IMG/VR virus record: IMGVR_UViG_3300008261_000059
Span: 1 to 64,000 of that record
From: a virus
Length of the DNA: 64,000 nt
Reading direction: 5' to 3' (one strand)
Each line of letters starts with the position of its first letter. Positions within the stretch are counted from its first letter, which is position 1. Below the pieces are notes generated by a model. It saw only the letters and a program-made list of their open reading frames with translations, was not told the origin of the DNA and did no database searches. The position numbers were made by a program, and so were the translations under genes. Shown here in pieces: positions 1 through 64,000 of the stretch.

Positions 1-384
1 GGTATTGTAATCGTATGTGCCACCAACTCTGGCAACAAAGTATCCATCATCATCGATGAAATAAGAAATTCTTCGAAAATCAAACCTGAACTGTTGATAT
101 TTATCAGCAGGGTGATTGGTATATGTTTTTTCTTCTGTAGTTTCTTCGACGTAATCAATTCCCTCCAAAAAGTCGGGATACTGACTGCCATCTGTTCTAT
201 AAAAATCACCAACTACATTGGAATCAGTTGATCTTACTTGTGTATAATAAAGCATTCCACTAGAATCTCTGCGAAGAGCGTGAATATACCAATCATTTTC
301 TTTTTTTAGAGTAGAAGTATCATTGAATGAATTACTTCCACTCGAAGAAGAAGATGTCATACTTCCGCTTAAGAACATTGTCAT
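1..384 (-). CDS. hypothetical virion-module protein, 3' end cut off by window
   Basis: The reading frame is open from an ATG at 384 to the window edge, giving 128 residues without a stop. The ATG overlaps the stop of the next gene upstream as ATGA (381-384), the coupling used throughout this module. The N-terminus is rich in serine and glycine, followed by a mixed acidic and aromatic stretch (WYIHALRRDSSG, then DYVEETTEEKTYTNHPADKY). I do not recognise the family. The position at the end of the fibre and baseplate cluster suggests a virion component, which is inference. Confidence 0.7.
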   Translation of the reverse strand, partial: MTMFLSGSMTSSSSSGSNSFNDTSTLKKENDWYIHALRRDSSGMLYYTQVRSTDSNVVGDFYRTDGSQYPDFLEGIDYVEETTEEKTYTNHPADKYQQFRFDFRRISYFIDDDGYFVARVGGTYDYNT

Positions 385-830
385 ACAGAGACCCTCCAGT
401 AAGTACCTTCCCAGATCAATTCGACACTAGCACCAGAAACATCACATACAAGTGGGGCATCAATTAACCCAGAAGCATTTTTAAATTTCTGATTATTTTG
501 AGTGACTACTATAAGATTATTTATGCTCCAGAAAGATTTTGAATCAAACAGACTAATATAGTCACCTGTGTTGATAAGAGTTGGTAAAGTTACTGAATAT
601 TCGGCATTAGTAGTATCTGCATGATATTTTGTATTTGCCTTTAATGTTGTTGCTGATGAAATAAGTGTATATCTTGCTTTTGATACTTCAAAACCACCAG
701 TTGTCAAACCATCATGGACTCTTATTACACTTTTATCCGTATCAACGGTAACTTCAGCCAAAGCACCAGTAAACGAAGCATGTTCTTGCTCAGTACCTTT
801 TCTGAGTTGAACTCGTTTTGTATTTGACAT
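381..830 (-). CDS. putative tail fibre / receptor-binding component with Mtd-N-like domain
   Basis: The protein has 149 residues. The first 50 follow the pattern of the phage major-tropism-determinant N-terminal domain: RVQLRKGTEQEHASFTG, then an AEVTVDT segment and RVHDGLTTGG. In known phages this short domain attaches fibre-like proteins to the tail. The remaining 100 residues look like a small beta-rich domain ending in a tryptophan-containing strand (ELIWEGTYWRVSV). The start ATG lies 23 bases downstream of a T4-like late promoter core at 853-860. The fibre role is inferred from the N-terminal pattern and the neighbours. Confidence 0.65.
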   Translation of the reverse strand: MSNTKRVQLRKGTEQEHASFTGALAEVTVDTDKSVIRVHDGLTTGGFEVSKARYTLISSATTLKANTKYHADTTNAEYSVTLPTLINTGDYISLFDSKSFWSINNLIVVTQNNQKFKNASGLIDAPLVCDVSGASVELIWEGTYWRVSV

Positions 831-852
831 TGATATAAAGATTGTATATCTT

Positions 853-860
853 TATTTATC
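853..860 (-). promoter_or_regulatory. T4-like late promoter core
   Basis: The minus strand reads GATAAATAAAGATATA, one mismatch from the T4 late -10 element TATAAATA. It sits 23 bases upstream of the ATG at 830, a distance repeated at 8722-8729 and 27055-27062. Confidence 0.5.
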
Positions 861-3800
861 AAATTATGTATATTCTTATTGGTTTTGGTGAATCAAATTC
901 AACATATCTATTTGTTGATATTCCATTAAATTGTGCTTGAGTAATTCCAACATAACCAGCACGTCCAAATGTTTCTTTAGATACACCAGATAGTCTAAAG
1001 AGTATTTGTGTTCTATCATAAGGAACAACTCTTGCGATACCTGCAGACTGGAATCCAAATATTCTTCCTGTTCCAAAATATGCTTCGGTATTCTTCTCGA
1101 CAGCATTTCCTGTGAACTTGAATAGATTTGTTGTTGGTGGTGAGAATGTAACTGATTCCGTCTTGCTGACAAATGCAAATAGTGAACCAGTACCAACATA
1201 AGTTGCTGGAAGTACGGATTCTTTTGCAGAACCAGTAATTTTGAATAGTCCACCAGTTGTACTGACAACTGCAGAAGATTCTGCAGCACCAATAAATCCG
1301 AATATACTTCCAGATCCAGCATAACTCTTACTCTTTCTTTCTTCGGCAGTTCCAACAAAGTCAAATAGTGTTGTTGAAATTGCTGGAGTGAAGGATACTC
1401 TTTCTGCACCACCACCAAAACCAAATAATGTTCCAGTAGTAGTCCAGTTTGTATTTCTTTCTGTTTTTGCTGCTCCACCAAACTTGAACAATGTAGTTGA
1501 AGTTGGGGGTACAACAGTAGAAGACTCCTGAGCACTGACAAAGATGACTTTGCCATTGATATCGAGAATTGAATCCCTGGTACGGAATCGAACAAGACCA
1601 GAACCAATATAAGATTCTGTATTCTTTTCTGCCGCAGATCCAGTAAACTTGAATAGTGTTGTTTTTGTCTCTGCAGAACTGGTTGTTTCTGTCTTGCTGA
1701 CAAACGTAAAGAGAGAACCAGTACCAATGTGAGTATAAAGATTGCGTACTATACCAGAACCAGTGATTCTGAATAGAGTCTTGAATTCTGGTAGTTTTCT
1801 GCCAATAGACTCTGCACCACCAGTAAATCCAAAGATGCGTCCAGAACCAACATAAGATTCTGTATTCTTCTCGATTGCAGAACCAAATATAGTTGTTTTT
1901 CCAGATCCAATATGCTTCAGTCTTGCAATTATATTTGCATTTCCAGAGAGTTTTGTCTCTGTTGAACCAGTATAAGATTCTACATTCTTCTCTACTGCAG
2001 ATCCAGTAAATCTGAATAGTGTTCCACTTACTGGTGGTCTGCTTGCCGCAACAGTTACTGAAGAATTTAAACCAAAGAGTGAACCAGTTCCGATATATGG
2101 TCTTGCTCTTGGTGTTTCAGCACTACCATTAATCGAAAGTTGTCCTTGACCAACGTGAACTGGTTTTGTTTGCGTTCTTGCATTTCCAGAAAGGGTAATG
2201 AAACCAGAACCAACTTCTCCGTAGATAAAGAATAGTGTGACAACACCAGTTGCTCTGAATAACGCACCATCAGTTTTTGGAACAACTGTGTTCCTTTCAA
2301 TTCCAGAGATATAACGTTGTTTTTCACGAGCATCAAGACCAGAAACTCTTTGTCTGAGATTGAATGTTCCTCCTCCAACTTCTGTTAGAGTGAATCCAAT
2401 TGCGGAAGAACCACCAAATCTGAATAGTGCTCCCTGTGGGAGCAGTGAACCAGAAACAACAGAAGTTGAACTGTCGAATGTAAAGAGTGAACCAGAACCA
2501 ACATAAGATTCTGTATTTCTCTCGTCTGCAGATCCAGTAAACTTGAAGAGACCTGTTGAAACCTTGGTTGCTGCAGAAGACTCGGTAGAACTGATGAAGG
2601 TAAAGAGTGAACCAGTACCAACATAAGATTCTGTATTCTTCTCAATTGCATTTCCTGCAAACTTGAAGAGACCTGTTGTTGATGGAGCATTTGATTTGAC
2701 TTCTGATGCACCAGTGAATGCAAAGATGCGTCCAGTACCAACATAAGATTCTGTATTCTTCTCAATTGCATTTCCTGCAAACTTGAAGAGTACTGTTGCA
2801 ACAAGAGAACTTGAGGTAGATTCTGCTGCTCCAGTAAACGCAAAGATACGACCAGAACCAATATGTGGTGCGGGAGTAATTGCTTGCGGAGAAGATCCAA
2901 AGAACTTGAAGAGACCTGTTGCTGATGGAGCATTGGACTTGACTTCTGTTTTGGTTCCAAATGCGAAGAGTGAACCAGAACCAACATAGGATTCTGTATT
3001 CTTGATATTTGTTGCTGCACCAAATAAGGTAATAGTACCAGAACCAATATGTGGTTCTTGAGTAATAGATTCTTGACCACCAACAATTGCAAAGAGAGAT
3101 CCAGAACCAACATGAACTAAACCAAAACCTATAGTTGCAGAACTAATTCTGGTTATTTGTAGGTTTCCACTACCATTATATCCAAATGATCTATATGCAG
3201 GTATTGGTGTCGAGAATACTTTTACTCGACCAGTACCAAAGTAGGATTCTGTATTTCTTTCTGTTGCAGTTCCAAATAATGTAATTCCACCAGAACCAAT
3301 ATGTGGTTCTTGAGTAATAGATTCTTGACCACCAACAATTGCAAACAGTGAACCAGAACCAACATGAGATAGAGATGCTTTTAACTGGGAAGAACCAAGG
3401 AACTTGAATAGTCCAGTTGTTTCTTGTGCAGATAGTCTTGTCTCTGAAGCACCAGTAAATGCATATAATGTTCCAGAACCAACATGAGATAGTGCTGCTT
3501 GTACTGATGCCTTATTATCACTAAATCTAAATCTTCCATATGGGAAGATATTTTCATTGTCAGTAATATAACCATAATTAACTTTTTGTTGACCATAATT
3601 AGTTGGTTCACTTATGAATCCATAATCATCTTCAGAAGTATAATTATCAGCAACAAATCCATAATCAAGTCCATCAATAGTTACTACAGAAGATTCGTTG
3701 TAGTCATAAGTGACTTTTTCTGCATGACCAACAAATCCAAATAGTGAACCAGAACCAATATAGGATTCTGCATTCTTCTGGACTGCAGAACCAAAGAATT

Positions 3801-5172
3801 TAAATAGACCTGTTGTTGATTTTACTAGTGCTCTTGCTTCTCCAGAACCAGTAAATGCATATAATGTTCCAGAACCAATATGTGGTGCAGGAACGATAGA
3901 TTGACCAGCAGAACCAGAAATCTTAATATCCGATTTTTTGATTTCTGTTTTTTCTGCAGTTGCTTTTGATATTGCTGTCCCAACAAATCCAAATAGTGAA
4001 CCAGAACCAATTTGTGATAAAGATGCTTTTGGTTCTGAGTTTCCAAATATAGTGAATTTTCCAACACCAATGTGTTTTGGTAAAATGAATAAACGAGCAT
4101 TTCCAAATATGGAAATTGTTCCAGTGGTAGTTTGATTTGGTGAGAATACAATTCCAGTATCGGAACTTAATTTTAACTTACCAAATGGTAATCTTGTATC
4201 ATTATCGGTAATATAACCATAATCAATCTTATTCCATGGTTTTTGTGGACTTGGTTCTTCACTTATTAGTCCAAAGTCATCTTCAGAAGTGTAATTATCG
4301 GTAACAAATCCATAATCAAGTCCTTCTGGTCTTATTACTGATGATTCATTATAGTCATAAGTTACTCTTTCTGCATGTCCAACGAATCCAAATAGGGAAC
4401 CAGAACCAACATAAGATTCTCCATTCTTTTCTGTAGCAGAACCAGAGAATCTAAAGATATTTGTTTCTGACTTCGTAATGATAACTCTTGATAGTCCAGC
4501 ACCAGTAAATGCAGAGAATAGTCCAGTGCTGGAATAATTTCCTCTTGAGAATGCATCAAAAGCACCACCAAAAACACGAATGCGGAGTTTTGCTTCTGGT
4601 GGTGTATTTGTTGTAGATTTTGCTGCTCCATTGAATCCAAACAAAGCACCAGAACCATACTGATACGCAGTTCTGGTGCTTTGAGAATATCCAAATGGTC
4701 GAATTCTTCCTGAACCAATATGTATTGGTAATACGTAAATTTTTGCCTTTCCACTGACAAGGAAAGTTAAACCACCAACACTATTCCTTACCAGACTTAC
4801 ATCTGCAAACTCTGTAGAAATAGATAATTTTCCAAATGGTGTCGATGCCGATATAATTGTAATTGTACCGTAATCGAAAATTTGAGAACGACTTACTATG
4901 GAATCAGTTACGTCACCAAAATCATCATAATATGAAACTAAATCCGAAATTAGACCATAATCTTCACTCTCAAATGAAACAATGGCAGATTCATTATATG
5001 AATATGCTCTTTGTTCTTCTAGTTCTTCTGAATGGGAAGAAATTTTAAAGTCTGGATCTCCTATAAAAGTAAAATCCGACAACAAAACTGAGGAGTAGTT
5101 GCTAATGATTTCATTAGCATAACGACTAATCCTATGGCTGTCAGATCCAGTTGTATAGGAGAATATGGCCAT
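859..5172 (-). CDS. giant repeat-built virion protein (about 50 GxGxLFxFxGxA units)
   Basis: The protein has 1437 residues and I do not recognise a catalytic domain. The first 130 residues are not repetitive. After that I count roughly 50 units of 20-35 residues in two alternating types: one like YVGSGSLFGFVGHAE and one like TTGLFKFFGSA, often joined by EKNTESY linkers. Interspersed are three copies of an acidic DYG-x-ITD / SEDDFG motif. The pattern of alternating hydrophobic and glycine residues suggests a long beta-structured rod or fibre. The start overlaps the preceding stop as TGATG at 5172. Location among fibre and baseplate genes supports a virion role. Several repeat units are identical at the DNA level, so copy number could vary between isolates. 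Confidence 0.75.
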   Translation of the reverse strand: MAIFSYTTGSDSHRISRYANEIISNYSSVLLSDFTFIGDPDFKISSHSEELEEQRAYSYNESAIVSFESEDYGLISDLVSYYDDFGDVTDSIVSRSQIFDYGTITIISASTPFGKLSISTEFADVSLVRNSVGGLTFLVSGKAKIYVLPIHIGSGRIRPFGYSQSTRTAYQYGSGALFGFNGAAKSTTNTPPEAKLRIRVFGGAFDAFSRGNYSSTGLFSAFTGAGLSRVIITKSETNIFRFSGSATEKNGESYVGSGSLFGFVGHAERVTYDYNESSVIRPEGLDYGFVTDNYTSEDDFGLISEEPSPQKPWNKIDYGYITDNDTRLPFGKLKLSSDTGIVFSPNQTTTGTISIFGNARLFILPKHIGVGKFTIFGNSEPKASLSQIGSGSLFGFVGTAISKATAEKTEIKKSDIKISGSAGQSIVPAPHIGSGTLYAFTGSGEARALVKSTTGLFKFFGSAVQKNAESYIGSGSLFGFVGHAEKVTYDYNESSVVTIDGLDYGFVADNYTSEDDYGFISEPTNYGQQKVNYGYITDNENIFPYGRFRFSDNKASVQAALSHVGSGTLYAFTGASETRLSAQETTGLFKFLGSSQLKASLSHVGSGSLFAIVGGQESITQEPHIGSGGITLFGTATERNTESYFGTGRVKVFSTPIPAYRSFGYNGSGNLQITRISSATIGFGLVHVGSGSLFAIVGGQESITQEPHIGSGTITLFGAATNIKNTESYVGSGSLFAFGTKTEVKSNAPSATGLFKFFGSSPQAITPAPHIGSGRIFAFTGAAESTSSSLVATVLFKFAGNAIEKNTESYVGTGRIFAFTGASEVKSNAPSTTGLFKFAGNAIEKNTESYVGTGSLFTFISSTESSAATKVSTGLFKFTGSADERNTESYVGSGSLFTFDSSTSVVSGSLLPQGALFRFGGSSAIGFTLTEVGGGTFNLRQRVSGLDAREKQRYISGIERNTVVPKTDGALFRATGVVTLFFIYGEVGSGFITLSGNARTQTKPVHVGQGQLSINGSAETPRARPYIGTGSLFGLNSSVTVAASRPPVSGTLFRFTGSAVEKNVESYTGSTETKLSGNANIIARLKHIGSGKTTIFGSAIEKNTESYVGSGRIFGFTGGAESIGRKLPEFKTLFRITGSGIVRNLYTHIGTGSLFTFVSKTETTSSAETKTTLFKFTGSAAEKNTESYIGSGLVRFRTRDSILDINGKVIFVSAQESSTVVPPTSTTLFKFGGAAKTERNTNWTTTGTLFGFGGGAERVSFTPAISTTLFDFVGTAEERKSKSYAGSGSIFGFIGAAESSAVVSTTGGLFKITGSAKESVLPATYVGTGSLFAFVSKTESVTFSPPTTNLFKFTGNAVEKNTEAYFGTGRIFGFQSAGIARVVPYDRTQILFRLSGVSKETFGRAGYVGITQAQFNGISTNRYVEFDSPKPIRIYII
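2612..2790 (-). repeat. 59-bp perfect direct repeat inside the repeat protein
   Basis: Positions 2612-2670 and 2732-2790 are identical over 59 bases, offset by 120 bases (40 codons). They encode the NAIEKNTESYVGTG type of linker and unit. Such exact in-frame repeats allow in-frame expansion or contraction by recombination. Confidence 0.9.
3037..3345 (-). repeat. 57-bp perfect direct repeat inside the repeat protein
   Basis: Positions 3037-3093 and 3289-3345 are identical over 57 bases, offset by 252 bases (84 codons). They encode the LFAIVGGQESITQEPHIGSG type of unit. The period is again a multiple of three. Confidence 0.9.
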
Positions 5173-6143
5173 CAGTTAATTTTAAACACCTCCATCTTCG
5201 TCCATGAACCATCAACAGTTCCTCTAACAGTTTGACTGGTTGGATTTGAAGTATAAACTGTAAAATCAATATAATCTGTTGTTCCGTTCATTGTGACAAT
5301 TCCACAGACAGTTTGACTATATGAAAAAGTTGTTATCCCAACTTGATGTAATGCAAATGTAGTTCCATTTTTTCTTAGTTGAATATTTGATTGATTATTT
5401 GTTACAGTTCCTGCTTGCCAGTTCATCATTGCATCAACACGATAAGTTCCTGCAACGGTTGGTGTGGTACGAGTTGTAATTCCACTGTACCAACCATTAC
5501 TATCACTTGTTGCAGTAAAAACAATTAAAGTGTCAACACCTGTAGTAACAGTTTGATCTGTTGTTCTTGCAAGTTTTACATAATAATTTCCAGGTGCATT
5601 GAGATTACCAGTGATTGTTGTGGCACCAGAAACACTTAACTGATTTGTAAAAGTAGTTCCAGTGACTGTTACACCAGTGCCAAGAGTTTCAAACTTTTTA
5701 GAGTTATCAAAATAAAGTTCTACAGAACCATTAGTATTAAATTTTGCTTTATTCTCAGTATATGAAAGATCGGTGATAATTAAACTATTATCACCAGCAA
5801 TATAAAGATCACCAGTTCCAGAATCTGCAATAGCACTTATGGATCCATTGTGTCCAATATACAAATCACCACTATTACCAAAATATCCAAACACATTGTC
5901 TGCAAAGTAAGCAGAAGTCCCAAAACTTACGGACCCAGTGAATGTAGAAAAACCAGTGACTTGCAGTTGAGTGACTGAACTGATACCACCTATGACACTT
6001 GTAGATACTCCAGAGGTTGCTGCATAACCAGCAGTAATAACATAAGTAGGAGTTCCCAACCCAACAACGTCTAGTGCAAGATTATTAATCTCAACACGTT
6101 GCTGTTCGAAGGTATAATTTGGACCGACATAACGTAATGTCAT
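5172..6143 (-). CDS. tail fibre-like protein with C-terminal C1q/TNF-like domain
   Basis: The protein has 323 residues. The first 150 resemble the shaft segments common in cyanophage fibre proteins, with phrases such as GDLYIGHNG and VELYFDNSKKFETLGTGV. Residues from about 185 to the end resemble a C1q-like jelly roll: a YYVKLARTTDQTV strand, an AGTYRVDAMMNW segment, an IQLRKNGT segment, then a closing VDGSWTKMEVFKIN. A ribosome-binding site, AGGAG, precedes the ATG at 6143. The upstream gene ends in a terminator at 6157-6196, so this gene begins a separate unit with 859-5172 and 381-830. A receptor-contact or fibre-tip role is inference. Confidence 0.7.
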   Translation of the reverse strand: MTLRYVGPNYTFEQQRVEINNLALDVVGLGTPTYVITAGYAATSGVSTSVIGGISSVTQLQVTGFSTFTGSVSFGTSAYFADNVFGYFGNSGDLYIGHNGSISAIADSGTGDLYIAGDNSLIITDLSYTENKAKFNTNGSVELYFDNSKKFETLGTGVTVTGTTFTNQLSVSGATTITGNLNAPGNYYVKLARTTDQTVTTGVDTLIVFTATSDSNGWYSGITTRTTPTVAGTYRVDAMMNWQAGTVTNNQSNIQLRKNGTTFALHQVGITTFSYSQTVCGIVTMNGTTDYIDFTVYTSNPTSQTVRGTVDGSWTKMEVFKIN

Positions 6144-6156
6144 ATTAATCTCCTAC

Positions 6157-6196
6157 CTTAAAAAAATAGGAGGGATTACTTTTGCAACCCCTCCAT
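6157..6196 (-). terminator. rho-independent terminator
   Basis: On the minus strand GGAGGG and CCCTCC form a 6-bp GC-rich stem around a 14-base loop, followed by TATTTTTTT. It lies between the stop at 6220 and the start at 6143. Confidence 0.8.
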
Positions 6197-6219
6197 AATA
6201 AAGATATAATTTTGAAAAA

Positions 6220-7599
6220 TCAGTCGAGGCTGATATTTAGAGTAACCTTAATTTGGTCTCCGTTGTTCTGAATGTTGTAAGGACCGTTTGTAAATCTTTC
6301 AGCAAACATGATGCTACTGTAAAGAGTAGCACTTCCAACACCAGCAAGTGCTGGAGTCGTTCTGAATACGTCTGTTCCAACAGTCTCAAAGATTGTATAT
6401 GTTGATGAAGCAGTTGTTGTATTTCCTGTTCCTGCTGCGATATAAATTACATCTCCAGGAACTAGTCCGTGACTTGGTGCAGTTACTTGGCTGCAGTTGA
6501 AGAATACAGTAGCACCAGTAGCAGCCTGAATGTTATTTACCAGGTTGTTGCTTAGGTAAACAATTCTTTCACGTTCATCAAAACCAGTTACTAAAGTTCC
6601 TTCTGGGAGTGCATTAACTTCCCCAACAACGTTTCCATGAGTGACTGCCATACCTACAGTGATGTTTTCTCCAACATTTTCTGTAAATGTAACGATTCCA
6701 GCTACTGTTGTTGTATTTCCTTTATCTAATACAATAGTATTTGTGCCAGCAACACCAACAACTCTTGCGTTTGGTGCGATTCCAGTACCAACTACTCTTT
6801 GGTTAGTGGTGATTCCAGTTGGAGCATCAACTTCAACTACAAATGAACCAGTTGAACCAACACCAGTTGGACTATATTTCTTATCAAATAAGGTAATATA
6901 GTTTCTACCAATGGTTCCTGTTGTTTGGGTTTTTGCTACTGCTACAGCAGTTGAAACAGTTGCAGCATCTTGAACCCCATGAATTTCAACAGGCATATTA
7001 TTTGCTCTTACCAAGTAGTAACCATACTGGTTATTGGCAGCAGAGCTGAATGTAAATGTTTGCTCTGGGTATGAAGCAGTAGTTGTTCCTCTACCAAATT
7101 CCAATGATTGGTTTAGGAAAGTTCCTGTATTTGGAACAGTAAGAACGATTGTATTTCCATCAATAGCAGCAACTGTAGCACGAGTTCCAACACCACCACC
7201 AGAAACGTAGTGACCAACTGCAATATTTGTTGTTGATGATACAGTAATTGTGTACTGGTTTACAGTTCCAGAACCGTTTGTGGTAACAATTGGAGTGGTG
7301 ATTGTTCTAACATTCCACAAGTTTCCATTTAGCAGAATGCCAAATTGTTCTGTATAGTCTTGATCAAATCTATTATTGATTACTCTTGGATATCCATTGG
7401 ATGGGTCAGTTCCATAACCAATGTTGCCAGAAGCATCATATGGTTCATAAAACTTATTTTGAGCAGGAACATCAGATTCCGCTGGGGTTGTGTCACTTGA
7501 ATATAATTTAAGAATTAAATTCCTTGGAATTTCGTGACTACTATTTACAAGATATCTTAGGGATTGAAGTTCGCCACAATCTGGAACTAATAGTGCCAT
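6220..7599 (-). CDS. virion structural protein (fibre or baseplate associated)
   Basis: The protein has 459 residues and starts with ALLVPDCGELQSLRYLVN, a beginning I associate with structural proteins of T4-like cyanophages. The central part is low-complexity beta-rich sequence full of Thr, Val and Gly (for example TTNGSGTVNQYTITVSSTTN). The C-terminus is more ordered, with ERFTNGPYNIQNNGDQIKVT. The gene has an exact T4 late promoter at 7641-7648, an AGGAG ribosome-binding site, and a terminator after the stop, so it looks monocistronic. I cannot assign a T4 homologue. Confidence 0.7.
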   Translation of the reverse strand: MALLVPDCGELQSLRYLVNSSHEIPRNLILKLYSSDTTPAESDVPAQNKFYEPYDASGNIGYGTDPSNGYPRVINNRFDQDYTEQFGILLNGNLWNVRTITTPIVTTNGSGTVNQYTITVSSTTNIAVGHYVSGGGVGTRATVAAIDGNTIVLTVPNTGTFLNQSLEFGRGTTTASYPEQTFTFSSAANNQYGYYLVRANNMPVEIHGVQDAATVSTAVAVAKTQTTGTIGRNYITLFDKKYSPTGVGSTGSFVVEVDAPTGITTNQRVVGTGIAPNARVVGVAGTNTIVLDKGNTTTVAGIVTFTENVGENITVGMAVTHGNVVGEVNALPEGTLVTGFDERERIVYLSNNLVNNIQAATGATVFFNCSQVTAPSHGLVPGDVIYIAAGTGNTTTASSTYTIFETVGTDVFRTTPALAGVGSATLYSSIMFAERFTNGPYNIQNNGDQIKVTLNISLD

Positions 7600-7640
7600 T
7601 GATAATGTCTCCTGACTCGTTATAAATTACTTTATATTCT

Positions 7641-7648
7641 TATTTATA
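7641..7648 (-). promoter_or_regulatory. T4-type late promoter, exact TATAAATA
   Basis: The minus strand reads TATAAATA, the exact T4 late consensus, followed by AGAATATAAAG. It lies 42 bases upstream of the ATG at 7599. In T4 such sites are read by RNA polymerase carrying gp55 and gp33; those factors are not in this window. Confidence 0.7.
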
Positions 7649-7660
7649 TATTACTAAAAA

Positions 7661-8368
7661 TCAAATTTTTAGTTTCAAAAATACGGAACACCTTTGTATT
7701 CCGACACAACTCAATACTTCAAATCTTAAAACATCACCAAGTTCTAATGTTTTTGACCATGTTGTAAGATTATCGTCTTTATTTTTATTTTGATTATTTA
7801 GGATGGGGTATTCATTTCCCACAATAGAAGAAAAATTATTCGGAAAATTAGTATAAGATGATTTTTCAATGTCAAATGCTATTGTTCCTGTTGTTTCTGA
7901 TAATATTGTCCATGATTCTAAAGTCCCAGTCACATCTAAAGTTAAATATCCTTTATTTCCTGGAGCAATGTCCTGAGACCCATTATCAACCATAAAAACA
8001 ATGGTTCTTGTTAAATCTGCCGTTGTTTGTAGAGCTATTCCAGAAAAATTTGATCCAGATACTGGTGGATTTGTAAAATATAAAGTATTTCCAGATACTT
8101 GATAATCAACGATTGGTCTTAAAACTATTCCATTAATTGAAATTACTAATTGTTGCTCATTCGCTGGTGTATATGGTTGACCATTTACTGTCAATAAAAA
8201 AGATGTAGTAGACCCATTAAATTGTAATGATATATTATCCAATATCAAATTAGTATATTGAATACTTCTTAGAGGTGCCTCATAATTTACACCAATGTTA
8301 TATTGGTCCTCTTGGACCAAATTGACATTAAAATTAGGAGACGATACTACTACATCGTAGTTGCTCAT
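7661..8368 (-). CDS. virion protein with cyanophage beta-domain
   Basis: The protein has 235 residues. Residues about 45-110 form a domain shared with other structural proteins of this phage: a strand, then QQLVISINGIVLRP, then YQVSGNTLYFTNPP. The related segment in the 1574-aa protein reads NNLFVFINDVLQEP. The C-terminal half continues as beta-rich sequence and ends in a cysteine-containing hydrophobic strand. The start overlaps the stop of 8365-8700 by four bases, so the two are translationally coupled. Structural role is inferred from the shared domain and location. Confidence 0.65.
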   Translation of the reverse strand: MSNYDVVVSSPNFNVNLVQEDQYNIGVNYEAPLRSIQYTNLILDNISLQFNGSTTSFLLTVNGQPYTPANEQQLVISINGIVLRPIVDYQVSGNTLYFTNPPVSGSNFSGIALQTTADLTRTIVFMVDNGSQDIAPGNKGYLTLDVTGTLESWTILSETTGTIAFDIEKSSYTNFPNNFSSIVGNEYPILNNQNKNKDDNLTTWSKTLELGDVLRFEVLSCVGIQRCSVFLKLKI

Positions 8369-8700
8369 ATACTAACTCCAGGAGTAACTAAAAGACTTCC
8401 TTGAACAACTCTTGTATTATAATTTGATGGAGATGTAATTACAACATCATAAACATATCTTCCACCTTCCATTAGTGAAGTTTCCGTTTTTGCCATTGAA
8501 ACCATTATTTTTCCCTGTGTTCTATCGGGAAAAGAAATAGTAAATGGATATGTTTTTGATGAATAAGGGCTCTTTTTGATATAACTTATTGCAGTATAGT
8601 TGAATAAGTTCAATCTTGAACCATTTTCATTATAAATCGTAAAGGTACTTTGAAAATCTGCACCTTGCTCTAAAACGAGATTTATAATCTTAGCAGACAT
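8365..8700 (-). CDS. small virion protein, BppU-N-like fold suspected
   Basis: The protein has 111 residues. The opening KIINLVLEQGADFQSTFTI, followed by a LFNYTAISYIKKS segment, resembles the short immunoglobulin-like N-terminal domain seen in baseplate upper proteins and small cyanophage structural proteins. It ends in VVQGSLLVTPGVS. A late promoter core lies 22 bases upstream of the ATG. The fold is inferred by eye. Confidence 0.6.
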   Translation of the reverse strand: MSAKIINLVLEQGADFQSTFTIYNENGSRLNLFNYTAISYIKKSPYSSKTYPFTISFPDRTQGKIMVSMAKTETSLMEGGRYVYDVVITSPSNYNTRVVQGSLLVTPGVSI

Positions 8701-8716
8701 TGCAAGAAGTTACTTT

Positions 8717-8920
8717 TTAGTTATTTATCCTTTCTACCAATAATTTTAGGCAATCTTTTATTTCTTGGATATCTGATTTTATGTTATCCAATTCTTCCCG
8801 TTCTTGTATTTTTCTATTTTTTATTTTCATATACTCATTGTATTCGTGTTCATTGCAATTCAAAACTGCATTGGTCTCTTCATCTCTAAAGAGACCATTA
8901 CTATCTTTTATGGGTATCAT
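8717..8920 (-). CDS. small coiled-coil protein
   Basis: The protein has 67 residues. The first third reads IPIKDSNGLFRDEETNAVL and is followed by a charged helix (about residues 25-65) with heptad spacing, ending in IQEIKDCLKLLVERI. It starts four bases inside the end of the 2516-aa gene. Small coiled-coil proteins between baseplate genes are often assembly or trimerisation factors; that is inference. Confidence 0.6.
   Translation of the reverse strand: MIPIKDSNGLFRDEETNAVLNCNEHEYNEYMKIKNRKIQEREELDNIKSDIQEIKDCLKLLVERINN
8722..8729 (-). promoter_or_regulatory. T4-like late promoter core
   Basis: The minus strand reads GATAAATAACTAAAAAG. It is 22 bases upstream of the ATG at 8700 and overlaps the 3' end of the gene at 8717-8920. 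Confidence 0.5.
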
Positions 8921-11900
8921 AATACTGCGATTGCTCTTAGATCTTTAATTTTTGGTACAACTGATTGATTTTTTCCTGCCATGATAATTTTTATTTGGAA
9001 CCCATTGAATAATGGTAGGTCTTTAGCAGTATATTCATAACTTCTATATTCCGATTCGGAAGAAGAAGGTAAAACATTAATATCTGGAGTACCATCATTA
9101 TTTTTTGGATCAATCACATTGCCATTTAAATCTACATTTCTGAAACCAGGGAACAATTCAAATAGTTGTTGGTCATCTGGAGTGTCAGATCTCAACAATC
9201 GATACATTACTATAATTTCATTTGAAACATCTCTATAAGCATCAAAGTAAACTTTGAGACTATCTGCACCTTTTTGCAATCTAATTACTTTGGAGATATA
9301 AATTGCAGAAGTTGGATCATCATAAAGACTATTAACTCTAGGATCAGTTACATAATTTGCAACTGGTCTATCAAGTCTATTCATTGTTGTAATAATATTA
9401 ACTCTATCCAAGTCTATAATTGGTGAAACTTTAGTATCACTAGTGGAAAGAGTCATTTCCATAACAAAGGACTTATATCCAAGATAGCTCTGAAGATTTG
9501 CAACTTCGTTGACCCTTGATGCAATAATTCTTGGATTATCAAAGTAATTATTTGAATTCAATGATATTGATTCAAATTCTCTGGCACTAAATGGTAGTTC
9601 AGTCCCATTTACACTCTTTCCAGTCACTGTTCTAATTTTTGCATCAAGTGATGTTGTTTCTGGAAGAAGTGATTGAATATTTGGTCTTAAACTATCAAAT
9701 TGTATATTTTGAGATGCCTTTGGTCCAGAAATAGTATTTGCTCCAGATGAACCAACATTTAAATCATATGTTCCACCTGTCTTTGTTTCACTAAAGAATA
9801 ATTGTGGTGGACCAAATCTTCTATCTTTTCCTTTCTCATCAGTTTTTACTTTAATATGATAACTATCTAGAGTGATTGGATATTTATTGGTATCTACATC
9901 CGCAAATGAGTGTGTTCGATTTATTCTTCTCAAAGAAATACCATTAAACTCATATTTAAATACTGGGGAGCCAGAGAAGTGGTACGGTATAACTGTGACA
10001 TTAAAAACACCAGGATTGTCGATATCAATTCCTCTAGTTATACCAGTAAGAGTATTTGCATCAGAGTCATATCCAGTGTATCTGATTATTTCATTATTTA
10101 CCTTGATATATCCTGGATTGTCCGATGATATCCCAATATTTTCAAAACTAGTAAAGATTCCAACAGAAGATACTTGGATACTTCCAGTTGCAGCCTGATT
10201 GAAGTCACTTACTAATTTTTGTGGAGGTACATCTGATTCAATTCCATAAAGAGTAACCAGGTTAGTATCAGAATACATTCCATGATTGTTGTGATTTACT
10301 TTGAAATGTAATCCATCAGTTAAAAGTTCAGAGTAATTTACGAGTCCATTTGAAATCGTTGATATTCCATTGCTTGGATTTACATAAGAAATCTCATTAG
10401 CAACGTTCGATGTATTGATTTCATCTTGAACTTGATCTATAATCAATGAATTGAATGATGAAATGATTCCAACTAAATTCGGAATTGTCAATACCAAATT
10501 TCTACCAAATCCACCAGTTTGACTGCTTGGAACAGTTAATGTATCACCAATAGCATAACCTGTTCCACCAATAGATACTGTTGCTGCAATTGCAACTCCA
10601 GATTGGATAGTTAAATTAACTTTAGCACCAGAACCTCTACCCGATAATGTGGTTAATGGAAGATTATTGTATACTGTATTTTCGGTATATCCAACTCCAG
10701 GATTCGTTATGCTGAGGTTTGAGTTAATTCCTACAGCACCTACAATACTTGACAACTTTCCAGAGAAATTAGGATAGTTGGATTGCAATATTGTTGTTCC
10801 AGGTACTAAATTGGTAATATCGTAAGTAGATAATGTTCCCGAAAGACCGACTAGAATTTTCTTAGAATATGCAACTATTGGATTTGGTCTTAGAGAAGCA
10901 ATTTGTCTATTTCCTACACCTAAATCGGGGTTGTAGAATCGGAAACTTCCAGTGGTTGAAGTAAATTCTGCTCTATGTAGAATGAATTTTAGATCTTCCA
11001 ATTGCGATGGTTCCCATGTAGCACCATTTTGCGATTTAAACAATGAACCAAGAGTTGGTTGTTGGGAAACGATGATTTTTTCTGCTTCTGGTTTATTGAT
11101 TGTCGATACATCAACTTCAGTCATTCTTGAAATCCAAACATTATATGAGTTTGAATTGGAAATCAATACGATAGCATAATCATTGCCACTTTCTAAGAAT
11201 ACGGGAGCAGGGAAAGTAAATGTTGTTGAGACAGAAGCATCTTCAGAAATTGTAATTTGATCTGGATTTAAAACAACTTCACCAAATGGAAGAATTTCCT
11301 GTGATGGTAAACCAAGATATGATGTTCTTAATTGTAAAGTTATAGGAATATTTGCTTCATCTTTAGTTCTGAAGAAAATTTCACATTTGGTTATGAATAC
11401 ACCATTGTTATCATTTACTTCAAATGTTTGGGCAAGTGGGTCTACCCATCTTCTCTGAATTACTCTAGTTGATATTACTGATCTATTTGTAAGAGTTGTA
11501 TTTGCAACAAGTCTGTCTTCAGTTTCTGTTAAAGTTCTAGAATCTGTTCTAATATTTCTTTCAATATCAGCATTTCTTACTCTTAAAGTCAAACTTTCTA
11601 CATTATCTACTGTTCCACTAGAAGTAAAGTTTGCTTCAGCAATACTATCAACGGAACCACCAATAGTGGAATTGGTTGAACTTGTGGTCAATGATAATGT
11701 TTTTGTTCCAGATTCAAATGTTGGATTTGATGGAATGGTTGGATCTGGAATGAATAAAGCTCCAATAAATGTTCCAGAGGAATCGGTAACAAGTCTAATG
11801 TCTGTTACTGTTGCAATCGCATTGCTCAATGCTCCAACTAGTTGCATTGAAGGTGCAACAGATCCAAAGAATCTTGAATCTGCTTGGTTTTCCAAACTAG

Positions 11901-14900
11901 CAGTATCAACATTTAAAATAGTTGTTGTTGATGAATATGAACCAGACAATGAACTTGTTGGATTATATGGATTTTCCTTATAGAATTCTGTTGGTTGATT
12001 GTAAGGTCCATATTTGTGATTTTGCTTAGCAAGTCTAAATGTAATTGCACGATTTACTCCAGTGACTGGCATAAATCCAGTTATAGTTTCACCTTCAATA
12101 AAGGTTCCGCTAGTCATTCTAACTTCAAGAAGTTTAGGGACCATGAATGTGGTCATGTCCCTATTGTCAAAGAATGCGTAGAATCTTGTTGATGGTTTTA
12201 ATCTTCTTGCTAAAATTTCAATATTTCTAGACCTCATTAAGGTTAGGATTGCTCTAGATACAACTCTGTCCCCAAGACTAGTTGTATCAAATCTTTCACT
12301 GACTCCAAATTGTATACCCTGCCTAGTTTGTTCTGTTCTTGTTGTTACTGTATTATTTCTAAATTGAGTTAAGGAATCTTGGAAAATATCAGTAGTTGTA
12401 ATTACATCCCCAGAAGATACTGTTGTTGAAGATAATAAAGTTGATGGATTTTGTATCTGTGTGATTACAGGACCTTCAACGGTTGAAGTTCCTGTCCAGT
12501 TTGTTTCCCATGCATTCCAATTAATTGGAGATAGACCAGTATTGGTATCAACTCCAAGCATTTGAATTGCTGTATTATAATTTCCCTCTACATCCTGAGT
12601 TCTTTCAGTTTTTCTTGTTTCTATCCAAGTGTCTGTAGATGGATTCAATTCAATAGTTCCAATCCAACTTGGGGTATTAAATGGATTTACATTTTCTGTT
12701 CTAGTTGCAAATCTATTTTCTGTATAAACTACATCAGTATAATCTAAACAAACAATATCACCGATACGTTTTACATTTTTGGAACCAAGATCATTAGCAA
12801 ATCTTAAATCCACATTTGGATTAGATGTTGTTCCAATACCAATGACTGCCTCAGACCCAAGTATTAAATCAACGGAAGTTGTATAATGTTGGGGTCTTAG
12901 AACACCGAGTGCTGTGTCTACACTTGCTTTATATGATTGATTTGCAATGTCTCCACCATTATATGATTTAAAATTATCTACAAAAAATCCAGATTTGAAT
13001 TTATCAAGACCAGTTTGTGGGTCTCTGATAGAAAGATTTTTAGTATCTGTTTCTAGTAGAGACAGTGAACTATAATATTCTACGTTTGATAATCTATTTT
13101 CAAGTCTTGAGATATCTTTCATTGTATATCTCTTGTGACTGGAAAGAGAAACTCTAACATCTTTCATATCATAAAGATATGGTGGATAGTAGAAAGTTGC
13201 AATCTCTAATGCAGAATCTAAATTGTTTGGTGCCTTTGGGGAATTTGATGGAACACCATTATTAATAATAAATGTTCCTTCTTTAGTTAGGAACAGTTTA
13301 TCTATTCTTGGTAGATAATAATTGTAAGAAAGATTTATTGTCTTATCTTTAGTGAAAATATGATTTGATGCATTTGCATTTAATGAGAATCTTCTAGATG
13401 AATATTCAAAAGGAGATTTTGTAGCAGTTGAAGCATCAAATTGCGAAACTCTTGGTCTTAAATCAATAATATCAGTGTTTCTGTATCCATCGATAATTGG
13501 TACGTCTTTACTGTATCTATCTTTATCAAATGAATCTGCAGAAACAAAATCACCAGGGTCAGAAGAATTAATTGTATAGTTATTAAATATAACTTTTATT
13601 TTTTTAGTAGGCGATGAAACTTCTTTTTTTCTAATTATTCTTGAATAATCGTAGTATTCTGGTCTTTGACCATTATCCAAGATATAATTATCTTTAATAT
13701 TTTTATCACCAATGGAAACAGCATTAATAGTACCAGAGATATTGGTCTCTGAAGATGTTACTCTTTCACCTAATGAAAATCTATTTTCATTTAAGTAAAC
13801 AATCTCAATGCTGTTTACTCCATCATTTCCAACATAAGCAGCAACAGCACCACTGGTACTTCCAATTATTCTTTCACCTTTTATGAAGTTATTTAAACTT
13901 GAATTTAAAGATGTGAAATAGATTCTTGGAAGTGATGGTTCTGATGTTGTTGAAGATTCATAAATTCCAAGAATGTTAACAACATCTGGAACATTTAAAG
14001 ATATTGCTTTATCTTGAACTCTAAGACCATATGGTTTTCTGTAAGTAAGACCATCATTTAATGTAGTTTTTCCAATTCCAGACGAAATTAACGATGAACC
14101 ATCAATAATTATGCTTGAGCATCTGTTGAATAGTTTTTTCTTTAGTTTTGTATTTACTTTTTTATATGTTACGGTTAATATTGCTTGTCCATTTTGACTT
14201 AGATTAACTAAGCTAACAGTTCTTCCAGAAACATAGACTTTTTGATTATCCAGAGATTCTATATTTCCATTTGAAACATATGAAAGACTGTAATCTTCTT
14301 CGTCAAATGGTTCTAAAGTTAGGTCAACGTTTGTTTCCAGATTACCATTAAATGAATTGCTGACTACTGTAATGACATATGATTTTCTTATAGAAATATC
14401 TGATGAACTTAAGTCTAAATTGGAAATATTATTATTGCCAAGTTTAGCATACAAGAATGCATTAGATGTATTTAAAACATCTAATGTCACTTTTTTGAAG
14501 TCATTGGCAGTAATTACAGTAGAAGGTAATGTTCCATCAGAAACACCAGGAACTGTATTGGTTGGTACTAAAATTAGTTTTTTCTCTGAAGTATCAATAC
14601 TTACAACTTCATTGTAGGTTGGTACAACATTTCCTTGCTTTGTATAAGAAACAATATCACCAGTTTTTATACCAACATAAAAATTGTTAGTTGAAGTTGT
14701 TACTGTACTGATTCCTGATGCCCCACTAGTGATAGTATATTGAACACCAGATTCTGTTAGGGATATTTTTTTGTTTAAAATTGGATCAGCAGTAAAAGAA
14801 CCAATTCCAGCAGCAGTGTTTATACCAACAATTTGATGAACATCTGTTAGATTATAATCCCTAACTCTTGTTATGACTCTTCCATCTTCTATGCCGTCAA

Positions 14901-16467
14901 TTATTAAACCTTCATCTTGCTTGAAAGAACCAGAAACTTGATATAATTTAACTATATTTGAATTGATTACATCAGAAACAACATATCCACTAGAAGAGCT
15001 ATACTTTCCTTCAATAAATGTGGATGCACTTAAAGTTATTGAAGCACTTAATTCTATAACTGTATATGTTTGAATATCATAAAGTGAACAATCAAATTCA
15101 CTTAATGTATTTGCATATCCAGCATTTCTTAGTTTTAAATCATAAACTCTTGCTACACCAATTTTTTCTCCAGACGCAAGACCAGGAGTTTGTGTTCTTC
15201 CAGAATAAAGAGAAATTTGAGATGTAGACCCAAAACCAACAGGAAGAGAACCAAAAACATTATTTACTAAAATTTGTCTACCAACACTGAATGGTATGGA
15301 TTGATTGACTACTTTTTCTGTAGTTCTTGGTTTTTGAAAATCTACAATAGTAGTATCAATAGTTTCAATGTCGTATCCTCTTACAACTGCCTTTCCTGGT
15401 GAAACTAATATACAACCTACAGAATCATTTGGTACATTGCCTTGCTTTGTTTGTTGATTTTCTACAAACAAACCGTTGTTGCCAATTTGATCATTTAAAG
15501 ATTCTTTTAGTGAAATATTAAATGGTCTTACATAATAATCACCAGACTCATCATAAGTTCTTCTTGCCAGTTCATCCTTAATTAAATCATAATTAGTAGT
15601 TTTGACAAATTTTTGTAGGACACCTTTTTCTGCACGTAGTAATTCTACAAAATTTTCATCATTAAAATCACTTAACTCTTTCTTAATTAAAGTTACATCA
15701 AACTTTAATCTATCTGCACCAGGTGCAGAAAAGTTAGAAAATCCTTGAGCATTATCAAACAAATCATTATACGAGTTTGATGCTACTGCTAATTCTTCAT
15801 TAATAAGTAATCCAACTCTATACGAAGGTGAGTTTGAGTATTGGTCTAATATTACAGTTTGTGGTTCTACAGTCACAAAGAAACCACGAATAAAATATAC
15901 ACCAGATGCTATTTTTGCTGCGGAACCAATAGCAGTTGAATTTGAGATAATTGAAGTAGCAAAAGAAGAACCACCTCTAATAGCAGAAATTCCATAAGTT
16001 ATATCATTAACTGCTAGTAAATTTTCACCATCAATAAATGTATTGGTTGAAAAATTAGTGTCACTTGAACTTTGGTACTTAATATAAAGAGTATAGTTTT
16101 TTCTATCTGAAGTTGAATTTGAAATATAATTTTCTACTTTTGCAGTTACACCACTAGATTCACCTTTAATTAATTTTCCAACTAAACTACTAATGTACAA
16201 AGATACTGGTATCCCAAGATGAGTTTCGTCAATCTGGACGCAAGTATAATTTGAATCATAAGAAATTTGTCCAGGAATAACCATTGCACCTTCTTTGAAG
16301 AAGTGCTGTCCAAACTTCTCAATTTGATTTTGGAGAATTGTCTGTAGTGTAGTTAATTCTCTTGCTTGTATTGGAGTTGCTGGTTTAAATAGAACTCTTT
16401 GATAATTTTTCTTTGGATCAAAATCATCAAAGTATGGAGATACATTTAAATTAGTATTCTGAGGCAT
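8917..16467 (-). CDS. very large virion protein with DUF4815 N-terminal domain
   Basis: The protein has 2516 residues. Residues about 10-45 carry the hallmark of the DUF4815 family: PYFDDFDPKKNYQRVLF, then ARELTTLQTILQNQIEKFG. This family is typical of large structural proteins in T4-like cyanophages. Downstream are many beta-rich modules with G-x-G-Y loops, a region around residues 1050-1250 with SSHKRYTMKDISRLENRLSN that looks helical, and a C-terminal domain containing YISKVIRLQKGADSLKVYFD. It lies immediately downstream of gp8, consistent with a baseplate-attached structure. No T4 homologue is obvious. Confidence 0.8.
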   Translation of the reverse strand: MPQNTNLNVSPYFDDFDPKKNYQRVLFKPATPIQARELTTLQTILQNQIEKFGQHFFKEGAMVIPGQISYDSNYTCVQIDETHLGIPVSLYISSLVGKLIKGESSGVTAKVENYISNSTSDRKNYTLYIKYQSSSDTNFSTNTFIDGENLLAVNDITYGISAIRGGSSFATSIISNSTAIGSAAKIASGVYFIRGFFVTVEPQTVILDQYSNSPSYRVGLLINEELAVASNSYNDLFDNAQGFSNFSAPGADRLKFDVTLIKKELSDFNDENFVELLRAEKGVLQKFVKTTNYDLIKDELARRTYDESGDYYVRPFNISLKESLNDQIGNNGLFVENQQTKQGNVPNDSVGCILVSPGKAVVRGYDIETIDTTIVDFQKPRTTEKVVNQSIPFSVGRQILVNNVFGSLPVGFGSTSQISLYSGRTQTPGLASGEKIGVARVYDLKLRNAGYANTLSEFDCSLYDIQTYTVIELSASITLSASTFIEGKYSSSSGYVVSDVINSNIVKLYQVSGSFKQDEGLIIDGIEDGRVITRVRDYNLTDVHQIVGINTAAGIGSFTADPILNKKISLTESGVQYTITSGASGISTVTTSTNNFYVGIKTGDIVSYTKQGNVVPTYNEVVSIDTSEKKLILVPTNTVPGVSDGTLPSTVITANDFKKVTLDVLNTSNAFLYAKLGNNNISNLDLSSSDISIRKSYVITVVSNSFNGNLETNVDLTLEPFDEEDYSLSYVSNGNIESLDNQKVYVSGRTVSLVNLSQNGQAILTVTYKKVNTKLKKKLFNRCSSIIIDGSSLISSGIGKTTLNDGLTYRKPYGLRVQDKAISLNVPDVVNILGIYESSTTSEPSLPRIYFTSLNSSLNNFIKGERIIGSTSGAVAAYVGNDGVNSIEIVYLNENRFSLGERVTSSETNISGTINAVSIGDKNIKDNYILDNGQRPEYYDYSRIIRKKEVSSPTKKIKVIFNNYTINSSDPGDFVSADSFDKDRYSKDVPIIDGYRNTDIIDLRPRVSQFDASTATKSPFEYSSRRFSLNANASNHIFTKDKTINLSYNYYLPRIDKLFLTKEGTFIINNGVPSNSPKAPNNLDSALEIATFYYPPYLYDMKDVRVSLSSHKRYTMKDISRLENRLSNVEYYSSLSLLETDTKNLSIRDPQTGLDKFKSGFFVDNFKSYNGGDIANQSYKASVDTALGVLRPQHYTTSVDLILGSEAVIGIGTTSNPNVDLRFANDLGSKNVKRIGDIVCLDYTDVVYTENRFATRTENVNPFNTPSWIGTIELNPSTDTWIETRKTERTQDVEGNYNTAIQMLGVDTNTGLSPINWNAWETNWTGTSTVEGPVITQIQNPSTLLSSTTVSSGDVITTTDIFQDSLTQFRNNTVTTRTEQTRQGIQFGVSERFDTTSLGDRVVSRAILTLMRSRNIEILARRLKPSTRFYAFFDNRDMTTFMVPKLLEVRMTSGTFIEGETITGFMPVTGVNRAITFRLAKQNHKYGPYNQPTEFYKENPYNPTSSLSGSYSSTTTILNVDTASLENQADSRFFGSVAPSMQLVGALSNAIATVTDIRLVTDSSGTFIGALFIPDPTIPSNPTFESGTKTLSLTTSSTNSTIGGSVDSIAEANFTSSGTVDNVESLTLRVRNADIERNIRTDSRTLTETEDRLVANTTLTNRSVISTRVIQRRWVDPLAQTFEVNDNNGVFITKCEIFFRTKDEANIPITLQLRTSYLGLPSQEILPFGEVVLNPDQITISEDASVSTTFTFPAPVFLESGNDYAIVLISNSNSYNVWISRMTEVDVSTINKPEAEKIIVSQQPTLGSLFKSQNGATWEPSQLEDLKFILHRAEFTSTTGSFRFYNPDLGVGNRQIASLRPNPIVAYSKKILVGLSGTLSTYDITNLVPGTTILQSNYPNFSGKLSSIVGAVGINSNLSITNPGVGYTENTVYNNLPLTTLSGRGSGAKVNLTIQSGVAIAATVSIGGTGYAIGDTLTVPSSQTGGFGRNLVLTIPNLVGIISSFNSLIIDQVQDEINTSNVANEISYVNPSNGISTISNGLVNYSELLTDGLHFKVNHNNHGMYSDTNLVTLYGIESDVPPQKLVSDFNQAATGSIQVSSVGIFTSFENIGISSDNPGYIKVNNEIIRYTGYDSDANTLTGITRGIDIDNPGVFNVTVIPYHFSGSPVFKYEFNGISLRRINRTHSFADVDTNKYPITLDSYHIKVKTDEKGKDRRFGPPQLFFSETKTGGTYDLNVGSSGANTISGPKASQNIQFDSLRPNIQSLLPETTSLDAKIRTVTGKSVNGTELPFSAREFESISLNSNNYFDNPRIIASRVNEVANLQSYLGYKSFVMEMTLSTSDTKVSPIIDLDRVNIITTMNRLDRPVANYVTDPRVNSLYDDPTSAIYISKVIRLQKGADSLKVYFDAYRDVSNEIIVMYRLLRSDTPDDQQLFELFPGFRNVDLNGNVIDPKNNDGTPDINVLPSSSESEYRSYEYTAKDLPLFNGFQIKIIMAGKNQSVVPKIKDLRAIAVL

Positions 16468-16473
16468 TTTTCT

Positions 16474-18039
16474 TTAGAACTCCAATACGATTTTAATATC
16501 TTCTTTTTGGCTTGCTGATCTTGGAATTGCCTTTCTGTTATCGATATAAATTATATCACCAGATTTTTTGTTATATTCTGCCGATGATATTCCAGCAACA
16601 AAATTGCTTCCCAACTGGTATGTCCTACTATTTATTACTGTACTAATACCCGTAAAGTTTCTATCAATTGATAATGCTGGACCAACAATATTAGGACAAT
16701 TTATTGTATACGAACCACCAGCAATAGCAGATGAGGTAAATCCATAAATTCTGTATCCAACACCAACTGTAGCAAGACCAACTGGTTGATAATATTTTAA
16801 AACACCAGTTACATTATCCCAAGAAGCAACAAATCCAATTGCTGTCATACCTGTACCAATTGTTTGCCTAATTACAGAGTCTACTGGATATGTAGTTTGA
16901 GTTGTTAATCCAGAAAGTTTTATAGAATTTAAAGCACTTACCTGCCCTAAACTCAATCTTTCTGTATCACTACCAAAAATTGTTGGATTTTTTATAATTC
17001 CGATTCTGGCAAAATCGTTTCCAAGAATAATATCTGGATTTTGTTCATCGGTTAGATATCTGGAATAAACCAACACTCGATATGCACCAAGTTCTCTGTA
17101 AATATTATATCCATGTCCTCCTTTTGGTGGAATAATAACATCAAATGTCGCAATTCTTCCATCATTTGACAATTCTGATGGAATTCCAGGAGCACCAGGT
17201 TGGAATTTGATAATACCTTTTGTGTAACCAGATCCACCATCTGTAACAAAGACTTCAGACACTTTTCCAAAAGAATCTACTGTTATTGTTGCCTTTCCTC
17301 CAACTCCATCACCAAGAATTGGAATATTTGTAAATGATTTTGAAATGGGTTGATAATTTATTCCTCTATCTGTGATAGTAACAATCTCAACTTTACCATT
17401 AACTGCATTATTTTTTGTTGCAATAGTCTCACCAACTTCTCCCCAACTTTCTGGGACTGGAATGAATTCAATAGAATCAAATTTCACAATTTCAGATGGT
17501 TTAATTGTGAATAGATATTTCCAAATATACCCATCACCACTTGTTCCTGCTGGTCTTGCCTCTAAGTCAATAAATGTTGGTTGGTCAAATGATGGTCTTC
17601 CATTTGGGTTTTCTGGATCAGTTCCATTTTGAAGACAAATATAAACTCTAAAATCTTCATTAATTACATAAAAATTTGATTCGTATAAACTTGGTTGATT
17701 CGTTACTGGAGTTTTCTTATAAATTGAATAATCATGTCTGTACATTTCATAAGTTGTTCCAGAAGTCCACTGGACTTTTCTAATCATCCTCCTTACATCT
17801 TCATTTGTAATTTTTTTCATAGCAATGATGGTTTCTTTGACCTGATTTTCTTCGTCAAATCCGTCCAATGGAGTCAATCCATCACCCCAAATAGCAGATC
17901 CACCTGCCTGTGGATTTAAACTATTTGGTTGACCAATAAAGGTATAATAATTATTTGCAGTATTACCAACTGAAACTAGACTTTTTACAAAGGTTTCAGC
18001 ATTCATCACCCTAAATTGTTCAGTTATGATAGCAGGCAT
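16474..18039 (-). CDS. 8: baseplate wedge subunit gp8
   Basis: The protein has 521 residues from the ATG at 18039; the longer frame would begin at a TTG three codons earlier. Several segments match T4 gp8: an N-terminal ITEQFRVMNAETFVKSL, a GGSAIWGDG segment near residue 50, GDGYIWKYLFTIKPSEI near 170, and a C-terminal SGDIIYIDNRKAIPRSASQKE that parallels the T4 gp8 ending. T4 gp8 has 334 residues; here an extra beta-rich region (about residues 220-440, with DGGSGYTKGIIKF) is inserted before the C-terminal motif. In T4, gp8 dimers bind gp7 in the wedge. The order gp25, gp6, large protein, gp8 supports the call. Confidence 0.85.
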   Translation of the reverse strand: MPAIITEQFRVMNAETFVKSLVSVGNTANNYYTFIGQPNSLNPQAGGSAIWGDGLTPLDGFDEENQVKETIIAMKKITNEDVRRMIRKVQWTSGTTYEMYRHDYSIYKKTPVTNQPSLYESNFYVINEDFRVYICLQNGTDPENPNGRPSFDQPTFIDLEARPAGTSGDGYIWKYLFTIKPSEIVKFDSIEFIPVPESWGEVGETIATKNNAVNGKVEIVTITDRGINYQPISKSFTNIPILGDGVGGKATITVDSFGKVSEVFVTDGGSGYTKGIIKFQPGAPGIPSELSNDGRIATFDVIIPPKGGHGYNIYRELGAYRVLVYSRYLTDEQNPDIILGNDFARIGIIKNPTIFGSDTERLSLGQVSALNSIKLSGLTTQTTYPVDSVIRQTIGTGMTAIGFVASWDNVTGVLKYYQPVGLATVGVGYRIYGFTSSAIAGGSYTINCPNIVGPALSIDRNFTGISTVINSRTYQLGSNFVAGISSAEYNKKSGDIIYIDNRKAIPRSASQKEDIKIVLEF

Positions 18040-18060
18040 TTTATACAACCGTTTTTTCTT

Positions 18061-18067
18061 TATTTAG
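18061..18067 (-). promoter_or_regulatory. possible late promoter core
   Basis: The minus strand reads CTAAATAAAGAAAAAAC, a weaker match to the NATAAATAAAxA pattern of the other late promoters. It is about 22 bases upstream of the gp8 ATG. Confidence 0.3.
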
Positions 18068-18069
18068 TT

Positions 18070-21000
18070 CTATTTTAGACCACGAGTTCTATATACGTCT
18101 GGAGCATCATTAGTGTTAGTATCTACTTGGATTGGAATGTTTCCTGGTCCAGTTGTAAAGTAGCATCTTACTGTAACTATTCCAGAAACAGCAGGTGAAA
18201 CTGTGCCAACTCTATAAACACCATCAAGATACGAAGTTGCAGTTCCAACTCTTGATGCTGGATAATTATTCATTCCCCCCATTGAAGTAGTAATTCCAGT
18301 TAATGCATGACCAACTGTAGAATTGCTATTGTAAATTACAAAATAATCATTTACTTCTAATTGACTATTTGTTACTCCAAATGTATTCAGTGAGGAATAA
18401 CCAATACCCAAAGTTACATTATCATATTGCTCACTCTTCAGTACAAAATCAATATGAGTAGCACCAACACCAACATAAGTAATTACACCAAAATCACCTT
18501 TAGATTTGATTGAATATATCTTTTCACTAACTGCATCATCACCTTCAAGAAGAACTGGTGGTGGAGTTGATTGCGAATAACCAAATCCAGGATTTACAAC
18601 TCGAATTGAAGACACAGCACCATTTGATACTGTGGAAACTCCTGTTGCTCTGTTGTAAATTGGTTCAGCATACATTGTGGTTCCAGAAGTTCCAACGAGT
18701 AAATATCTACCCTCTTCAGCAATAATTGGTCCAATTGGTCTTATTTCTGGAGGTAATGGAGCAGGTATAAATGCAAGATCTTTTACTACATTGTTCTGGT
18801 TTGTTAACCTTTGTGTCCAATATTGTAAATCCAAGGAGAATAGTAATTGATTTGTGCCAGTTAAAGCAACATATACACCATACTCGTATTTTATATTAAT
18901 TAGGTCATCTGATATATTTGGAATTATTCTTTCCCAACCAGTATTTCCAGTTGTAGAAACAAAAATTGTTGCATTTTGTCCAACAGCAACAAATTGAGTT
19001 CCTGTCCATATAACTTTTTCAAAATTTCTGGTTGTTGGTAAAGAAACAATTCTGTCCCAAATATTTCCATTAGTAGAATGAATAATTGTTCCACTATCAC
19101 CAACGACAACAAATCTTGCGTCATTGTTGGCAACACCATTTAAATTAGTAAACACTGGTGGATTTTTCTTAAAGAATGCAGTTGTTCCAATTCCTACACC
19201 AGTAAATAGACCAATTCCATCACCAACTGCAACAGCAGTCCTTCTCAATGAGGAATAACTAATATCATTAAATGTATTGTAATAACTACTAAAATTGATG
19301 ATAGGATCTGGAAGACCAACGACAACCTGCTCTTCAAGTAATTTTATTTCTGTCCATGCAGATAAAGTTGTATTAATACCAACTGATGTTGCAATCTTTG
19401 CAAATTCACCAACAACATAATAACGATTAGGTTCTGCAACAGATACGGAGTTGAAAGATATTGTCTGTCCATAACCTATGGATGATTGGGACCATTCTAT
19501 TCCATTTGTAGATATTGCAACTATTCCACTTGAACCAACAGAAACAATTGGATTTCCTATTACAACTTTATTTAAAGTATAAGAAGAAGATATTCCATTG
19601 TTTGACCCTTTCCAGTTATAAATTGGGTCTTTTCTTTGTATGAATGCTGAAGATATTGCAACAATTGGATTTGTTAATGTATTATAACCAGTTCCTGCAT
19701 ACGAAATAGATAGACTCGAAATTGTTGACGCAGAAGAAACAATAGCAGTAGATATTGCTGGTTGAATATCATTTACATCTACAATAATAACATCTCTTAA
19801 GTTTTCACTCAGTAAATCAACCTCACTGAAAAGTGGGAATGCATTATTAACGTATATCTTTTCATCTTCGGAGAAAACATTTGCAATTAACTTTGTATTT
19901 GGGGTTATTCTTGATTTTAAGTCTGGTCTGGATTTGGAATATAAGACACCATTGATAATTCTATCTACAGTTTGCTTTGCCCATCTCAATGGCCTTTCTT
20001 TTGTTACATCGGTGTTTATGCCAATGCTATCATATGTAAATGTATCTAAAGCATCAGAGGATACAATCTTTTTGACAATTCTTTCAAATTGTGGTCTATC
20101 TCCAGGGTCTAAAATATTTTCTCCAATTTGTATGGTATCACCTTCTTTTATTGTTTTTGGTGGGTCAATTTGTTCAACATCTAAGTCAGATCCTCTAAAG
20201 AATAGTATGGTGCATTTTGAATTTTCTTTTGGTGCTTCAGTAAAAGTAAGTCTAGATCCGTTAAATGTGTATGATTTTATTGGTTCCTGCAATACATCAT
20301 TTATAAACACAAATAGATTATTTTCAATCTGAACATCTGTGCTAGGGTCAGATTTTAGACTCAATACTTCTGTTGTTCCTCCTTGAGATATGGTCAGTGT
20401 GAATTTTTTCTTTGAACCAGTAAAGTATTTTGCTATGTCATCAAATTGTATAAATTGACCTGGATAGAAACCACTAAACTTATCTGTCAGTGTTTCCTCT
20501 ACTGTAATTCTAAACTCACTAAATCCAATTCCAATTGATGGATTTGTTGTTACACCAACTACTTTTAATACATCACCTACCTTATAATATAATCCTGGTT
20601 CTTCAATATCAAATCCAATTACATTTCCTTGATTTCCTACAATAACTGAAGCCTTTGCACCAAATCCATTTCCTGTGGACCCAGAAATATACTCTAAAGG
20701 CAAATCACTATAACTTGATGGAATTCCAATTAATACTCTTGGAACTGGTGATGTTGTATATCCAGTTCCTGGATTGACAATGGAAATTGATGTAATAGTT
20801 CCTCCAGTTCCTATTATTGCAACTAAAGAAGCACCAGTACCGACATTTGATAAAATTTCAATTTTTGGTGGAGTCCTATACCCACTACCGAAACCTTTTA
20901 TAGTTACTGCTGATATTGTTCCTGCAGCAGAAACTGTTACTGTTGCACCAGCACCAACTAATGGTTGATAACCATATCCAGTAGTAATCCCAGTTCTAAC

Positions 21001-22794
21001 AATTTTACCTGCGCCTGGTGTTCCAGTTAAGAATTTAATTCTATTTTTTGCTGGATTGTCAATAACAAAATCAGTATTTGATATCTGTGGAATATTATTA
21101 ATTAGTACAATTGGATTATTATTAACATCAATTGAACTTGTTAAAACTGTGTTGGTATTTGTATAAATTCCTACAATATCTTGATCATAATTCTGGAGGA
21201 AAAATTCTGTTGAAGAAGCACCAACAAATTTTGTCGATATGTCATCGAAAATCACATTTTTATCATTTGGAGTTCCTGGGTCAAACTTTCTTGTGAATGC
21301 TCTTCCAGAAAAACTAGACGTTATTTTAAGTCCTTCATATCCAGATGGTCCATATGGTGGTGTAGTGAAATGAATTTCATCTTTAGATATATTAAAATCA
21401 CCTCTAAGGATAGTAACAGCAGCACCAACTGTATGATAACCAACCCTAGAACCCAAGTACCCTCTTGTTACATTGAAGGCATTTGTAGAACCTATTCCGA
21501 TGGTATTAATTTTTAAATACTCAGAATCAATTTGGATTGTATCTAATGATGTGATTGATGAGATTCCCGAAAGATAGATTATGTCTGTGGTGACACCAAC
21601 TATTGAAACTAAAGATACAGATAAATCTCTCTTATATAAAGGACTTTGAATAATATTATCTACTGATATAATTGCACTAGCATTTGGATTATTAAATGTA
21701 AATGACTGATATCCTGTCCCATAAGAAATGATATCCAATTCATTTGATGTAGATAGTCCAGATACTTTATAATTATCATTGTCTATCTTAGAGACATACA
21801 ATGTTGATGGTAATTTATCTGTTCCTAAAACCTTCGGAGTTAAATATAAATCATCAGCAGGAGTTACACCACCAACTGAAGAACCTAAAATTTTGATTTT
21901 ATCTGTTAATGCATATCCAACACCACCATTTGCCACAGTGATGGAAGACACATCACCAAAAGAATTTCTAGATACATTAAATCTAGCACCAGAACCAAAT
22001 CCAATTATTGTTGAACTTGGGAGATTTGAATATGAACTTCCTGCTTGACCAACAATCCTAGTGTTAGCAACAGAGGAAACAGTAAATGATAAATCATTTG
22101 TCGGACTTGTTCCATTCATAAAGGTTCCAGAAATTGAAACCGTATCACCAACTGCATATCCTCTTCCACCTTCTCTCAAAACTAAAGATGTAGAAATAGG
22201 ATATCCAGTAGATGAGTTGTAAACAATGAAGACATTGAACTTTGCTCCAGTTCCAACCCCACTTGTTGAGTATGCTGGGAATGGGTCAAAAAATCCGTAG
22301 AATCTATTTTGATTGAGGGAAAAATCTGGAGTTATTGAAGCAGATGTTCCAACAATAGCAGTTGAGATAGCAACATTGTATCCATTCTCAAAAATTGAAG
22401 TCCCATTTCCACCTTCAACCTGCATGATGATTGAAGATTCCGTAGATGCTACAGACAAATATGGAGCAGTATCTGGTCCTTTTCTGACTATCAATGAACT
22501 TTCAACATATGATGTAGTCGCAATTCCAACTTGTGTCCCCAAATCTTCAGTTGTTGGAAAATATCCAGATCCAGAATTTAAAATAGCAACTCTTCTAATT
22601 GAACCATCAACAATTACTGGATAAAATAAACCTTCAACAAGAGGCACTTTTGTTCCAGATATTTCTATTTTTGGTGGGTCAGTTGATGCATAACCAGCAC
22701 CACCATTTAAAACATCTATAGATGAAACACCATACTCTGAATTAAAGTTAGGTCTTAAAACAGCACCTGAACCTGGAACTTCTCTTGTTGACAT
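18070..22794 (-). CDS. large virion protein with GxGY repeats and a predicted beta-propeller
   Basis: The protein has 1574 residues. The N-terminal 750 residues contain repeats of about 40 residues with the core GGAGYASTDPPKIEI or NPGTGYTTSPVPRVLIG, probably small beta-modules. Around residues 800-870 is the cyanophage domain with NLFVFINDVLQEP. Residues about 1100-1400 contain a series of segments with a hydrophobic triplet, VGDSGTIIHSTNGNIWDRI, VAVGQNATIFVSTTGNTGW and similar, spaced about 45 residues apart. These Asp-box-like S-x-NG-xx-W hairpins are typical of BNR or Ycf48-type propellers. Propellers in virion proteins often bind surface glycans; that role here is inference. Confidence 0.75.
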   Translation of the reverse strand: MSTREVPGSGAVLRPNFNSEYGVSSIDVLNGGAGYASTDPPKIEISGTKVPLVEGLFYPVIVDGSIRRVAILNSGSGYFPTTEDLGTQVGIATTSYVESSLIVRKGPDTAPYLSVASTESSIIMQVEGGNGTSIFENGYNVAISTAIVGTSASITPDFSLNQNRFYGFFDPFPAYSTSGVGTGAKFNVFIVYNSSTGYPISTSLVLREGGRGYAVGDTVSISGTFMNGTSPTNDLSFTVSSVANTRIVGQAGSSYSNLPSSTIIGFGSGARFNVSRNSFGDVSSITVANGGVGYALTDKIKILGSSVGGVTPADDLYLTPKVLGTDKLPSTLYVSKIDNDNYKVSGLSTSNELDIISYGTGYQSFTFNNPNASAIISVDNIIQSPLYKRDLSVSLVSIVGVTTDIIYLSGISSITSLDTIQIDSEYLKINTIGIGSTNAFNVTRGYLGSRVGYHTVGAAVTILRGDFNISKDEIHFTTPPYGPSGYEGLKITSSFSGRAFTRKFDPGTPNDKNVIFDDISTKFVGASSTEFFLQNYDQDIVGIYTNTNTVLTSSIDVNNNPIVLINNIPQISNTDFVIDNPAKNRIKFLTGTPGAGKIVRTGITTGYGYQPLVGAGATVTVSAAGTISAVTIKGFGSGYRTPPKIEILSNVGTGASLVAIIGTGGTITSISIVNPGTGYTTSPVPRVLIGIPSSYSDLPLEYISGSTGNGFGAKASVIVGNQGNVIGFDIEEPGLYYKVGDVLKVVGVTTNPSIGIGFSEFRITVEETLTDKFSGFYPGQFIQFDDIAKYFTGSKKKFTLTISQGGTTEVLSLKSDPSTDVQIENNLFVFINDVLQEPIKSYTFNGSRLTFTEAPKENSKCTILFFRGSDLDVEQIDPPKTIKEGDTIQIGENILDPGDRPQFERIVKKIVSSDALDTFTYDSIGINTDVTKERPLRWAKQTVDRIINGVLYSKSRPDLKSRITPNTKLIANVFSEDEKIYVNNAFPLFSEVDLLSENLRDVIIVDVNDIQPAISTAIVSSASTISSLSISYAGTGYNTLTNPIVAISSAFIQRKDPIYNWKGSNNGISSSYTLNKVVIGNPIVSVGSSGIVAISTNGIEWSQSSIGYGQTISFNSVSVAEPNRYYVVGEFAKIATSVGINTTLSAWTEIKLLEEQVVVGLPDPIINFSSYYNTFNDISYSSLRRTAVAVGDGIGLFTGVGIGTTAFFKKNPPVFTNLNGVANNDARFVVVGDSGTIIHSTNGNIWDRIVSLPTTRNFEKVIWTGTQFVAVGQNATIFVSTTGNTGWERIIPNISDDLINIKYEYGVYVALTGTNQLLFSLDLQYWTQRLTNQNNVVKDLAFIPAPLPPEIRPIGPIIAEEGRYLLVGTSGTTMYAEPIYNRATGVSTVSNGAVSSIRVVNPGFGYSQSTPPPVLLEGDDAVSEKIYSIKSKGDFGVITYVGVGATHIDFVLKSEQYDNVTLGIGYSSLNTFGVTNSQLEVNDYFVIYNSNSTVGHALTGITTSMGGMNNYPASRVGTATSYLDGVYRVGTVSPAVSGIVTVRCYFTTGPGNIPIQVDTNTNDAPDVYRTRGLK

Positions 22795-22799
22795 ATTTT

Positions 22800-23030
22800 T
22801 TACTTATTATAAACACCACGGGGGAATAATTGTCCTTTTGCTGGTCTTCTTCCTGTAAGATAACCAGGGGTAGATATGTCCTCATCTCTCAATGGAAGAT
22901 TACCAATAGAAATTGTTCCATTTGTCTCTGGAATTACAAATGGAGTTGTTGCCGAATCAAATGTATATTCAACATTTGCATCTGTTCCAGAAACTTGAGG
23001 ATCTAGTGAAATGAAAGTGAATTCAGGCAT
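22800..23030 (-). CDS. small virion-module protein
   Basis: The protein has 76 residues, beginning PEFTFISLDPQVSGTDANV and ending RRPAKGQLFPRGVYNK. The start ATG overlaps the stop of the 627-aa gene at 23030, and the stop is five bases before the next ATG, so it is coupled on both sides. I do not recognise a fold. The basic C-terminal tail may contact a neighbouring structural protein. Confidence 0.65.
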   Translation of the reverse strand: MPEFTFISLDPQVSGTDANVEYTFDSATTPFVIPETNGTISIGNLPLRDEDISTPGYLTGRRPAKGQLFPRGVYNK

Positions 23031-24913
23031 CAGACTACCCTCGCACAGAATAAAATACCAGTTGTCCTTACTGTCTGAATATAAGAACCATTAATTACCT
23101 TATAAACTTCAGATGGACTTACTGTAACAGTATCATTTTGTTGAATATTTACACCTGGTAAGTTGTAAGAAAATTCAATTAAAACAAAATCATCAGGGAT
23201 ATAATATGGAACTGGAACTAATTGTCCATTTATTGGTATTCCTTTAATTACAGCATTAAAATCTGCATTAGATGCTATTTGTCTGTTGCCATTATACCCA
23301 CCAGCACCTCTTTCTGGTGATTGAGATGCACTTCTATAATAGATTCTTTTACTTGAATTATTCGTAGAATAATAATATTCATTAGGATTATATGCAGCAG
23401 TAGAAACATACACATCCTCAGTATAAATGTTTGCATAATTAGAAGATGAATTTAGTGTGCTATATCCAAATTCTGCTGCTCTCTTTGACTGCCCACTGGC
23501 ATAGTCTGTGTCTATATTTCCTGCAGTCCAAGTTCTAAAGGTTATACTTGGTCTAAAATTTCCTGACCCAGATGGACCTGGAAGAACTTGAGTAAAACCA
23601 CTTATGAATAACTCATCCAAGTCCCATAAGTTTGGATTTTCAAAATTATGTAAAATAAAAGTCCCGTAAGTATTATCTGAAATTTTTTGACTAGAAAGAG
23701 TTGGTGCTTTATAAGATAATACTGAGAATGATGGGTCAAGACCTGAACGATAAATGTTTAAATCTAATTTATACCCAGTATTTGAACCAGTAATTATTTT
23801 ATTTCCACTATTTCCATTTTGAGATGAATATCTTCTCAAGTTATTAAGATTTTCAAAAGTACTATAGAAATCTGTTGGTCTTGTTTGGTTATCAAGTTTT
23901 TCTGATCCAACCCATCTTCTAGAATATGACATTCCACCAAAAGTCAAAGATCCAGCAGCATATGGATGGAATCCACTTCCTGCACCTAAAATTAAATTAT
24001 AATCATCATAAATTAAAAACATCCTATATGTTGTTCCATATTTTTTATTTGGATTTATTGGTTGTTTTAATATAGCACCACTATTGTATCCACTTGATGA
24101 AAGTTGCTTATAGTAAAATGAACTTGTTGTTCCATATCCAATTGGATTTACATCTCCAGTATTTGCTGGGAGAACAACAATGGTGCCTCCATTTATACCA
24201 GAACTAGTATTATCTTCAATATAATACGTTCCTGCCTGACCAGGAAGAGGTGACCAAGTTAAACTAAAACCATTATTAATATTATATGGTGCATTAAACG
24301 CAAGAGAATGTATAGCATAAGCATAACCAGGAGTAGTTGTTTTTGCAATTCCTAGAGTATAACCATAACTATTAGTAAGTGTTAAAGTATCTCCTTCTCT
24401 AATGGTTATGGTTGTATTGGCACCACCAACCGTACCATTTCTATCTTGTCCATTTATAATAAAATTATTACTAGAAATATTGGAAAATGTACATGCATAT
24501 GATACGTTTCCAGTTACAGTTGCTGCTATTGCTACTTTAACTTGGAAATTAACAGCTCCATTTGCTGCACCACCAATATCTGCTGCAGGTACTGTTACTA
24601 TTTCTCCCCCAGTATATCCATATCCTGGTCTATTTACATTGATATTGATAATTATTCCAGAACTTCTATAAACATCTAATGTGAGACCAGTTCCTATTCC
24701 AGATTCCGATGTTGTGGGAACATCAAAGTAATCATCATTGGTTGTACCAACAGTTCCACCAATACCAGCAGTAAATGTTGTAACTCCAACAACAAGACCA
24801 CTATCAGTCCCGCCATGAAGATCCAACCAATCAAAAGCACTTTCTAGTTGATCGATTAAACTACTGGATGCCCATCCAGGATTTACAGAAATTGTTGTAG
24901 TTGTAATTGCCAT
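23030..24913 (-). CDS. virion structural protein, beta-rich, 627 aa
   Basis: The protein begins AITTTTISVNPGWASSSLID, a start I associate with cyanophage structural proteins. Residues about 90-270 include the RPGYGYTGGEIVTVPA module and a segment (GDTLTLTNSYGYTLGI, then GTYYIEDNTSSGINGGTIVV) that has the look of a cupredoxin-like sandwich without an obvious copper ligand set. The C-terminal 350 residues are rich in Tyr, Asn and Ser, with SRRWVGSEK and SKRIYYRSASQSPERGAGG, and end in VRTTGILFCARVV. It lies between the frameshifted fibre gene and the 76-aa gene. The function is unknown beyond a likely virion role. Confidence 0.7.
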   Translation of the reverse strand: MAITTTTISVNPGWASSSLIDQLESAFDWLDLHGGTDSGLVVGVTTFTAGIGGTVGTTNDDYFDVPTTSESGIGTGLTLDVYRSSGIIININVNRPGYGYTGGEIVTVPAADIGGAANGAVNFQVKVAIAATVTGNVSYACTFSNISSNNFIINGQDRNGTVGGANTTITIREGDTLTLTNSYGYTLGIAKTTTPGYAYAIHSLAFNAPYNINNGFSLTWSPLPGQAGTYYIEDNTSSGINGGTIVVLPANTGDVNPIGYGTTSSFYYKQLSSSGYNSGAILKQPINPNKKYGTTYRMFLIYDDYNLILGAGSGFHPYAAGSLTFGGMSYSRRWVGSEKLDNQTRPTDFYSTFENLNNLRRYSSQNGNSGNKIITGSNTGYKLDLNIYRSGLDPSFSVLSYKAPTLSSQKISDNTYGTFILHNFENPNLWDLDELFISGFTQVLPGPSGSGNFRPSITFRTWTAGNIDTDYASGQSKRAAEFGYSTLNSSSNYANIYTEDVYVSTAAYNPNEYYYSTNNSSKRIYYRSASQSPERGAGGYNGNRQIASNADFNAVIKGIPINGQLVPVPYYIPDDFVLIEFSYNLPGVNIQQNDTVTVSPSEVYKVINGSYIQTVRTTGILFCARVV

Positions 24914-24919
24914 TTAAAC

Positions 24920-25966
24920 TTATGCCTCCAGTTGAAGAATGGTTAAATCTGCTGTAATGGATTGGGTAGTTCCCGATAAATTTTTAATTGATGCGTAAAT
25001 TGATTTGAATCCAGCAATATTTGTATTGCCAATACCGTTATTAGCAATTGATGTTGTTACACCAGTAACTACAACTCTTGATTGTAATGAACCACCAGAT
25101 GAGGTTACAGTAACAACTCCAGCAGAAACTGGTGAGACATCTAATCCTGAACCAAAATTAATTGTTCCTGCAGTACCTACTATTGCATTATCATCTTTAA
25201 TTTCAATACCAGTTCCAGATGCTATAACACCAAACAATGCACTTCCATCAAGAGCAGGAAGTGCTCCCACCAAAGATCCCGAATTAAGATTGGTTAGATT
25301 TGCTCCAGAACCAGAGAATGATGCTGCTGTAATAAAACCAACAGTGTTAATATTAATTGTTGTTGAAACTGCACTAGATATTCCAGCAGTAGTTGCATAT
25401 CCAGCAGTTCCTGATGCCGTAGATACTCCAGCAGTTATTGCATAATTAGAAGTTACAGATACTGTCGATATTCCAGCAGTTGCTGAATAAGTTGCAACAC
25501 CAGCAACATTTGCATATGTTGCAAGTCCACTTCCAGATACTGTAGCAATACCAGAAGCAAATGAAACACTTAGATTAGAACCAAAGTTAATTGTTCCTGC
25601 AGTTCCAACTGGAGTTGCATCGTCTTCAATAATAACTCCACTACCACTACCAACAACTCCAATCAGTGCAGAACCGTCAATTGCAGGTAATGTTCCAGTT
25701 AGTTGTCCAGCATTCAGTGTTCCATAGAAACTTGTAGCAGATACGATACCAGCAACTGTGAGTGCTTCTGTAACTACTGTAGTCTTAATACCAACGTTTC
25801 CAGATGAATTGGCATAGAGTTTAATATTGCCTTCACCATCGGAAAGAACAACATTATTTGAAGATGTTCTGATATCTAAACTAGTATTATTTCCATCATA
25901 AGAACCTAAGATTACATTATAATTTCCAGTTGTTATTTCTTTTCCTGCTCTATCACCAATCCAAGT
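24920..25966 (-). CDS. 3' part of a tail-fibre-like gene, separated by a -1 frameshift
   Basis: This frame has no ATG start; the first usable start codon inside it is a TTG at 25273. It is nevertheless fully open upstream as far as 25966 and continues the sense of the preceding gene. Reading from the A-run at 25966-25969 it begins TWIGDRAGKEITTGNYN, then SDGEGNIKLYANSSGNVGI, and two copies of a SATSFxGxLxxGQLTG / GSALxGV module. These are typical fibre-shaft phrases. With the 356 codons of the upstream part, the joined product would have about 704 residues. Either a base is missing (AAAA where AAAAA is expected), or ribosomes slip back one base on A-AAA. Confidence 0.7.
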   Translation of the reverse strand, partial: TWIGDRAGKEITTGNYNVILGSYDGNNTSLDIRTSSNNVVLSDGEGNIKLYANSSGNVGIKTTVVTEALTVAGIVSATSFYGTLNAGQLTGTLPAIDGSALIGVVGSGSGVIIEDDATPVGTAGTINFGSNLSVSFASGIATVSGSGLATYANVAGVATYSATAGISTVSVTSNYAITAGVSTASGTAGYATTAGISSAVSTTININTVGFITAASFSGSGANLTNLNSGSLVGALPALDGSALFGVIASGTGIEIKDDNAIVGTAGTINFGSGLDVSPVSAGVVTVTSSGGSLQSRVVVTGVTTSIANNGIGNTNIAGFKSIYASIKNLSGTTQSITADLTILQLEA

Positions 25967-27033
25967 TTTGCAAAAGTATGTATTCCCGCACTATTTGTTA
26001 CCCAAGAAGAATCTGAATTAACATCAATTCTAACTGCACCAGATGAGGTTGAAATGCTAACATTAGAACCAGCAATAAGTGATGTTACAATATTTGTTAG
26101 ATTACTTCCAGATCCACTAAAACTTGTTGCTGTAACAATACCACTTACTCTTAAATTATTTGCTGTTACAATTCCAGAAACTCCAAGGTCACCAGTTACA
26201 TTGACTCCATTAGCAAGAGTTTGTAGTTTTCTACTACCATTATAGTATAAAAGGGCACCTTCACCAGCAACAGCAGCAAAAACGTTGTTGACTCCATCAC
26301 CAATTCTAATTGATGAGGATGTATCAATTCTCAAATCAACTGCATCATAATAAATTGAAGCATCAATTTGACCACCAGAACCCATTAAAAGTCTTCTTCC
26401 ATCGTTCATCTGTATTCCACCAGATGAACCAGTAATACTTAATATTCCATTATTTAAATGTAATGCTGATATTGGTGCATTTGTGTTTATACCAACTCTT
26501 GATGATGTTACAATACCACTAGCAACTGTTGTCCACTGAGTTGAAACAGCACTTTGAGCAGTTGAATTTATTGTTACTGTTCCCCCAGTTCTTGCTACAG
26601 AGACATTAGAACCAGCAAGAATACTTGTAATAACTCCAGTTAGATTAACTCCAGATCCATTATAAGAATTTGCTGTTACAACACCAACTGTAATATCTGG
26701 GATTGATGAAAAATTTCCAGCAAAAAGAGCAACGGTTGCAATCCCAGCATTTGTTGCGTAAGAAGATAATGAAGAAAGACCAGAAATGACAGAATAAGAT
26801 GAGATTCCTGCAGTTACTGCAAAAGTTGCAATCCCAGCAGTAGATGCATAACCAGATAATGTAGATATACCAGCAGTTCTTGCAAAACCAATAGAATTGG
26901 TTATTGTAGTTCCATTTCCAATGGCATTATAAATTTCATTAAAATTACTATTAATTTTAATGGCACCCTGTAATATGGAATCTCCAGTACCATCATTTGG
27001 AGCGGAACCTGTATTTATTCCTAATTTCGCCAT
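25933..27033 (-). CDS. tail-fibre-like protein, 5' part, truncated by frameshift
   Basis: The 366-residue frame begins AKLGINTGSAPNDGTGDSI and continues with KINSNFNEIYNAIGNG, the standard start of T4-like cyanophage fibre-shaft proteins. Repeats of the TAGISTLSGYASTAGIAT type follow, then a GDGVNNVFAAVAGEGALLYYNGS segment. The last ten codons, after GCA AAA, are out of frame with the conserved continuation found in the overlapping frame (24920-25966). A late promoter core lies 22 bases upstream of the ATG. The protein is probably part of the tail or baseplate fibres. Confidence 0.75.
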   Translation of the reverse strand: MAKLGINTGSAPNDGTGDSILQGAIKINSNFNEIYNAIGNGTTITNSIGFARTAGISTLSGYASTAGIATFAVTAGISSYSVISGLSSLSSYATNAGIATVALFAGNFSSIPDITVGVVTANSYNGSGVNLTGVITSILAGSNVSVARTGGTVTINSTAQSAVSTQWTTVASGIVTSSRVGINTNAPISALHLNNGILSITGSSGGIQMNDGRRLLMGSGGQIDASIYYDAVDLRIDTSSSIRIGDGVNNVFAAVAGEGALLYYNGSRKLQTLANGVNVTGDLGVSGIVTANNLRVSGIVTATSFSGSGSNLTNIVTSLIAGSNVSISTSSGAVRIDVNSDSSWVTNSAGIHTFAKLGLVIEQEKK

Positions 27034-27054
27034 TATACACTAGATGTTTATTTT

Positions 27055-27062
27055 TATTTATC
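27055..27062 (-). promoter_or_regulatory. T4-like late promoter core
   Basis: The minus strand reads GATAAATAAAAATAAAC, 22 bases upstream of the ATG at 27033, in the short gap after the 2616-aa gene starts its downstream neighbour. Confidence 0.5.
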
Positions 27063-27064
27063 GT

Positions 27065-30000
27065 TTAATTGGAAGACATCTTTATGGTGCTTGAATCAAA
27101 ACTAACAATAGGACTATCAAAATATGATGAAATACCAGGATAACTAAATCCAGCATCAAAAATTGTATTTACTCCAACGTTGGCAGTACCATCTGCCTTA
27201 ACAACACTGTAGAAAAGTTTTTGTCCAGATTGGAAATTATTATTTCTTAACTTAAATTTATTGTTGGATAAATCAATTATAGAAGAATCATTTCCTTGGA
27301 ATTCTCTATAGAATAGTGGTGTACCTCTATTTTTTAATTTAAAAGTTGTCAATCCAACTATTTGTCCACCAGTTGTAGTTGTAAAACCAGTAAATTGTCC
27401 ACTAATATCATCAATAGGGACAACTTTATTTGTTTTACTCAAAATATATGATTTTAAACTTACCCCTGTTGGGAAAAAGACTCTTTCTATAGACCCATCT
27501 GGAAGAAGTTCATCTTCAGTCACCATACTAAAATTATAACGATTATACATCGATTCAACACTATCAACATTGATTAAAACGTTTAGTGATGAATCACCAA
27601 CTCCAACTTTCATATTGTTGGATGCTTTTCCTATAATGTCTAAATCGGAGAACTCCTTAAATCCTGCAGGGTGAACTAATGACCTAATAGGTTCTTTCCA
27701 ATCTGTGTATGGAATTTGTGATTTAATCGAATAAGAGAATTTTTGATAGTAATCATTGTCTGAAATTCTCTGTTGAAAATCATTCAGATAACCAATTTTA
27801 TCTGTAAAATCATTAATTTTATCTCTAGTTACATTAAGAGATGAAATTAAATTAAATTGATTTACATTTTCGACTATTCCATTTAGCAATGACCTAGTTC
27901 CAAGTAATCTATTCCCTACTTCTAATTCACCTTTTGAATCAATAAGTCTTAATTGATTTATGTCATTATCCCATCCACTTTCCATGACAACTGCAGAAAA
28001 TACTGCAATACCATTAGAATCATATCCAACAACGTTTTCTCCAGAATAGTAACCCAAATCATCAATCAATTTCATTTCAAATTTTGCCATAACATTTTCG
28101 TTTATGACATAACCATAATTATTATCTGTAGTATATTCACCGAGATTATTTGATATCCCGTTCATACTATAGGTTATGGTAAAGTTTGTAGTGCTTATAC
28201 CAGTAATAGTAAAGAATTTATAACTATGATTTGCAGAATTATAGTTATTCTTTTGATTTCCATCTGTTATTCTGCAGTTTTCTACAAAAATCTTATCTCC
28301 GACTTTGAATGGGAATACTGTTTCTTGATTTCCATATTGATTTGCAATTAATGGGTATAATTGATTATCACTATTGACAAGTTCTAATGTAACTTCATTA
28401 GTTGATGGATTGTAAACAATATCATCAATATCATAACCATTAGAGTTTCTAGTTGGGATGACGGATAGAGGGGCACTCATATTGGTGACATTCTCTAAAA
28501 TATCCACAGAAGTGACTGTACCACCCTGTATATTTGCTTTTAATTTAATGTTGTCATTACCTACTACTTTAAGTACTGGAGCAGTGTTATATCCCTTTCC
28601 TCCAGTAGTAATGCCAATATAATCGACTCTTGATATATTTTTTATTTGACATACTGTTGGAACACTCAATACGGGTTTTAAAGTTGGATCGGTAGGATAA
28701 TCAAATCCATCTTTAATTCTTTCAATATAATCAATTTTTCCAATGGAATTAGAGAATGCCTTTAGAATTGCATCCTTTCCTGATACTGAAGTTATTGAAG
28801 AAATTCTAGGAACTTTTTTGTATCCTTTTCCTCCAAAATTTAATTTTATATTTGATATTGGACCACTTGTATTTTTAGAATCTGTATCATAGAATATAGT
28901 GGTTATGCCAGAATTTGCATTGTATGAAAAGTATTCTGGTTTTTGATTTAAAATAAATTTAAATGAAGTGCTTCCAGTAGAAACTACAGAATAACTTTGA
29001 TTATAGATACTTGGATTTAATGATATTTTATTGTAACCAATTACTTCTTTATCAATTGAGATTTGATACTTTTCAAGAACACTAGGTGATAGTGGTATTA
29101 AATTATAAAATAGAGTATTTGTGATACTCTTATCTGTTGTATCTATTCTCAACTTAGCACCAGAAACTCCAGCATCAATTGCATTTCTAGTGTATTTGTA
29201 TGATTCAACCTCAATTAAGATATTGCCATCTTTGTATAATTTAAGATCCATTCCACTTAAAGAAGAATCGGATAAATCAAATTCAATAATATTACCTTTT
29301 GTTGATGCTAATGGTGGATTTACAAGAGCAATTGATTGTACTCCACTTCCTTGAGATGTTAATGATATGCTCACTCCAGATTTTGAACTATCATAGTAAT
29401 TTGATAATTTGATATAATCTGGTTTTTGCTTAATTATGTAATATGTCTCATTAGTCTGCAATCCACCAATTGTTGTATTCCCATCATTATAATATACAAT
29501 TTTATCTCCAGTAACATAATTATTTCCTGGCAAATATATTTCAGAAGTTTCTGTGCTAATTGCTACAGAAGTATTGAAAGACTTAACTTCTGTTGTAATT
29601 TTCCTGATATTTGTATCATATCTAAGTTTAAATGTGTCAACCAATCTTGGTAGAAGGTTAAACGTAATTTCATCAGAATTTCCTAGTCCATGAGTTTCTG
29701 TTGTTTCTACATTCAAACTGAAATTTTCTACCTTTCCAATGACTTTTTCATATGTTGTTGTCAACGAATGTGCAAGTCCAGTTACAGAAATATCGTCAAA
29801 GAAATATAATGAACTTAATGATGATCCAATTCCAGTTGAAGTGGTATAACCAACAGTAGATAAACCAATATAATCTTGACCTCTATTTACAATGTAAATA
29901 TTCTGATTATCTTGTAAAGTAAATGCATCTGCCTGAGTGATTGTATTTGAAACAATCATTCCAGTTCCAGCAAATCCAACATTATACTTTACTAATTGTC

Positions 30001-33000
30001 CAGTATAAAAATTGTGATTTTTGATATAAATTGATCTATCAGGAACATTTAGATTTGTTTGGTCTGATAAAGTATAATTTTCTCCTGTCGAACCAAATCC
30101 AACAAAAGTTTTTGGACTAAAATATACAACATCGTTTTTCTTTATTGGATATTTTTGGTCAGCAACAGAGAATGTAAACTTTCTTGGTAGTAATTTTACC
30201 GAATCAATGCCTACTGTATGGACACCAGCATTTTGTAATCTATTTACAGTCAGTTCTGATTTCTCTACTGAAATATTAGTTATCTTCAATATTTCAGATC
30301 CAATAGAAACAAAGTCATCAACTTCAAATCCCGAAACATCATTGACTATAATGGAAGTAGTTTCTCCACTGACAACTAAGATTGGAATATTAGTAGACAA
30401 ACCAACTGTTTTTTGAGAAACAAAAATATCTTTTATTCCTTCAAAATATGAATAATTTGAATTTGAAATTGCAGATATTGTAATTTTATCTCCAGTTATT
30501 AGTTGATGTGGTTCTTGTGTAACACCAACAACATTATTTCCGTAAGTATAAAAACTCACATCTAAGGAAGTTTTTATACCAACAACTATGCTTTTTATTG
30601 GTTTTCCTTTGATTCTAGATACAGCAGCAGATGCTCCAGATCCACTAGTATTACGATTGTCAAATACTACGTTATCACCAACCTTATATCCACTTCCATC
30701 AGAGTATATCTGAACTCCATCTATAGATGAGGAAAGTGTTTTTGTTACAGTAAATTCTTGTTTGTATTTTTTATCTGTATTGCTAATTAAATCATAGTTA
30801 GAATTTCCAGAATTGATATAATATGGTCCAATGTTTCTGATTAGATTTAAACTTTCCAAATCAATATCTTGATTGAATATTGAAGCATAATTTTCAGGAA
30901 TTACATAATCTCTGAAATAATTTCCAATCATGTATGGAAATTCTGGTATTGAAATAGCACTATTATCAATGGTTGCAAAATATGCATAAATTCCATCTGG
31001 ATAATCTGGAGTTTTGCAGAATCTTCCATTATGTTCATCCAAATCACCAATTGCCCTGTCATAATAAAAATCTTGAGTAAAGAAACCATCAGGTAGGTTT
31101 GGTCTGATATTTTTATCTGGTTCTACTCTTTTTGTATAACTAGACCTTATTTTTCTGATTTCGGAACCAACTTGTCCGTATGGTCCATAAATTGGATTTC
31201 CATCATATGCCCATCCAATGATTGGTGAATGGATATTGTTTGGTGTTTCCCTATTAGAACTATCGAGATGGTCTTTAATGGACTTTCTAAGAAGTCTTGG
31301 TGGATAGAAATTTACTACTTGCAATCCAAGGTCTTTGTTTTTACTTGGAACAATAAATGCCTGATCCTGTATTTCGAGTAACTTCTTATTTTTTTCTACC
31401 TGGTTTATTTTCCACTCAAATACATCACCAATGAATTTGGCATCAGAACCTCTTCTTTTGATTGTAATTGATGTGGTATCTTTGTCATATCCAATACCAC
31501 CATTTGCAATATTTACTGCAACAAGTCTGCCATTTTCTATGACAGGTCTTATATCTGCAAAACTTCCTTTTCCATTCACAATAATATCAATTCCTTTATC
31601 ATAACCAGAACCATAACTCAAGAATTGAATGTCAACTATAGTTCCATTCAAAACTATTGGTTTTAAAAGTGCTTCTGATATAATTGGTTTTACTCTAATA
31701 TCTGGTCTTCTATGGAAGTTTACTATATTGGAAACTCCATATCCGACACCACTATCCTCTATGAAAATGCTATCAATTGAACCCAAAACAATAGGTTCAA
31801 ATTGTGGTTCAATTATACTTGTTGCTCCTATTCCAGATAAAGTCTCAACAACAAGTCTAATTGGTGGATAAGAAAATGTATGAGTGCCAGTTCCTAAAGA
31901 ATTGAACCTTATATATCTTTTATTTTCATAATTAACATCATAAAATTGTGTGCCAACACCAATAGTAGACAACTTAAATTTATTATTGTCAACTACTGTC
32001 ACTACATATTCTGAAGATGTCGATAAACCACTTATAGATGTTCCTGTTGTTGAATATCTTAGAATATCTTTATCTTTAAGACCATGATTTTTAGCAAATA
32101 CATAGTGATCAAATGTATTCACACCATTTGCTTTTTCATCAAATGCCAATATTGATGGAATCTTAATGATTCTGTTTGAATAACCAGATCCAGAATTTTT
32201 TACACGAATTTCGGTAATAGTATTTTTTGATTTTAATGTTATGAAAGAGTGGAATCCAGAACTAATACCAACTAAATTTACCTCATTAGTTTTTCTATAT
32301 GCATCTTCCAACCTTTCATATAATCTAATCTGGGTAGGACTTATTACTCCAGCATAATAATTTGAATTTGTTTTTAATGGGAAAATTTCAGCATTAAAGT
32401 TGGCATTATATGAGATTTCCTCTCCATCATCAAAATTATGATTTTGGGAAAAGATAATAGTATTTGTTGTTGGATTTACTCCAGAACCATCACCCTTGAA
32501 ACCTGCATTAATTTTGGATTTTACTAGATTTGGTTCTACTACTGCTCCAGAACCATTTCCACCAACTAAAGTGATTTTTGGTTTTATTTGGTAACCTACA
32601 CCTGGAGTTACAATTTTTACTTCAGAAAGACCACCAACAATATTAGCATATCCTTTAGCATTTCTTCCAGAAACATCAGTTATTTCTATTTCTGGGGGAT
32701 TGATTATATCGTAACCTTTACCTGGATTAGTTACTGTTATGCCGTCTAATTTACCATAGTAAATATTCTCATCAAATAGAGTTGGTGAATAAATTTCAAC
32801 ACCGTTGATTAAAATACCTACTTGTCTGTTATTTGTTGTTCTATCTGCAACCTGCTTTAGTGTACTATCACCTTTTACATAATTAAATTTTTTGAATAAT
32901 TTTTGATTTTCTACTACTTTATTTTCGTAATCTAATTTTACAAAAGAATCAGATACTATATTTCTGTCAAATTTGATATAAACACTCGAATATAAATCAC

Positions 33001-34915
33001 TTTTACTTAAGGATAGTTTAATTTTTTTACTATCTTTGTTGTCACCTATTGTTGTAACATGATAAATTCCAGTTTTTATGCCAGAATCGCTTTGTGGAAA
33101 ATAATAAATTTTTTCTCCAGTATAAAAATTGTGAACAATGTCAGTTTCTAGAATATCTGTCTTTCCAACACCAGAAGTTGTTGATGTTTTTACAGTTTGA
33201 TTTTTTGCATAAAGTGGATAATTAGATATGCCAGATGCTGCAACATAAAATGATTTGTATGAATCATCAATATAAGTATTTTGTACTGCAACTGGAAAAG
33301 AATTTACTGATGGTGTGTGATTTACATCACTAGAACCAAGTAAAATTACTTCTTTTAATAATGTCTTTTTAGTTGCATCTAGATTAGATGACAATTCAAT
33401 TGTATTTTCAGAAATTATATTTACTATTTCTGCATCTATTTCTGGATCGTTAGATATATCAAGATTTACTAATTTAACTTTTTGTCCAATATAAAGTCTG
33501 ACATTATCATAAAATGAAACAGTATAGACTTTTCCACTAGTGTCCCCAGATTTAATTATGGATTTAATTTTGTGATTTGTAGATACATTATACAACCAAC
33601 TATAAAATTCTGGTTTATCACTTAGTTCTGCGCCAAATGAAGACAAAGATATCTTATCATTTACCAATAGATTAGAAGTACTTTGGTAATTTACTTCTCC
33701 TATTACATTAATTAATCTAAATTCTATTTTTTGATTATCTTTATCGTAAGTATAAACAAAATTAGTTTCAAAAACTTCATCACTATACTCTAAACCAACA
33801 ATTAACCCAGTAACTCCCAAAAACTGAGTATTTGTTTTACTTGTATATGTAAGTCTAACAGTAGTATTAGCAGTATTTTTTCCTTTTACTAGAATAGTTC
33901 CTGATTTTGGAAATCCTACTGTGGAATCAACATAAATCGTGCTTGAAAATGCATCAACTTTCTTTGTAATATTTGTTTTTTTAGTACTGACAAAATTAGA
34001 AATAAAAGAAGTACTATCTAAATAAATCTCATAAAGATTTTTTTCATCTACAGGTCTAAATTCAATTGAGTAAATTGAAGCACTTGAAGAACCAACTTCT
34101 CCATTATCTTGGAATAATGATGCTCTATCTGGACCACTAATTAGGAGTGGATCTGAACCACTTACTTTTTCAACAAGAATATTTTTTGTTACAAAGAAAT
34201 TATCATCAGATGGCCTTAAAATATAATCTTGTGGTTTGATTACACTGATATCAGCATTAAAAAGAATTTTAAAAAGTATTTTATATGAAGTATCTGTTCC
34301 TTTTGTTGTATAGAAATCAATAGCTCTTGATAAAATATTTTTTATCTTTACTTGAGGAATAAAATTTCTGTTCTCAAATCCTGGCAAAAATTGTGCTTTG
34401 AATTTTGTAAATAATTCTTGATAGAATAAAAGGTTTAAATTACTAACTACACTACCACTAGCATGTTCTTCTGACTGAGTTGTAGTAAAATTAAGAGAAT
34501 TTGAACTGCTTAATGTGTTTAATTGATCAATTCCAGAAAATCCACGAGAGCATCCAGTAAATGATGTGGCAGTTTTCCCAGTATATGTAATTATTTCATT
34601 ATTGATTTTTAACAGACCGTATGATTTTGGAAATCCTACAGTATGATTGACTGTAATTGTATCATCAAAAGTTAAAAGACTTTCAGTTAATTGGCATGGA
34701 ACAAATAAAGTAAAGAATAATTCGTTATTATATGTTCTTATATCTTTATATCTGTCAAGATTTGCTGCAATATCTGTTATCCCTGTTGGATATTCTTGTG
34801 AGATATAGTACTGATTTAAAAATTCTTTGAACAAAGGAGAATCTTCGTTCAAAAAAGAAGGAACTTGTGACTCAATAATATCTTGAATCCTTACTCTATC
34901 GTTAATATCTGCCAT
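27065..34915 (-). CDS. giant baseplate-associated protein with YHYH domain, in gp7 position
   Basis: The protein has 2616 residues. The N-terminal 250 residues are helical, with VRIQDIIESQVPSFLNEDSP and a TKGTDTSYKILFKILF segment, and probably attach to the wedge. Long beta-rich stretches with repeated NPGKGYDIINPPEIEI modules follow. Near residues 1210-1340 is a YHYH-type domain: SPIIGWAYDGNPIYGPYG, then GDLDEHNGRFCKTPDYPDG and YAYFAT. The C-terminal 300 residues include KFSYSIKSQIPYTDWKEPIR and LVHPAGFKEFSD, common in cyanophage baseplate proteins. The gene follows gp6 directly, where T4 has gp7 (1032 residues). Equivalence to gp7 is positional inference; I see no clear sequence match. Confidence 0.8.
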   Translation of the reverse strand: MADINDRVRIQDIIESQVPSFLNEDSPLFKEFLNQYYISQEYPTGITDIAANLDRYKDIRTYNNELFFTLFVPCQLTESLLTFDDTITVNHTVGFPKSYGLLKINNEIITYTGKTATSFTGCSRGFSGIDQLNTLSSSNSLNFTTTQSEEHASGSVVSNLNLLFYQELFTKFKAQFLPGFENRNFIPQVKIKNILSRAIDFYTTKGTDTSYKILFKILFNADISVIKPQDYILRPSDDNFFVTKNILVEKVSGSDPLLISGPDRASLFQDNGEVGSSSASIYSIEFRPVDEKNLYEIYLDSTSFISNFVSTKKTNITKKVDAFSSTIYVDSTVGFPKSGTILVKGKNTANTTVRLTYTSKTNTQFLGVTGLIVGLEYSDEVFETNFVYTYDKDNQKIEFRLINVIGEVNYQSTSNLLVNDKISLSSFGAELSDKPEFYSWLYNVSTNHKIKSIIKSGDTSGKVYTVSFYDNVRLYIGQKVKLVNLDISNDPEIDAEIVNIISENTIELSSNLDATKKTLLKEVILLGSSDVNHTPSVNSFPVAVQNTYIDDSYKSFYVAASGISNYPLYAKNQTVKTSTTSGVGKTDILETDIVHNFYTGEKIYYFPQSDSGIKTGIYHVTTIGDNKDSKKIKLSLSKSDLYSSVYIKFDRNIVSDSFVKLDYENKVVENQKLFKKFNYVKGDSTLKQVADRTTNNRQVGILINGVEIYSPTLFDENIYYGKLDGITVTNPGKGYDIINPPEIEITDVSGRNAKGYANIVGGLSEVKIVTPGVGYQIKPKITLVGGNGSGAVVEPNLVKSKINAGFKGDGSGVNPTTNTIIFSQNHNFDDGEEISYNANFNAEIFPLKTNSNYYAGVISPTQIRLYERLEDAYRKTNEVNLVGISSGFHSFITLKSKNTITEIRVKNSGSGYSNRIIKIPSILAFDEKANGVNTFDHYVFAKNHGLKDKDILRYSTTGTSISGLSTSSEYVVTVVDNNKFKLSTIGVGTQFYDVNYENKRYIRFNSLGTGTHTFSYPPIRLVVETLSGIGATSIIEPQFEPIVLGSIDSIFIEDSGVGYGVSNIVNFHRRPDIRVKPIISEALLKPIVLNGTIVDIQFLSYGSGYDKGIDIIVNGKGSFADIRPVIENGRLVAVNIANGGIGYDKDTTSITIKRRGSDAKFIGDVFEWKINQVEKNKKLLEIQDQAFIVPSKNKDLGLQVVNFYPPRLLRKSIKDHLDSSNRETPNNIHSPIIGWAYDGNPIYGPYGQVGSEIRKIRSSYTKRVEPDKNIRPNLPDGFFTQDFYYDRAIGDLDEHNGRFCKTPDYPDGIYAYFATIDNSAISIPEFPYMIGNYFRDYVIPENYASIFNQDIDLESLNLIRNIGPYYINSGNSNYDLISNTDKKYKQEFTVTKTLSSSIDGVQIYSDGSGYKVGDNVVFDNRNTSGSGASAAVSRIKGKPIKSIVVGIKTSLDVSFYTYGNNVVGVTQEPHQLITGDKITISAISNSNYSYFEGIKDIFVSQKTVGLSTNIPILVVSGETTSIIVNDVSGFEVDDFVSIGSEILKITNISVEKSELTVNRLQNAGVHTVGIDSVKLLPRKFTFSVADQKYPIKKNDVVYFSPKTFVGFGSTGENYTLSDQTNLNVPDRSIYIKNHNFYTGQLVKYNVGFAGTGMIVSNTITQADAFTLQDNQNIYIVNRGQDYIGLSTVGYTTSTGIGSSLSSLYFFDDISVTGLAHSLTTTYEKVIGKVENFSLNVETTETHGLGNSDEITFNLLPRLVDTFKLRYDTNIRKITTEVKSFNTSVAISTETSEIYLPGNNYVTGDKIVYYNDGNTTIGGLQTNETYYIIKQKPDYIKLSNYYDSSKSGVSISLTSQGSGVQSIALVNPPLASTKGNIIEFDLSDSSLSGMDLKLYKDGNILIEVESYKYTRNAIDAGVSGAKLRIDTTDKSITNTLFYNLIPLSPSVLEKYQISIDKEVIGYNKISLNPSIYNQSYSVVSTGSTSFKFILNQKPEYFSYNANSGITTIFYDTDSKNTSGPISNIKLNFGGKGYKKVPRISSITSVSGKDAILKAFSNSIGKIDYIERIKDGFDYPTDPTLKPVLSVPTVCQIKNISRVDYIGITTGGKGYNTAPVLKVVGNDNIKLKANIQGGTVTSVDILENVTNMSAPLSVIPTRNSNGYDIDDIVYNPSTNEVTLELVNSDNQLYPLIANQYGNQETVFPFKVGDKIFVENCRITDGNQKNNYNSANHSYKFFTITGISTTNFTITYSMNGISNNLGEYTTDNNYGYVINENVMAKFEMKLIDDLGYYSGENVVGYDSNGIAVFSAVVMESGWDNDINQLRLIDSKGELEVGNRLLGTRSLLNGIVENVNQFNLISSLNVTRDKINDFTDKIGYLNDFQQRISDNDYYQKFSYSIKSQIPYTDWKEPIRSLVHPAGFKEFSDLDIIGKASNNMKVGVGDSSLNVLINVDSVESMYNRYNFSMVTEDELLPDGSIERVFFPTGVSLKSYILSKTNKVVPIDDISGQFTGFTTTTGGQIVGLTTFKLKNRGTPLFYREFQGNDSSIIDLSNNKFKLRNNNFQSGQKLFYSVVKADGTANVGVNTIFDAGFSYPGISSYFDSPIVSFDSSTIKMSSN

Positions 34916-34916
34916 T

Positions 34917-36803
34917 TTATCTAGTATATGCTCCGTTTGAATAACTTGAAGTTACAATATATTCAGTTGCAGAAGTATTTTCTCCTGAACTAATTCTATC
35001 TTCAATCATATTGACTACAAGATTATCAATGCTTAATTCTAAGTATATATCTTGCAATGCAATCACATCATTTGATTCTGGTATTGCTTGGACTTCAATA
35101 CCATTTGGTTTCAAGGAACTAGTAATATTAACTGTATCTAAGTATACTTCACCTTTCTTATAATAAACAACTCCTGCATTATTTTTTACAATAAAGGGGA
35201 TATTATCTTTTAGTGTAAAATAGAAAATAGTTCCACTTGTTTCATCAATTGGAACATCACTCATGTATACAGTTCCTTCCACATCTTTAATTGTGAAACC
35301 AGAAGATTTTATATTATATCCTCTATTGTCTAAAGGATTATTTTTCTTAATATGAAAAGCATTACCAAAACAAAGTTCATAAGTAGCAAATTGATTAAAT
35401 GCTGGCTGCAAATCTCTTCGCATTTTAACTTTTGTGATGTTAGAAGTAATTGAAGAACTTATATCATCAATCAATGCATTTACTTTACTGTATTTAAATC
35501 TCCCACCAAAATTATTTAAATCATAAGATTTACCGTAAGCAGTAAGAGTTTCAATAACTTTATTTCTAAGTATTGAGGTATCTGCAACTGAACTCTTGTC
35601 ATAATATACACTTGTATTAAGTTCTACATACAAATATTTCAAGTCAACTAATTCTGGTTTGATACCAGCAATTGAATATTGCTTTAATTGCTTCTTAATT
35701 TCTTCTTTTGAGATTCTTGATAAGAATTTTCCTTGTCTTGGTTTTACTGATATAAAAACTTTTCCGTATTGTGGTGGATCCAATTCATCACCACCATAAG
35801 CAGTTACAGATTCAACATTGGGGAATATAAAAGGAATTAATCCTTTGTAATCATTTGCAGTAACTGCTCTATACTGAGATGAATAGACTCTTGGTGCAAG
35901 ATATTTAATCGAGTCAATTTTTTCAATATCATCACCGTTTTCAGATGGTAATGTTGTAGTGAGTGGTGATATTCCTGATGTAATTCTATTTTGATTATTA
36001 TCTTCTAAAATTCCAGAGAAGTTAAAGTTAGCACATCCGTTTCCTGCTTTTCCATTTGTCAGAATATAACTTACAAAAATAGAACTTCCAGATGCTGGTC
36101 TTTTGCCGAATACATTATCTCCAAATAATAATTCGTATTTTTCATCTTCAACCTCTTGAACTAAAAATATTTTAGAATTAGCATCAATGTTTAGGATATT
36201 TGAGTATTGATTATATTCTTCATTTGCTAAGTCAGTTACAAATACACGAATACTTGTAGTGTCAACAGATGGATTTGGAATAACAAATTTTTGATCTGGC
36301 TGTGAACTATCTACAATAAAACTTTTTGTTAAAAATGTTCCTTCCCATAATTCAATATCTGTAAAGTATGCGTACCCTGCTGCATCTACTGTTACAGTAA
36401 TGTCTTCTGGGATTGAAAATACATAATTTCCACTTTCAATCGCACCTAAACCAATTACTCCTGCTTTGAGTGTAACTGATTTTACATCTAAAAATCCAGA
36501 GGTATTTACAGAAAAACTAACTCTTGCTTTTGATGCTCTTCTTGACCTTGGAACATATCCAATATTACGTGCCAAAGAAACAACATTCTCACGTAAAGTC
36601 GCACTATCAAGAAACGACTCATTCACCGTCATATTCGTATTGAATGACGTAATATAAGAATTATATGCTAAGACATCAATCAATACAGAAAAATTAGAAC
36701 CCTCGAAGTCAAAATCTGTAAAATTACTATTTGCTCTTAGATAATCTTTGATTTGTGTTCTTAGATCCTGAAAATCTAAGTTTGTGAATTGATTGAATGA
36801 CAT
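34917..36803 (-). CDS. 6: baseplate wedge subunit gp6
   Basis: The protein has 628 residues, close to T4 gp6 (660). The N-terminal 100 residues are characteristic: LDFQDLRTQIKDYLRANSNF, DFEGSNFSVLIDVLAYNS, NESFLDSATLRENVVSLA and RNIGYVPRSRRASKA. The middle contains a GKVFISVKPRQGKFLSR segment and a C-terminal NPLDNRGYNIKSSGF motif. In T4, gp6 forms the iris ring that links the wedges around the hub. The start overlaps the end of gp25 by one base, and the stop lies one base before the next gene. Confidence 0.9.
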   Translation of the reverse strand: MSFNQFTNLDFQDLRTQIKDYLRANSNFTDFDFEGSNFSVLIDVLAYNSYITSFNTNMTVNESFLDSATLRENVVSLARNIGYVPRSRRASKARVSFSVNTSGFLDVKSVTLKAGVIGLGAIESGNYVFSIPEDITVTVDAAGYAYFTDIELWEGTFLTKSFIVDSSQPDQKFVIPNPSVDTTSIRVFVTDLANEEYNQYSNILNIDANSKIFLVQEVEDEKYELLFGDNVFGKRPASGSSIFVSYILTNGKAGNGCANFNFSGILEDNNQNRITSGISPLTTTLPSENGDDIEKIDSIKYLAPRVYSSQYRAVTANDYKGLIPFIFPNVESVTAYGGDELDPPQYGKVFISVKPRQGKFLSRISKEEIKKQLKQYSIAGIKPELVDLKYLYVELNTSVYYDKSSVADTSILRNKVIETLTAYGKSYDLNNFGGRFKYSKVNALIDDISSSITSNITKVKMRRDLQPAFNQFATYELCFGNAFHIKKNNPLDNRGYNIKSSGFTIKDVEGTVYMSDVPIDETSGTIFYFTLKDNIPFIVKNNAGVVYYKKGEVYLDTVNITSSLKPNGIEVQAIPESNDVIALQDIYLELSIDNLVVNMIEDRISSGENTSATEYIVTSSYSNGAYTR

Positions 36804-37204
36804 TATATTCTAGTTGGTAGTAAAAGAAACTCTATGTTTTGCTTGGGAAATCCTAGACCAACAATATCATATTCAACTTCAACATTTATTTGATTATCAT
36901 CTGGTAGAGGTATTACTTTGATATCTCTTAATACAATTCTTGGTTCAAAGTTTTTTAACACACTCATGATTTCTTCCCTCATAATGATTGCGATTTCTTC
37001 GTCAACCATCTCAAATAAATTTCTTGTTACGGAAGTTCCGAGTAAAGGGTTAAAATACCTCTCACCAAGAATTGTTCTAACCAAGTTTGTAACAGATTTC
37101 TTGATAGCATCTTCATTTTTGATGACTAAAATATCATTAGTTACAGGATGCTTAGCAAAAGATAAACTAATATCTTTAAATGCTCTAGAAATCCTTGTGG
37201 CCAT
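36803..37204 (-). CDS. 25: baseplate wedge subunit gp25
   Basis: The protein has 133 residues, matching the usual length of the GPW/gp25 family. Family features are the NEDAIKKSVTNLVRTILGER motif around residues 30-48, NPLLGTSVTRNLFEMVD after it, and the C-terminal EVEYDIVGLGFPKQNIEF strand pair. In contractile tails gp25 sits where the sheath meets the baseplate and triggers sheath assembly. It is the first gene of the gp25-gp6-giant protein unit. A weak late-promoter-like ATATTAAATA lies about 20 bases upstream. Confidence 0.92.
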   Translation of the reverse strand: MATRISRAFKDISLSFAKHPVTNDILVIKNEDAIKKSVTNLVRTILGERYFNPLLGTSVTRNLFEMVDEEIAIIMREEIMSVLKNFEPRIVLRDIKVIPLPDDNQINVEVEYDIVGLGFPKQNIEFLLLPTRI

Positions 37205-37240
37205 TAAGATTAAAGTGTATTTAATATATCTATAACACTT

Positions 37241-37483
37241 TTAGATCACTTTTTTACCATATGAAGGTTCAGTTCCATATTCCCAATCATCATAATCTTC
37301 GTCATTTCTAATCTTTTCATGCAATTCAGTTTGCTTCTTTAAATCATGCTTCATCATATCATCATGCATGATTTCTGAAATGACTCTTGGTTGCACTGAT
37401 TCTTGGTAATCTGTAACTAAATGTGTAGTGCCCCACATTTGATACATGTAGTTTTTGTCTCTATCAACTGGTAAGTTAGACAT
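37241..37483 (-). CDS. conserved cyanophage-type hypothetical protein
   Basis: The protein has 80 residues and is very acidic at the C-terminus (KIRNDEDYDDWEYGTEPS). It contains MYQMWGTTHLVTDYQES and a histidine- and methionine-rich IMHDDMMKHDLKKQTELHE segment. An AGGAG ribosome-binding site precedes the ATG. I do not recognise the function. Its place between speD and gp25 is the only context. Confidence 0.65.
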   Translation of the reverse strand: MSNLPVDRDKNYMYQMWGTTHLVTDYQESVQPRVISEIMHDDMMKHDLKKQTELHEKIRNDEDYDDWEYGTEPSYGKKVI

Positions 37484-37491
37484 GTTAGCTC

Positions 37492-37522
37492 CTGTTTTTT
37501 AATAAAAACAGAACTTTTTTTT
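37492..37522 (+). terminator. possible terminator for plus-strand transcription
   Basis: CTGTTTTT and AAAAACAG form an 8-bp stem with a 4-base loop, followed after AAC by eight T residues on the plus strand. On the minus strand no U-tract follows. It would stop rightward antisense transcripts coming from the virion module. Confidence 0.35.
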
Positions 37523-37552
37523 GTAGGAGGTTGCTATCTCCTCTAAAACTAT

Positions 37553-37879
37553 TTAACGCAGTACATGTCTTAGGGTATAATTTTCTGAATTTAGATATTT
37601 CAACATCTCTAATGCGATTAATTTTGGATTTCCTGGTCCACAAGTATAAACATCAACGGCAATACAACCTTCTTCTGGCCATGTATGGCAAGAAACATGA
37701 CTTTCTGACAGTGCCATTACGATTGTAACACCTTGAGGTACAAAACAATGCTGATAAATGTTTAGAATCGTCATTCCAGCACGTTTAACCCCACTTTCCA
37801 TTGCTTCCTGAATGGATATTCCATCGTTAAGTAAGTCAAACTTAACGTCGTAGACCTCCAACAGGAGGTGATTCCCCAT
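37553..37879 (-). CDS. speD: S-adenosylmethionine decarboxylase proenzyme
   Basis: The enzyme decarboxylates S-adenosylmethionine to supply aminopropyl groups for spermidine. The protein has 108 residues from the ATG at 37879; a TTG at 37894 would add five. The prokaryotic family signature is clear: ALSESHVSCHTWPEEG followed by AVDVYTCG. Cleavage between Glu and Ser of SES-H makes the pyruvoyl cofactor; the downstream His (in CHTWP) and Cys (in YTCG) are the expected catalytic residues. Host-derived speD is a known auxiliary metabolic gene of marine T4-like cyanophages. A 19-codon frame with a stronger ribosome-binding site overlaps its start (37842-37901). Confidence 0.92.
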   Translation of the reverse strand: MGNHLLLEVYDVKFDLLNDGISIQEAMESGVKRAGMTILNIYQHCFVPQGVTIVMALSESHVSCHTWPEEGCIAVDVYTCGPGNPKLIALEMLKYLNSENYTLRHVLR

Positions 37880-37901
37880 CGAAAACTTCTCCAACTCGCA
37901 T
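37842..37901 (-). other. 19-codon ORF overlapping the speD start
   Basis: An ATG at 37901, preceded by TTGGAGG at good spacing, opens a frame that reads MRVGEVFDGESPPVGGLRR and stops inside speD in another frame. The speD ATG itself has only GGAG at longer spacing. This could be a leader ORF that couples or attenuates speD translation, or the relic of an older speD start lost by a one-base change. Expression is not shown. Confidence 0.25.
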
Positions 37902-37927
37902 AAACCTCCAATTTTCCCCGAAGAACT

Positions 37928-37935
37928 ATTTATTT
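37928..37935 (-). promoter_or_regulatory. T4-like late promoter core upstream of speD
   Basis: The minus strand reads AATAAATAGTTC, one mismatch from TATAAATA, 49 bases upstream of the speD ATG and overlapping the stop of the 199-aa gene. Confidence 0.4.
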
Positions 37936-38529
37936 GACGTAAATGCCACGTCTTCCATACGTATTATACTCAGAATCCTTGATAAAACTAGGATTTTCAC
38001 AAAAATTATCATCCCAAATTGGAATTGCGACCTCATTTTCATACCTAAAATCAGGATTTTGTCTTACATGCACTTCAATTAGGTTACCATCAATGAATTC
38101 ACAGTTAATCCAGTCATAATTTCCCTTTAAATTCTCTAAAACTGAAGGGAAACTCACTTCTCTATCGATTTTTTCCCATTTTTGCCACTTGTAAAGAGGG
38201 TCATTGTCATCTTTGGTGCCTCTTACAACCAATTTTGCCTCTTGATAGTGAAAATCGACACTTAAGTGCTCTCCTTTAAACACCTCACACCAAAAATTAG
38301 ACGGATAGAAGTGATCTGTAGAGTCTTCTATCCATATAATCTCAGCAAATCGACCCATTCCAAGGAAATTGATGGATGGTCGAACAATATAAAAGTCGGA
38401 TTTAGGTACTTTTGCTCCAACTGGACCACAGTTGTACCCTAAAATCCGACTTAATTGTAATTTATTGTATATCCACAGATCGTCATGATGAATTGCATTC
38501 CACTCATCATTAACGTCTAGGTGATACAT
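37930..38529 (-). CDS. hypothetical protein, possible ATP-grasp-like C-terminus
   Basis: The protein has 199 residues and starts YHLDVNDEWNAIHHDDLWIYNK. The middle has CGPVGAKVPKSDFYIVRPS and GMGRFAEIIWIEDSTDHFYP. Near residue 140 the segment NCEFIDGNLIEVHVRQNPDF has the look of the end of an ATP-grasp fold, where a Glu-x-x-hydrophobic run is followed by EIHVR. I would treat that as a suggestion only. The ATG overlaps the stop of the 48-aa gene as TAATG, so the two are coupled. Confidence 0.6.
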   Translation of the reverse strand: MYHLDVNDEWNAIHHDDLWIYNKLQLSRILGYNCGPVGAKVPKSDFYIVRPSINFLGMGRFAEIIWIEDSTDHFYPSNFWCEVFKGEHLSVDFHYQEAKLVVRGTKDDNDPLYKWQKWEKIDREVSFPSVLENLKGNYDWINCEFIDGNLIEVHVRQNPDFRYENEVAIPIWDDNFCENPSFIKDSEYNTYGRRGIYVK

Positions 38530-38675
38530 TACCCTTTTCCTTGTCCACGATACTTTTTACGTGCCTTATTACGACTCGTAGCACTATATTTAGTATTGCG
38601 ACCTGCACCTTGAAGAGTTAGCTTGGGTTTTGATTCGACTTTAGCACCACCTTTTGCACTTTTCTTCACTGCCAT
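38529..38675 (-). CDS. small basic protein, 48 aa
   Basis: The frame from the ATG at 38675 encodes 48 residues, strongly basic: AVKKSAKGGAKVESKPK at the start and NKARKKYRGQGKG at the end. A good AGGAG ribosome-binding site lies upstream, and the stop overlaps the next ATG (TAATG). The composition suggests nucleic-acid binding, which is inference. Confidence 0.7.
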   Translation of the reverse strand: MAVKKSAKGGAKVESKPKLTLQGAGRNTKYSATSRNKARKKYRGQGKG

Positions 38676-38732
38676 TGTAAAAATCTCCTAGTTGGTTTTC
38701 GTTTACGGTTTTTTTAACGGGTTTTTTAAGAC

Positions 38733-38777
38733 TTAAAAATGCCCTTGAAGGACTCCTAAAAATCTTTCAAGGGCATT
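38733..38777 (-). terminator. strong rho-independent terminator
   Basis: AATGCCCTTGAA (38738-38749) pairs perfectly over 12 bp with TTCAAGGGCATT (38766-38777). On the minus strand the stem is followed by TTTTTAAG. It ends the glycosyltransferase transcript. Confidence 0.88.
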
Positions 38778-38827
38778 CTATCAAAAGTTTCTTAGAACGT
38801 CAAGAAGACACTCTCAGAAGGGGTACA

Positions 38828-39457
38828 TCAGATGATTCGAGTCTTCTCGTGACCAACACGAATCAGAGGATTACACCAAATCTCAAATCCTGCTTCCTTC
38901 GCATCAAGACAGAAGGAAACATCCTCTCCACACATATCTTGAACTTCTCCAGATTCAAACTGTTGCATCTTAGGTGCAAACCAAGGATACTCAAGAGATT
39001 CAAAGACACCTTTCTTAATCAACACCCAACCAAATCCAGTGTAATCAACTGTAAATGGTCCAGCAGCAATATCTTTATCCATTGCTACAAGACGATAGAA
39101 CTTCTCAGTGTCAAACACAATGTCGTTATCAATCCAGAGTTGATAATCATATTCAAGTTTACCATCCCAAGGTTGCTGCCTAGGTCCTCTGAGAACATTT
39201 GCTCCAAGTACTTTGCATCGTGCAAAGTTTACCATTGAACTATAGTCCTGTGAAATCTGAATACTCGCACCTGCTTGTACCAAATCAAAACACAATTGAA
39301 CAAATGCCTTCAGAAAAATATATGAACAACCTCTACCTGGTAGACAAAAGACAATGGATTTTCCTTTTACCATTTCTTTTGCTTCTTCTAAATTAAATTC
39401 ATCAACAACTTTCTTAGTCGTCGGTGCGCTTGCTTTAATCGTAAATCCTTTTGCCAT
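38828..39457 (-). CDS. GT-A type glycosyltransferase-like protein
   Basis: The protein has 209 residues. After a 30-residue lead, the KGKSIVFCLPGRGCSYIF strand and loop open a nucleotide-sugar-binding fold. A DxD-type motif, WIDNDIVF, is at about residues 108-115; in this superfamily it binds the metal and sugar nucleotide. Near the end GEDVSFCLDAKEAGFEIW and PLIRVGHEK supply the usual acceptor-side acidic and histidine residues. Such enzymes are common in cyanophages and may glycosylate host surface, phage DNA or virion proteins. It has its own promoter (39481-39509) and terminator (38733-38777). Confidence 0.75.
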   Translation of the reverse strand: MAKGFTIKASAPTTKKVVDEFNLEEAKEMVKGKSIVFCLPGRGCSYIFLKAFVQLCFDLVQAGASIQISQDYSSMVNFARCKVLGANVLRGPRQQPWDGKLEYDYQLWIDNDIVFDTEKFYRLVAMDKDIAAGPFTVDYTGFGWVLIKKGVFESLEYPWFAPKMQQFESGEVQDMCGEDVSFCLDAKEAGFEIWCNPLIRVGHEKTRII

Positions 39458-39480
39458 AAAAAAATAATTTCGACGTTTAC

Positions 39481-39509
39481 ATTATACCACTACAAATCAA
39501 TCATTGCAA
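39481..39509 (-). promoter_or_regulatory. sigma70-type promoter of the glycosyltransferase gene
   Basis: On the minus strand TTGCAA and a perfect TATAAT are separated by 17 bases. The predicted start of transcription is about 15-20 bases upstream of the ATG at 39457. Confidence 0.8.
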
Positions 39510-39668
39510 TGGGTCTTCCCTATTATTTAGAATTACTTTGATATCCTCATTATTTCCACCAGAAGTCCATACAAGTCCTCTGACTTGATTCAAAGTCACC
39601 TCTAAATCTTCTGGATTTACTTTTTCTACAATCGTAACTCCATTTACTTCAATATTATACGTAGTCAT
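39501..39668 (-). CDS. hypothetical protein, 55 aa
   Basis: The ATG at 39668 overlaps the last 14 bases of the upstream gene. The product begins TTYNIEVNGVTIVEKVN and ends VILNNREDPLQ. It contains a TLNQVRGLVWTSGGN segment and looks like a small beta-alpha protein. The glycosyltransferase promoter overlaps its stop codon. Function unknown. Confidence 0.6.
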   Translation of the reverse strand: MTTYNIEVNGVTIVEKVNPEDLEVTLNQVRGLVWTSGGNNEDIKVILNNREDPLQ

Positions 39669-39966
39669 CAGTTTCTTCTACTTTGAAGAGCAACTCTTCA
39701 AGTTCTTCCCTGAGAATTTCATTTGAATTTGCTGTCTTGTCCGTTTCGAGTCGGAATTGTATGCATTCAATCAACAACTCTCTCTCATAGTCTGTAACTT
39801 CTAACATATCCTCTATAAGTTCTCCGAGGGTCACTCCGAGGTATTCTAACTCTTCCCTATGGGTGGTTCTCGTACTTAGAGAATTTTTTTTTCTCAAAGA
39901 CAAACTCAATGGCAAAATCATACTTTTATAGATTAGGGTAGTTATGCGTTTTTCTTTTTGGGGCAT
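39655..39966 (-). CDS. hypothetical acidic protein, start uncertain
   Basis: The frame has 103 codons from the ATG at 39966. The first 35 residues are basic (KEKRITTLIYKSMILPLSLS) and differ from the acidic helical remainder (LGVTLGELIEDMLEVTDYER, then EELEELLFKVEETDDYV). No good ribosome-binding site precedes 39966, so a start further in, such as the ATG at codon 16, is possible. It is the first gene downstream of the non-coding region at 39967-41032 and of the leftward promoter at 40431-40490. Confidence 0.5.
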   Translation of the reverse strand: MPQKEKRITTLIYKSMILPLSLSLRKKNSLSTRTTHREELEYLGVTLGELIEDMLEVTDYERELLIECIQFRLETDKTANSNEILREELEELLFKVEETDDYV

Positions 39967-40021
39967 CGGTTCTTAATACTTTACACCATCAATCGCAACA
40001 TACTGTCCATAAGAATCAAAC

Positions 40022-40258
40022 AACACTGTTTAATTAGAATAGACGAAGCACCACGAATAAGAACAAAACAGTGCTGTTTAATTATAATAAAATAGTATTA
40101 CCCAGGTATAGGATAAACGAAACCTCCGATTATTCTGTAAGAACAGTGCTGTTTAATTAGAATTAATAACTATACCCCAGGTATCATAATACTCGAAGAC
40201 CACCGAGTTGTCAATGCATAAGGACTAAACATAAAGGACGAAACAGTGCTGTTTAATT
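40022..40258. repeat. AACAGTGCTGTTTAATT repeat, three exact copies and one degenerate
   Basis: Exact copies lie at 40067-40083, 40142-40158 and 40242-40258; a shortened copy (AACACTGTTTAATT) is at 40022-40035. The core AACAG-TG-CTGTT is an inverted repeat with a 2-base centre, followed by palindromic TTAATT. It could be a protein-binding site used repeatedly. Confidence 0.85.
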
Positions 40259-40293
40259 CTTATAATTAAACTGTATGGGAGGTATATAATACC

Positions 40294-40355
40294 TGTGGAA
40301 AACTCTTATACTTTTTCCACAACCCTGTGGAAAACTATGTGGAAACTGTGGAAAA
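40294..40355. other. DnaA-box cluster (TTTTCCACA), left
   Basis: Exact TTTTCCACA boxes lie at 40294-40302 (minus), 40313-40321 (plus), 40326-40334 (minus) and 40347-40355 (minus); 40338-40346 has one mismatch. Boxes two and three form a perfect 9-bp inverted repeat with a 4-base centre. TTTTCCACA is the DnaA box reported at cyanobacterial chromosomal origins. Confidence 0.75.
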
Positions 40356-40430
40356 CTTTATATCGAACCCCTGTGTAATACTTATAAACATCTAGGAGAT
40401 ATAACGAATTCCCTCTCCTCCCGCCCTATA

Positions 40431-40490
40431 AATCTAGCACGAACTGCATAAGACTCATAAGACGAATGGACAGTGCTCAAAGTGTCCTTG
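40431..40490 (-). promoter_or_regulatory. leftward promoter with upstream inverted repeat, inside the origin-like region
   Basis: The minus strand carries TGC-TAGATT (extended -10, 40431-40436), like the -10 at 44712-44717. An inverted repeat GGACA/TGTCC (40468-40487) is centred 41-42 bases upstream, the position occupied by the palindrome in the other early promoters. It would drive 39655-39966 through the DnaA-box cluster. Confidence 0.5.
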
Positions 40491-40587
40491 GACGAATAAA
40501 TCTCATAAGTCTTCCGAGTCTCATGGACGAACAAATAAAAATCCTCCGAGTCTCATAAGACGTATGAGTTCTCAGAGTCTTATAAGG
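40447..40587. repeat. GAGTCTCATAAGACGA-like repeat family
   Basis: Five related units lie at 40452-40466, 40500-40513, 40516-40531, 40547-40563 and 40575-40587, built from GAGTC, TCATAAGAC and GACGAA blocks. They fill the space between the two divergent promoters. GAGTC blocks also recur just upstream of the palindromes of several early promoters. Confidence 0.65.
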
Positions 40588-40642
40588 TATTATAATACAC
40601 GAACCCCTTGACATCACTGTAAAGTTGTGCTGGGAATTATCG

Positions 40643-40701
40643 TGTGCCAGTTCTCAGAGTGGATTTTTGCCCTTGACTTTTCTAGGGTTTTATGATACAA
40701 T
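40643..40701 (+). promoter_or_regulatory. rightward sigma70 promoter with upstream TGTGCCAG element
   Basis: TTGACT (40673-40678) and TACAAT (40696-40701) are separated by exactly 17 bases. Six bases upstream of the -35 lies a partial copy of the early-promoter palindrome, TGTGCCAG-N8-GTGG (40643-40666), with the same spacing as at 50275-50333. No plus-strand gene follows, so the product would be an untranslated RNA running into the right-hand DnaA boxes. Confidence 0.7.
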
Positions 40702-40722
40702 GCACGCTTAGACGGCAATAAG

Positions 40723-40790
40723 ATCACATAATAACTCACATTTATCAGAGTATTAAATCACATAATAACTCAGATTAAATCAGAGAAGAA
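40723..40790. repeat. 34-bp tandem repeat, two copies
   Basis: Positions 40723-40756 and 40757-40790 are directly adjacent copies sharing an exact ATCACATAATAACTCA start and an ATCAGAG block. They lie within the region transcribed from the rightward promoter. Confidence 0.8.
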
Positions 40791-40806
40791 AGGGTATTTA
40801 TATAAG

Positions 40807-40828
40807 TTTTCCACACCCTTGTGGAAAA
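40807..40828. other. DnaA-box inverted pair, right
   Basis: TTTTCCACA (40807-40815, plus) and its complement (40820-40828) form a perfect inverted repeat with a 4-base centre, the same arrangement as 40313-40334. No T-run follows on either strand, so it is not a normal terminator. The next 90 bases are extremely AT-rich. Confidence 0.75.
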
Positions 40829-41032
40829 AGAACAACACACAAACATATGTTTTTTAATACATTTTTTTTAATTATCTTTTATTACACAATTACATAAAAA
40901 TACATTATTTAACTTTATTCATCATGTTTTCTACTGTATAACTCATACCAATCAACATATAAGACATACACATTGATAAGGTAATAGAGTTAAAAATGTT
41001 TGGTAGAATAGGTATTGATTGCTTCATAGGTA

Positions 41033-41329
41033 TTAGTAAGAAGCAGGTTCAAGAGTAATGTTTTCTTTTCTTGAGAGTTTATCTACTTGATAAGAGATTT
41101 CATCATTCATACACTTATACACAGTCTCATAGATTACATCATAACAATCTAGATTAGAAAGAACTTGTTCTGCTAGTTCATCATTATATGGATAAACAAT
41201 TTGATTTGTAACTGGATCATAATGTTCTAATTCTTTTACATCATCCTTTGTATAAAGAAGATAAAAGACTTGTTCATTCGGATCACGTTTTTCTAATGAG
41301 TGAATAACGTCTTTAACTGTTTGTTTCAT
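41033..41329 (-). CDS. hypothetical protein, paralogue of the gene at 54530-54811
   Basis: The protein has 98 residues: KQTVKDVIHSLEKRD, then a VFYLLYTKDDVKELEHYD segment, then YNDELAEQVLSNLDCYDVIY and a helical C-terminus. The arrangement of a V-x-Y-T-x-D-DV motif followed by an acidic EVL helix is shared with the 93-aa protein at 54530. Its ATG overlaps the stop of the 64-aa gene as ATGA. It is the last gene of the operon that starts at the promoter 42764-42821. Function unknown. Confidence 0.65.
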   Translation of the reverse strand: MKQTVKDVIHSLEKRDPNEQVFYLLYTKDDVKELEHYDPVTNQIVYPYNDELAEQVLSNLDCYDVIYETVYKCMNDEISYQVDKLSRKENITLEPASY

Positions 41330-41520
41330 TTGATTAGGGCAATCAGTTCTTTTTGAATGTTTTGAATTTCTACTTCATCATCTACATCTTGCAAATCAAC
41401 AGGTGCAAATTCAGAAAGATTTACAGTGTTATCATTGTAGATAGGAGCATAATACAACTCTTTCGAATCTTCGTCAAGAGTGTAAAGTGCTGCGTGGTCT
41501 TGCTTTTGAAGAATAATCAT
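41326..41520 (-). CDS. hypothetical acidic protein, 64 aa
   Basis: The product begins IILQKQDHAALYTLDEDS and has a C-terminal acidic helix (VDDEVEIQNIQKELIALI). It is coupled on both sides by ATGA overlaps (41326-41329 and 41517-41520). No family recognised. Confidence 0.65.
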   Translation of the reverse strand: MIILQKQDHAALYTLDEDSKELYYAPIYNDNTVNLSEFAPVDLQDVDDEVEIQNIQKELIALIK

Positions 41521-41600
41521 TTGAGGGAATTAAGAATAATGAGAAGTTCGTTTCCTGTTTGTGCTTTGGACAGGAGATTGATCTTTTCTTTGCGTTTCAT
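41517..41600 (-). CDS. 27-aa peptide in the operon
   Basis: The frame from the ATG at 41600 reads KRKEKINLLSKAQTGNELL and then IILNSLK, ending in an ATGA overlap with the next gene. It fills the gap between two genes exactly, which is the main reason to believe it is translated. It shares nothing recognisable with known peptides. Confidence 0.5.
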   Translation of the reverse strand: MKRKEKINLLSKAQTGNELLIILNSLK

Positions 41601-41601
41601 A

Positions 41602-41745
41602 TCAGTTACTCATTACCTTATTGAACAGTGAATCATAATCATCTTGATTGATGTGGTCAGGAATACCTACATCATAGAAGAATTGAATCATAGATTGAAG
41701 AACTTCTAATTCTTCAGGAGTGAATCGGAAAATCATTTCTTCCAT
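41602..41745 (-). CDS. hypothetical protein, 47 aa
   Basis: The product begins EEMIFRFTPEELEVLQSMIQ and continues with GIPDHINQDDYDSLFNKV, an amphipathic two-helix layout. Its ATG overlaps the end of the preceding frame (41733-41852), and its stop is one base before the next ATG. Function unknown. Confidence 0.6.
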   Translation of the reverse strand: MEEMIFRFTPEELEVLQSMIQFFYDVGIPDHINQDDYDSLFNKVMSN

Positions 41746-41852
41746 TTGATTTCTTGTGCTTTGAGGTACTTGTATTCTCGAATAAAAACTTTAATTGCCC
41801 AGATTGCAGTTGCGGTTTTACCAATCAACAGAATCCAACCTAATGTCATCAT
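41733..41852 (-). CDS. small membrane protein, 39 aa
   Basis: The frame encodes one predicted transmembrane helix (TLGWILLIGKTATAIWAI) followed by a basic tail (YKYLKAQEIKWKK). It overlaps its neighbours on both sides by 4 to 13 bases. The topology suggests a cytoplasmic positive tail. Function unknown. Confidence 0.6.
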   Translation of the reverse strand: MMTLGWILLIGKTATAIWAIKVFIREYKYLKAQEIKWKK

Positions 41853-42013
41853 TGCTCTTTTTGCTCTACAAGTTTAGCAGGTGAACCACAAGACCGATAG
41901 AAATCAACCATTGCTTGTGCTTCTCTTACATTCGGGAATGATTGAAACCTCCACTCACAATCGTTGTAAGGCACTTGATAAGTAATCTTCACTTGATTAT
42001 ACATTTCAATCAT
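41849..42013 (-). CDS. hypothetical protein, 54 aa
   Basis: The product begins IEMYNQVKITYQVPYNDCEW and continues with FPNVREAQAMVDFYRSCGS. The layout of two strands and a helix resembles small phage proteins of the early region. ATG at 42013 overlaps the preceding stop (42010-42012). Function unknown. Confidence 0.6.
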   Translation of the reverse strand: MIEMYNQVKITYQVPYNDCEWRFQSFPNVREAQAMVDFYRSCGSPAKLVEQKEQ

Positions 42014-42120
42014 TCCTCAATGAAACAAATTTGACTTTGTTCTGCTGCTAACTCTTGCTCCTCATTCACAGTTGCAAATGCAGGAGAAGTTAAAAGAAAG
42101 AAAAGAAGAATATATTTCAT
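42010..42120 (-). CDS. 36-aa peptide with signal-peptide-like N-terminus
   Basis: The frame reads MKYILLFFLLTSPAFA followed by TVNEEQELAAEQSQICFIEE. The first 16 residues have a lysine, a hydrophobic core and an A-x-A ending, as in a Sec signal peptide; the predicted mature part has about 20 acidic residues. An exported phage peptide this short would act in the periplasm or at the membrane. Expression is inferred from the tight operon context (overlap with 41849-42013). Confidence 0.6.
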   Translation of the reverse strand: MKYILLFFLLTSPAFATVNEEQELAAEQSQICFIEE

Positions 42121-42123
42121 CAA

Positions 42124-42285
42124 TCAACCATTGATGAGTTGTTGGACTTGATTGAAATCCTTACATTGTGCTGCTTTAATTGCATTTGTGATGCTATAAG
42201 TCACAAAACCACAACGGTGTTCTGCATTACACACAGCATAACCAATTTGTTTGGTCTGAATGTCAAAAACAGTTTTAATCAGCAT
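42124..42285 (-). CDS. hypothetical protein with four cysteines, 53 aa
   Basis: The product reads LIKTVFDIQTKQIGYAVCN, then AEHRCGFVTYSITNAIKAAQ and a CKDFNQVQQLING tail. The three cysteines (in VCN, RCG and QCK) and one histidine could form a small metal site, which is speculative. The stop is three bases before the next ATG. Confidence 0.6.
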   Translation of the reverse strand: MLIKTVFDIQTKQIGYAVCNAEHRCGFVTYSITNAIKAAQCKDFNQVQQLING

Positions 42286-42324
42286 TGCTTGTTTGTGTTT
42301 ATGTGGGACAGATAGAATTAAGAA

Positions 42325-42489
42325 TCAGTCTGCGTATTGTGCATAAACAATCGCAATCTCGGCATTTTCTTCATCATTGAAAGAAATGCCACACATATCA
42401 AGCATCCAATCATAAACCATTTCCCAATCTGCTTCCATCTCAGAAATGAAAGAAGGCAGAGATTGAATTGCTTCGGAAAAAGTCATCAT
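42325..42489 (-). CDS. hypothetical acidic protein, 54 aa
   Basis: The product begins MTFSEAIQSLPSFISEMEAD and is helical and acidic throughout (WEMVYDWMLDMCGISFNDEE). Two adjacent ATG codons at 42489 and 42486 are possible starts. Function unknown. Confidence 0.6.
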   Translation of the reverse strand: MMTFSEAIQSLPSFISEMEADWEMVYDWMLDMCGISFNDEENAEIAIVYAQYAD

Positions 42490-42527
42490 TGATTGTTTTG
42501 TTTGTTTGTTGAAAAGAGAATTAAGAT

Positions 42528-42701
42528 TCAGATGCGGGCAAGAGCATCTTTCTTTTGCTTCGGATTGGAAACTTGCTTACACCAAGAAGACTTGCGATAA
42601 GAACCAACTTGAGAAGGAAGTTTTTGCTTACCCTGAACTTCATTCACAAGAGTAATGAAGTTCATGAAGAATTGCTTTTCCATCCGTTGAGCAGCAGTCA
42701 T
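42528..42701 (-). CDS. hypothetical basic protein, 57 aa
   Basis: This is the first gene after the promoter at 42764-42821. The product begins TAAQRMEKQFFMNFITLVNE and has a basic second half (KQKLPSQVGSYRKSSWCKQ, then NPKQKKDALARI). The charge suggests nucleic-acid or protein binding; no family recognised. Confidence 0.6.
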   Translation of the reverse strand: MTAAQRMEKQFFMNFITLVNEVQGKQKLPSQVGSYRKSSWCKQVSNPKQKKDALARI

Positions 42702-42763
42702 CTGAATTCAAATAAAGAATTGGACTTAGGTGGGACAGGCACCCCTGCTCCCTCCACCCTCTT

Positions 42764-42821
42764 AATATAGCACCTTTTGGGGTCTGTGCTCTTTTAGTGT
42801 GCCAGTGCTACAGGTGGCACA
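42764..42821 (-). promoter_or_regulatory. early promoter with 24-bp palindrome
   Basis: The -10 is TATATT (42764-42769) preceded by TGC. The palindrome (42798-42821) has arms TGTGCCAG and GTGGCACA read on the plus strand, 28 bases upstream of the -10. There is no clear -35. Confidence 0.7.
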
Positions 42822-42866
42822 GGGTATCATTGGACTCAGATGAGTTGATGATACCTTAGAGGTCAG

Positions 42867-43094
42867 TCATTTCGCATTACTGAAACCTTGAGCAATTCCA
42901 GTTACAAATGCAGCACCAATACTCATCCAAAAATCAGGACTTTGCACACACTCAGAAACTGCTTGTGCCCAATCTTGAGGAGTAGAGTTCATCAGCATTT
43001 TCTTCTGTTCAGGAGTCAGATTAGAAACAGTTTCACTCCAGGCAGTTTCAATCTCTTGCTCAAACACTTGACTGAAAGAAGACAAATCACTCAT
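42867..43094 (-). CDS. hypothetical protein, 75 aa
   Basis: The product begins SDLSSFSQVFEQEIETAWSE and has a proline-bounded helical middle (LTPEQKKMLMNSTPQDWAQA) followed by a mildly hydrophobic C-terminus (FWMSIGAAFVTGIAQGF). A GGAG ribosome-binding site precedes the ATG. It is a single-gene unit with its own strong promoter at 43110-43138. Function unknown. Confidence 0.65.
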   Translation of the reverse strand: MSDLSSFSQVFEQEIETAWSETVSNLTPEQKKMLMNSTPQDWAQAVSECVQSPDFWMSIGAAFVTGIAQGFSNAK

Positions 43095-43109
43095 CTCTGA
43101 ACTCCGTTC

Positions 43110-43138
43110 ATCATAGCACCAATCCCGATGCTTGTCAA
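43110..43138 (-). promoter_or_regulatory. consensus sigma70 promoter (TTGACA-17-TATGAT)
   Basis: The minus strand has TTGACA (43133-43138) and TATGAT (43110-43115) separated by 17 bases, with TGC before the -10. Unlike its neighbours it has a full -35 and no TGTGCCAC palindrome upstream; a CAGCAT/ATGCTG hairpin lies further upstream instead. Confidence 0.85.
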
Positions 43139-43197
43139 GGGGTCTACGGTTCTTCTACCTATCAGCATCCCTGATGGGTATGCTGGGGAAAACAAGA

Positions 43198-43353
43198 CTA
43201 CATCTCATTCACCATAAAATCAATTTGATTCTGATAGTAATTGATGTCTTCAGTAATAGATTCAATCACCTGAACTTGATGTTTAGGTACATTGTCCCTT
43301 TCTTTCTGAAGTTCTTGAATCCGTTGCATCAACAGTTTAACTTGGTCTTCCAT
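43198..43353 (-). CDS. small coiled-coil protein, 51 aa
   Basis: The product begins EDQVKLLMQRIQELQKERDN and continues with QVQVIESITEDINYYQNQID, two heptad-patterned helices around a VPKH turn. It is the last gene of the operon headed by 43986-44660. The frame ends 60 bases before the next promoter. Probably an oligomerising helper protein; partner unknown. Confidence 0.6.
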   Translation of the reverse strand: MEDQVKLLMQRIQELQKERDNVPKHQVQVIESITEDINYYQNQIDFMVNEM

Positions 43354-43358
43354 TGTTA

Positions 43359-43607
43359 TTACAGTTGCACAAGGACTTTCATCATTGCAGAAACTTCTGC
43401 TTTAGTATTCCATCCAATCACATCTTCAGTCATATTTCCATTCGGTCGGAAGATTGCAACCTCATAAGTATTGTCAGTCACATTACCATACAATCCACTT
43501 CCAGGAAGTCCAGCAACAACAGAAATACTCCAATCATTTCTGAACTTATACCTTCCCTGAATTGCACCAGGAATAGAATGTGCTTCAAACTCAAGTTGCT
43601 CAAACAT
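43359..43607 (-). CDS. hypothetical protein, 82 aa
   Basis: I place the start at the ATG at 43607, five bases after the stop of the upstream gene; the longer frame would need a TTG inside that gene. The product begins FEQLEFEAHSIPGAIQGRYK and has a beta-rich middle (WSISVVAGLPGSGLYGN, then TYEVAIFRPNGNMTEDV). Function unknown. Confidence 0.65.
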   Translation of the reverse strand: MFEQLEFEAHSIPGAIQGRYKFRNDWSISVVAGLPGSGLYGNVTDNTYEVAIFRPNGNMTEDVIGWNTKAEVSAMMKVLVQL

Positions 43608-43611
43608 TGTA

Positions 43612-43944
43612 TCAAACAAATTGTTGGGACAGTGCATACTTAACAATCTCTGTGCGATTGTCTTTGTACTCTAGAAGAAGGTCAATGATGGGTTTAGTGT
43701 CCTCTGGATTTTGAAGTTCAGGGTCACACTCATCATTGGCAAGTGCAGTAAAAATACTTGCAATCTCAAAGTCTGATTCAAACAGAAGTTCCCGATGCTC
43801 GTCAATTTGTAGATAATCATCTACAGCATTACCAGTCAATTTCAATGGAACATCAGGACCAATCAAACCCAAAGTGGCAAGTCGTTCCAATGCACCAACA
43901 ACCCACATAATTTTGCACTCACCAATCGACAGTTCTGTGTTCAT
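43612..43944 (-). CDS. hypothetical acidic protein, 110 aa
   Basis: The product has a hydrophobic helical start (GECKIMWVVGALERLATLGL), then VDDYLQIDEHRELLFESDFE and a charged C-terminus (DNRTEIVKYALSQQFV). It follows the DUF2786-type gene after 40 bases and is probably co-transcribed from 44712. No family recognised. Confidence 0.65.
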   Translation of the reverse strand: MNTELSIGECKIMWVVGALERLATLGLIGPDVPLKLTGNAVDDYLQIDEHRELLFESDFEIASIFTALANDECDPELQNPEDTKPIIDLLLEYKDNRTEIVKYALSQQFV

Positions 43945-43985
43945 TGTATTAAGAATAAAGGGAAGAAAGGGAAAGGGTGTTTAAC

Positions 43986-44660
43986 TCACACCCCACAGAG
44001 TTGCTTAGTCACAGAACCAGATGCTTGACGGTTCAGAGAAACACCAGCACCAACGTTAGAACCAGCATAAGCACCAGCACCGTTAGCACCATTCATCTTC
44101 TTGGCACGTCCGAATCGCATCGTGGAGAGTTTGCTCTTCACTGCATCAGCATCATCATGCACTCGGTTCTCTGCTACTTTCATTTCACGCAGACGTTCTG
44201 CAACCTTATCAGCAAATGCTTTACGGAAGTTCAACTTGAAACTGCGAGAAACAGTTTTACCAGTAATGTCTGCCATAACCTTCTCTGCTTTATGTGCAAC
44301 ATCTGCCTCTTTCTCCATCACCTGAACCAGGTAATCATAATAGAGACGCACTTGGATTTGTTGTGCTTCACTACCAATCACCTGCAGAGATTTGGTATCT
44401 CCATTCTTCAGGTATGCCATTGCATCATAGAACTTTGCAATCGCATTAGCAATCGTAGTCAGAGCAACATTGGTTTTCTTGAAAGAGATAAAAGACTCAT
44501 CAAGAACTTGAGTTTCAGTTGCCTCACTGATGGTTACACCATACTGCTTGCACAGTTTGTCAATCATCTTAGCAGCAGCATCTGCCTCACCCTCAAAAGA
44601 AGTTCCATTCTGAAGTTTCAGGATGGATTGAATCTTTGCGATGACTTGAGTGCGGTCCAT
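43986..44660 (-). CDS. DUF2786-type protein
   Basis: The protein has 224 residues from the ATG at 44660. The longer frame to 44705 is unlikely because the promoter -10 at 44712-44717 puts the transcript start near 44705. Residues 5-45 match the DUF2786 pattern: VIAKIQSILKLQNG, an EAD-AAAKMIDKL helix and QYGVTISEA. Residues 60-180 are helical and basic, like the companion domain often found after DUF2786. The C-terminus is a low-complexity Gly/Ala/Asn stretch. The family is widespread in phages and has no established activity. Confidence 0.75.
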   Translation of the reverse strand: MDRTQVIAKIQSILKLQNGTSFEGEADAAAKMIDKLCKQYGVTISEATETQVLDESFISFKKTNVALTTIANAIAKFYDAMAYLKNGDTKSLQVIGSEAQQIQVRLYYDYLVQVMEKEADVAHKAEKVMADITGKTVSRSFKLNFRKAFADKVAERLREMKVAENRVHDDADAVKSKLSTMRFGRAKKMNGANGAGAYAGSNVGAGVSLNRQASGSVTKQLCGV

Positions 44661-44711
44661 TGTAAAGAATTGAGATTGGGACTCGGGTGGGACTGCTCCC
44701 TCCACCCTCTT

Positions 44712-44769
44712 AATCTACCAGAAAAAAGTGCCAGTGCCCGTTTAGTGTGCCACCAGTACAAGTGGCACA
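44712..44769 (-). promoter_or_regulatory. early promoter with 24-bp palindrome
   Basis: The -10 is TAGATT (44712-44717) preceded by TGG. The palindrome (44746-44769) has perfect TGTGCCAC/GTGGCACA arms, 28 bases upstream of the -10. It drives 43986-44660 and the genes behind it. Confidence 0.75.
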
Positions 44770-44783
44770 GGGTATCACTGGAC

Positions 44784-44897
44784 TCACCGAGTTGTGCTGA
44801 TAATGTCAGCAACAGTGTAAAGTGTGTTTGCAGTCAGATTCCTCACACCAGGAGAGAAAATAAATGCAACCGCAAAGATAAGAATTATAGTTCGCAT
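44784..44897 (-). CDS. small membrane or secreted protein, 37 aa
   Basis: The product begins with a hydrophobic helix (MRTIILIFAVAFIFSPG) and continues VRNLTANTLYTVADIISTTR. It could be a membrane anchor or a signal peptide with a short tail. It ends 14 bases before the next palindrome and is the last gene of its operon. Confidence 0.6.
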   Translation of the reverse strand: MRTIILIFAVAFIFSPGVRNLTANTLYTVADIISTTR

Positions 44898-44935
44898 CTT
44901 ATCTGGTGCTTTGAAAGTTAATGTCTTAGTTCGCA

Positions 44936-45124
44936 TCAGGCACAGATGGAATAGAGTTTGTTGAACTCATATTCTCCATCTTCACCCTCAACTGCCTGAT
45001 AAACAAATACAGTTTCACCAGACAGTTCAACACTCCAATCAAGAGCATCTTCTTTGGCATTGTCTACATCTTGATACCACTCGGCATCAATAAGGTCAAA
45101 AGAGACAGGGCAAGAAAGAAACAT
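44936..45124 (-). CDS. hypothetical acidic protein, 62 aa
   Basis: The start is the ATG at 45124; the longer frame begins at a TTG. The product begins FLSCPVSFDLIDAEWYQDVD and has acidic strands (VFVYQAVEGEDGEYEFNKL). Function unknown. Confidence 0.6.
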   Translation of the reverse strand: MFLSCPVSFDLIDAEWYQDVDNAKEDALDWSVELSGETVFVYQAVEGEDGEYEFNKLYSICA

Positions 45125-45218
45125 TGGAGTCAAAAACAAATGAATTAAGTTGATGGTGCAAGTGTGATATGCCTCATCAGGACATAACAGGGACTTGCAC
45201 TCTATCGTTTCTATTTAA

Positions 45219-45416
45219 TCAGACTGCAGCAAGGTAAGCAGCAATCTCATCATCATTCTCGGGACAATCAGCAATGCCCAGTTGATCACAAACTTGCTCA
45301 CGAGTGAGTTCAGTTTGGTCAGGAACAATCACATCAAGAATGTTCAGAAGTTGAGTTCCAGTAGCACCCTTGCGGAGCATACCGAGCATCACATCTTTGG
45401 AGAAAGAAACAGTCAT
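45219..45416 (-). CDS. conserved hypothetical protein, 65 aa
   Basis: The start is the ATG at 45416, about 57 bases after the predicted transcript start; the longer frame to 45509 would begin upstream of the -10. The product reads TVSFSKDVMLGMLRKGATG, then QLLNILDVIVPDQTELTREQ and an acidic end. A short helix-rich protein of this type is frequent in cyanophages as far as I recall. Function unknown. Confidence 0.65.
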   Translation of the reverse strand: MTVSFSKDVMLGMLRKGATGTQLLNILDVIVPDQTELTREQVCDQLGIADCPENDDEIAAYLAAV

Positions 45417-45479
45417 TTGAGTTGGAGTTAGTTTGACGTTTGTGGGGTGGGTTGGTTGCCCTTCCCTCACCACCCCTAT

Positions 45480-45537
45480 ACAATACCACATTTTGGGCAC
45501 TGTGCTCATTTACTGTGCCACCAGTACAAGTGGCACA
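45480..45537 (-). promoter_or_regulatory. early promoter with 24-bp palindrome
   Basis: The -10 is TATTGT (45480-45485). The palindrome (45514-45537) has perfect TGTGCCAC/GTGGCACA arms, 28 bases upstream. Confidence 0.7.
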
Positions 45538-45539
45538 TC

Positions 45540-45802
45540 GCATAATTGGACTCGGTGGGACTGGATTTTGCTAGGAAGCACCAACCCCCCTGAGTCCTAT
45601 GCGGGACACATAATGAGACCGAGAAGAGTTTTTGTTTCTTCTCTGATTCCACCTGCAACCCAGGCACCCCCCACCGCAGGATGCAGTCCCATTGCAGTCT
45701 CGTGTGAAACTGTTGATTTGGGATTTTTCTGCAATCTGGGGTCAAGGTGCCCTAGGTCATGGACCACAATCTCATCGACGGTCCATCTGAAACTGTTGAG
45801 AA
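45540..45802. other. 263-bp GC-richer intergenic stretch, unexplained
   Basis: No convincing frame lies here on either strand, and the base composition is richer in GC than the flanks. It contains an ATGGACC/GGTCCAT inverted repeat (45759-45786), two copies of GAAACTGTTGA (near 45709 and 45790) and a GAGAAG/CTTCTC hairpin near 45620. It may hold a small RNA or a remnant of a lost gene. Confidence 0.4.
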
Positions 45803-45979
45803 TCAGGCAGATTCCAGCAGTTCAGGATAATAGTCTTTAACTTCTGTAATCAATTCTTCCTCAGTATAATCAGTAAGATTTTCTACGAGAGTATCATAAA
45901 CAAAACGTTCCATTGTTTTGTAGTCCATGCTATCCAGCATTTGCTGAGCATAAGCATCAATCAGGTCTTCTTTATTCAT
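45803..45979 (-). CDS. conserved hypothetical acidic protein, 58 aa
   Basis: The product begins NKEDLIDAYAQQMLDSMDYK and ends EEELITEVKDYYPELLESA. The two-helix acidic layout with a YPELL ending recurs in T4-like cyanophages as I recall. It is the last gene of the operon started at 46913. Function unknown. Confidence 0.7.
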   Translation of the reverse strand: MNKEDLIDAYAQQMLDSMDYKTMERFVYDTLVENLTDYTEEELITEVKDYYPELLESA

Positions 45980-45986
45980 GATAAGT

Positions 45987-46193
45987 TCAGTGAGATTCAG
46001 AAATTACAAGGTAATCAAGTGAATTGACACACCAACCAGTTTGGTCGGAAATCAAATCAGAAAGTTCATCTTCATTATCAACCTCGAAGACTTCACCAAT
46101 CACAGATTTAGCAACTGCGACTTGCTCATCATAAGGAAGTTCCCCAGATGAATCTTCAAAGTCAAACTCAATGTCAGTTAGTTTCAGAAGCAT
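45987..46193 (-). CDS. hypothetical acidic protein, 68 aa
   Basis: The start is the ATG at 46193; two more residues would require a TTG. The product begins LLKLTDIEFDFEDSSGELPY and continues QVAVAKSVIGEVFEVDNEDE, then a WCVNSLDYLVIS strand. Strongly acidic and small. The start lies within a few bases of the preceding stop, so translation is coupled. Confidence 0.6.
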   Translation of the reverse strand: MLLKLTDIEFDFEDSSGELPYDEQVAVAKSVIGEVFEVDNEDELSDLISDQTGWCVNSLDYLVISESH

Positions 46194-46195
46194 TG

Positions 46196-46444
46196 TCAAA
46201 CCTCAGCAAAAGGATTAGCAAGTTGCGGAATCGTATTGAAATCTACAACTTCATAAGGAATGGTGTGATTAAGATACTCTTCAATCTCAAGATTCATCTC
46301 AATTCGATTGAGAAACTTCTTGGATTGACTTTGACCCATAAAAGTCAAAGTTTTTAGAAACCACTCTTCGGATACATTGCCCATCGGAGTTTTGATGGGG
46401 TAGAAATCCACCACCATGTTGCCATCTTTAGATTGGAGTTTCAT
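46196..46444 (-). CDS. hypothetical protein, 82 aa
   Basis: The product begins KLQSKDGNMVVDFYPIKTPM and continues with a helix (SEEWFLKTLTFMGQSQSKK) and a C-terminal strand (IPYEVVDFNTIPQLANPF). No recognised family. It follows the ArdA-like gene after about 45 bases. Confidence 0.6.
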   Translation of the reverse strand: MKLQSKDGNMVVDFYPIKTPMGNVSEEWFLKTLTFMGQSQSKKFLNRIEMNLEIEEYLNHTIPYEVVDFNTIPQLANPFAEV

Positions 46445-46488
46445 TGAGTGATTAGAATGAAGTGAATTGGAGTTAAGAAACTAACGTG

Positions 46489-46884
46489 TCAGAATTGTGT
46501 ATCGAACACAAACCCATCTTCATAAACGCAATCAAGATTATCGAAACTTGATTCCCAATCAATTTCCAGAAAACCAGGCATTTCCGTAGTATAACAGTCA
46601 TTCACAAAGTTCTCTACATATTCACCTTTAGAACTCCAAGCACCACGGTAAGAATCTTGGAAACCAGGAAGTTGGTCGAGACCAAAATACTCAACAAAAG
46701 CATCTACTGCTTCATAATTGTATTCTTCTCCAAGTTGACAATAATCTTCGTAAAACTTTACGAGATTATCTTCACCGTGCTCTCCAATGAACTCATAAAT
46801 GTCCTCATCGGAAAAGTTATTATCAACCAGTTCTTTGATAAACTCAACAGTCGATTCTTTGAGATTCACTTCGATTGCAGGCAT
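46489..46884 (-). CDS. ArdA-like antirestriction protein (acidic)
   Basis: The protein has 131 residues from the ATG at 46884; a TTG would add four. It is highly acidic. The order of motifs resembles the C-terminal half of ArdA: a helix ending in FVEYFGLDQLPGF, then a DSYRGAWSSKGEYVENFV segment parallel to the ArdA YxGxxxSxxDFA motif, then EIDWESSFDNL parallel to IDYxxxAxxL, and a final DGFVFDTQF. ArdA mimics B-form DNA and blocks type I restriction enzymes. This protein is shorter than ArdA (about 165 residues), so the function is inferred. A related protein is at 62299-62562. Confidence 0.6.
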   Translation of the reverse strand: MPAIEVNLKESTVEFIKELVDNNFSDEDIYEFIGEHGEDNLVKFYEDYCQLGEEYNYEAVDAFVEYFGLDQLPGFQDSYRGAWSSKGEYVENFVNDCYTTEMPGFLEIDWESSFDNLDCVYEDGFVFDTQF

Positions 46885-46912
46885 TGGGTTTCTCAACCTC
46901 GATTACTTTGTA

Positions 46913-46972
46913 ATCATAGCACCCCCAGCAGGGGTTTGGACGGTGTAATGTGCCACCTCTACAAGTGGCACA
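46913..46972 (-). promoter_or_regulatory. early promoter with 24-bp palindrome
   Basis: The -10 is TATGAT (46913-46918) preceded by TGC. The palindrome (46949-46972) has perfect TGTGCCAC/GTGGCACA arms, 30 bases upstream. The -35 region (GTCCAA) is poor, which suggests activator dependence. Confidence 0.75.
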
Positions 46973-46986
46973 GTCTCACTCAAGAC

Positions 46987-47151
46987 TCACTCATCATACC
47001 AGTATTCATAATCTTTCACAATGTCATCAGGATGATGATACTTTTCAGTCATACGGTCAATGAAATCTTGGACCTCACCATCATCTAAATCAGCATTGAA
47101 ATAAATCGTGAGGTTGACAGATTTATATTGAGTCACAGTCGTTTGTTCCAT
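46987..47151 (-). CDS. hypothetical protein, 54 aa
   Basis: The product begins EQTTVTQYKSVNLTIYFNAD and continues DLDDGEVQDFIDRMTEKYHH. Its ATG overlaps the stop of the upstream gene as TGATG at 47151. It is the last gene of the operon started at 48720. Function unknown. Confidence 0.65.
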   Translation of the reverse strand: MEQTTVTQYKSVNLTIYFNADLDDGEVQDFIDRMTEKYHHPDDIVKDYEYWYDE

Positions 47152-47543
47152 CAAAGTTGTTCTTGAATCAGTTTAGAAAGTTCATTGAAAGTATAACCTG
47201 AATCGTTCAGGTCCGCAAGTCCTTCGTGATAGAACCAACTATCTTCATCATCTTCTTCAACATCAATTTTTACCACAGGACAATTTTCAGTGAATCCTGC
47301 CCAATCCATTACAGATTCGGGCACAAACTCACTTTGGTCTTCAAAATACCAATAGTCTTTAGGTTGAAGATTAGTTTCTTCAATGCCCCTAAACTCCCAT
47401 TCAGTATTGTGTTCTTGTGCATAAAGGTCACACAGAACACCAAGACAACAATAACCACTCACAGTGCGGAGTTTTTCACTGCCCTGCTCGTATTTACCAG
47501 AACGCAGAGCATCAATCCACTTTTGCTTAACTTCAGGATTCAT
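47151..47543 (-). CDS. conserved phage hypothetical protein, 130 aa
   Basis: The start is ambiguous: an ATG at 47543 (NPEVKQKWIDALRSGKY) or ATGs up to 47561. The motif TVSGYCCLGVLCDLY near residue 35, following KWIDALRSG, is characteristic of a small phage family of unknown function. The C-terminal half is acidic (VVKIDVEEDDEDSW, then GYTFNELSKLIQEQL). The two adjacent cysteines followed by a third suggest a structural or redox site. Confidence 0.7.
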   Translation of the reverse strand: MNPEVKQKWIDALRSGKYEQGSEKLRTVSGYCCLGVLCDLYAQEHNTEWEFRGIEETNLQPKDYWYFEDQSEFVPESVMDWAGFTENCPVVKIDVEEDDEDSWFYHEGLADLNDSGYTFNELSKLIQEQL

Positions 47544-47715
47544 TGCCGTTGACATCATCAAACCAAGTGTCGAGTGAGTTAAAAATTTCAGTTACAATAG
47601 TATCAGTAATAGAATCAATGTGTGGTTCAGGATTGTGCTTAAACGCACGGTTGTATCCGAACCTAACACCTTCCTCTATTGCCATTTCCAATACATTACG
47701 GAATCTAGGTTTCAT
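47533..47715 (-). CDS. hypothetical protein, 60 aa
   Basis: The ATG at 47715 is preceded by GGGAGG and overlaps the upstream stop as ATGA. The product begins KPRFRNVLEMAIEEGVRFGY and ends IFNSLDTWFDDVNGNES. A helical protein of unknown function. Confidence 0.6.
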   Translation of the reverse strand: MKPRFRNVLEMAIEEGVRFGYNRAFKHNPEPHIDSITDTIVTEIFNSLDTWFDDVNGNES

Positions 47716-47915
47716 AACACCTCCCAATCACATTCCCAAGAGTCATTGACATTTACCCAAAAGAAGTATTTTTGATTCTCTGATGCGAGAAACAACATAC
47801 CATCACCCTTGTCTTGCTCTACAATACAAGTTGGGTTGTTATCCATAAAATTGCAAAGTCTATTCTTTGCTTTCTTGGATTTAGGTCTAACAATTACTTT
47901 GCGTGGATGTGACAT
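47712..47915 (-). CDS. hypothetical protein, 67 aa
   Basis: The product begins SHPRKVIVRPKSKKAKNRLC and has an aromatic second half (NQKYFFWVNVNDSWECDWEV). The basic start and strand-rich end could be a small nucleic-acid binding fold. Start and stop both overlap neighbours. Confidence 0.65.
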   Translation of the reverse strand: MSHPRKVIVRPKSKKAKNRLCNFMDNNPTCIVEQDKGDGMLFLASENQKYFFWVNVNDSWECDWEVL

Positions 47916-48121
47916 TAGTTCACAGTAAGAACAAGTTTAGCAACACGTTTCTCTCCAGCAACTTCCTGCAACTTATCATAAACTTTTTGGAACTGAACTC
48001 CCAAGTTCATATAATAAGCAGAAAGTTGATAATTCTCTGCAAGATAAAGAGCATTTTCTTTCTCTTCAAGTGCAGAGATAATGTCTAGCAACTCACCAGA
48101 AGTAAATGAAATTGAAGTCAT
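47915..48121 (-). CDS. hypothetical helical protein, 68 aa
   Basis: The ATG at 48121 overlaps the preceding stop as ATGA; the longer frame reaches into that gene. The product begins TSISFTSGELLDIISALEEK and continues as amphipathic helix to VAKLVLTVN. Function unknown. Confidence 0.65.
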   Translation of the reverse strand: MTSISFTSGELLDIISALEEKENALYLAENYQLSAYYMNLGVQFQKVYDKLQEVAGEKRVAKLVLTVN

Positions 48122-48354
48122 TTTGCAGAGTTCGGAAAACAAATACCATCAACATTAGTGGAAATAGTTGTCTCTAAGACAACATCAAAATCTTCAGTCA
48201 TTTTGACATAATTCCAGAGAGTGTCAGTCTCATCTTCCACATTTTCCTGATAACAGTGAATGAAACCTTCCGAGTCTTGTTTTACATAACAACCATCATA
48301 GTCTTCATTATCAAAGACATAACCAGATGCAATTAGTGCTTCAATGAAAGTCAT
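48118..48354 (-). CDS. hypothetical acidic protein, 78 aa
   Basis: The product begins TFIEALIASGYVFDNEDYDG and continues CYVKQDSEGFIHCYQENVED, a beta-rich acidic layout. ATGA overlaps on both sides. Function unknown. Confidence 0.65.
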   Translation of the reverse strand: MTFIEALIASGYVFDNEDYDGCYVKQDSEGFIHCYQENVEDETDTLWNYVKMTEDFDVVLETTISTNVDGICFPNSAK

Positions 48355-48551
48355 TTGATGTCGAAGATGTCGAATAGTTCTCGTTGAGTTTTAGTGAAGA
48401 GTGTATCTTCAGGGGGATACTCATAGAGTTCCAACTCAAACTCTTTGTAGAAATACATAATGTCCCGAAGAGCAGTAAGTTGCTTCTCGGTCAAGATTTC
48501 TTCAATAGTCAGCACAGTGTCAAGCATAGTTTCAGTAATCAGTTCCGTCAT
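48351..48551 (-). CDS. hypothetical acidic helical protein, 66 aa
   Basis: I choose the ATG at 48551, which overlaps the end of the preceding gene by 20 bases; the longer frame starts further inside it. The product begins TELITETMLDTVLTIEEILT and contains LRDIMYFYKEFELELYEYPP. Function unknown. Confidence 0.6.
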   Translation of the reverse strand: MTELITETMLDTVLTIEEILTEKQLTALRDIMYFYKEFELELYEYPPEDTLFTKTQRELFDIFDIK

Positions 48552-48696
48552 TTTCACACTCTTGAATCCAATAAGCATAGCACGGAAAGTTCAGAGGATG
48601 GTCTACATTCCGTTTGTACCAATCGTATGCAAGACGCAAACGATTTTCAGGCACCTGCAAATAAGGAATGTTTGTCAGATGCGGGGTGTAAGTCAT
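48532..48696 (-). CDS. hypothetical protein, 54 aa
   Basis: This is the first gene after the promoter at 48720-48779, with the ATG about 17 bases from the predicted transcript start. The product reads TYTPHLTNIPYLQVPENRLR and then YDWYKRNVDHPLNFPCYAYW. It is rich in aromatic residues and proline. Function unknown. Confidence 0.6.
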   Translation of the reverse strand: MTYTPHLTNIPYLQVPENRLRLAYDWYKRNVDHPLNFPCYAYWIQECENDGTDY

Positions 48697-48719
48697 TGGA
48701 CTTCCTCAACCATGAATCC

Positions 48720-48779
48720 ATAATACCCCAGAATCCCCCGTACCGCAACCGCATCTGTGCCACCCCTACAAGTGGCACA
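48720..48779 (-). promoter_or_regulatory. early promoter with 24-bp palindrome
   Basis: The -10 is TATTAT (48720-48725). The palindrome (48756-48779) has perfect TGTGCCAC/GTGGCACA arms, 30 bases upstream, and ends seven bases before the dam stop codon. Confidence 0.72.
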
Positions 48780-48785
48780 CCAGCA

Positions 48786-49604
48786 TCAATAAATGGCAAT
48801 CAGTTCTTTAACTTTTCCCCTTGATTCGGAACTAGCACCAACACTCCTATTCACATCAACTTCAATTATCTTTCTTGCATCACAGTAAAGTTCTCTTGCT
48901 CTCTCTACATCATGATTGCTGATGATTACTTTTGCTCCTTGACTTTTGAGATACTTTGCAAGTTCAACCAATCGTATTTGGTCTGAATCAGTAAATCCCT
49001 CGGTATGATAATCTGTAAAATTAGATGTTTCACTCAATGGAATGTAAGGTGGGTCAAAATAAACAACAGTTTTCTCATTGATGTTTTGATACAACTTCAT
49101 TTCAGAGAAATCAAGAGAGTGCATGTATAATTGATTCTTCTCTCTCATTGTGTTGGTGAAGTTAATCATTTCAGTTCTTGGGAAAGTCACACTCTTATAC
49201 TTTCCAAAGGGAACATTATACTTACCTTGTTTGTTGTATCGAGTCAATCCATTGAAACTATGTTTGTTGAGATAGACAAATAATGCAGACTTTTCTCTGC
49301 TATCTGCAGTTTCATTGAACAGTTCTCGATTTCTATAGAAAACTACTTCATCATTTCCATCAATAAAGTAAGATTCACAATAGTCAATGAAGTCATTGCC
49401 TTCTGAAATCAAATACTGATAAGTCCGAATCAAATCATTGTTTGCGTCATTGATAACAATGACTGGGCAATCCACAATGTTCAGTGATACACTTGCTGCA
49501 CCACTGAACGGTTCAATAAATTGAGTTGGATACCCAATAATAGGAATAAGTTGGGGCAGGAGTCTAAACTTACCACCTGCCCACTTTAGAAAAGGTTTAT
49601 TCAT
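48786..49604 (-). CDS. dam: DNA adenine methyltransferase (Dam family)
   Basis: The enzyme transfers a methyl group from S-adenosylmethionine to adenine N6. The protein has 272 residues, the normal size for Dam/DpnM-type enzymes. The SAM-binding start is PFLKWAGGKFRLLPQLI, followed by QFIEPFSGAASVSLNI. The catalytic DPPY motif is in VVYFDPPYIPLSETSNF around residues 185-200, and the region KHSFNGLTRYNKQGKYNVPF is the usual recognition-domain segment of GATC methylases. It follows the MutH/Sau3AI-like gene with a 2-base gap, forming a two-gene operon driven from 50275. GATC specificity is inferred from the family. Confidence 0.88.
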   Translation of the reverse strand: MNKPFLKWAGGKFRLLPQLIPIIGYPTQFIEPFSGAASVSLNIVDCPVIVINDANNDLIRTYQYLISEGNDFIDYCESYFIDGNDEVVFYRNRELFNETADSREKSALFVYLNKHSFNGLTRYNKQGKYNVPFGKYKSVTFPRTEMINFTNTMREKNQLYMHSLDFSEMKLYQNINEKTVVYFDPPYIPLSETSNFTDYHTEGFTDSDQIRLVELAKYLKSQGAKVIISNHDVERARELYCDARKIIEVDVNRSVGASSESRGKVKELIAIY

Positions 49605-49606
49605 TT

Positions 49607-50254
49607 TTATCCAGAGATACTTCTACCAAAATCAGCACGCAAATAAAATGCCATACCCTTATCATTAAGGGTTACACCTGTAAAATCACAAGGAGTATAA
49701 CCACCTTTTTTCCGTTGAGATGCTTTTGTACGAATTTGCATCAACATGTTGGGTCCATTTATAGTGTGAGTTGGTTTACCTTTATTTGGACCCTTCTCAT
49801 TTACAAACCCAAGTTCATCCAATTCCACACCACGTTCGTATGCAAGTCTGATATTATCGCAAATAAAATTATAATCCTCACGAAGTTTATGATAATGCTC
49901 TGGGTCAACTTCTTCATTGAGAAGTGTAGTCCCCAAATACTCATTTTCCTTCGAAAATGAAATGTAAATAACTTGCTTCAGTTTTTCTCCAACTTTACTT
50001 TCTTCAAAAGAAACTTTATCTTCGATGATTTCAGAAAGACAATGTTTCATTTGAGTTATAGCAATCGTTTCACCAACAGTAAAAGTTTTTAGTTCACCGT
50101 CAATCATATCAGTGAGTTCGGAATTGTTTTCCATTCCCAACGCATTTTGGATAATTTGACCACGAGAACCTTTATTCTTTGTTGGTTTGCCAAACCCCTT
50201 AAAGTCAGTGACTTTTAGTTTAGCAACAACTTGAACAGTGGAGAGTTTTTGCAT
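49607..50254 (-). CDS. MutH/Sau3AI-family endonuclease-like protein
   Basis: The protein has 215 residues from the ATG at 50254; longer starts lie at or upstream of the -10 at 50275-50280. Residues 25-57 follow the MutH/Sau3AI nuclease core: TKNKGSRGQIIQNALG, then a D followed by GELKTFTVG, giving the D-x(n)-E-x-K metal-binding set (D49 or D52, E54, K56), and AITQM after it. In this family MutH nicks and Sau3AI cuts unmethylated GATC sites. The adjacent dam gene strongly supports GATC as the target. Whether this acts in repair, host DNA degradation or as a restriction system cannot be told from sequence. Confidence 0.72.
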   Translation of the reverse strand: MQKLSTVQVVAKLKVTDFKGFGKPTKNKGSRGQIIQNALGMENNSELTDMIDGELKTFTVGETIAITQMKHCLSEIIEDKVSFEESKVGEKLKQVIYISFSKENEYLGTTLLNEEVDPEHYHKLREDYNFICDNIRLAYERGVELDELGFVNEKGPNKGKPTHTINGPNMLMQIRTKASQRKKGGYTPCDFTGVTLNDKGMAFYLRADFGRSISG

Positions 50255-50274
50255 GTCTCTTTGTGTATGAATAC

Positions 50275-50333
50275 ACTGTAACCGATTCCCAGGCAAAAGT
50301 CAAGGGGGTTGTGCCACCAGTTCAACTGGCACA
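50275..50333 (-). promoter_or_regulatory. early promoter with both a -35 and the palindrome
   Basis: The minus strand has TTGACT (50298-50303), 17 bases, TACAGT (50275-50280). The palindrome (50310-50333) with TGTGCCAC/CTGGCACA arms ends six bases before the -35. It drives the nuclease and dam genes. Confidence 0.8.
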
Positions 50334-50347
50334 TGGACTCCCAAGAC

Positions 50348-50512
50348 TCAACTGAGATTGCTTATGTATTTCTTCAGAAGATGTTTACCCTTATCAACAT
50401 CAAATCTACGTTCAAACAGTTCCATAAGTTCTAACACTAGGTCAGCATATACAACTGGAACTCGAATATGTTTAGTTTCACCTGATTTGGGAAACTTTTT
50501 ACTAAAAGGCAT
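50348..50512 (-). CDS. small basic protein, 54 aa
   Basis: The product reads PFSKKFPKSGETKHIRVPVV, then YADLVLELMELFERRFDVDK and a basic end (GKHLLKKYISNLS). One strand followed by two helices resembles a ribbon-helix-helix DNA-binding protein, which is a guess from layout only. It is the last gene behind the helicase and could be a local regulator. Confidence 0.6.
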   Translation of the reverse strand: MPFSKKFPKSGETKHIRVPVVYADLVLELMELFERRFDVDKGKHLLKKYISNLS

Positions 50513-50544
50513 TACAATCTATGCGTGACACATAGAGATTTATA

Positions 50545-50832
50545 TTACTTCTTGTCTTTAATTCCGTATTCTTGCTTGATTTCTTGTCTAATATCATTTC
50601 TCAATCTATCAACATGCTTCACATACTCTTTATGTTCATCTTCTTCACGTTTTTGCTCTGCATCATGCTCTTTCTTTTCTTGTTCTTGCTCCCTCTGCTT
50701 CATAAATCTTTTCTTTCTGTTTTCAATATCATCAGACTGCCTTTGTCTTGCTGCTGCAACTTTTGAAGCATAAACCTTTCTGTATGATTTTGCTTCTTCT
50801 AGTTGTTGGAGAAATTGGGCAAAGGTTTTCAT
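50545..50832 (-). CDS. highly charged coiled-coil protein, 95 aa
   Basis: The product begins KTFAQFLQQLEEAKSYRK, a start often seen in T4-like cyanophage proteins. It continues as one long Lys/Glu/Arg/Gln helix (QRQSDDIENRKKRFMKQ, then QEQEKKEHDAEQKREEDEH). The helix has no hydrophobic heptads long enough for a stable dimer alone, so it may bind nucleic acid or a partner. It follows the helicase gene after 30 bases. Confidence 0.65.
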   Translation of the reverse strand: MKTFAQFLQQLEEAKSYRKVYASKVAAARQRQSDDIENRKKRFMKQREQEQEKKEHDAEQKREEDEHKEYVKHVDRLRNDIRQEIKQEYGIKDKK

Positions 50833-50861
50833 TGAAAAAAAAAAAGAAAATCTATGGGTAT

Positions 50862-52097
50862 TTAGGCAGCAACAACCTCACCTTTCACAAATACAGTGTC
50901 AATGACACTCTGAAGTTGCCGAGCAATCCTATCTCCATAGTTGTTATTCACAGGAATAGTGATAGTACCAAAGGGTTTCTTGTAGAAAGCAAACTCACCT
51001 GCTTTCATCTTACCCTCTGCGATTGCTTGACGGTCATCACGGTGCATACGGATAACCCTTCCGATTGTTTGGCACATTTCAATCATAGGAAGATTACGCA
51101 GCATAATGCAATGAGTCAAACCTTGAACGTTGATACCTTCAGACAGAATGCTGTAGTGAAATACAATGAACTTCTTGTCTGGGTCAGCACCAAAATCACT
51201 CATCTTCTCAAAGAATACTTCACGAGACACTTTGGTTTTGTCGATGTAAGCACCATGCTTGGAAGTGATATGCATAATCGTGTAACCCATATCATTGAGT
51301 TGTTGAAGCAAATCACTTTCAGTGAACATTGCCCAAATTACTTTGGTGCTCGGTGCAGCAACAAGAACTTTAGGTGCATCACAATCAGAAATACCAGACA
51401 GGATACCTACAATGTTCTCTGCATCTACAAAAGGTGCATTTTCCTTTGTGCGAATCGTTTGTGCTTCATAAGGCACAACCCGAGGAGGAATAATACTGCC
51501 TGCTTCAATCAATTCTTTAGCAGGAATACTGATGATATTATTACCATAAACATCAGTATTGTTCATAGACTCCATACTGTTATTGAACTTCGGAGTTGCA
51601 GTGAAGAAATAAGCATTATCTGCAACTGCTGAAGTGTGAGCAATGCCCACAAAGTTAGATGGTTTCACACAGTGGTGTGCTTCATCAAAATACACCACAT
51701 CAATGTTAATTTCTGCTTCATTCACCCGACCAATGGAATTGTAAGTGGTGAAAATGAATTGATGCTTGCCACTTCCGATTGCTGTGTCATTGTATTCTGC
51801 AATGACTGCTGGACGTGTAGAGGATTGATGATGAGTTTCACCACTGTGAACGTGCATATAAGCAATGTTTTGCTCTTTGAGATATTGTTCAAACTCCGAA
51901 CAGAGTTGATTTGCAAGCAGGATTCGAGGTGCAACAACAACAAACGTCATCGGTTCTTTTGCGTTAAGAACACGTTGACGGGCATCTTCCATCATCACAA
52001 CAGTCTTCCCACCACCAGTAGGAATATACACTGAACCCCTGATTGCTTTCTGCACAGCATCAAGAGCACGTTGTTGATAAGGAAGAAGAGTCAGCAT
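50862..52097 (-). CDS. superfamily 2 DNA/RNA helicase (DEAH-type)
   Basis: The protein has 411 residues from the ATG at 52097. All main SF2 motifs are visible: a Q-like start (LLPYQQRALDAV), Walker A in YIPTGGGKTVVM (about residues 24-35), DEAH in VVYFDEAHHCVKPSN (about 133), TAT in YFFTATPKFNN (about 160), and motif VI in MCQTIGRVIRMHRDDR (about 345). The helicase is shorter than T4 UvsW (503 residues) and lacks its N-terminal domain, so I leave the symbol empty. It may remodel replication or recombination intermediates, or help degrade host DNA together with the nearby nuclease. Confidence 0.85.
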   Translation of the reverse strand: MLTLLPYQQRALDAVQKAIRGSVYIPTGGGKTVVMMEDARQRVLNAKEPMTFVVVAPRILLANQLCSEFEQYLKEQNIAYMHVHSGETHHQSSTRPAVIAEYNDTAIGSGKHQFIFTTYNSIGRVNEAEINIDVVYFDEAHHCVKPSNFVGIAHTSAVADNAYFFTATPKFNNSMESMNNTDVYGNNIISIPAKELIEAGSIIPPRVVPYEAQTIRTKENAPFVDAENIVGILSGISDCDAPKVLVAAPSTKVIWAMFTESDLLQQLNDMGYTIMHITSKHGAYIDKTKVSREVFFEKMSDFGADPDKKFIVFHYSILSEGINVQGLTHCIMLRNLPMIEMCQTIGRVIRMHRDDRQAIAEGKMKAGEFAFYKKPFGTITIPVNNNYGDRIARQLQSVIDTVFVKGEVVAA

Positions 52098-52122
52098 CAA
52101 TCAATCACGTTTGTATTCATAC

Positions 52123-52181
52123 AGTATAGCACCCCTCCCGTGGAATCGGGAAGAGTGCTGGACAGTTCCACAAGTGGCATG
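52123..52181 (-). promoter_or_regulatory. early promoter with half-conserved palindrome
   Basis: The -10 is TATACT (52123-52128) preceded by TGC. The palindrome slot (52158-52181), 29 bases upstream, has one conserved arm (GTGGCAT) and one GGACAG arm. It drives the helicase gene. Confidence 0.68.
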
Positions 52182-52187
52182 AGTCTA

Positions 52188-52529
52188 CTAAGACTCCAAC
52201 CATTCATAAAACTCAGAAATAGTCGGGAGTTCTTCCCCCTTCTCCATTGCAATTTGACACATTAAATCATACATCTCAATCTCTGCTTCATCAAGTTGTT
52301 GATAAAACTCTTCATTATCTTGTTCTGGTTCATGATAATGATGAACTTCTACAACTTGAGATTCTTGTCGAGAAATTGGTACTTGATTATAGGTGGCAAC
52401 TCTTTTGCCACCTGTCATACTCAATGCTGCAGTTTGAGCATCAACATAGTTGAAACTCCCAGGAACTTTAACAGTCTCATAAATTCCAGTTTGAGTAACA
52501 ATCTGTATCTCCCATTCCCAATCTGACAT
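52188..52529 (-). CDS. conserved hypothetical protein, 113 aa
   Basis: The product begins SDWEWEIQIVTQTGIYETVK and continues GSFNYVDAQTAALSMTGGKR, a beta-alpha module I have seen in cyanophages. The C-terminal half is acidic and helical (EEFYQQLDEAEIEMYDLM). The ATG at 52529 overlaps the preceding stop as TGATG. Function unknown. Confidence 0.7.
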   Translation of the reverse strand: MSDWEWEIQIVTQTGIYETVKVPGSFNYVDAQTAALSMTGGKRVATYNQVPISRQESQVVEVHHYHEPEQDNEEFYQQLDEAEIEMYDLMCQIAMEKGEELPTISEFYEWLES

Positions 52530-52663
52530 CAAATAAACTCCGCAAGGTAATAATCAACAGTTACTTCGAGTTCTGCTGCTTTCCTTTCAATTTCCATTGC
52601 ATACTCATCTGCAAACTCATCGGAGTTATCATTACAAAAGAGGTCAAGAGTAGATTCATGCAT
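52529..52663 (-). CDS. hypothetical acidic protein, 44 aa
   Basis: I choose the ATG at 52663; the longer frame begins at a TTG. The product begins HESTLDLFCNDNSDEFADEY and ends AAELEVTVDYYLAEFI. It overlaps the 32-aa membrane protein gene by eight bases. Confidence 0.55.
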   Translation of the reverse strand: MHESTLDLFCNDNSDEFADEYAMEIERKAAELEVTVDYYLAEFI

Positions 52664-52754
52664 CGTGTTTATCTTCCGAATTAAGTGAATGAAGGCAATA
52701 ATTAAATCCAAGGGATAACCCCAACAAAACCAAGTAGACTAAAAAATAAGTCAT
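52656..52754 (-). CDS. small membrane protein, 32 aa
   Basis: The frame encodes a hydrophobic helix (TYFLVYLVLLGLSLGFNY) followed by CLHSLNSEDKHDA. The ATG overlaps the preceding stop as TGATG and the stop lies inside the next gene. The coupling on both sides is the main evidence for translation. Confidence 0.55.
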   Translation of the reverse strand: MTYFLVYLVLLGLSLGFNYCLHSLNSEDKHDA

Positions 52755-53134
52755 CAGAACTCAATGGGTTCCAGTGTCGGTTTGGCAAATCCTAACTCAC
52801 TTGGACAAACCTTTACAAACTCATCAGTTCCAGGAACTTGCTTATAGCAGTTCAAAGAACCCTCAAGTTTCTTATTGAGTTCAGGATTGACTTTATCAAC
52901 GTCCACAGACTCATTATATTCATCTGCAGGAGTGCTGTCAACACTCTCAAAGATAATCAGGTTGATACAAGCATCCTTTGCATCTTTGAGAGTCTTAGAA
53001 ACGTGCTGGGGAGTGTCTACAACATCAGCAACAATCCACTTCGATGCAGATGCTTTACGAATGAATCCAACTGTATTAGAATCCTTCTGAACTTCGTAGA
53101 TACCAGCAGACAGACGGGGAAAGGTGATGGTCAT
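52754..53134 (-). CDS. hypothetical protein, 126 aa
   Basis: The product begins TITFPRLSAGIYEVQKDSNT and continues FIRKASASKWIVADVVDTPQ, then a helix (SKTLKDAKDACINLIIFES) and a C-terminal strand region. The first half looks like a small anti-parallel beta domain with one helix. Function unknown. Confidence 0.65.
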   Translation of the reverse strand: MTITFPRLSAGIYEVQKDSNTVGFIRKASASKWIVADVVDTPQHVSKTLKDAKDACINLIIFESVDSTPADEYNESVDVDKVNPELNKKLEGSLNCYKQVPGTDEFVKVCPSELGFAKPTLEPIEF

Positions 53135-53166
53135 AATGAAGTATGATTGATTAAGTTAAGTGTGAA

Positions 53167-53415
53167 TCAGTAGCAGTATTCAGGAAGAATACAGAAAGAA
53201 GCACAGAACTTACGAACCCAGTTCAAGGTATCAGCATAGCAACGGGGTTCAGATACTATTGTGCTCACATTCTTACGAGGATTGTAAGCAACAGCAACAT
53301 ACTTATAGCAATCAGGAGATTCCTCAATCTCTTGAATCCACATCTGATTCACATTACCATCGTGCCAATCCCAACGAGATGTGGTGTAGTTAAAGACGGT
53401 ATTGAGGTCTACCAA
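53167..53415 (-). CDS. hypothetical protein, 82 aa, TTG start
   Basis: The start codon appears to be TTG at 53415, because an AAAGGAG ribosome-binding site lies five bases before it and the next ATG is 24 codons inside. The product contains NYTTSRWDWHDGNVNQMW and SPDCYKYVAVAYNPRKN, and ends with four cysteine-containing residues (FCASFCILPEYCY). It is the first gene after the promoter at 53442. Function unknown. Confidence 0.6.
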   Translation of the reverse strand: MVDLNTVFNYTTSRWDWHDGNVNQMWIQEIEESPDCYKYVAVAYNPRKNVSTIVSEPRCYADTLNWVRKFCASFCILPEYCY

Positions 53416-53441
53416 GTGGTCTCCTTTGCTTGTGTCCCTGT

Positions 53442-53500
53442 ATTATAGGGCATCGGGGGGTGCCACGGGACTTTACAGTGCCACCTCTACAAGTGGCACA
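53442..53500 (-). promoter_or_regulatory. early promoter with 24-bp palindrome
   Basis: The -10 is a perfect TATAAT (53442-53447). The palindrome (53477-53500) has AGTGCCAC/GTGGCACA arms, 29 bases upstream, and overlaps the last codons of the gene at 53473. Confidence 0.75.
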
Positions 53501-53730
53501 TCAGTATCATAAACCGATTCCCTTGATGTCACATATTCCAGTTGATTCCACTGATTGTGATAGCACAGAACAAGAAGGTGGTCTTTCTTATGGAATGAAC
53601 CTCTATTGCAGACCTTATCTTTAACTGCAATTTCTATAGAAATATATTCCTCATCTTTGAAATATACCCATCCTTCCATATGTTTCCATTTTACATAATC
53701 ATTAACTTTGGGATTGTAATGAAATGGCAT
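53473..53730 (-). CDS. conserved cyanophage-type hypothetical protein, 85 aa
   Basis: The product begins PFHYNPKVNDYVKWKHMEGW and continues VYFKDEEYISIEIAVKDK, then HHKKDHLLVLCYHNQWNQLE-like sequence. The whole is a small beta-barrel-like layout of six strands. Such proteins are frequent in T4-like cyanophages as I recall. The 3' end carries the palindrome of the next promoter. Function unknown. Confidence 0.7.
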   Translation of the reverse strand: MPFHYNPKVNDYVKWKHMEGWVYFKDEEYISIEIAVKDKVCNRGSFHKKDHLLVLCYHNQWNQLEYVTSRESVYDTDVPLVEVAL

Positions 53731-53764
53731 TTGGCAATTAAGTAATCTCTTTTAATTTATACAG

Positions 53765-53971
53765 TCATTTGACATTACAATCTGGATGCCAACCTGCTTG
53801 ACGTTCGCACCAAGTTTCAAGAGAATTGCTCGGAGGATGCTTTAGTCTTTCAATTCCTGCTTTTTTATCGTAAGCATCAAACATCTTTTGGTCACGTTTA
53901 ATTAGAAATGCATTCCAACCAAGAATAGCAATGAAAGCAAGAAAGATGTAAGTGGTAGTTTTAGAGTTCAT
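53765..53971 (-). CDS. small single-pass membrane protein, 68 aa
   Basis: After NSKTTT, residues 7-24 form a transmembrane helix (YIFLAFIAILGWNAFLI), followed by a charged region and a Cys-containing end (LETWCERQAGWHPDCNVK). The two C-terminal cysteines could form a disulfide outside the membrane. It overlaps the upstream stop as ATGA. Confidence 0.65.
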   Translation of the reverse strand: MNSKTTTYIFLAFIAILGWNAFLIKRDQKMFDAYDKKAGIERLKHPPSNSLETWCERQAGWHPDCNVK

Positions 53972-54372
53972 TTGTAGAGATAACCTCCTGCCCAGTCGGC
54001 ACGTTGATACATTTCTTGACGAGACTTCTCATCAACAAGATTAAACCTTACACCGTTCTTTGCAGGTGTTTTCCAAGATGCAGACTTATACACATCACCA
54101 GTGTTCAAGTCAACAAATGCGTGAGCACTACGTTGAGGAGTATGCATCACAATTCTTGCATACTTTCTTCCTTTCTCATAAGTGAAAGTATAGATTCCTT
54201 CACCTTCACAGAGTTTATCGATTTGCTCTTGATGCCACTCTTTAGTTTCTGGGTCATCAAGAAACTTTCGGTGACTTTCAATCGCATAATTTTGATAATT
54301 AGTGCGAAGAACATCGCAGTATTGTTGAATCAAATCAAGGATTTGTTCTTGCACTAGAGTTGTGTTGTTCAT
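53968..54372 (-). CDS. conserved hypothetical protein, 134 aa
   Basis: The N-terminal 60 residues are helical (VQEQILDLIQQYCDVLRTNY). The C-terminal part has a conserved core: YARIVMHTPQRSAHAFVDL, then TGDVYKSASWKTPAKNGVRF and a final RADWAGGYLYK. I recall this core as common in cyanophages. Function unknown. Confidence 0.72.
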   Translation of the reverse strand: MNNTTLVQEQILDLIQQYCDVLRTNYQNYAIESHRKFLDDPETKEWHQEQIDKLCEGEGIYTFTYEKGRKYARIVMHTPQRSAHAFVDLNTGDVYKSASWKTPAKNGVRFNLVDEKSRQEMYQRADWAGGYLYK

Positions 54373-54530
54373 CCGTTGTTTAACTCGTTTGTAATGACTT
54401 CAATTCTTTTGATTTTATCAGTGAGTGATTTGATTTTAGCAACTACAAAATCATAATCATCTTGTGTCTTGCCCATCAATGCCTCATCAATTCTTTCAAA
54501 GGCAGCAGCAGTTTGAATTGTTAGTTTCAT
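54369..54530 (-). CDS. small coiled-coil protein, 53 aa
   Basis: The product begins KLTIQTAAAFERIDEALMGK and continues as a heptad helix (VVAKIKSLTDKIKRIEVITN). It is coupled by ATGA to the next gene and by TGATG to the previous one. Confidence 0.65.
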   Translation of the reverse strand: MKLTIQTAAAFERIDEALMGKTQDDYDFVVAKIKSLTDKIKRIEVITNELNNG

Positions 54531-54811
54531 CAATCAGTAAGTCCCACTTCTTCGTAAATTGACATACCTTTACGCATACGAATGTAGTCATCAATCATCT
54601 CACCGACTTGTTCGTAAATGTAGGAAGAACCACCTACATCACACAGCACATCTTCACTGAGAACTTTAGAGAAACGCACTTCATTATCGTTAGCATCAAA
54701 CTCAAAAACATCCTCTTGAGTATATACAAACGCAGCACAACCTGCGTCTTCACCTTGTTGTTCAATCAGTAGGTTGATTGAATCACGGAGTTGGGAAAGG
54801 GTGCGATACAT
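54530..54811 (-). CDS. hypothetical protein, paralogue of the gene at 41033-41329
   Basis: The product has 93 residues: YRTLSQLRDSINLLIEQQG, then AAFVYTQEDVFEFDANDNEV and SEDVLCDVGGSSYIYEQVGE. It shares length, the V-x-YT-x-(D/E)DV motif and the following acidic layout with the 98-aa protein at 41033. Function unknown. Confidence 0.65.
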   Translation of the reverse strand: MYRTLSQLRDSINLLIEQQGEDAGCAAFVYTQEDVFEFDANDNEVRFSKVLSEDVLCDVGGSSYIYEQVGEMIDDYIRMRKGMSIYEEVGLTD

Positions 54812-54813
54812 AA

Positions 54814-54987
54814 TCAGAAAGAAATGTAAGGGTGCTCTGGGTCAAGAACTTGAGTAGTTTCATTGGAGAAATGAAAACCATTCATCGGACAAAACTCATC
54901 ATTGCCAATATCATAGATTGCCACATCCATCTTCAACTGCTCCAGAGTTAGAGTCTGAAGAATCTCCAGAAGATTTTGATAAGTCAT
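54814..54987 (-). CDS. conserved hypothetical protein, 57 aa
   Basis: The product begins TYQNLLEILQTLTLEQLKMD and continues VAIYDIGNDEFCPMNGFHFS, ending PEHPYISF. A helix-strand-strand layout typical of many small cyanophage proteins. The ATG overlaps the preceding stop as TGATG. Confidence 0.7.
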   Translation of the reverse strand: MTYQNLLEILQTLTLEQLKMDVAIYDIGNDEFCPMNGFHFSNETTQVLDPEHPYISF

Positions 54988-55109
54988 CAGATTACTTTAA
55001 GTTTGCGTTTGATGTGTTGAAGTGCTTGTTTTCTTGCTTTAAGTTTGCCTTTGCAAGAACCTTTGGTGTTTTTACGTTTTCCTGAATTGTGTTGCCAATT
55101 CGGTGTCAT
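54987..55109 (-). CDS. small basic protein, 40 aa
   Basis: The predicted transcript from 55133 starts near 55126, so the ATG at 55109 is the first usable start. The product is strongly basic (NSGKRKNTKGSCKGKLKARK, then QALQHIKRKLKVI). GGGGAGGA directly precedes the ATG at short spacing. Probably binds nucleic acid. Confidence 0.55.
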   Translation of the reverse strand: MTPNWQHNSGKRKNTKGSCKGKLKARKQALQHIKRKLKVI

Positions 55110-55132
55110 TCCTCCCCTTTGCTTGTCTCCAT

Positions 55133-55191
55133 AGTATAACACCCCTCCAGGGGTTTGGAGAGGTGTTAGGGACAGTGCTACAAGTGGCACA
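55133..55191 (-). promoter_or_regulatory. early promoter with half-conserved palindrome
   Basis: The -10 is TATACT (55133-55138) preceded by TGT. The slot at 55168-55191, 29 bases upstream, has one perfect GTGGCACA arm and one GGACAG arm. Confidence 0.68.
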
Positions 55192-55195
55192 CTGA

Positions 55196-55360
55196 CTATT
55201 TTTTGAGAGTCTTTGTTTCTAATCCTTTGACAACCATTCCTTTCTTAATCATTTTCATCATTGCTTCTTGTGCCGATTCAAGTTGAAAATAACAAGCAAA
55301 CTTGGTCTCACCCATAAACTCATACTCTACAGTATAGAATTCATTATCAAGTTTAGGCAT
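55196..55360 (-). CDS. hypothetical protein, 54 aa
   Basis: The product begins PKLDNEFYTVEYEFMGETKF and continues CYFQLESAQEAMMKMIKKGM, a beta-beta-alpha layout. The ATG overlaps the last codons of the HNH gene by eight bases. It is the end of the transcript from 55860. Confidence 0.68.
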   Translation of the reverse strand: MPKLDNEFYTVEYEFMGETKFACYFQLESAQEAMMKMIKKGMVVKGLETKTLKK

Positions 55361-55829
55361 AGCAATACTCTTTCCATTCTGGAACGTTTGCTCTATCCAA
55401 TGAGAAAAGCATCTTATTGAATGGTTTTCTTGGAACAGATTGAAGAACTAAATTAGTATCTTCTAGAAGTTTATCACTCTTTCTAGTGTTGCAAGGCATA
55501 CAAGCAACAACGAGATTTTCCCAAGTATCTTGACCACCACGAGAACGTGGAATGATGTGGTCAATGGTTAGTTCCTTTGTTGAACCACAATACTGACATT
55601 TATGACCATCACGTTTATAAATCATTGTTCTTGATGGTTTATTTTGGGAGAGTTTCTCGTATGGCAACTTAATATAATTAACCAAACGGATGACTCTTTT
55701 ACCGAGTGCCTGTGCTTTATTTTTCATAAGCAGCACAATTGCTCTCTTCCAATTAGTGAAGTTAATTGGTTCATAAGATGCGTTTAGAACAAGTATTGTT
55801 TGATTTGGTTCAATTTTTAAGTAGTCCAT
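55353..55829 (-). CDS. HNH endonuclease
   Basis: The protein has 158 residues. The HNH domain occupies about residues 68-120: a zinc ribbon with C78-x2-C81 and C110-x2-C113, the DHI motif at 90-92, and a NTRK segment after the second pair. The N-terminal half (ILVLNASYEPINFTNWKRAI) is the same as in a common cyanobacterial HNH family, so it may be host-derived. It may act in DNA packaging, host DNA breakdown or homing. Its own promoter is at 55860-55889. Confidence 0.85.
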   Translation of the reverse strand: MDYLKIEPNQTILVLNASYEPINFTNWKRAIVLLMKNKAQALGKRVIRLVNYIKLPYEKLSQNKPSRTMIYKRDGHKCQYCGSTKELTIDHIIPRSRGGQDTWENLVVACMPCNTRKSDKLLEDTNLVLQSVPRKPFNKMLFSLDRANVPEWKEYCYA

Positions 55830-55859
55830 CGACCGTTTTGTGAGTTTGTAATTGGGGAG

Positions 55860-55889
55860 ATTCTACCTCCCTTTATATCTAGATGTCAA
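55860..55889 (-). promoter_or_regulatory. sigma70-type promoter of the HNH gene
   Basis: The minus strand has TTGACA (55884-55889), 18 bases, TAGAAT (55860-55865), about 31 bases before the ATG at 55829. The -10 sits in a GGGAG/CTCCC inverted repeat. Confidence 0.6.
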
Positions 55890-56649
55890 AGAATAAATCT
55901 GGATTGCATCCAGTGTTTTGACCAGGATAACCACCAGGATTACAAATCACTCGGCAACCTTCAATCATATAATCAAAAGCATTGTGAGTATGACCGTGAA
56001 CCCAGTATTTGATTTGTGGATGATTTAGAATAAGAGTATCAAGATTACTACAATAAGCACCATTTGCATTCTTTTTGTATTCCTGCGGAATAGATTGATA
56101 ACTCGGTGCGTGGTGACTGATGACAAATACGTTTTCATTCAGTGTTTGTAGTTGATTCAACAGATACTTCTTACTATCCTTGTGAAAGTTGAGAGTATCA
56201 GTTGGATTCAGTTTCCGATACTTCGGAGTGATACGAATAACTTTATAGTCATTCATACACTGTGCTGCTTCCATCATCTCTAGAGCATTTTCATCTCTAA
56301 AGTCTGTCCACAGAGTGAAACCTATAAAGTTCCAGTCTTCAATTTTAACTGTATCATTGTCAAGGATTTGGAAATTATGAGGAAGATGCTCTTTTATCTT
56401 TCTCTTTGCACCTTCATAGTTGTATCCATAGTATTCATGATTTCCAAATACATAAAGAACTTTATCATAGTTCTTACTGCAATCATTCAGGAATCTGTCA
56501 TAGACTGCGTGGATATAACCATCAGTCTTGAAATGCTTGGCATTGAGAATGTCTCCAGCAAGAACTAGAACATCACCTTCACCAACAGGATATACCTGAC
56601 AGGCAGTAAAATGCTCCAGGTGCAAATCACTTAAAACTTTGAGTTTCAT
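55879..56649 (-). CDS. calcineurin-like metallophosphoesterase
   Basis: The protein has 256 residues. The five metal-binding blocks are in order: D8-x-H10 in VLSDLHLEHF, GD in VLVLAGDIL (about 33), GNHE in VFGNHEYYG (69-72), H in FVISHHAPSY (about 185) and GHTH in YWVHGHTHNAFDY (about 225). These proteins hydrolyse phosphate esters, from nucleotides to proteins. The sequence alone does not give the substrate. It follows the tRNA gene by about 16 bases and is probably in the same transcript. Confidence 0.85.
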   Translation of the reverse strand: MKLKVLSDLHLEHFTACQVYPVGEGDVLVLAGDILNAKHFKTDGYIHAVYDRFLNDCSKNYDKVLYVFGNHEYYGYNYEGAKRKIKEHLPHNFQILDNDTVKIEDWNFIGFTLWTDFRDENALEMMEAAQCMNDYKVIRITPKYRKLNPTDTLNFHKDSKKYLLNQLQTLNENVFVISHHAPSYQSIPQEYKKNANGAYCSNLDTLILNHPQIKYWVHGHTHNAFDYMIEGCRVICNPGGYPGQNTGCNPDLFFDI

Positions 56650-56665
56650 AATGAGTAGGAATAAC

Positions 56666-56738
56666 GTTTCAGGAGGGACTCGAACCCCCGACCAACTGCT
56701 TAGAAGGCAGATGCTCTATCCAACTGAGCTACTGAAAC
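56666..56738 (-). tRNA. tRNA-Arg (anticodon UCU)
   Basis: The cloverleaf starts GTTTCAG and ends CTGAAAC, with D-stem GCTC/GAGC, anticodon loop CTTCTAA and a TTCGAGT T-loop. The anticodon is TCT, reading AGA and AGG, which are frequent in this AT-rich genome. The base pair 27-43 is a T-T mismatch. CCA is not encoded. Confidence 0.9.
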
Positions 56739-56822
56739 AAATGCCCTCCTGTTTGTGCATTATTAAGAGGCATGGAGGGGGTGGGACTTATTCAAAGTTT
56801 GGACCTTTGATGCCCGTAAGAA

Positions 56823-57074
56823 TTAACCGTTGAGGACTTGAGATTCAGAATCCTCTGGGTCAAGTTTATTTAGCACAAACTGAATCGGGTTCAATTTCTT
56901 TTGGATTTCACTTTCAATTTCACGGAAAGTGCCAACCAGTGCCTCAAGAAGTTCAGAACCAGTCAAATCTTCATAGTCGCAGTCATCAAAGACGTTTTCT
57001 TGAAAATACTCAACAAGTTGGTCTTGAAGATTTTCAACCATTTGACGAGATGCAGACTTGTTGCGACGTGCCAT
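56823..57074 (-). CDS. hypothetical acidic protein, 83 aa
   Basis: The product begins with a basic ARRNKSASRQMVENLQDQLV and continues with FDDCDYEDLTGSELLEALVG, then a helix (FREIESEIQKKLNPIQFVLN). The LTGSELLEAL segment parallels TGAELLEAL in the 74-aa neighbour, so the two may be related. Function unknown. Confidence 0.65.
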   Translation of the reverse strand: MARRNKSASRQMVENLQDQLVEYFQENVFDDCDYEDLTGSELLEALVGTFREIESEIQKKLNPIQFVLNKLDPEDSESQVLNG

Positions 57075-57113
57075 AATAAAAGTTAGTTGGTTAAGAAATT
57101 AACGAATCAAAAA

Positions 57114-57338
57114 TCAGACGTAAGTTACAGTACCATCAGCATCAGTGAGGGAAACATAACCATCATCTTCAGAATCCACAGGTTCAGAATAGTTCTCAAG
57201 CACAGTGGAATCATAATTATCCAGTGCTTCAAGAAGTTCAGCACCAGTTTCTGCTTTAGTCAGATTGGCAATCAGTTGAGCACCAGCAGGGTTGGTATCA
57301 ACGATTTCAGAAGCAAGTGCAATCAGTTTAGCAGACAT
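57114..57338 (-). CDS. hypothetical acidic protein, 74 aa
   Basis: The product begins SAKLIALASEIVDTNPAGAQ and continues LTKAETGAELLEALDNYDST, ending SLTDADGTVTYV. It shares a TG-x-ELLEAL segment with the adjacent 83-aa protein. Function unknown. Confidence 0.65.
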   Translation of the reverse strand: MSAKLIALASEIVDTNPAGAQLIANLTKAETGAELLEALDNYDSTVLENYSEPVDSEDDGYVSLTDADGTVTYV

Positions 57339-57398
57339 TTAATAAAAAGTCAAGTGAACAAAAAGTGAGTAACTTTAGGGCAAACTCATTCCCCAAAG

Positions 57399-57542
57399 TC
57401 AAGCACCTACAGGATGCTCAACCTCGATTTCATCTTCGTCACCGAGACCAAGTTGAAGATTTACATAATCTTCATAATCAACATGGAGAAACTTTTTAGC
57501 AAAGTCCTCGTAATCATCGTGAAGAATACAAGTGTCAATCAT
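57399..57542 (-). CDS. hypothetical acidic protein, 47 aa
   Basis: The frame has GGAGG seven bases before the ATG at 57542, one of the best ribosome-binding sites in the region. The product begins IDTCILHDDYEDFAKKFLHV and ends EDEIEVEHPVGA. It is the first gene after the promoter at 57571. Confidence 0.65.
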   Translation of the reverse strand: MIDTCILHDDYEDFAKKFLHVDYEDYVNLQLGLGDEDEIEVEHPVGA

Positions 57543-57570
57543 CTTGAAACCTCCTTGACTTGATGAATAC

Positions 57571-57629
57571 ATCATAGCAGATGCAGGGTCGTTTGTAAAG
57601 TGTTATGTGCCAGAAGGATTAGTGGCACA
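57571..57629 (-). promoter_or_regulatory. early promoter with 24-bp palindrome
   Basis: The -10 is TATGAT (57571-57576) preceded by TGC. The palindrome (57606-57629) has TGTGCCAG/GTGGCACA arms, 29 bases upstream. Confidence 0.72.
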
Positions 57630-57636
57630 AGTGGTA

Positions 57637-57810
57637 TCAAACATCATACCATTTCATTTCATTGAAGTGTTCTTGATAGAAGAACTCATCAATTTTGTTA
57701 TCAACAATACTCAAGAGTTGATTGTAATGTTTCATCCCTTGAGTGCAAACAAGTTCAAGAACATCAAAGTTCTTTTGACAATAACCGTAGGTGTCAAGTT
57801 TAAGCATCAT
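57637..57810 (-). CDS. hypothetical protein, 57 aa
   Basis: The ATG at 57810 overlaps the preceding stop as TGATG; a second ATG follows at 57807. The product begins LKLDTYGYCQKNFDVLELVC and ends FFYQEHFNEMKWYDV. Function unknown. Confidence 0.62.
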   Translation of the reverse strand: MMLKLDTYGYCQKNFDVLELVCTQGMKHYNQLLSIVDNKIDEFFYQEHFNEMKWYDV

Positions 57811-58040
57811 CAATAAGACTCGATTTCGGCAAGTTTCTTTTGTTGACGCAGTTCTTTTACAATCATTTGGAGTTCAGAAATGTCTTCATTCAGAATAGTA
57901 AGGTCATCATACATCATTTCTGCTTGATAAGCACTCCTGCACTTTTTGTATTGCTTGGAAAGTTTATCGAACTTTTTCTTTGCTTCCTTGAGGTCTTTTT
58001 CATACTCGGGAAGTGTTTTTTCGAATTGTTGATAATTCAT
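57810..58040 (-). CDS. coiled-coil protein, 76 aa
   Basis: The product begins NYQQFEKTLPEYEKDLKEAK and is a long charged helix with heptad spacing (KKFDKLSKQYKKCRSAYQ, then EDISELQMIVKELRQQKK). Its ATG overlaps the stop of the membrane protein gene as ATGA. Confidence 0.65.
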   Translation of the reverse strand: MNYQQFEKTLPEYEKDLKEAKKKFDKLSKQYKKCRSAYQAEMMYDDLTILNEDISELQMIVKELRQQKKLAEIESY

Positions 58041-58162
58041 TTGAGATAAGGACTAGACCAGTAAGAACGAAAAACGGAATAAACGATAACAACAGTGCTG
58101 ATAACACCAACCAAACCGATAAAGGTAATGGCATCACTTGTAACTGCGTAAGTTTCGGGCAT
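58037..58162 (-). CDS. small single-pass membrane protein, 41 aa
   Basis: GAGG lies three bases before the ATG at 58162, close to the predicted transcript start from 58186. The product has one transmembrane helix (AITFIGLVGVISTVVIVYSV) and a short polar tail. A longer frame (58000-58254) in another register crosses the promoter and is rejected. Confidence 0.65.
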   Translation of the reverse strand: MPETYAVTSDAITFIGLVGVISTVVIVYSVFRSYWSSPYLK

Positions 58163-58185
58163 AACCTCGACTTGTTTACCTTGTA

Positions 58186-58244
58186 ATCATAGCACCTTTG
58201 AGGTGCGGAATCAAGTGAAAATGGACAGTCCAAAAACCGTCCAT
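58186..58244 (-). promoter_or_regulatory. early promoter with a variant palindrome (ATGGAC/GTCCAT)
   Basis: The -10 is TATGAT (58186-58191) preceded by TGC, in the same GGTGCTATGATTAC context as 46913. The slot 29 bases upstream (58221-58244) holds a different inverted repeat with ATGGAC and GTCCAT arms. Confidence 0.65.
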
Positions 58245-58264
58245 CGTTATACATATGTATTCAA

Positions 58265-58555
58265 TCAACCAACCACTTTTTGGTAGGTAATCCGAATATC
58301 TTGTGCGAAATCATCTCGTTTCTGTTGCGTAGTAAGGTTTGCAACTACGAATCGAATAGTTGCATAAACACCCACAACTTGCATCAGGGAATTGAAAACA
58401 GGGATGCTATCAACAATCTCTACAAGTCCATGAAGAAGAACTTGAGAGACAATAACTACAGCAAAGATGCCAGCAGTCAGTCCAACTTTCTTTAGCACAT
58501 CATCAGTCACATTTTCAGTGTAGAAGTCTTTAACAGTGGAAAAATCAAATTGCAT
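58265..58555 (-). CDS. CAAD/CURT1-like two-helix membrane protein
   Basis: The protein has 96 residues from the ATG at 58555. Its layout matches the CAAD domain of cyanobacterial and plastid CURT1 proteins: an amphipathic start (FSTVKDFYTENVTDDVLKKV), a first membrane helix (AGIFAVVIVSQVLLHGLVEI), the DSIPVF turn, a second helix (LMQVVGVYATIRFVVANL), and a charged amphipathic end (QKRDDFAQDIRITYQKVVG). CURT1 proteins bend thylakoid membranes. A phage version could alter host thylakoids during infection; that is inference from the fold, not from any direct match I could test. Confidence 0.55.
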   Translation of the reverse strand: MQFDFSTVKDFYTENVTDDVLKKVGLTAGIFAVVIVSQVLLHGLVEIVDSIPVFNSLMQVVGVYATIRFVVANLTTQQKRDDFAQDIRITYQKVVG

Positions 58556-58571
58556 TGTTTTGGAAAATAAA

Positions 58572-58739
58572 TTACTTGTCAAAAATTTCTAGGAACTTAT
58601 CAATCTCTTCAATCTTTGCAGTATAGTCTGCAACTAGGTCTGCGTGGGGATAATTATAGTATTCTGGTCGTTTCATGCAATCGAGCAAATGTTGCTTAAC
58701 TGCCTTTCTGATTTCACATTCAATTTGTATTCCAGACAT
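58572..58739 (-). CDS. hypothetical protein, 55 aa
   Basis: The product begins SGIQIECEIRKAVKQHLLDC and continues MKRPEYYNYPHADLVADYTA, then KIEEIDKFLEIFDK. It lies directly upstream of the CAAD-like gene in the same operon. Function unknown. Confidence 0.65.
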   Translation of the reverse strand: MSGIQIECEIRKAVKQHLLDCMKRPEYYNYPHADLVADYTAKIEEIDKFLEIFDK

Positions 58740-59045
58740 TTATTCTTCAGTAGGTACTGGTGGAGGAGGAGGTACTGGGGCAATAGGTTTTTGAACAACT
58801 ACTGGTTTTTGTTCAATCTGAGTAGGTGCTACCTGATTGTTGGGAACTACAATTTCCGAAGTTTCAGCAGGAGCAGGGATTGATGTTTGTTCAATTTTCT
58901 GTTCAAGTTGCTCAATCTTTTGGTCCAGAACACTTGGAGGAACTTCCGAATTTGATTGTGCTAATTTCCAACCAGCAGTCGCAGCACCAAAAATACTAGC
59001 AAGTGCTGCAACTACAGAAATAGTAGATTGAAACTTACTCACCAT
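58740..59045 (-). CDS. membrane-anchored proline-rich protein, 101 aa
   Basis: GAGG precedes the ATG at 59045. Residues 6-25 form a membrane helix (STISVVAALASIFGAATAGW), followed by a short coiled coil (LDQKIEQLEQKIEQT) and a proline-rich tail ending in PIAPVPPPPPVPTEE. Most likely the tail faces the periplasm or lumen. It is coupled to the 87-aa gene by a short overlap and neighbours the CAAD-like gene, so both may act at host membranes. Confidence 0.7.
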   Translation of the reverse strand: MVSKFQSTISVVAALASIFGAATAGWKLAQSNSEVPPSVLDQKIEQLEQKIEQTSIPAPAETSEIVVPNNQVAPTQIEQKPVVVQKPIAPVPPPPPVPTEE

Positions 59046-59302
59046 TCACCTCGTTGAATCAGAATCTTTTTGATTTCGTTAAAAATAAACTTCTTAAGTT
59101 TTGCATCATCAGTTGCTACATAAGCACTATGTAAACGATGCAGGTACTCCTCTTGAGTGCTGAGTTTGACTACCTTTACATTAGTCACACCAAGGTCACG
59201 CATCGGAGAACCTGCTTTTACTTTAGCACGTCCGAAGTTTCCAGATACAACACCTTGAGTGCGGAGTTTGGGTTTGATTTTGGAGAGATTTGAGTCCGTC
59301 AT
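59039..59302 (-). CDS. hypothetical basic protein, 87 aa
   Basis: The product begins TDSNLSKIKPKLRTQGVVSG and continues NFGRAKVKAGSPMRDLGVTN, then a helical C-terminus (DAKLKKFIFNEIKKILIQRG). Basic residues dominate. It is the first gene after the promoter at 59325. Function unknown. Confidence 0.68.
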   Translation of the reverse strand: MTDSNLSKIKPKLRTQGVVSGNFGRAKVKAGSPMRDLGVTNVKVVKLSTQEEYLHRLHSAYVATDDAKLKKFIFNEIKKILIQRGEW

Positions 59303-59324
59303 TACCCTTTTTGAGGATGCTCTT

Positions 59325-59383
59325 ATTATAGGGCAAAACCGACCCCGTGGGAGGGGTGCTGTGCCAGTTCCATAAGTGTCAGT
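59325..59383 (-). promoter_or_regulatory. early promoter with degenerate palindrome
   Basis: The -10 is a perfect TATAAT (59325-59330). The slot at 59360-59383, 29 bases upstream, has one TGTGCCAG arm and a GTGTCAG arm. It overlaps the end of the 55-aa gene. Confidence 0.68.
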
Positions 59384-59546
59384 CGGTGGTCAAATGACGG
59401 TACTGTAATTTATCCATATAATGATAAATTGTATTATCATTATAAAACTCATAGAACCTTTGTGGGTTCCTTTCTCTCATCTTTGTCAACATATTCACCC
59501 ATTGATAATCACAATCAATTTCATATCCAATGTGTCTCTCATTCAT
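59379..59546 (-). CDS. hypothetical protein, 55 aa
   Basis: The product begins NERHIGYEIDCDYQWVNMLT and continues KMRERNPQRFYEFYNDNTIY. Rich in aromatic and basic residues. It overlaps the preceding gene by eight bases; the last codons contain part of the next promoter's palindrome. Confidence 0.65.
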   Translation of the reverse strand: MNERHIGYEIDCDYQWVNMLTKMRERNPQRFYEFYNDNTIYHYMDKLQYRHLTTD

Positions 59547-59640
59547 TTTTATTTCTCTCGTCTAGATAATCAAATAATGGTGAATACAGAACAAAAAAGA
59601 ACCAAGCAAAAGAAGCAGAGATGATTAGAAGGTAAATCAT
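59539..59640 (-). CDS. small single-pass membrane protein, 33 aa
   Basis: The frame encodes a hydrophobic helix (IYLLIISASFAWFFFVLYSP) and a charged tail (FDYLDERNKNE). Overlaps on both sides with neighbouring genes support translation. Confidence 0.58.
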   Translation of the reverse strand: MIYLLIISASFAWFFFVLYSPLFDYLDERNKNE

Positions 59641-59819
59641 CACCAAGGACCAACGTTTTTATAATACTCTGGATTTTCTGCTTTCATCATCTTCAGCAGG
59701 ACACGATTTAGAAAAGGATAATGTGGTTCCCAAACTGAGAGTGAACCTGCATCTGCACAAGACCGAATTGCCTTATATGCGGAATCATATTCTTCTTGAG
59801 TCAGTTCAATGCTAATCAT
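59640..59819 (-). CDS. hypothetical protein, 59 aa
   Basis: The product begins ISIELTQEEYDSAYKAIRSC and continues ADAGSLSVWEPHYPFLNRVL, ending with NPEYYKNVGPW. A helical protein with a conserved-looking WEPHYPFLNR core. Overlaps both neighbours. Confidence 0.68.
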   Translation of the reverse strand: MISIELTQEEYDSAYKAIRSCADAGSLSVWEPHYPFLNRVLLKMMKAENPEYYKNVGPW

Positions 59820-59968
59820 CGTTTCAACAAAGCAAGTTGACGTTCAAACTCAAACTTCATTGGAAGAAGATGAGATACAAAAAAATGCTCGTATTCATTT
59901 CCTTCAACAATCTTTGATAGATTGTTAATCTGAATAAGAGCAAGATTGAACTTAATTTGTTTATCCAT
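59816..59968 (-). CDS. hypothetical helical protein, 50 aa
   Basis: The product begins DKQIKFNLALIQINNLSKIV and ends LLPMKFEFERQLALLKR. It is the first gene after the -10 at 59991-59996. ATGA overlap with the next gene. Confidence 0.65.
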   Translation of the reverse strand: MDKQIKFNLALIQINNLSKIVEGNEYEHFFVSHLLPMKFEFERQLALLKR

Positions 59969-59990
59969 TAGTGAGTTGTTTCATACCCCT

Positions 59991-60049
59991 ATTATAGGGC
60001 ATCCAAGTCCCCACCGTGCCTATCAGTGGACAGTTCAAATGCTGGTTCA
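59991..60049 (-). promoter_or_regulatory. early promoter whose -10 contains the stop codon of the upstream gene
   Basis: The -10 is TATAAT (59991-59996); its TAA is the stop codon of the gene at 59992. The slot 29 bases upstream (60026-60049) has only a weak inverted repeat with a GGACAG arm. Confidence 0.62.
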
Positions 60050-60198
60050 ACATACCCAATCTTTACATCTGCAAAGAAATTGTTTAGGATTTCATCGCAG
60101 AGTTGGTATTTCCTACTACTCAATGAAACAGAGTTCATCTGATATTGACGCACTGCATCATAGATTACTTTTTTGTGTTCTTTAGAGAGTTCATTCAT
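59992..60198 (-). CDS. hypothetical protein, tandem paralogue of 60195-60356
   Basis: The product has 68 residues, begins NELSKEHKKVIYDAVRQYQM and ends DRHGGDLDAL. Its first 40 residues align with the upstream neighbour (NNLSKEQLEIVVAAVRKYQ). The last residues, DLDAL, are dictated by the promoter -10 embedded in the stop codon. Function unknown. Confidence 0.65.
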   Translation of the reverse strand: MNELSKEHKKVIYDAVRQYQMNSVSLSSRKYQLCDEILNNFFADVKIGYVEPAFELSTDRHGGDLDAL

Positions 60199-60356
60199 CG
60201 CACTTGCTCTTTTCGTTGTGTATAAGTCAAATCAAACAAAGTAGTCAGAATATCAACACAATCATTATATAATTGTATGTCTTGAATGTTATTATGTTGA
60301 TATTTGCGAACAGCAGCAACAACTATTTCCAATTGTTCTTTACTGAGATTGTTCAT
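60195..60356 (-). CDS. hypothetical protein, 53 aa, tandem paralogue of 59992-60198
   Basis: The product begins NNLSKEQLEIVVAAVRKYQH and continues LYNDCVDILTTLFDLTYTQR.The likeness to the next gene in position and sequence points to a tandem duplication. ATGA overlap at 60195-60198. Confidence 0.65.
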   Translation of the reverse strand: MNNLSKEQLEIVVAAVRKYQHNNIQDIQLYNDCVDILTTLFDLTYTQRKEQVR

Positions 60357-60495
60357 TTTTCAGTTTATCAAGATGGTCGGTAATTGCTTTAGTAAAATCT
60401 TCTTCAGTCCAATCATTTAAGATACTTTCAGTTGGGTCATTCTCATCCCAACTGATTGTAAATGTTCCATCATCTTCTTCTTTACATTCAATCAT
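60340..60495 (-). CDS. conserved hypothetical acidic protein, 51 aa
   Basis: The product begins IECKEEDDGTFTISWDENDP and continues TESILNDWTEEDFTKAITDH. The SWDENDP motif recurs in small cyanophage proteins as I recall. It overlaps the next start by 17 bases. Confidence 0.7.
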   Translation of the reverse strand: MIECKEEDDGTFTISWDENDPTESILNDWTEEDFTKAITDHLDKLKNEQSQ

Positions 60496-60706
60496 TTTCT
60501 GTCTCCCAAGGTGCTTTACGATTCATAATCTCTCTAAATCTTTCTACTGCTTTTGGGTCTGGTGGTTTATTGATTGCTTCTACAAGAGCATCATATGCTT
60601 CTTTGCTTACATACATCTTTTGTGGTTTCATACCAAGATGCTTGAGACACTTTCGTTCGTATCTCCACTCTTTATACCTATACCACAATGACCATAGAAA
60701 ATTCAT
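60488..60706 (-). CDS. protein with TacA/DUF1778-like C-terminal tail, 72 aa
   Basis: The first 30 residues are basic and aromatic (NFLWSLWYRYKEWRYERKC). Residues 32-70 resemble the C-terminal toxin-binding region of TacA/DUF1778 antitoxins: a strand (MYVSKEAYDALVEAI), a NKPPDPKAVERFREIM helix, and the ending NRKAPWE. The ribbon-helix-helix DNA-binding part of an antitoxin is absent. A phage decoy antitoxin against a host acetyltransferase toxin is possible but speculative. Confidence 0.6.
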   Translation of the reverse strand: MNFLWSLWYRYKEWRYERKCLKHLGMKPQKMYVSKEAYDALVEAINKPPDPKAVERFREIMNRKAPWETEND

Positions 60707-60918
60707 CTTTTAAGTACCTCAGAATAATATGGGTCTCTTCCTGATAGATTATATGGGTCAAAACCTGGTTGAGACATTATATATTCATCTGTCATTTGCA
60801 TAAATCCACTTGATAGTTCTTCAAAAAACATAAGTCTATCAATATTATCATCCAAATTCAAACGAGCGTCAATACAATTCTTCCAAGACCAATAGATATC
60901 ATCAATCCACTGTTTCAT
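60703..60918 (-). CDS. hypothetical protein, 71 aa
   Basis: I choose the ATG at 60918; another ATG is at 60933. The product begins KQWIDDIYWSWKNCIDARLN and continues RLMFFEELSSGFMQMTDEYI, ending GRDPYYSEVLKR. Function unknown. Confidence 0.62.
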   Translation of the reverse strand: MKQWIDDIYWSWKNCIDARLNLDDNIDRLMFFEELSSGFMQMTDEYIMSQPGFDPYNLSGRDPYYSEVLKR

Positions 60919-61087
60919 CTGAGTAATTAACATAGAGATTGTCACCACCAATGTTTAGATGAAAAATTTGCCCGTTGTTGAGATAGATTCCCAACCATAC
61001 CGCACGACCTTCTTCCATTGTTTCATAATGGACCATCTTCACATCTTCCAGAACAATCTCATCTGGATTCTTTACAAAACGACTCAT
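60902..61087 (-). CDS. hypothetical protein, 61 aa
   Basis: The product begins SRFVKNPDEIVLEDVKMVHY and continues EEGRAVWLGIYLNNGQIFHL, then a NIGGDNLYVNYSDETVD end. A small beta-rich fold. ATGA overlap with the preceding gene at 61084-61087. Confidence 0.65.
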   Translation of the reverse strand: MSRFVKNPDEIVLEDVKMVHYETMEEGRAVWLGIYLNNGQIFHLNIGGDNLYVNYSDETVD

Positions 61088-61380
61088 CGCATTACCTCTG
61101 TTGCACTTGCATCACCGTAGTTCAGATAACCAAAACGTTCCATAACATAACCCTCAAAGTCAGTAGCATCAGATTCGGCAACATAATGCCCACCATTGTT
61201 ATCACTCTCAGTATAGTTTCCAAGATAGTCATTGAAAACCATAAAGATTGCTGCTGCCTTTGCCCTTTCAGCATCGGTAGTAATCACGAGAGGATAAGTA
61301 ATAATCTTTGTGATACACTCAAACAGTTCTTCACGAGTGTAAGAAAATGCTTTTGCTTCTGGATTAAGGTCGTAAGTCAT
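61084..61380 (-). CDS. hypothetical protein, 98 aa
   Basis: The ATG at 61380 overlaps the preceding stop as TGATG; the longer frame runs through that gene. The product begins TYDLNPEAKAFSYTREELFE and has a helical middle (TTDAERAKAAAIFMVFNDYL) and a C-terminus with GHYVAESDATDFEGYVMERF. Function unknown. Confidence 0.68.
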   Translation of the reverse strand: MTYDLNPEAKAFSYTREELFECITKIITYPLVITTDAERAKAAAIFMVFNDYLGNYTESDNNGGHYVAESDATDFEGYVMERFGYLNYGDASATEVMR

Positions 61381-61505
61381 CAGGATACAAGAACGAGGAT
61401 TAGAACAATAACAAAACCCCAAGGAATATTCAAACTAATGACTTCTCCCTTGTCGTTTCTGTCGGCATATGGAACAAAAAACTTGATAATATCAAGTGTG
61501 TTCAT
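61380..61505 (-). CDS. small membrane protein, 41 aa
   Basis: The product begins NTLDIIKFFVPYADRNDKGE and ends in a C-terminal hydrophobic helix (PWGFVIVLILVLVS). It would be a tail-anchored protein with its N-terminus in the cytoplasm. TGATG overlaps on both sides. Confidence 0.62.
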   Translation of the reverse strand: MNTLDIIKFFVPYADRNDKGEVISLNIPWGFVIVLILVLVS

Positions 61506-61744
61506 CAACCAACTCCATATGCTTCAAGAATCCCACGAGCAAGAGCAATTGCCAAATCCTTCTGTGCGATACTCATATCTTCACGAGCACCACCAGAACA
61601 AGAAGTAATGAAAATACCAGCATTATCTACCGTGAGTTCTACTCGTTCAGTTTCATTCTCATCAGCAGGATTAGTCCAAGTAAAGACATCAATCTTACTG
61701 CGGAGCACATCAGTTCCAGGCAGTAAAGTGTAGAAGTTAGACAT
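61505..61744 (-). CDS. hypothetical protein, 79 aa
   Basis: The product begins SNFYTLLPGTDVLRSKIDVF and continues TERVELTVDNAGIFITSCSG, then a helix (SIAQKDLAIALARGILEAYG). First gene after the promoter at 61768. Function unknown. Confidence 0.65.
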   Translation of the reverse strand: MSNFYTLLPGTDVLRSKIDVFTWTNPADENETERVELTVDNAGIFITSCSGGAREDMSIAQKDLAIALARGILEAYGVG

Positions 61745-61767
61745 TAGAGTTCTGTGTGTATGAGTGT

Positions 61768-61826
61768 ATTATAAGGCATCAAGGTCGGTTCTGGTGTGTC
61801 CTTGTGACGGTTGTTCAGGTGTCACA
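61768..61826 (-). promoter_or_regulatory. early promoter with a TGTGAC/GTCACA palindrome; -10 contains a stop codon
   Basis: The -10 is TATAAT (61768-61773) and its TAA is the stop codon of the gene at 61769. The slot 29 bases upstream (61803-61826) holds an inverted repeat with TGTGAC and GTCACA arms, extending to CTTGTGAC/GTCACAAG, closer to the classical CRP half-sites than the others. Confidence 0.68.
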
Positions 61827-62125
61827 AGACTTCTCAACACCTTACGAAGAAACTGAATAGAACCATAAAACTCTTGACCATCTTGCCCACCAATCACAAT
61901 CCAATCAACCTCTTCTAATGCAAGTCGGATTTTCTCATTTGTGGTGAGTTCCTCAAATGATTTCTTTGCAAGTTCCTCTCTTTCTTTCCATTCAATAGCA
62001 GCAAGTTGTTGTAGAGCATCACCATTTTCATCCATCAGTTTTTCTACTGCTTCCCATGCTTTGTTTTCTGCTTCTCTTTGAGCAGCAATCTCAAGCATTT
62101 CTTCGTGTGTAGGATGGTCAGTCAT
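61769..62125 (-). CDS. hypothetical charged helical protein, 118 aa
   Basis: I choose the ATG at 62125, next to the stop of the preceding gene. The product begins TDHPTHEEMLEIAAQREAEN and is a long charged helix (ENKAWEAVEKLMDENGDALQ, then EWKEREELAKKSFEEL), followed by a strand segment (VDWIVIGGQDGQEFYGSI). It ends TRTDLDAL, the residues forced by the embedded -10. Function unknown. Confidence 0.65.
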   Translation of the reverse strand: MTDHPTHEEMLEIAAQREAENKAWEAVEKLMDENGDALQQLAAIEWKEREELAKKSFEELTTNEKIRLALEEVDWIVIGGQDGQEFYGSIQFLRKVLRSLVTPEQPSQGHTRTDLDAL

Positions 62126-62306
62126 TTTGTTCTGCCTCGTATGATTGTTGAAATTCAAGTTGTCGTTCAAGTGCTTCAATACGATTTGTAAGGTCAGTCA
62201 ATACAGAAATCAGAGAACGATAATCAATCGTTTCAGTATCATTTCCATACTCCATATCTGTGTAATTGGAATAAAGGAGTTGGTTTGCCATATCGTTGCT
62301 ATTCAT
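62118..62306 (-). CDS. hypothetical acidic protein, 62 aa
   Basis: The ATG at 62306 overlaps the preceding stop by eight bases; longer starts lie far inside that gene. The product begins NSNDMANQLLYSNYTDMEYG and ends with a coiled-coil-like helix (LTDLTNRIEALERQLEFQQS). Function unknown. Confidence 0.6.
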   Translation of the reverse strand: MNSNDMANQLLYSNYTDMEYGNDTETIDYRSLISVLTDLTNRIEALERQLEFQQSYEAEQND

Positions 62307-62562
62307 TATAAAATACGAATCCAGTTGCTGTCTGTTCATCGTAGTAATAATACTCTTGAAAGACTCCATTTGTAAAGTCTTCAAGTGTTTCTAATTCATC
62401 ACTACCTGTTGAGTGATAGCAGTCTTCTACAAAGTTTTCAAATGACCCAACAGGACCACAGAACCTATCGGGAAACTTTTCTATGCTTTTATCAGGGAAC
62501 AGTTCATAGTATGTGTCTAATACTTCCTGCCCGTATTCTTCTAGGATTTCTTCAAGAGTCAT
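62299..62562 (-). CDS. second ArdA-like acidic protein, 87 aa
   Basis: The ATG at 62562 overlaps the preceding stop as ATGA. The product begins TLEEILEEYGQEVLDTYYEL. It then has DRFCGPVGSFENFVEDCYHS and ends TGFVFYNE, in the same order as the ArdA-like segment of the protein at 46489 (AWSSKGEYVENFVNDCYTT and DGFVFDTQF). The acidity and motif order suggest a DNA-mimic role, which is inference. Confidence 0.5.
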   Translation of the reverse strand: MTLEEILEEYGQEVLDTYYELFPDKSIEKFPDRFCGPVGSFENFVEDCYHSTGSDELETLEDFTNGVFQEYYYYDEQTATGFVFYNE

Positions 62563-62753
62563 ACATTCCACTCTCTTGCTTCCCAATCCATCAGACACAT
62601 ATTAGTTTGTTGCTTGTCTGTGTAGTTATCATAAGCATATTGTCGGCACTCTTCTTCTGTGCCCTCAAATAGCATTTCATAAAGTTTATGGTCTCCATCA
62701 TAGGTAAACTTATAAAGTCCCCACTCATCATAGCAGTCAGGAAAGAAAGGCAT
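62559..62753 (-). CDS. hypothetical protein, 64 aa
   Basis: The product begins PFFPDCYDEWGLYKFTYDGD and continues LFEGTEEECRQYAYDNYTDK. A small aromatic-rich beta-alpha layout. Overlaps its neighbours on both sides. Confidence 0.68.
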   Translation of the reverse strand: MPFFPDCYDEWGLYKFTYDGDHKLYEMLFEGTEEECRQYAYDNYTDKQQTNMCLMDWEAREWNV

Positions 62754-62998
62754 TAGAGTTCCTCCACCTCCAATTCAACAGCAAGGTTCAGTATAGCATC
62801 CTTTACCCAGTTCTGTCCTTTGATGAAATAATGTTTTTCCATACTCAACTCTCGCTCAGGGTCTGGTTCAATATTGAGACCTTCTACTGCTTCACGAAGA
62901 GCAGCAGCAACGGCAGAATTATCATAATAATATGGACCTGGACCCAACTTACTATAATACTCATTCATTACTTGTTGTGCTCTGGTTTTTCTACTCAT
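62753..62998 (-). CDS. hypothetical protein, 81 aa
   Basis: The product begins SRKTRAQQVMNEYYSKLGPG, then a helix (NSAVAAALREAVEGLNIEPD) and KHYFIKGQNWVKDAILNLAV. The ATG overlaps the preceding gene by four bases. Function unknown. Confidence 0.68.
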   Translation of the reverse strand: MSRKTRAQQVMNEYYSKLGPGPYYYDNSAVAAALREAVEGLNIEPDPERELSMEKHYFIKGQNWVKDAILNLAVELEVEEL

Positions 62999-63846
62999 CG
63001 TAGTTTCTCCCTAATCATTCGGATACACTGATTCCATTTATAACTGTTAGTGTCGTGTTCTGTTGGCAACCACAAACTAATTTCATCTACCAAAGTCTCA
63101 ATAGAAGTTTCCATATCCCAATCACTATGAGTTGTGAATACATCTTCCCACCAATCATAAATCAAATCAGTAAGATTTTGTGGTTTATTTTTTTCTCTCC
63201 ATTCTTTGATAAGGTCAAGAGAGTTCTTGAAGTTCTTATCATTATCTTCCTCATCAATCAGTTTTTGAGTTTCTTTCCAGTTTTCTGTTTGTTGTGCTTT
63301 TATAAATGCCTCCCTCATTCCTTTTTCGGTTTCTTCAGGTGTTTGTGGTTTCAACCAATCTAATGGGTCTGTATCTGGATGTTCTTCACACCACTTCACA
63401 CTCTCCTTCACAACTCTTTCTACATCCTTATGAAGTCGTTCTCCCCGTTCTTGTGCGGTTTCTTGATACTCTCCTACCTTATAATCTTTCTGTGCGGACT
63501 TATATCCATTCGCAAAGTGCATCCAAGTTGAACTTTTACGAATAGGGTCAGTATCTGGATAATAGGTATAAAGTCTCTTGAATGCTTCTTCTACTGGTGA
63601 TTTTGTTTTTTCCAGTTCCTCCAAGAATGAGAGTTTGGATTGAAGCACTTTGATTTGTGCTTTTACTTCTTCAATTTCAGTCATAGGAGTTTCGTATTGT
63701 ACGGGTTCGTCAGTCATTTTAACTTCCTTTACAGCATTATCTACAAGTTGTTGTGCTATTCTAGCACATTCTTCTTGTTCTTTCTTTCCAAGAGGTCCAT
63801 AAACTTGTTCCATTAGTTGTTGAAAATCCTTTTCAATACCAAACAT
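62995..63846 (-). CDS. large hypothetical protein, 283 aa
   Basis: The product begins FGIEKDFQQLMEQVYGPLGK. A coiled coil follows around residues 55-85 (IEEVKAQIKVLQSKLSFLEE). The middle has YYPDTDPIRKSSTWMHFANG and the C-terminal part contains DLIYDWWEDVFTTHSDWDME and DEISLWLPTEHDTNSYKWNQ. This is the longest unrecognised protein of the early region. It is charged and probably soluble. The ATG overlaps the upstream stop as TAATG. Confidence 0.68.
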   Translation of the reverse strand: MFGIEKDFQQLMEQVYGPLGKKEQEECARIAQQLVDNAVKEVKMTDEPVQYETPMTEIEEVKAQIKVLQSKLSFLEELEKTKSPVEEAFKRLYTYYPDTDPIRKSSTWMHFANGYKSAQKDYKVGEYQETAQERGERLHKDVERVVKESVKWCEEHPDTDPLDWLKPQTPEETEKGMREAFIKAQQTENWKETQKLIDEEDNDKNFKNSLDLIKEWREKNKPQNLTDLIYDWWEDVFTTHSDWDMETSIETLVDEISLWLPTEHDTNSYKWNQCIRMIREKLR

Positions 63847-64000
63847 TACAGGTTCTCCAATTCATCACATACATCAAGTATAGCACGAGCATCAAGCAGG
63901 AAATCCTCACCTTCAAGGCAGTTATAGTATTGGAGTTCAAATACTAACTCACGAAGAACATTAGCAACCGCATCATTATTGAGTTTTTGGATGATAAAAT
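63846..64000 (-). CDS. hypothetical protein, 5' end cut off by window
   Basis: The frame is open from the window edge to a TAA at 63846, giving 50 visible residues: IIQKLNNDAVANVLRELVFE, then YYNCLEGEDFLLDARAILDV. The stop overlaps the next ATG (TAATG). Function unknown. Confidence 0.65.
   Translation of the reverse strand, partial: FIIQKLNNDAVANVLRELVFELQYYNCLEGEDFLLDARAILDVCDELENL

Follow-up and report, generated by a model that had tools for sequence, protein, structure and literature searches.

A 24-bp palindrome of the TGTGCCAC-N8-GTGGCACA type lies at a nearly constant distance upstream of the -10 element of eleven leftward promoters in a freshwater T4-like cyanophage sampled by metagenomics, and the same palindrome recurs in isolated T4-like cyanophages. 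We suggest that it is probably an operator, centred near -53, at which a dimeric protein would activate weak sigma-A early promoters, and that the arrangement is probably an early-gene switch shared by this freshwater virus and its marine relatives. The DNA analysed here (the window) is a stretch of 64,000 nucleotides from IMG/VR record IMGVR_UViG_3300008261_000059, within a 77.7-kb fragment.

Palindrome-linked promoters in the window

A pattern search of the window found eight palindromes that match TGTGCCAC-N8-GTGGCACA with at most three mismatches, all within 42798-57629, while 100 shuffles gave a mean of 0.06 such matches and never more than 1. To score the sites, a matrix was trained on 75 strand readings of 66 palindromes from ten isolated cyanophages, with the window sequence excluded. 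The matrix recovered eleven leftward sites with scores of 28.5-38.1 (Table 1), all above the best score of 26.4 reached in 30 simulated windows, which held on average 0.13 matches scoring above 14, and at most 2. A matrix scan had been proposed in a preliminary description of the window, and the present one returned the same eleven leftward promoters which that description had picked out for a palindrome 28-30 bases from the -10. The distance is 28 bases at three of the sites, 29 at six and 30 at two; as training was limited to readings with a -10 at 28-30, spacing counts that come from the matrix are conditioned on that range.

All eleven -10 hexamers have A at the second and T at the sixth position and six carry an extended TGN, in keeping with their earlier characterization as good or extended, and nine of the eleven promoters have no -35 better than 3/6, which agrees with the remark that most lack one. 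If the -10 hexamer is placed at -12 to -7, the putative operator would span about -65 to -42, and its centre near -53 is where it had been placed before. The palindrome is symmetric, and rightward readings of the same sites therefore also score highly, six of them at 28.2-32.7. At site 44746 a rightward GATAAT at 29 bases (32.7) even exceeds the leftward TAGATT at 28 (31.7); the leftward reading was chosen because the gene there is leftward and relatives have the same -10 and leader. The single rightward promoter of the preliminary description was not confirmed; the only separate candidate, at 40643, consists of one half-site with a score near noise.

Table 1. Palindrome-linked promoter units in the window, with two doubtful half-site units.
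Unit	Coordinates	Strand	Palindrome or half-site	Distance to -10 (bases)	-10 hexamer	-35	Basis and remarks
Promoter	42764..42821	-	palindrome 42798-42821	28	TATATT 42764-42769		pattern and matrix
Promoter	44712..44769	-	palindrome 44746-44769	28	TAGATT 44712-44717		pattern and matrix; leader common to relatives
Promoter	45480..45537	-	palindrome 45514-45537	28	TATTGT 45480-45485		pattern and matrix
Promoter	46913..46972	-	palindrome 46949-46972	30	TATGAT 46913-46918		pattern and matrix; precedes anti-restriction-like gene 46489-46884
Promoter	48720..48779	-	palindrome 48756-48779	30	TATTAT 48720-48725		pattern and matrix
Promoter	50275..50333	-	palindrome 50310-50333	29	TACAGT 50275-50280	TTGACT	pattern and matrix; precedes 49607-50254 and methylase gene 48786-49604
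Promoter	53442..53500	-	palindrome 53477-53500	29	TATAAT 53442-53447		pattern and matrix
Promoter	55133..55191	-	imperfect palindrome 55168-55191	29	TATACT 55133-55138		matrix; outside the eight pattern matches
Promoter	57571..57629	-	palindrome 57606-57629	29	TATGAT 57571-57576	TTTACA	pattern and matrix
Promoter	59325..59383	-	imperfect palindrome 59360-59383	29	TATAAT 59325-59330		matrix; outside the eight pattern matches
Promoter	61768..61826	-	imperfect palindrome 61803-61826	29	TATAAT 61768-61773		matrix; outside the eight pattern matches
Doubtful	52123..52181	-	half-site 52158-52181		TATACT		score 13.6, near noise
Doubtful, rightward	40643..40701	+	half-site 40643-40666	29	TACAAT		score 14.3, near noise

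Spacing, symmetry and distribution

The spacing was also followed in an environmental set made up of 117 IMG/VR stretches, picked by a strong palindrome among the matches listed, together with the whole record to which the window belongs. Among the matches listed, this set holds 343 palindromes, and the 312 with a nearby -10 entered the count; the best -10 lies at 28-30 bases in 259 of these 312, against 18.7 expected, in a set in which related phages are not independent. The shuffles, the simulated windows and this count together reject a chance origin of the sites. When the 66 isolate palindromes were taken with no spacing condition, plus-strand -10s peaked at 29 (39 cases), 30 (11) and 28 bases (6), with at most 11 at any other distance. 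The isolate consensus is TGTGCCAGTT-N4-AACTGGCACA, its four central positions being nearly without information in the matrix. The two half-sites vary independently (smallest p 0.14), and base pairing is thus not the conserved feature; this is what one would expect of a DNA operator and not of an RNA hairpin.

The palindrome is present in every one of the ten T4-like cyanophage isolates examined, with 1-14 copies each in the stretches examined, mostly in clusters of small genes; S-T4, S-SKS1, S-RIM2 and S-SSM7 came from the motif search itself, and the remaining six were selected by name. The number and quality of the sites differ: in P-TIM40 all seven palindromes have a -10 at 28 or 29, Syn9 has two good ones, each with a TATTCT at 29, and some weaker sites, S-RIM2 has only one palindrome, and under a strict -10 rule (5/6 matches) few palindromes of S-CRM01, S-PM2 and Syn9 keep a -10. 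The palindrome is at background level in T4, in the Pelagibacter T4-like phage HTVC008M, and in P-SSP7, Syn5, S-TIM5 and PSS2, which are cyanophages infecting Prochlorococcus or Synechococcus. The host scan proposed earlier gave five sites in four of 300 genomes from the family of a Cyanobium MAG, and none for a reversed control pattern; two of the five are the same locus in two genomes, and on inspection none of the five has a -10 at 28-30.

A proposed activator and its alternatives

The preliminary description took the constant spacing in otherwise unrelated DNA to point to a DNA-bound regulator, and the fixed spacing, the independent halves and the recurrence in ten of ten T4-like cyanophage isolates favour that view. 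A dimeric DNA-binding protein would occupy each palindrome as its operator, upstream of a promoter at which the sigma-A RNA polymerase of the host would start. Given good or extended -10s and mostly poor -35s, this protein most likely acts as an activator that brings in or stabilizes the polymerase from just upstream. Under their control would stand a cluster of small takeover genes, encoding an anti-restriction-like protein, a DNA methylase and many products of no known function. We infer that a protein binds here and activates, that the genes belong to the early class, and that the protein is more probably a phage product, either packaged in the virion or synthesized first, than a host regulator.

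Cyanomyoviruses are described as lacking the alt, modA, modB, motA and asi of T4 (PMC2984593), so that another factor is to be expected in their takeover of transcription. A more specific proposal, which we put forward tentatively, is that a phage-encoded activator, brought in by the virion or synthesized first, acts from -53 on the host sigma-A polymerase and replaces Alt, Mod and MotA, possibly as a member of a new DNA-binding family. If true, it would stand in for functions that T4-like cyanophages are missing. Counting against an activator are the losses under the strict -10 rule, the few palindromes of Syn9 and S-RIM2, and a host count that is not zero where the control is; moreover, an early activator must be present at infection, and this calls for a protein that the virion brings along or for one of the host. 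A well-defined operator of this kind, shared by T4-like cyanophages from the sea and from fresh water, rare in host genomes and available in hundreds of natural variants, could serve as bait for its binding protein and would make it possible to predict the regulon from nothing but the sequence, in uncultured phages as well.

T4-like cyanophages might instead use a host transcription factor as soon as they infect, the host's own sites being weaker versions of the operator. Such a factor would be available from the very start of infection, and the element does track cyanobacterial hosts within the T4-like phages examined, being absent from HTVC008M of the same family. We nevertheless regard this reading as unlikely, since the few sites in the host-family genomes lack the phage promoter layout and since the four other phages of Prochlorococcus or Synechococcus do not use the element. 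Palindromic operators are typical of repressors and phage early genes are usually switched off, and a repressor encoded by the phage might bind here, to silence the early promoters at a later stage or to modulate them. This appears quite improbable, because the palindrome, 28-30 bases away, overlaps neither the -10 nor the -35 region, and because most of the window promoters, nine of them without a -35, look weak unaided.

The palindrome might also act as RNA, as a terminator or processing hairpin or as part of a mobile cassette of promoter and stem-loop resembling PeSL. The spacer between palindrome and -10 is indeed enriched in terminator-like hairpins scoring at least 10 (7 of 75 isolate readings against 0.3 expected, and 19 of 224 environmental spacers, window included, among the matches listed, against 2.1), and where it has one the upstream transcript would include the palindrome. 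However, none of the eleven window spacers reaches that score, the conservation of each half by itself accounts for whatever pairing is conserved within the palindrome, and TAAA instead of a T run follows it at most of 131 environmental sites (among the matches listed; 131 of 189 were counted, those with short flanks and duplicates being dropped). An RNA hairpin, which the preliminary description had named as what would overturn its promoter reading, also leaves the fixed spacing unexplained, and we consider it very improbable. Nor is a general 5' leader hairpin supported, with 54% of 190 leaders (among the matches listed) folding better than shuffles.

Candidate binding proteins and known systems

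The binder of the palindrome was not found among the candidates examined. The Syn9 gp90 family occurs in seven of the ten isolate stretches, in five of them closely downstream of a palindrome, and was not adopted in view of its having no match in the S-CRM01, P-SSM2 and P-SSM4 stretches, the window or L122. The 54-aa ORF at 50348-50512 is ribbon-helix-helix-like by eye and has 34 family members including itself, but with no members in the isolate stretches and no Pfam or PHROG match it was set aside. DUF7717 (53968-54372) is present in ten of ten motif-bearing isolates and in none of six other phages, a distribution that any early core gene of T4-like cyanophages would show, and the family itself is a wider one; it was not adopted either.

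Doron et al. 2016 (ISME J) reportedly described a new regulatory element of early genes in Syn9 and P-TIM40, and the element is said to be conserved among T4-like cyanophages. Both of those phages have palindrome promoters, and both belong to the phage group of our virus, which itself lives in fresh water and is known from metagenomic sequence alone. Judged by phage group, by presence in both phages and by conservation among T4-like cyanophages, the palindrome is likely a further case of that early element. The literature searched contained no description of the palindrome motif, and among the matches listed for the motif letters the titles were unrelated.

Late promoters of the P2 Ogr and P4 Delta type have a dyad near -55 with the site TGT-N12-ACA, lack a -35 and use the host sigma-70 polymerase. 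The upstream dyad, the missing -35 and the presumed host polymerase are similar here, but the isolate consensus has TGT-N18-ACA; on this ground, and with Ogr_Delta (PF04606) in none of 11 records searched (all of them other than the window's own), the Ogr layout was rejected. The outer TGTG...CACA dyad of the palindrome resembles the CRP box, whereas the palindrome is 24 bp long against 16 for CRP and NtcA. The NtcA consensus, given as GTA-N8-TAC (PMC3037559), is absent from the isolate consensus, and this together with the uninformative central positions means that the element is not an NtcA box, as had been noted from the window; neither the CRP nor the NtcA layout fits the consensus, and both were rejected. 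PeSLs are described as promoter-stem-loop units of T4-like phages (PMC4503421), and a minority of the sites here may combine a putative early promoter with a stem-loop; by contrast, what is constant here is the palindrome with its edge 28-30 bases before the -10, and a strong stem-loop is lacking in most spacers.

Palindrome promoters in the window and in other phages

Searching the window for TGTGCCAC-N8-GTGGCACA with up to three mismatches returned 8 palindromes, where 0.06 were expected. To avoid circularity, a weight matrix was built from isolated cyanophages alone and then used to scan the window. Its training set comprised 66 palindromes in ten such phages, which gave 75 strand readings with a -10 at 28–30 bases. 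Four of these isolates (S-T4, S-SKS1, S-RIM2 and S-SSM7) were chosen via motif similarity and the other six (Syn9, P-TIM40, S-CRM01, S-PM2, P-SSM4 and P-SSM2) by name. The matrix recovered the eleven leftward palindrome promoters of the preliminary description at scores of 28.5–38.1, all above the top score of 26.4 in 30 simulated windows, and the -10 boxes, the absent -35s and the palindrome-to--10 spacing were as described there. The separate rightward promoter proposed with them was not confirmed. Owing to the symmetry of the palindrome, these sites can also be read rightward, with scores of up to 32.7, and at the site with its left edge at 44746 the rightward reading scores slightly above the leftward one.

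A scan of IMG/VR with TGTGCCAC-N4-ACAAGTGGCACA found at least 117 stretches. Among the matches listed, plus the window and the remainder of its record, the matrix identified 343 unique palindromes, 312 of which had a scorable -10 within 10–59 bases on either side; the best -10 lay at 28–30 bases in 259 of the 312, where a uniform distribution predicts 18.7. A matrix-free count of 328 readings also peaked at 28–30 (42, 50 and 35 hits), and a secondary peak (25 hits) appeared at distance 3, which we attribute to an ATGATAC-like sequence that recurs on the upstream flank. When the 66 isolate palindromes were taken with no spacing condition, plus-strand -10s peaked at 29 (39), 30 (11) and 28 (6). 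Matches were bunched in whole-genome scans, with 10 of 10 in S-SSM7 within 41.9–51.1 kb and 6 of 7 in P-TIM40 within 50.3–55.0 kb.

Weaker sites in Syn9 (47204) and P-SSM4 (46979, 48009 and 49513) keep the distal half TGTGNCA, but at their other end TGTCCAC takes the place of GGCACA; all of them stand roughly 29–30 bases before a -10 and are perhaps a second half-site type. A DUF7717 protein, encoded in the window at 53968–54372 (minus strand), occurs in all 10 motif-bearing isolates and in 0 of 6 other phages searched. Its gene is directly preceded by a palindrome promoter in P-TIM40 and P-SSM4.

A 2016 ISME J abstract by Doron et al. reportedly describes a novel regulatory element that controls early genes in Syn9 and likewise in P-TIM40, and that is said to be conserved among T4-like cyanophages. 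As both phages carry the present promoter type, we think that the window promoters are probably the same element. No description of the motif was found in the literature covered by the search. What may go beyond that study is the occurrence in a freshwater lineage, the comparison with genomes of hosts and of further phages, half-sites that vary independently, and terminators embedded in the spacers.

Protein operator or RNA hairpin

With a 29-base spacer, the palindrome would occupy -65 to -42, centred near -53, a position from which upstream activators can contact polymerase. The poor -35 boxes suggest that these promoters need help, and activation by a dimer bound at the palindrome would be the most likely mechanism. 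Were the palindrome instead conserved as an RNA hairpin, compensating changes would be expected in its two arms. No such compensation was seen in the 66 isolate sites (smallest p over twelve positions, 0.14), where pairing was kept about as often as independence predicts: 37 observed versus 32.7 expected at position 5, 24 versus 26.0 at position 8, 53 versus 54.0 at position 9 and 30 versus 31.3 at position 10. The hairpin explanation is not supported by this result; such independence fits a protein that reads each half.

Terminator-like hairpins (score of at least 10) are enriched between operator and -10, in 7 of 75 isolate readings versus 0.3 expected and, for the environmental set with the window counted in, in 19 of 224 spacers versus 2.1 expected, so that a minority of sites are operator-terminator-promoter units; none of the window's own 11 spacers has one at this score.

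A binding factor would more likely be phage-encoded than a host protein, because the site is scarce in host genomes and unused by other cyanophages of the same hosts. The pattern TGTGCCACTTGT-N4-GTGGCACA had 3 matches among 84,980 prokaryote species genomes, and TGTGNCANT-N6-ANTGNCACA gave 5 sites in 4 of 300 genomes from the family of a Cyanobium MAG (reversed control, 0). Two of these five sites are a single locus in two genomes, and on inspection none of the five has a -10 at 28–30. Syn5, S-TIM5 and PSS2 had zero matches, the T7-like P-SSP7 and the Pelagibacter T4-like phage HTVC008M just one two-mismatch match each, and T4 one weak match, equal to the control-pattern count. Ogr/Delta proteins were not found in the 11 records searched outside the window's own, and no candidate palindrome-binding protein was established in this analysis. 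According to PMC2984593, alt, modA, modB, motA and asi are absent from cyanomyoviruses.

Gene content and relatives

The window covers bases 1–64000 of a 77,719-base virus record, and from about 41 to 64 kb it carries small genes in a leftward series.

Features of the window outside the promoters
Feature	Position	Remark
Baseplate wedge families	34917–36803 and 18070–22794	among T4-like baseplate and tail genes to the left
Anti-restriction-like protein	46489–46884	PHROG match; Pfam ArdA below cut-off
D12 adenine methylase	48786–49604	leftward series
Helicase	50862–52097	leftward series
HNH endonuclease	55353–55829	leftward series
Metallophosphoesterase	55879–56649	leftward series
tRNA-Arg	56664–56739	within leftward small-gene region

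The near DNA matches of the window in the phage collection, tRNA aside, are T4-like cyanophages of Synechococcus, and these relatives point to a cyanobacterial host. The same block is annotated in Syn9, S-SSM7 and P-SSM4, with a helicase followed by small genes and then by genes 25 and 6; in Syn9 and S-SSM7 there are products called baseplate wedge. At 60.3–74.3 kb of the record (the window's end and the adjoining part of the record), many small ORFs match S-PM2 at 1–25 kb and few match other isolates, which agrees with the proposal in PMC4503421 that S-PM2 and freshwater phages have exchanged genes. An Rfam abiF RNA at 56743–56779 (minus strand; 48.3 bits, gathering score 37) adjoins the tRNA-Arg, and a ribosomal S15 leader RNA is weakly matched at 42331–42451 (minus strand; 30.3 bits, E 0.0017, below the gathering score of 39.5).

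Spacers and leaders

A block like TAAATGAGCACAG is common to many of the freshwater sites and to the S-T4 and S-SKS1 sites, where it lies in the spacer that separates the palindrome from the -10, close to the -35 position; S-SSM7 sites lack it. Transcripts from three window promoters (predicted starts 42757, 44705 and 45473) would begin with GGGTGG...CCCACC, making a 5' stem-loop possible, and leaders of this type occur in 70 of 363 strand readings from the environmental matches listed and the window; a general leader hairpin was unsupported across leaders. Other environmental leaders (for example at 2412 and 5386 in L002 and 2068 in L076, both palindrome-bearing IMG/VR stretches) have short inverted repeats running from the -10 end across the start, such as TGAAC-GGA-GTTCA, GATTAC-GGA-GTAATC and GATTGC-GTA-GCAATC, in which the letters seem to vary while pairing is retained.
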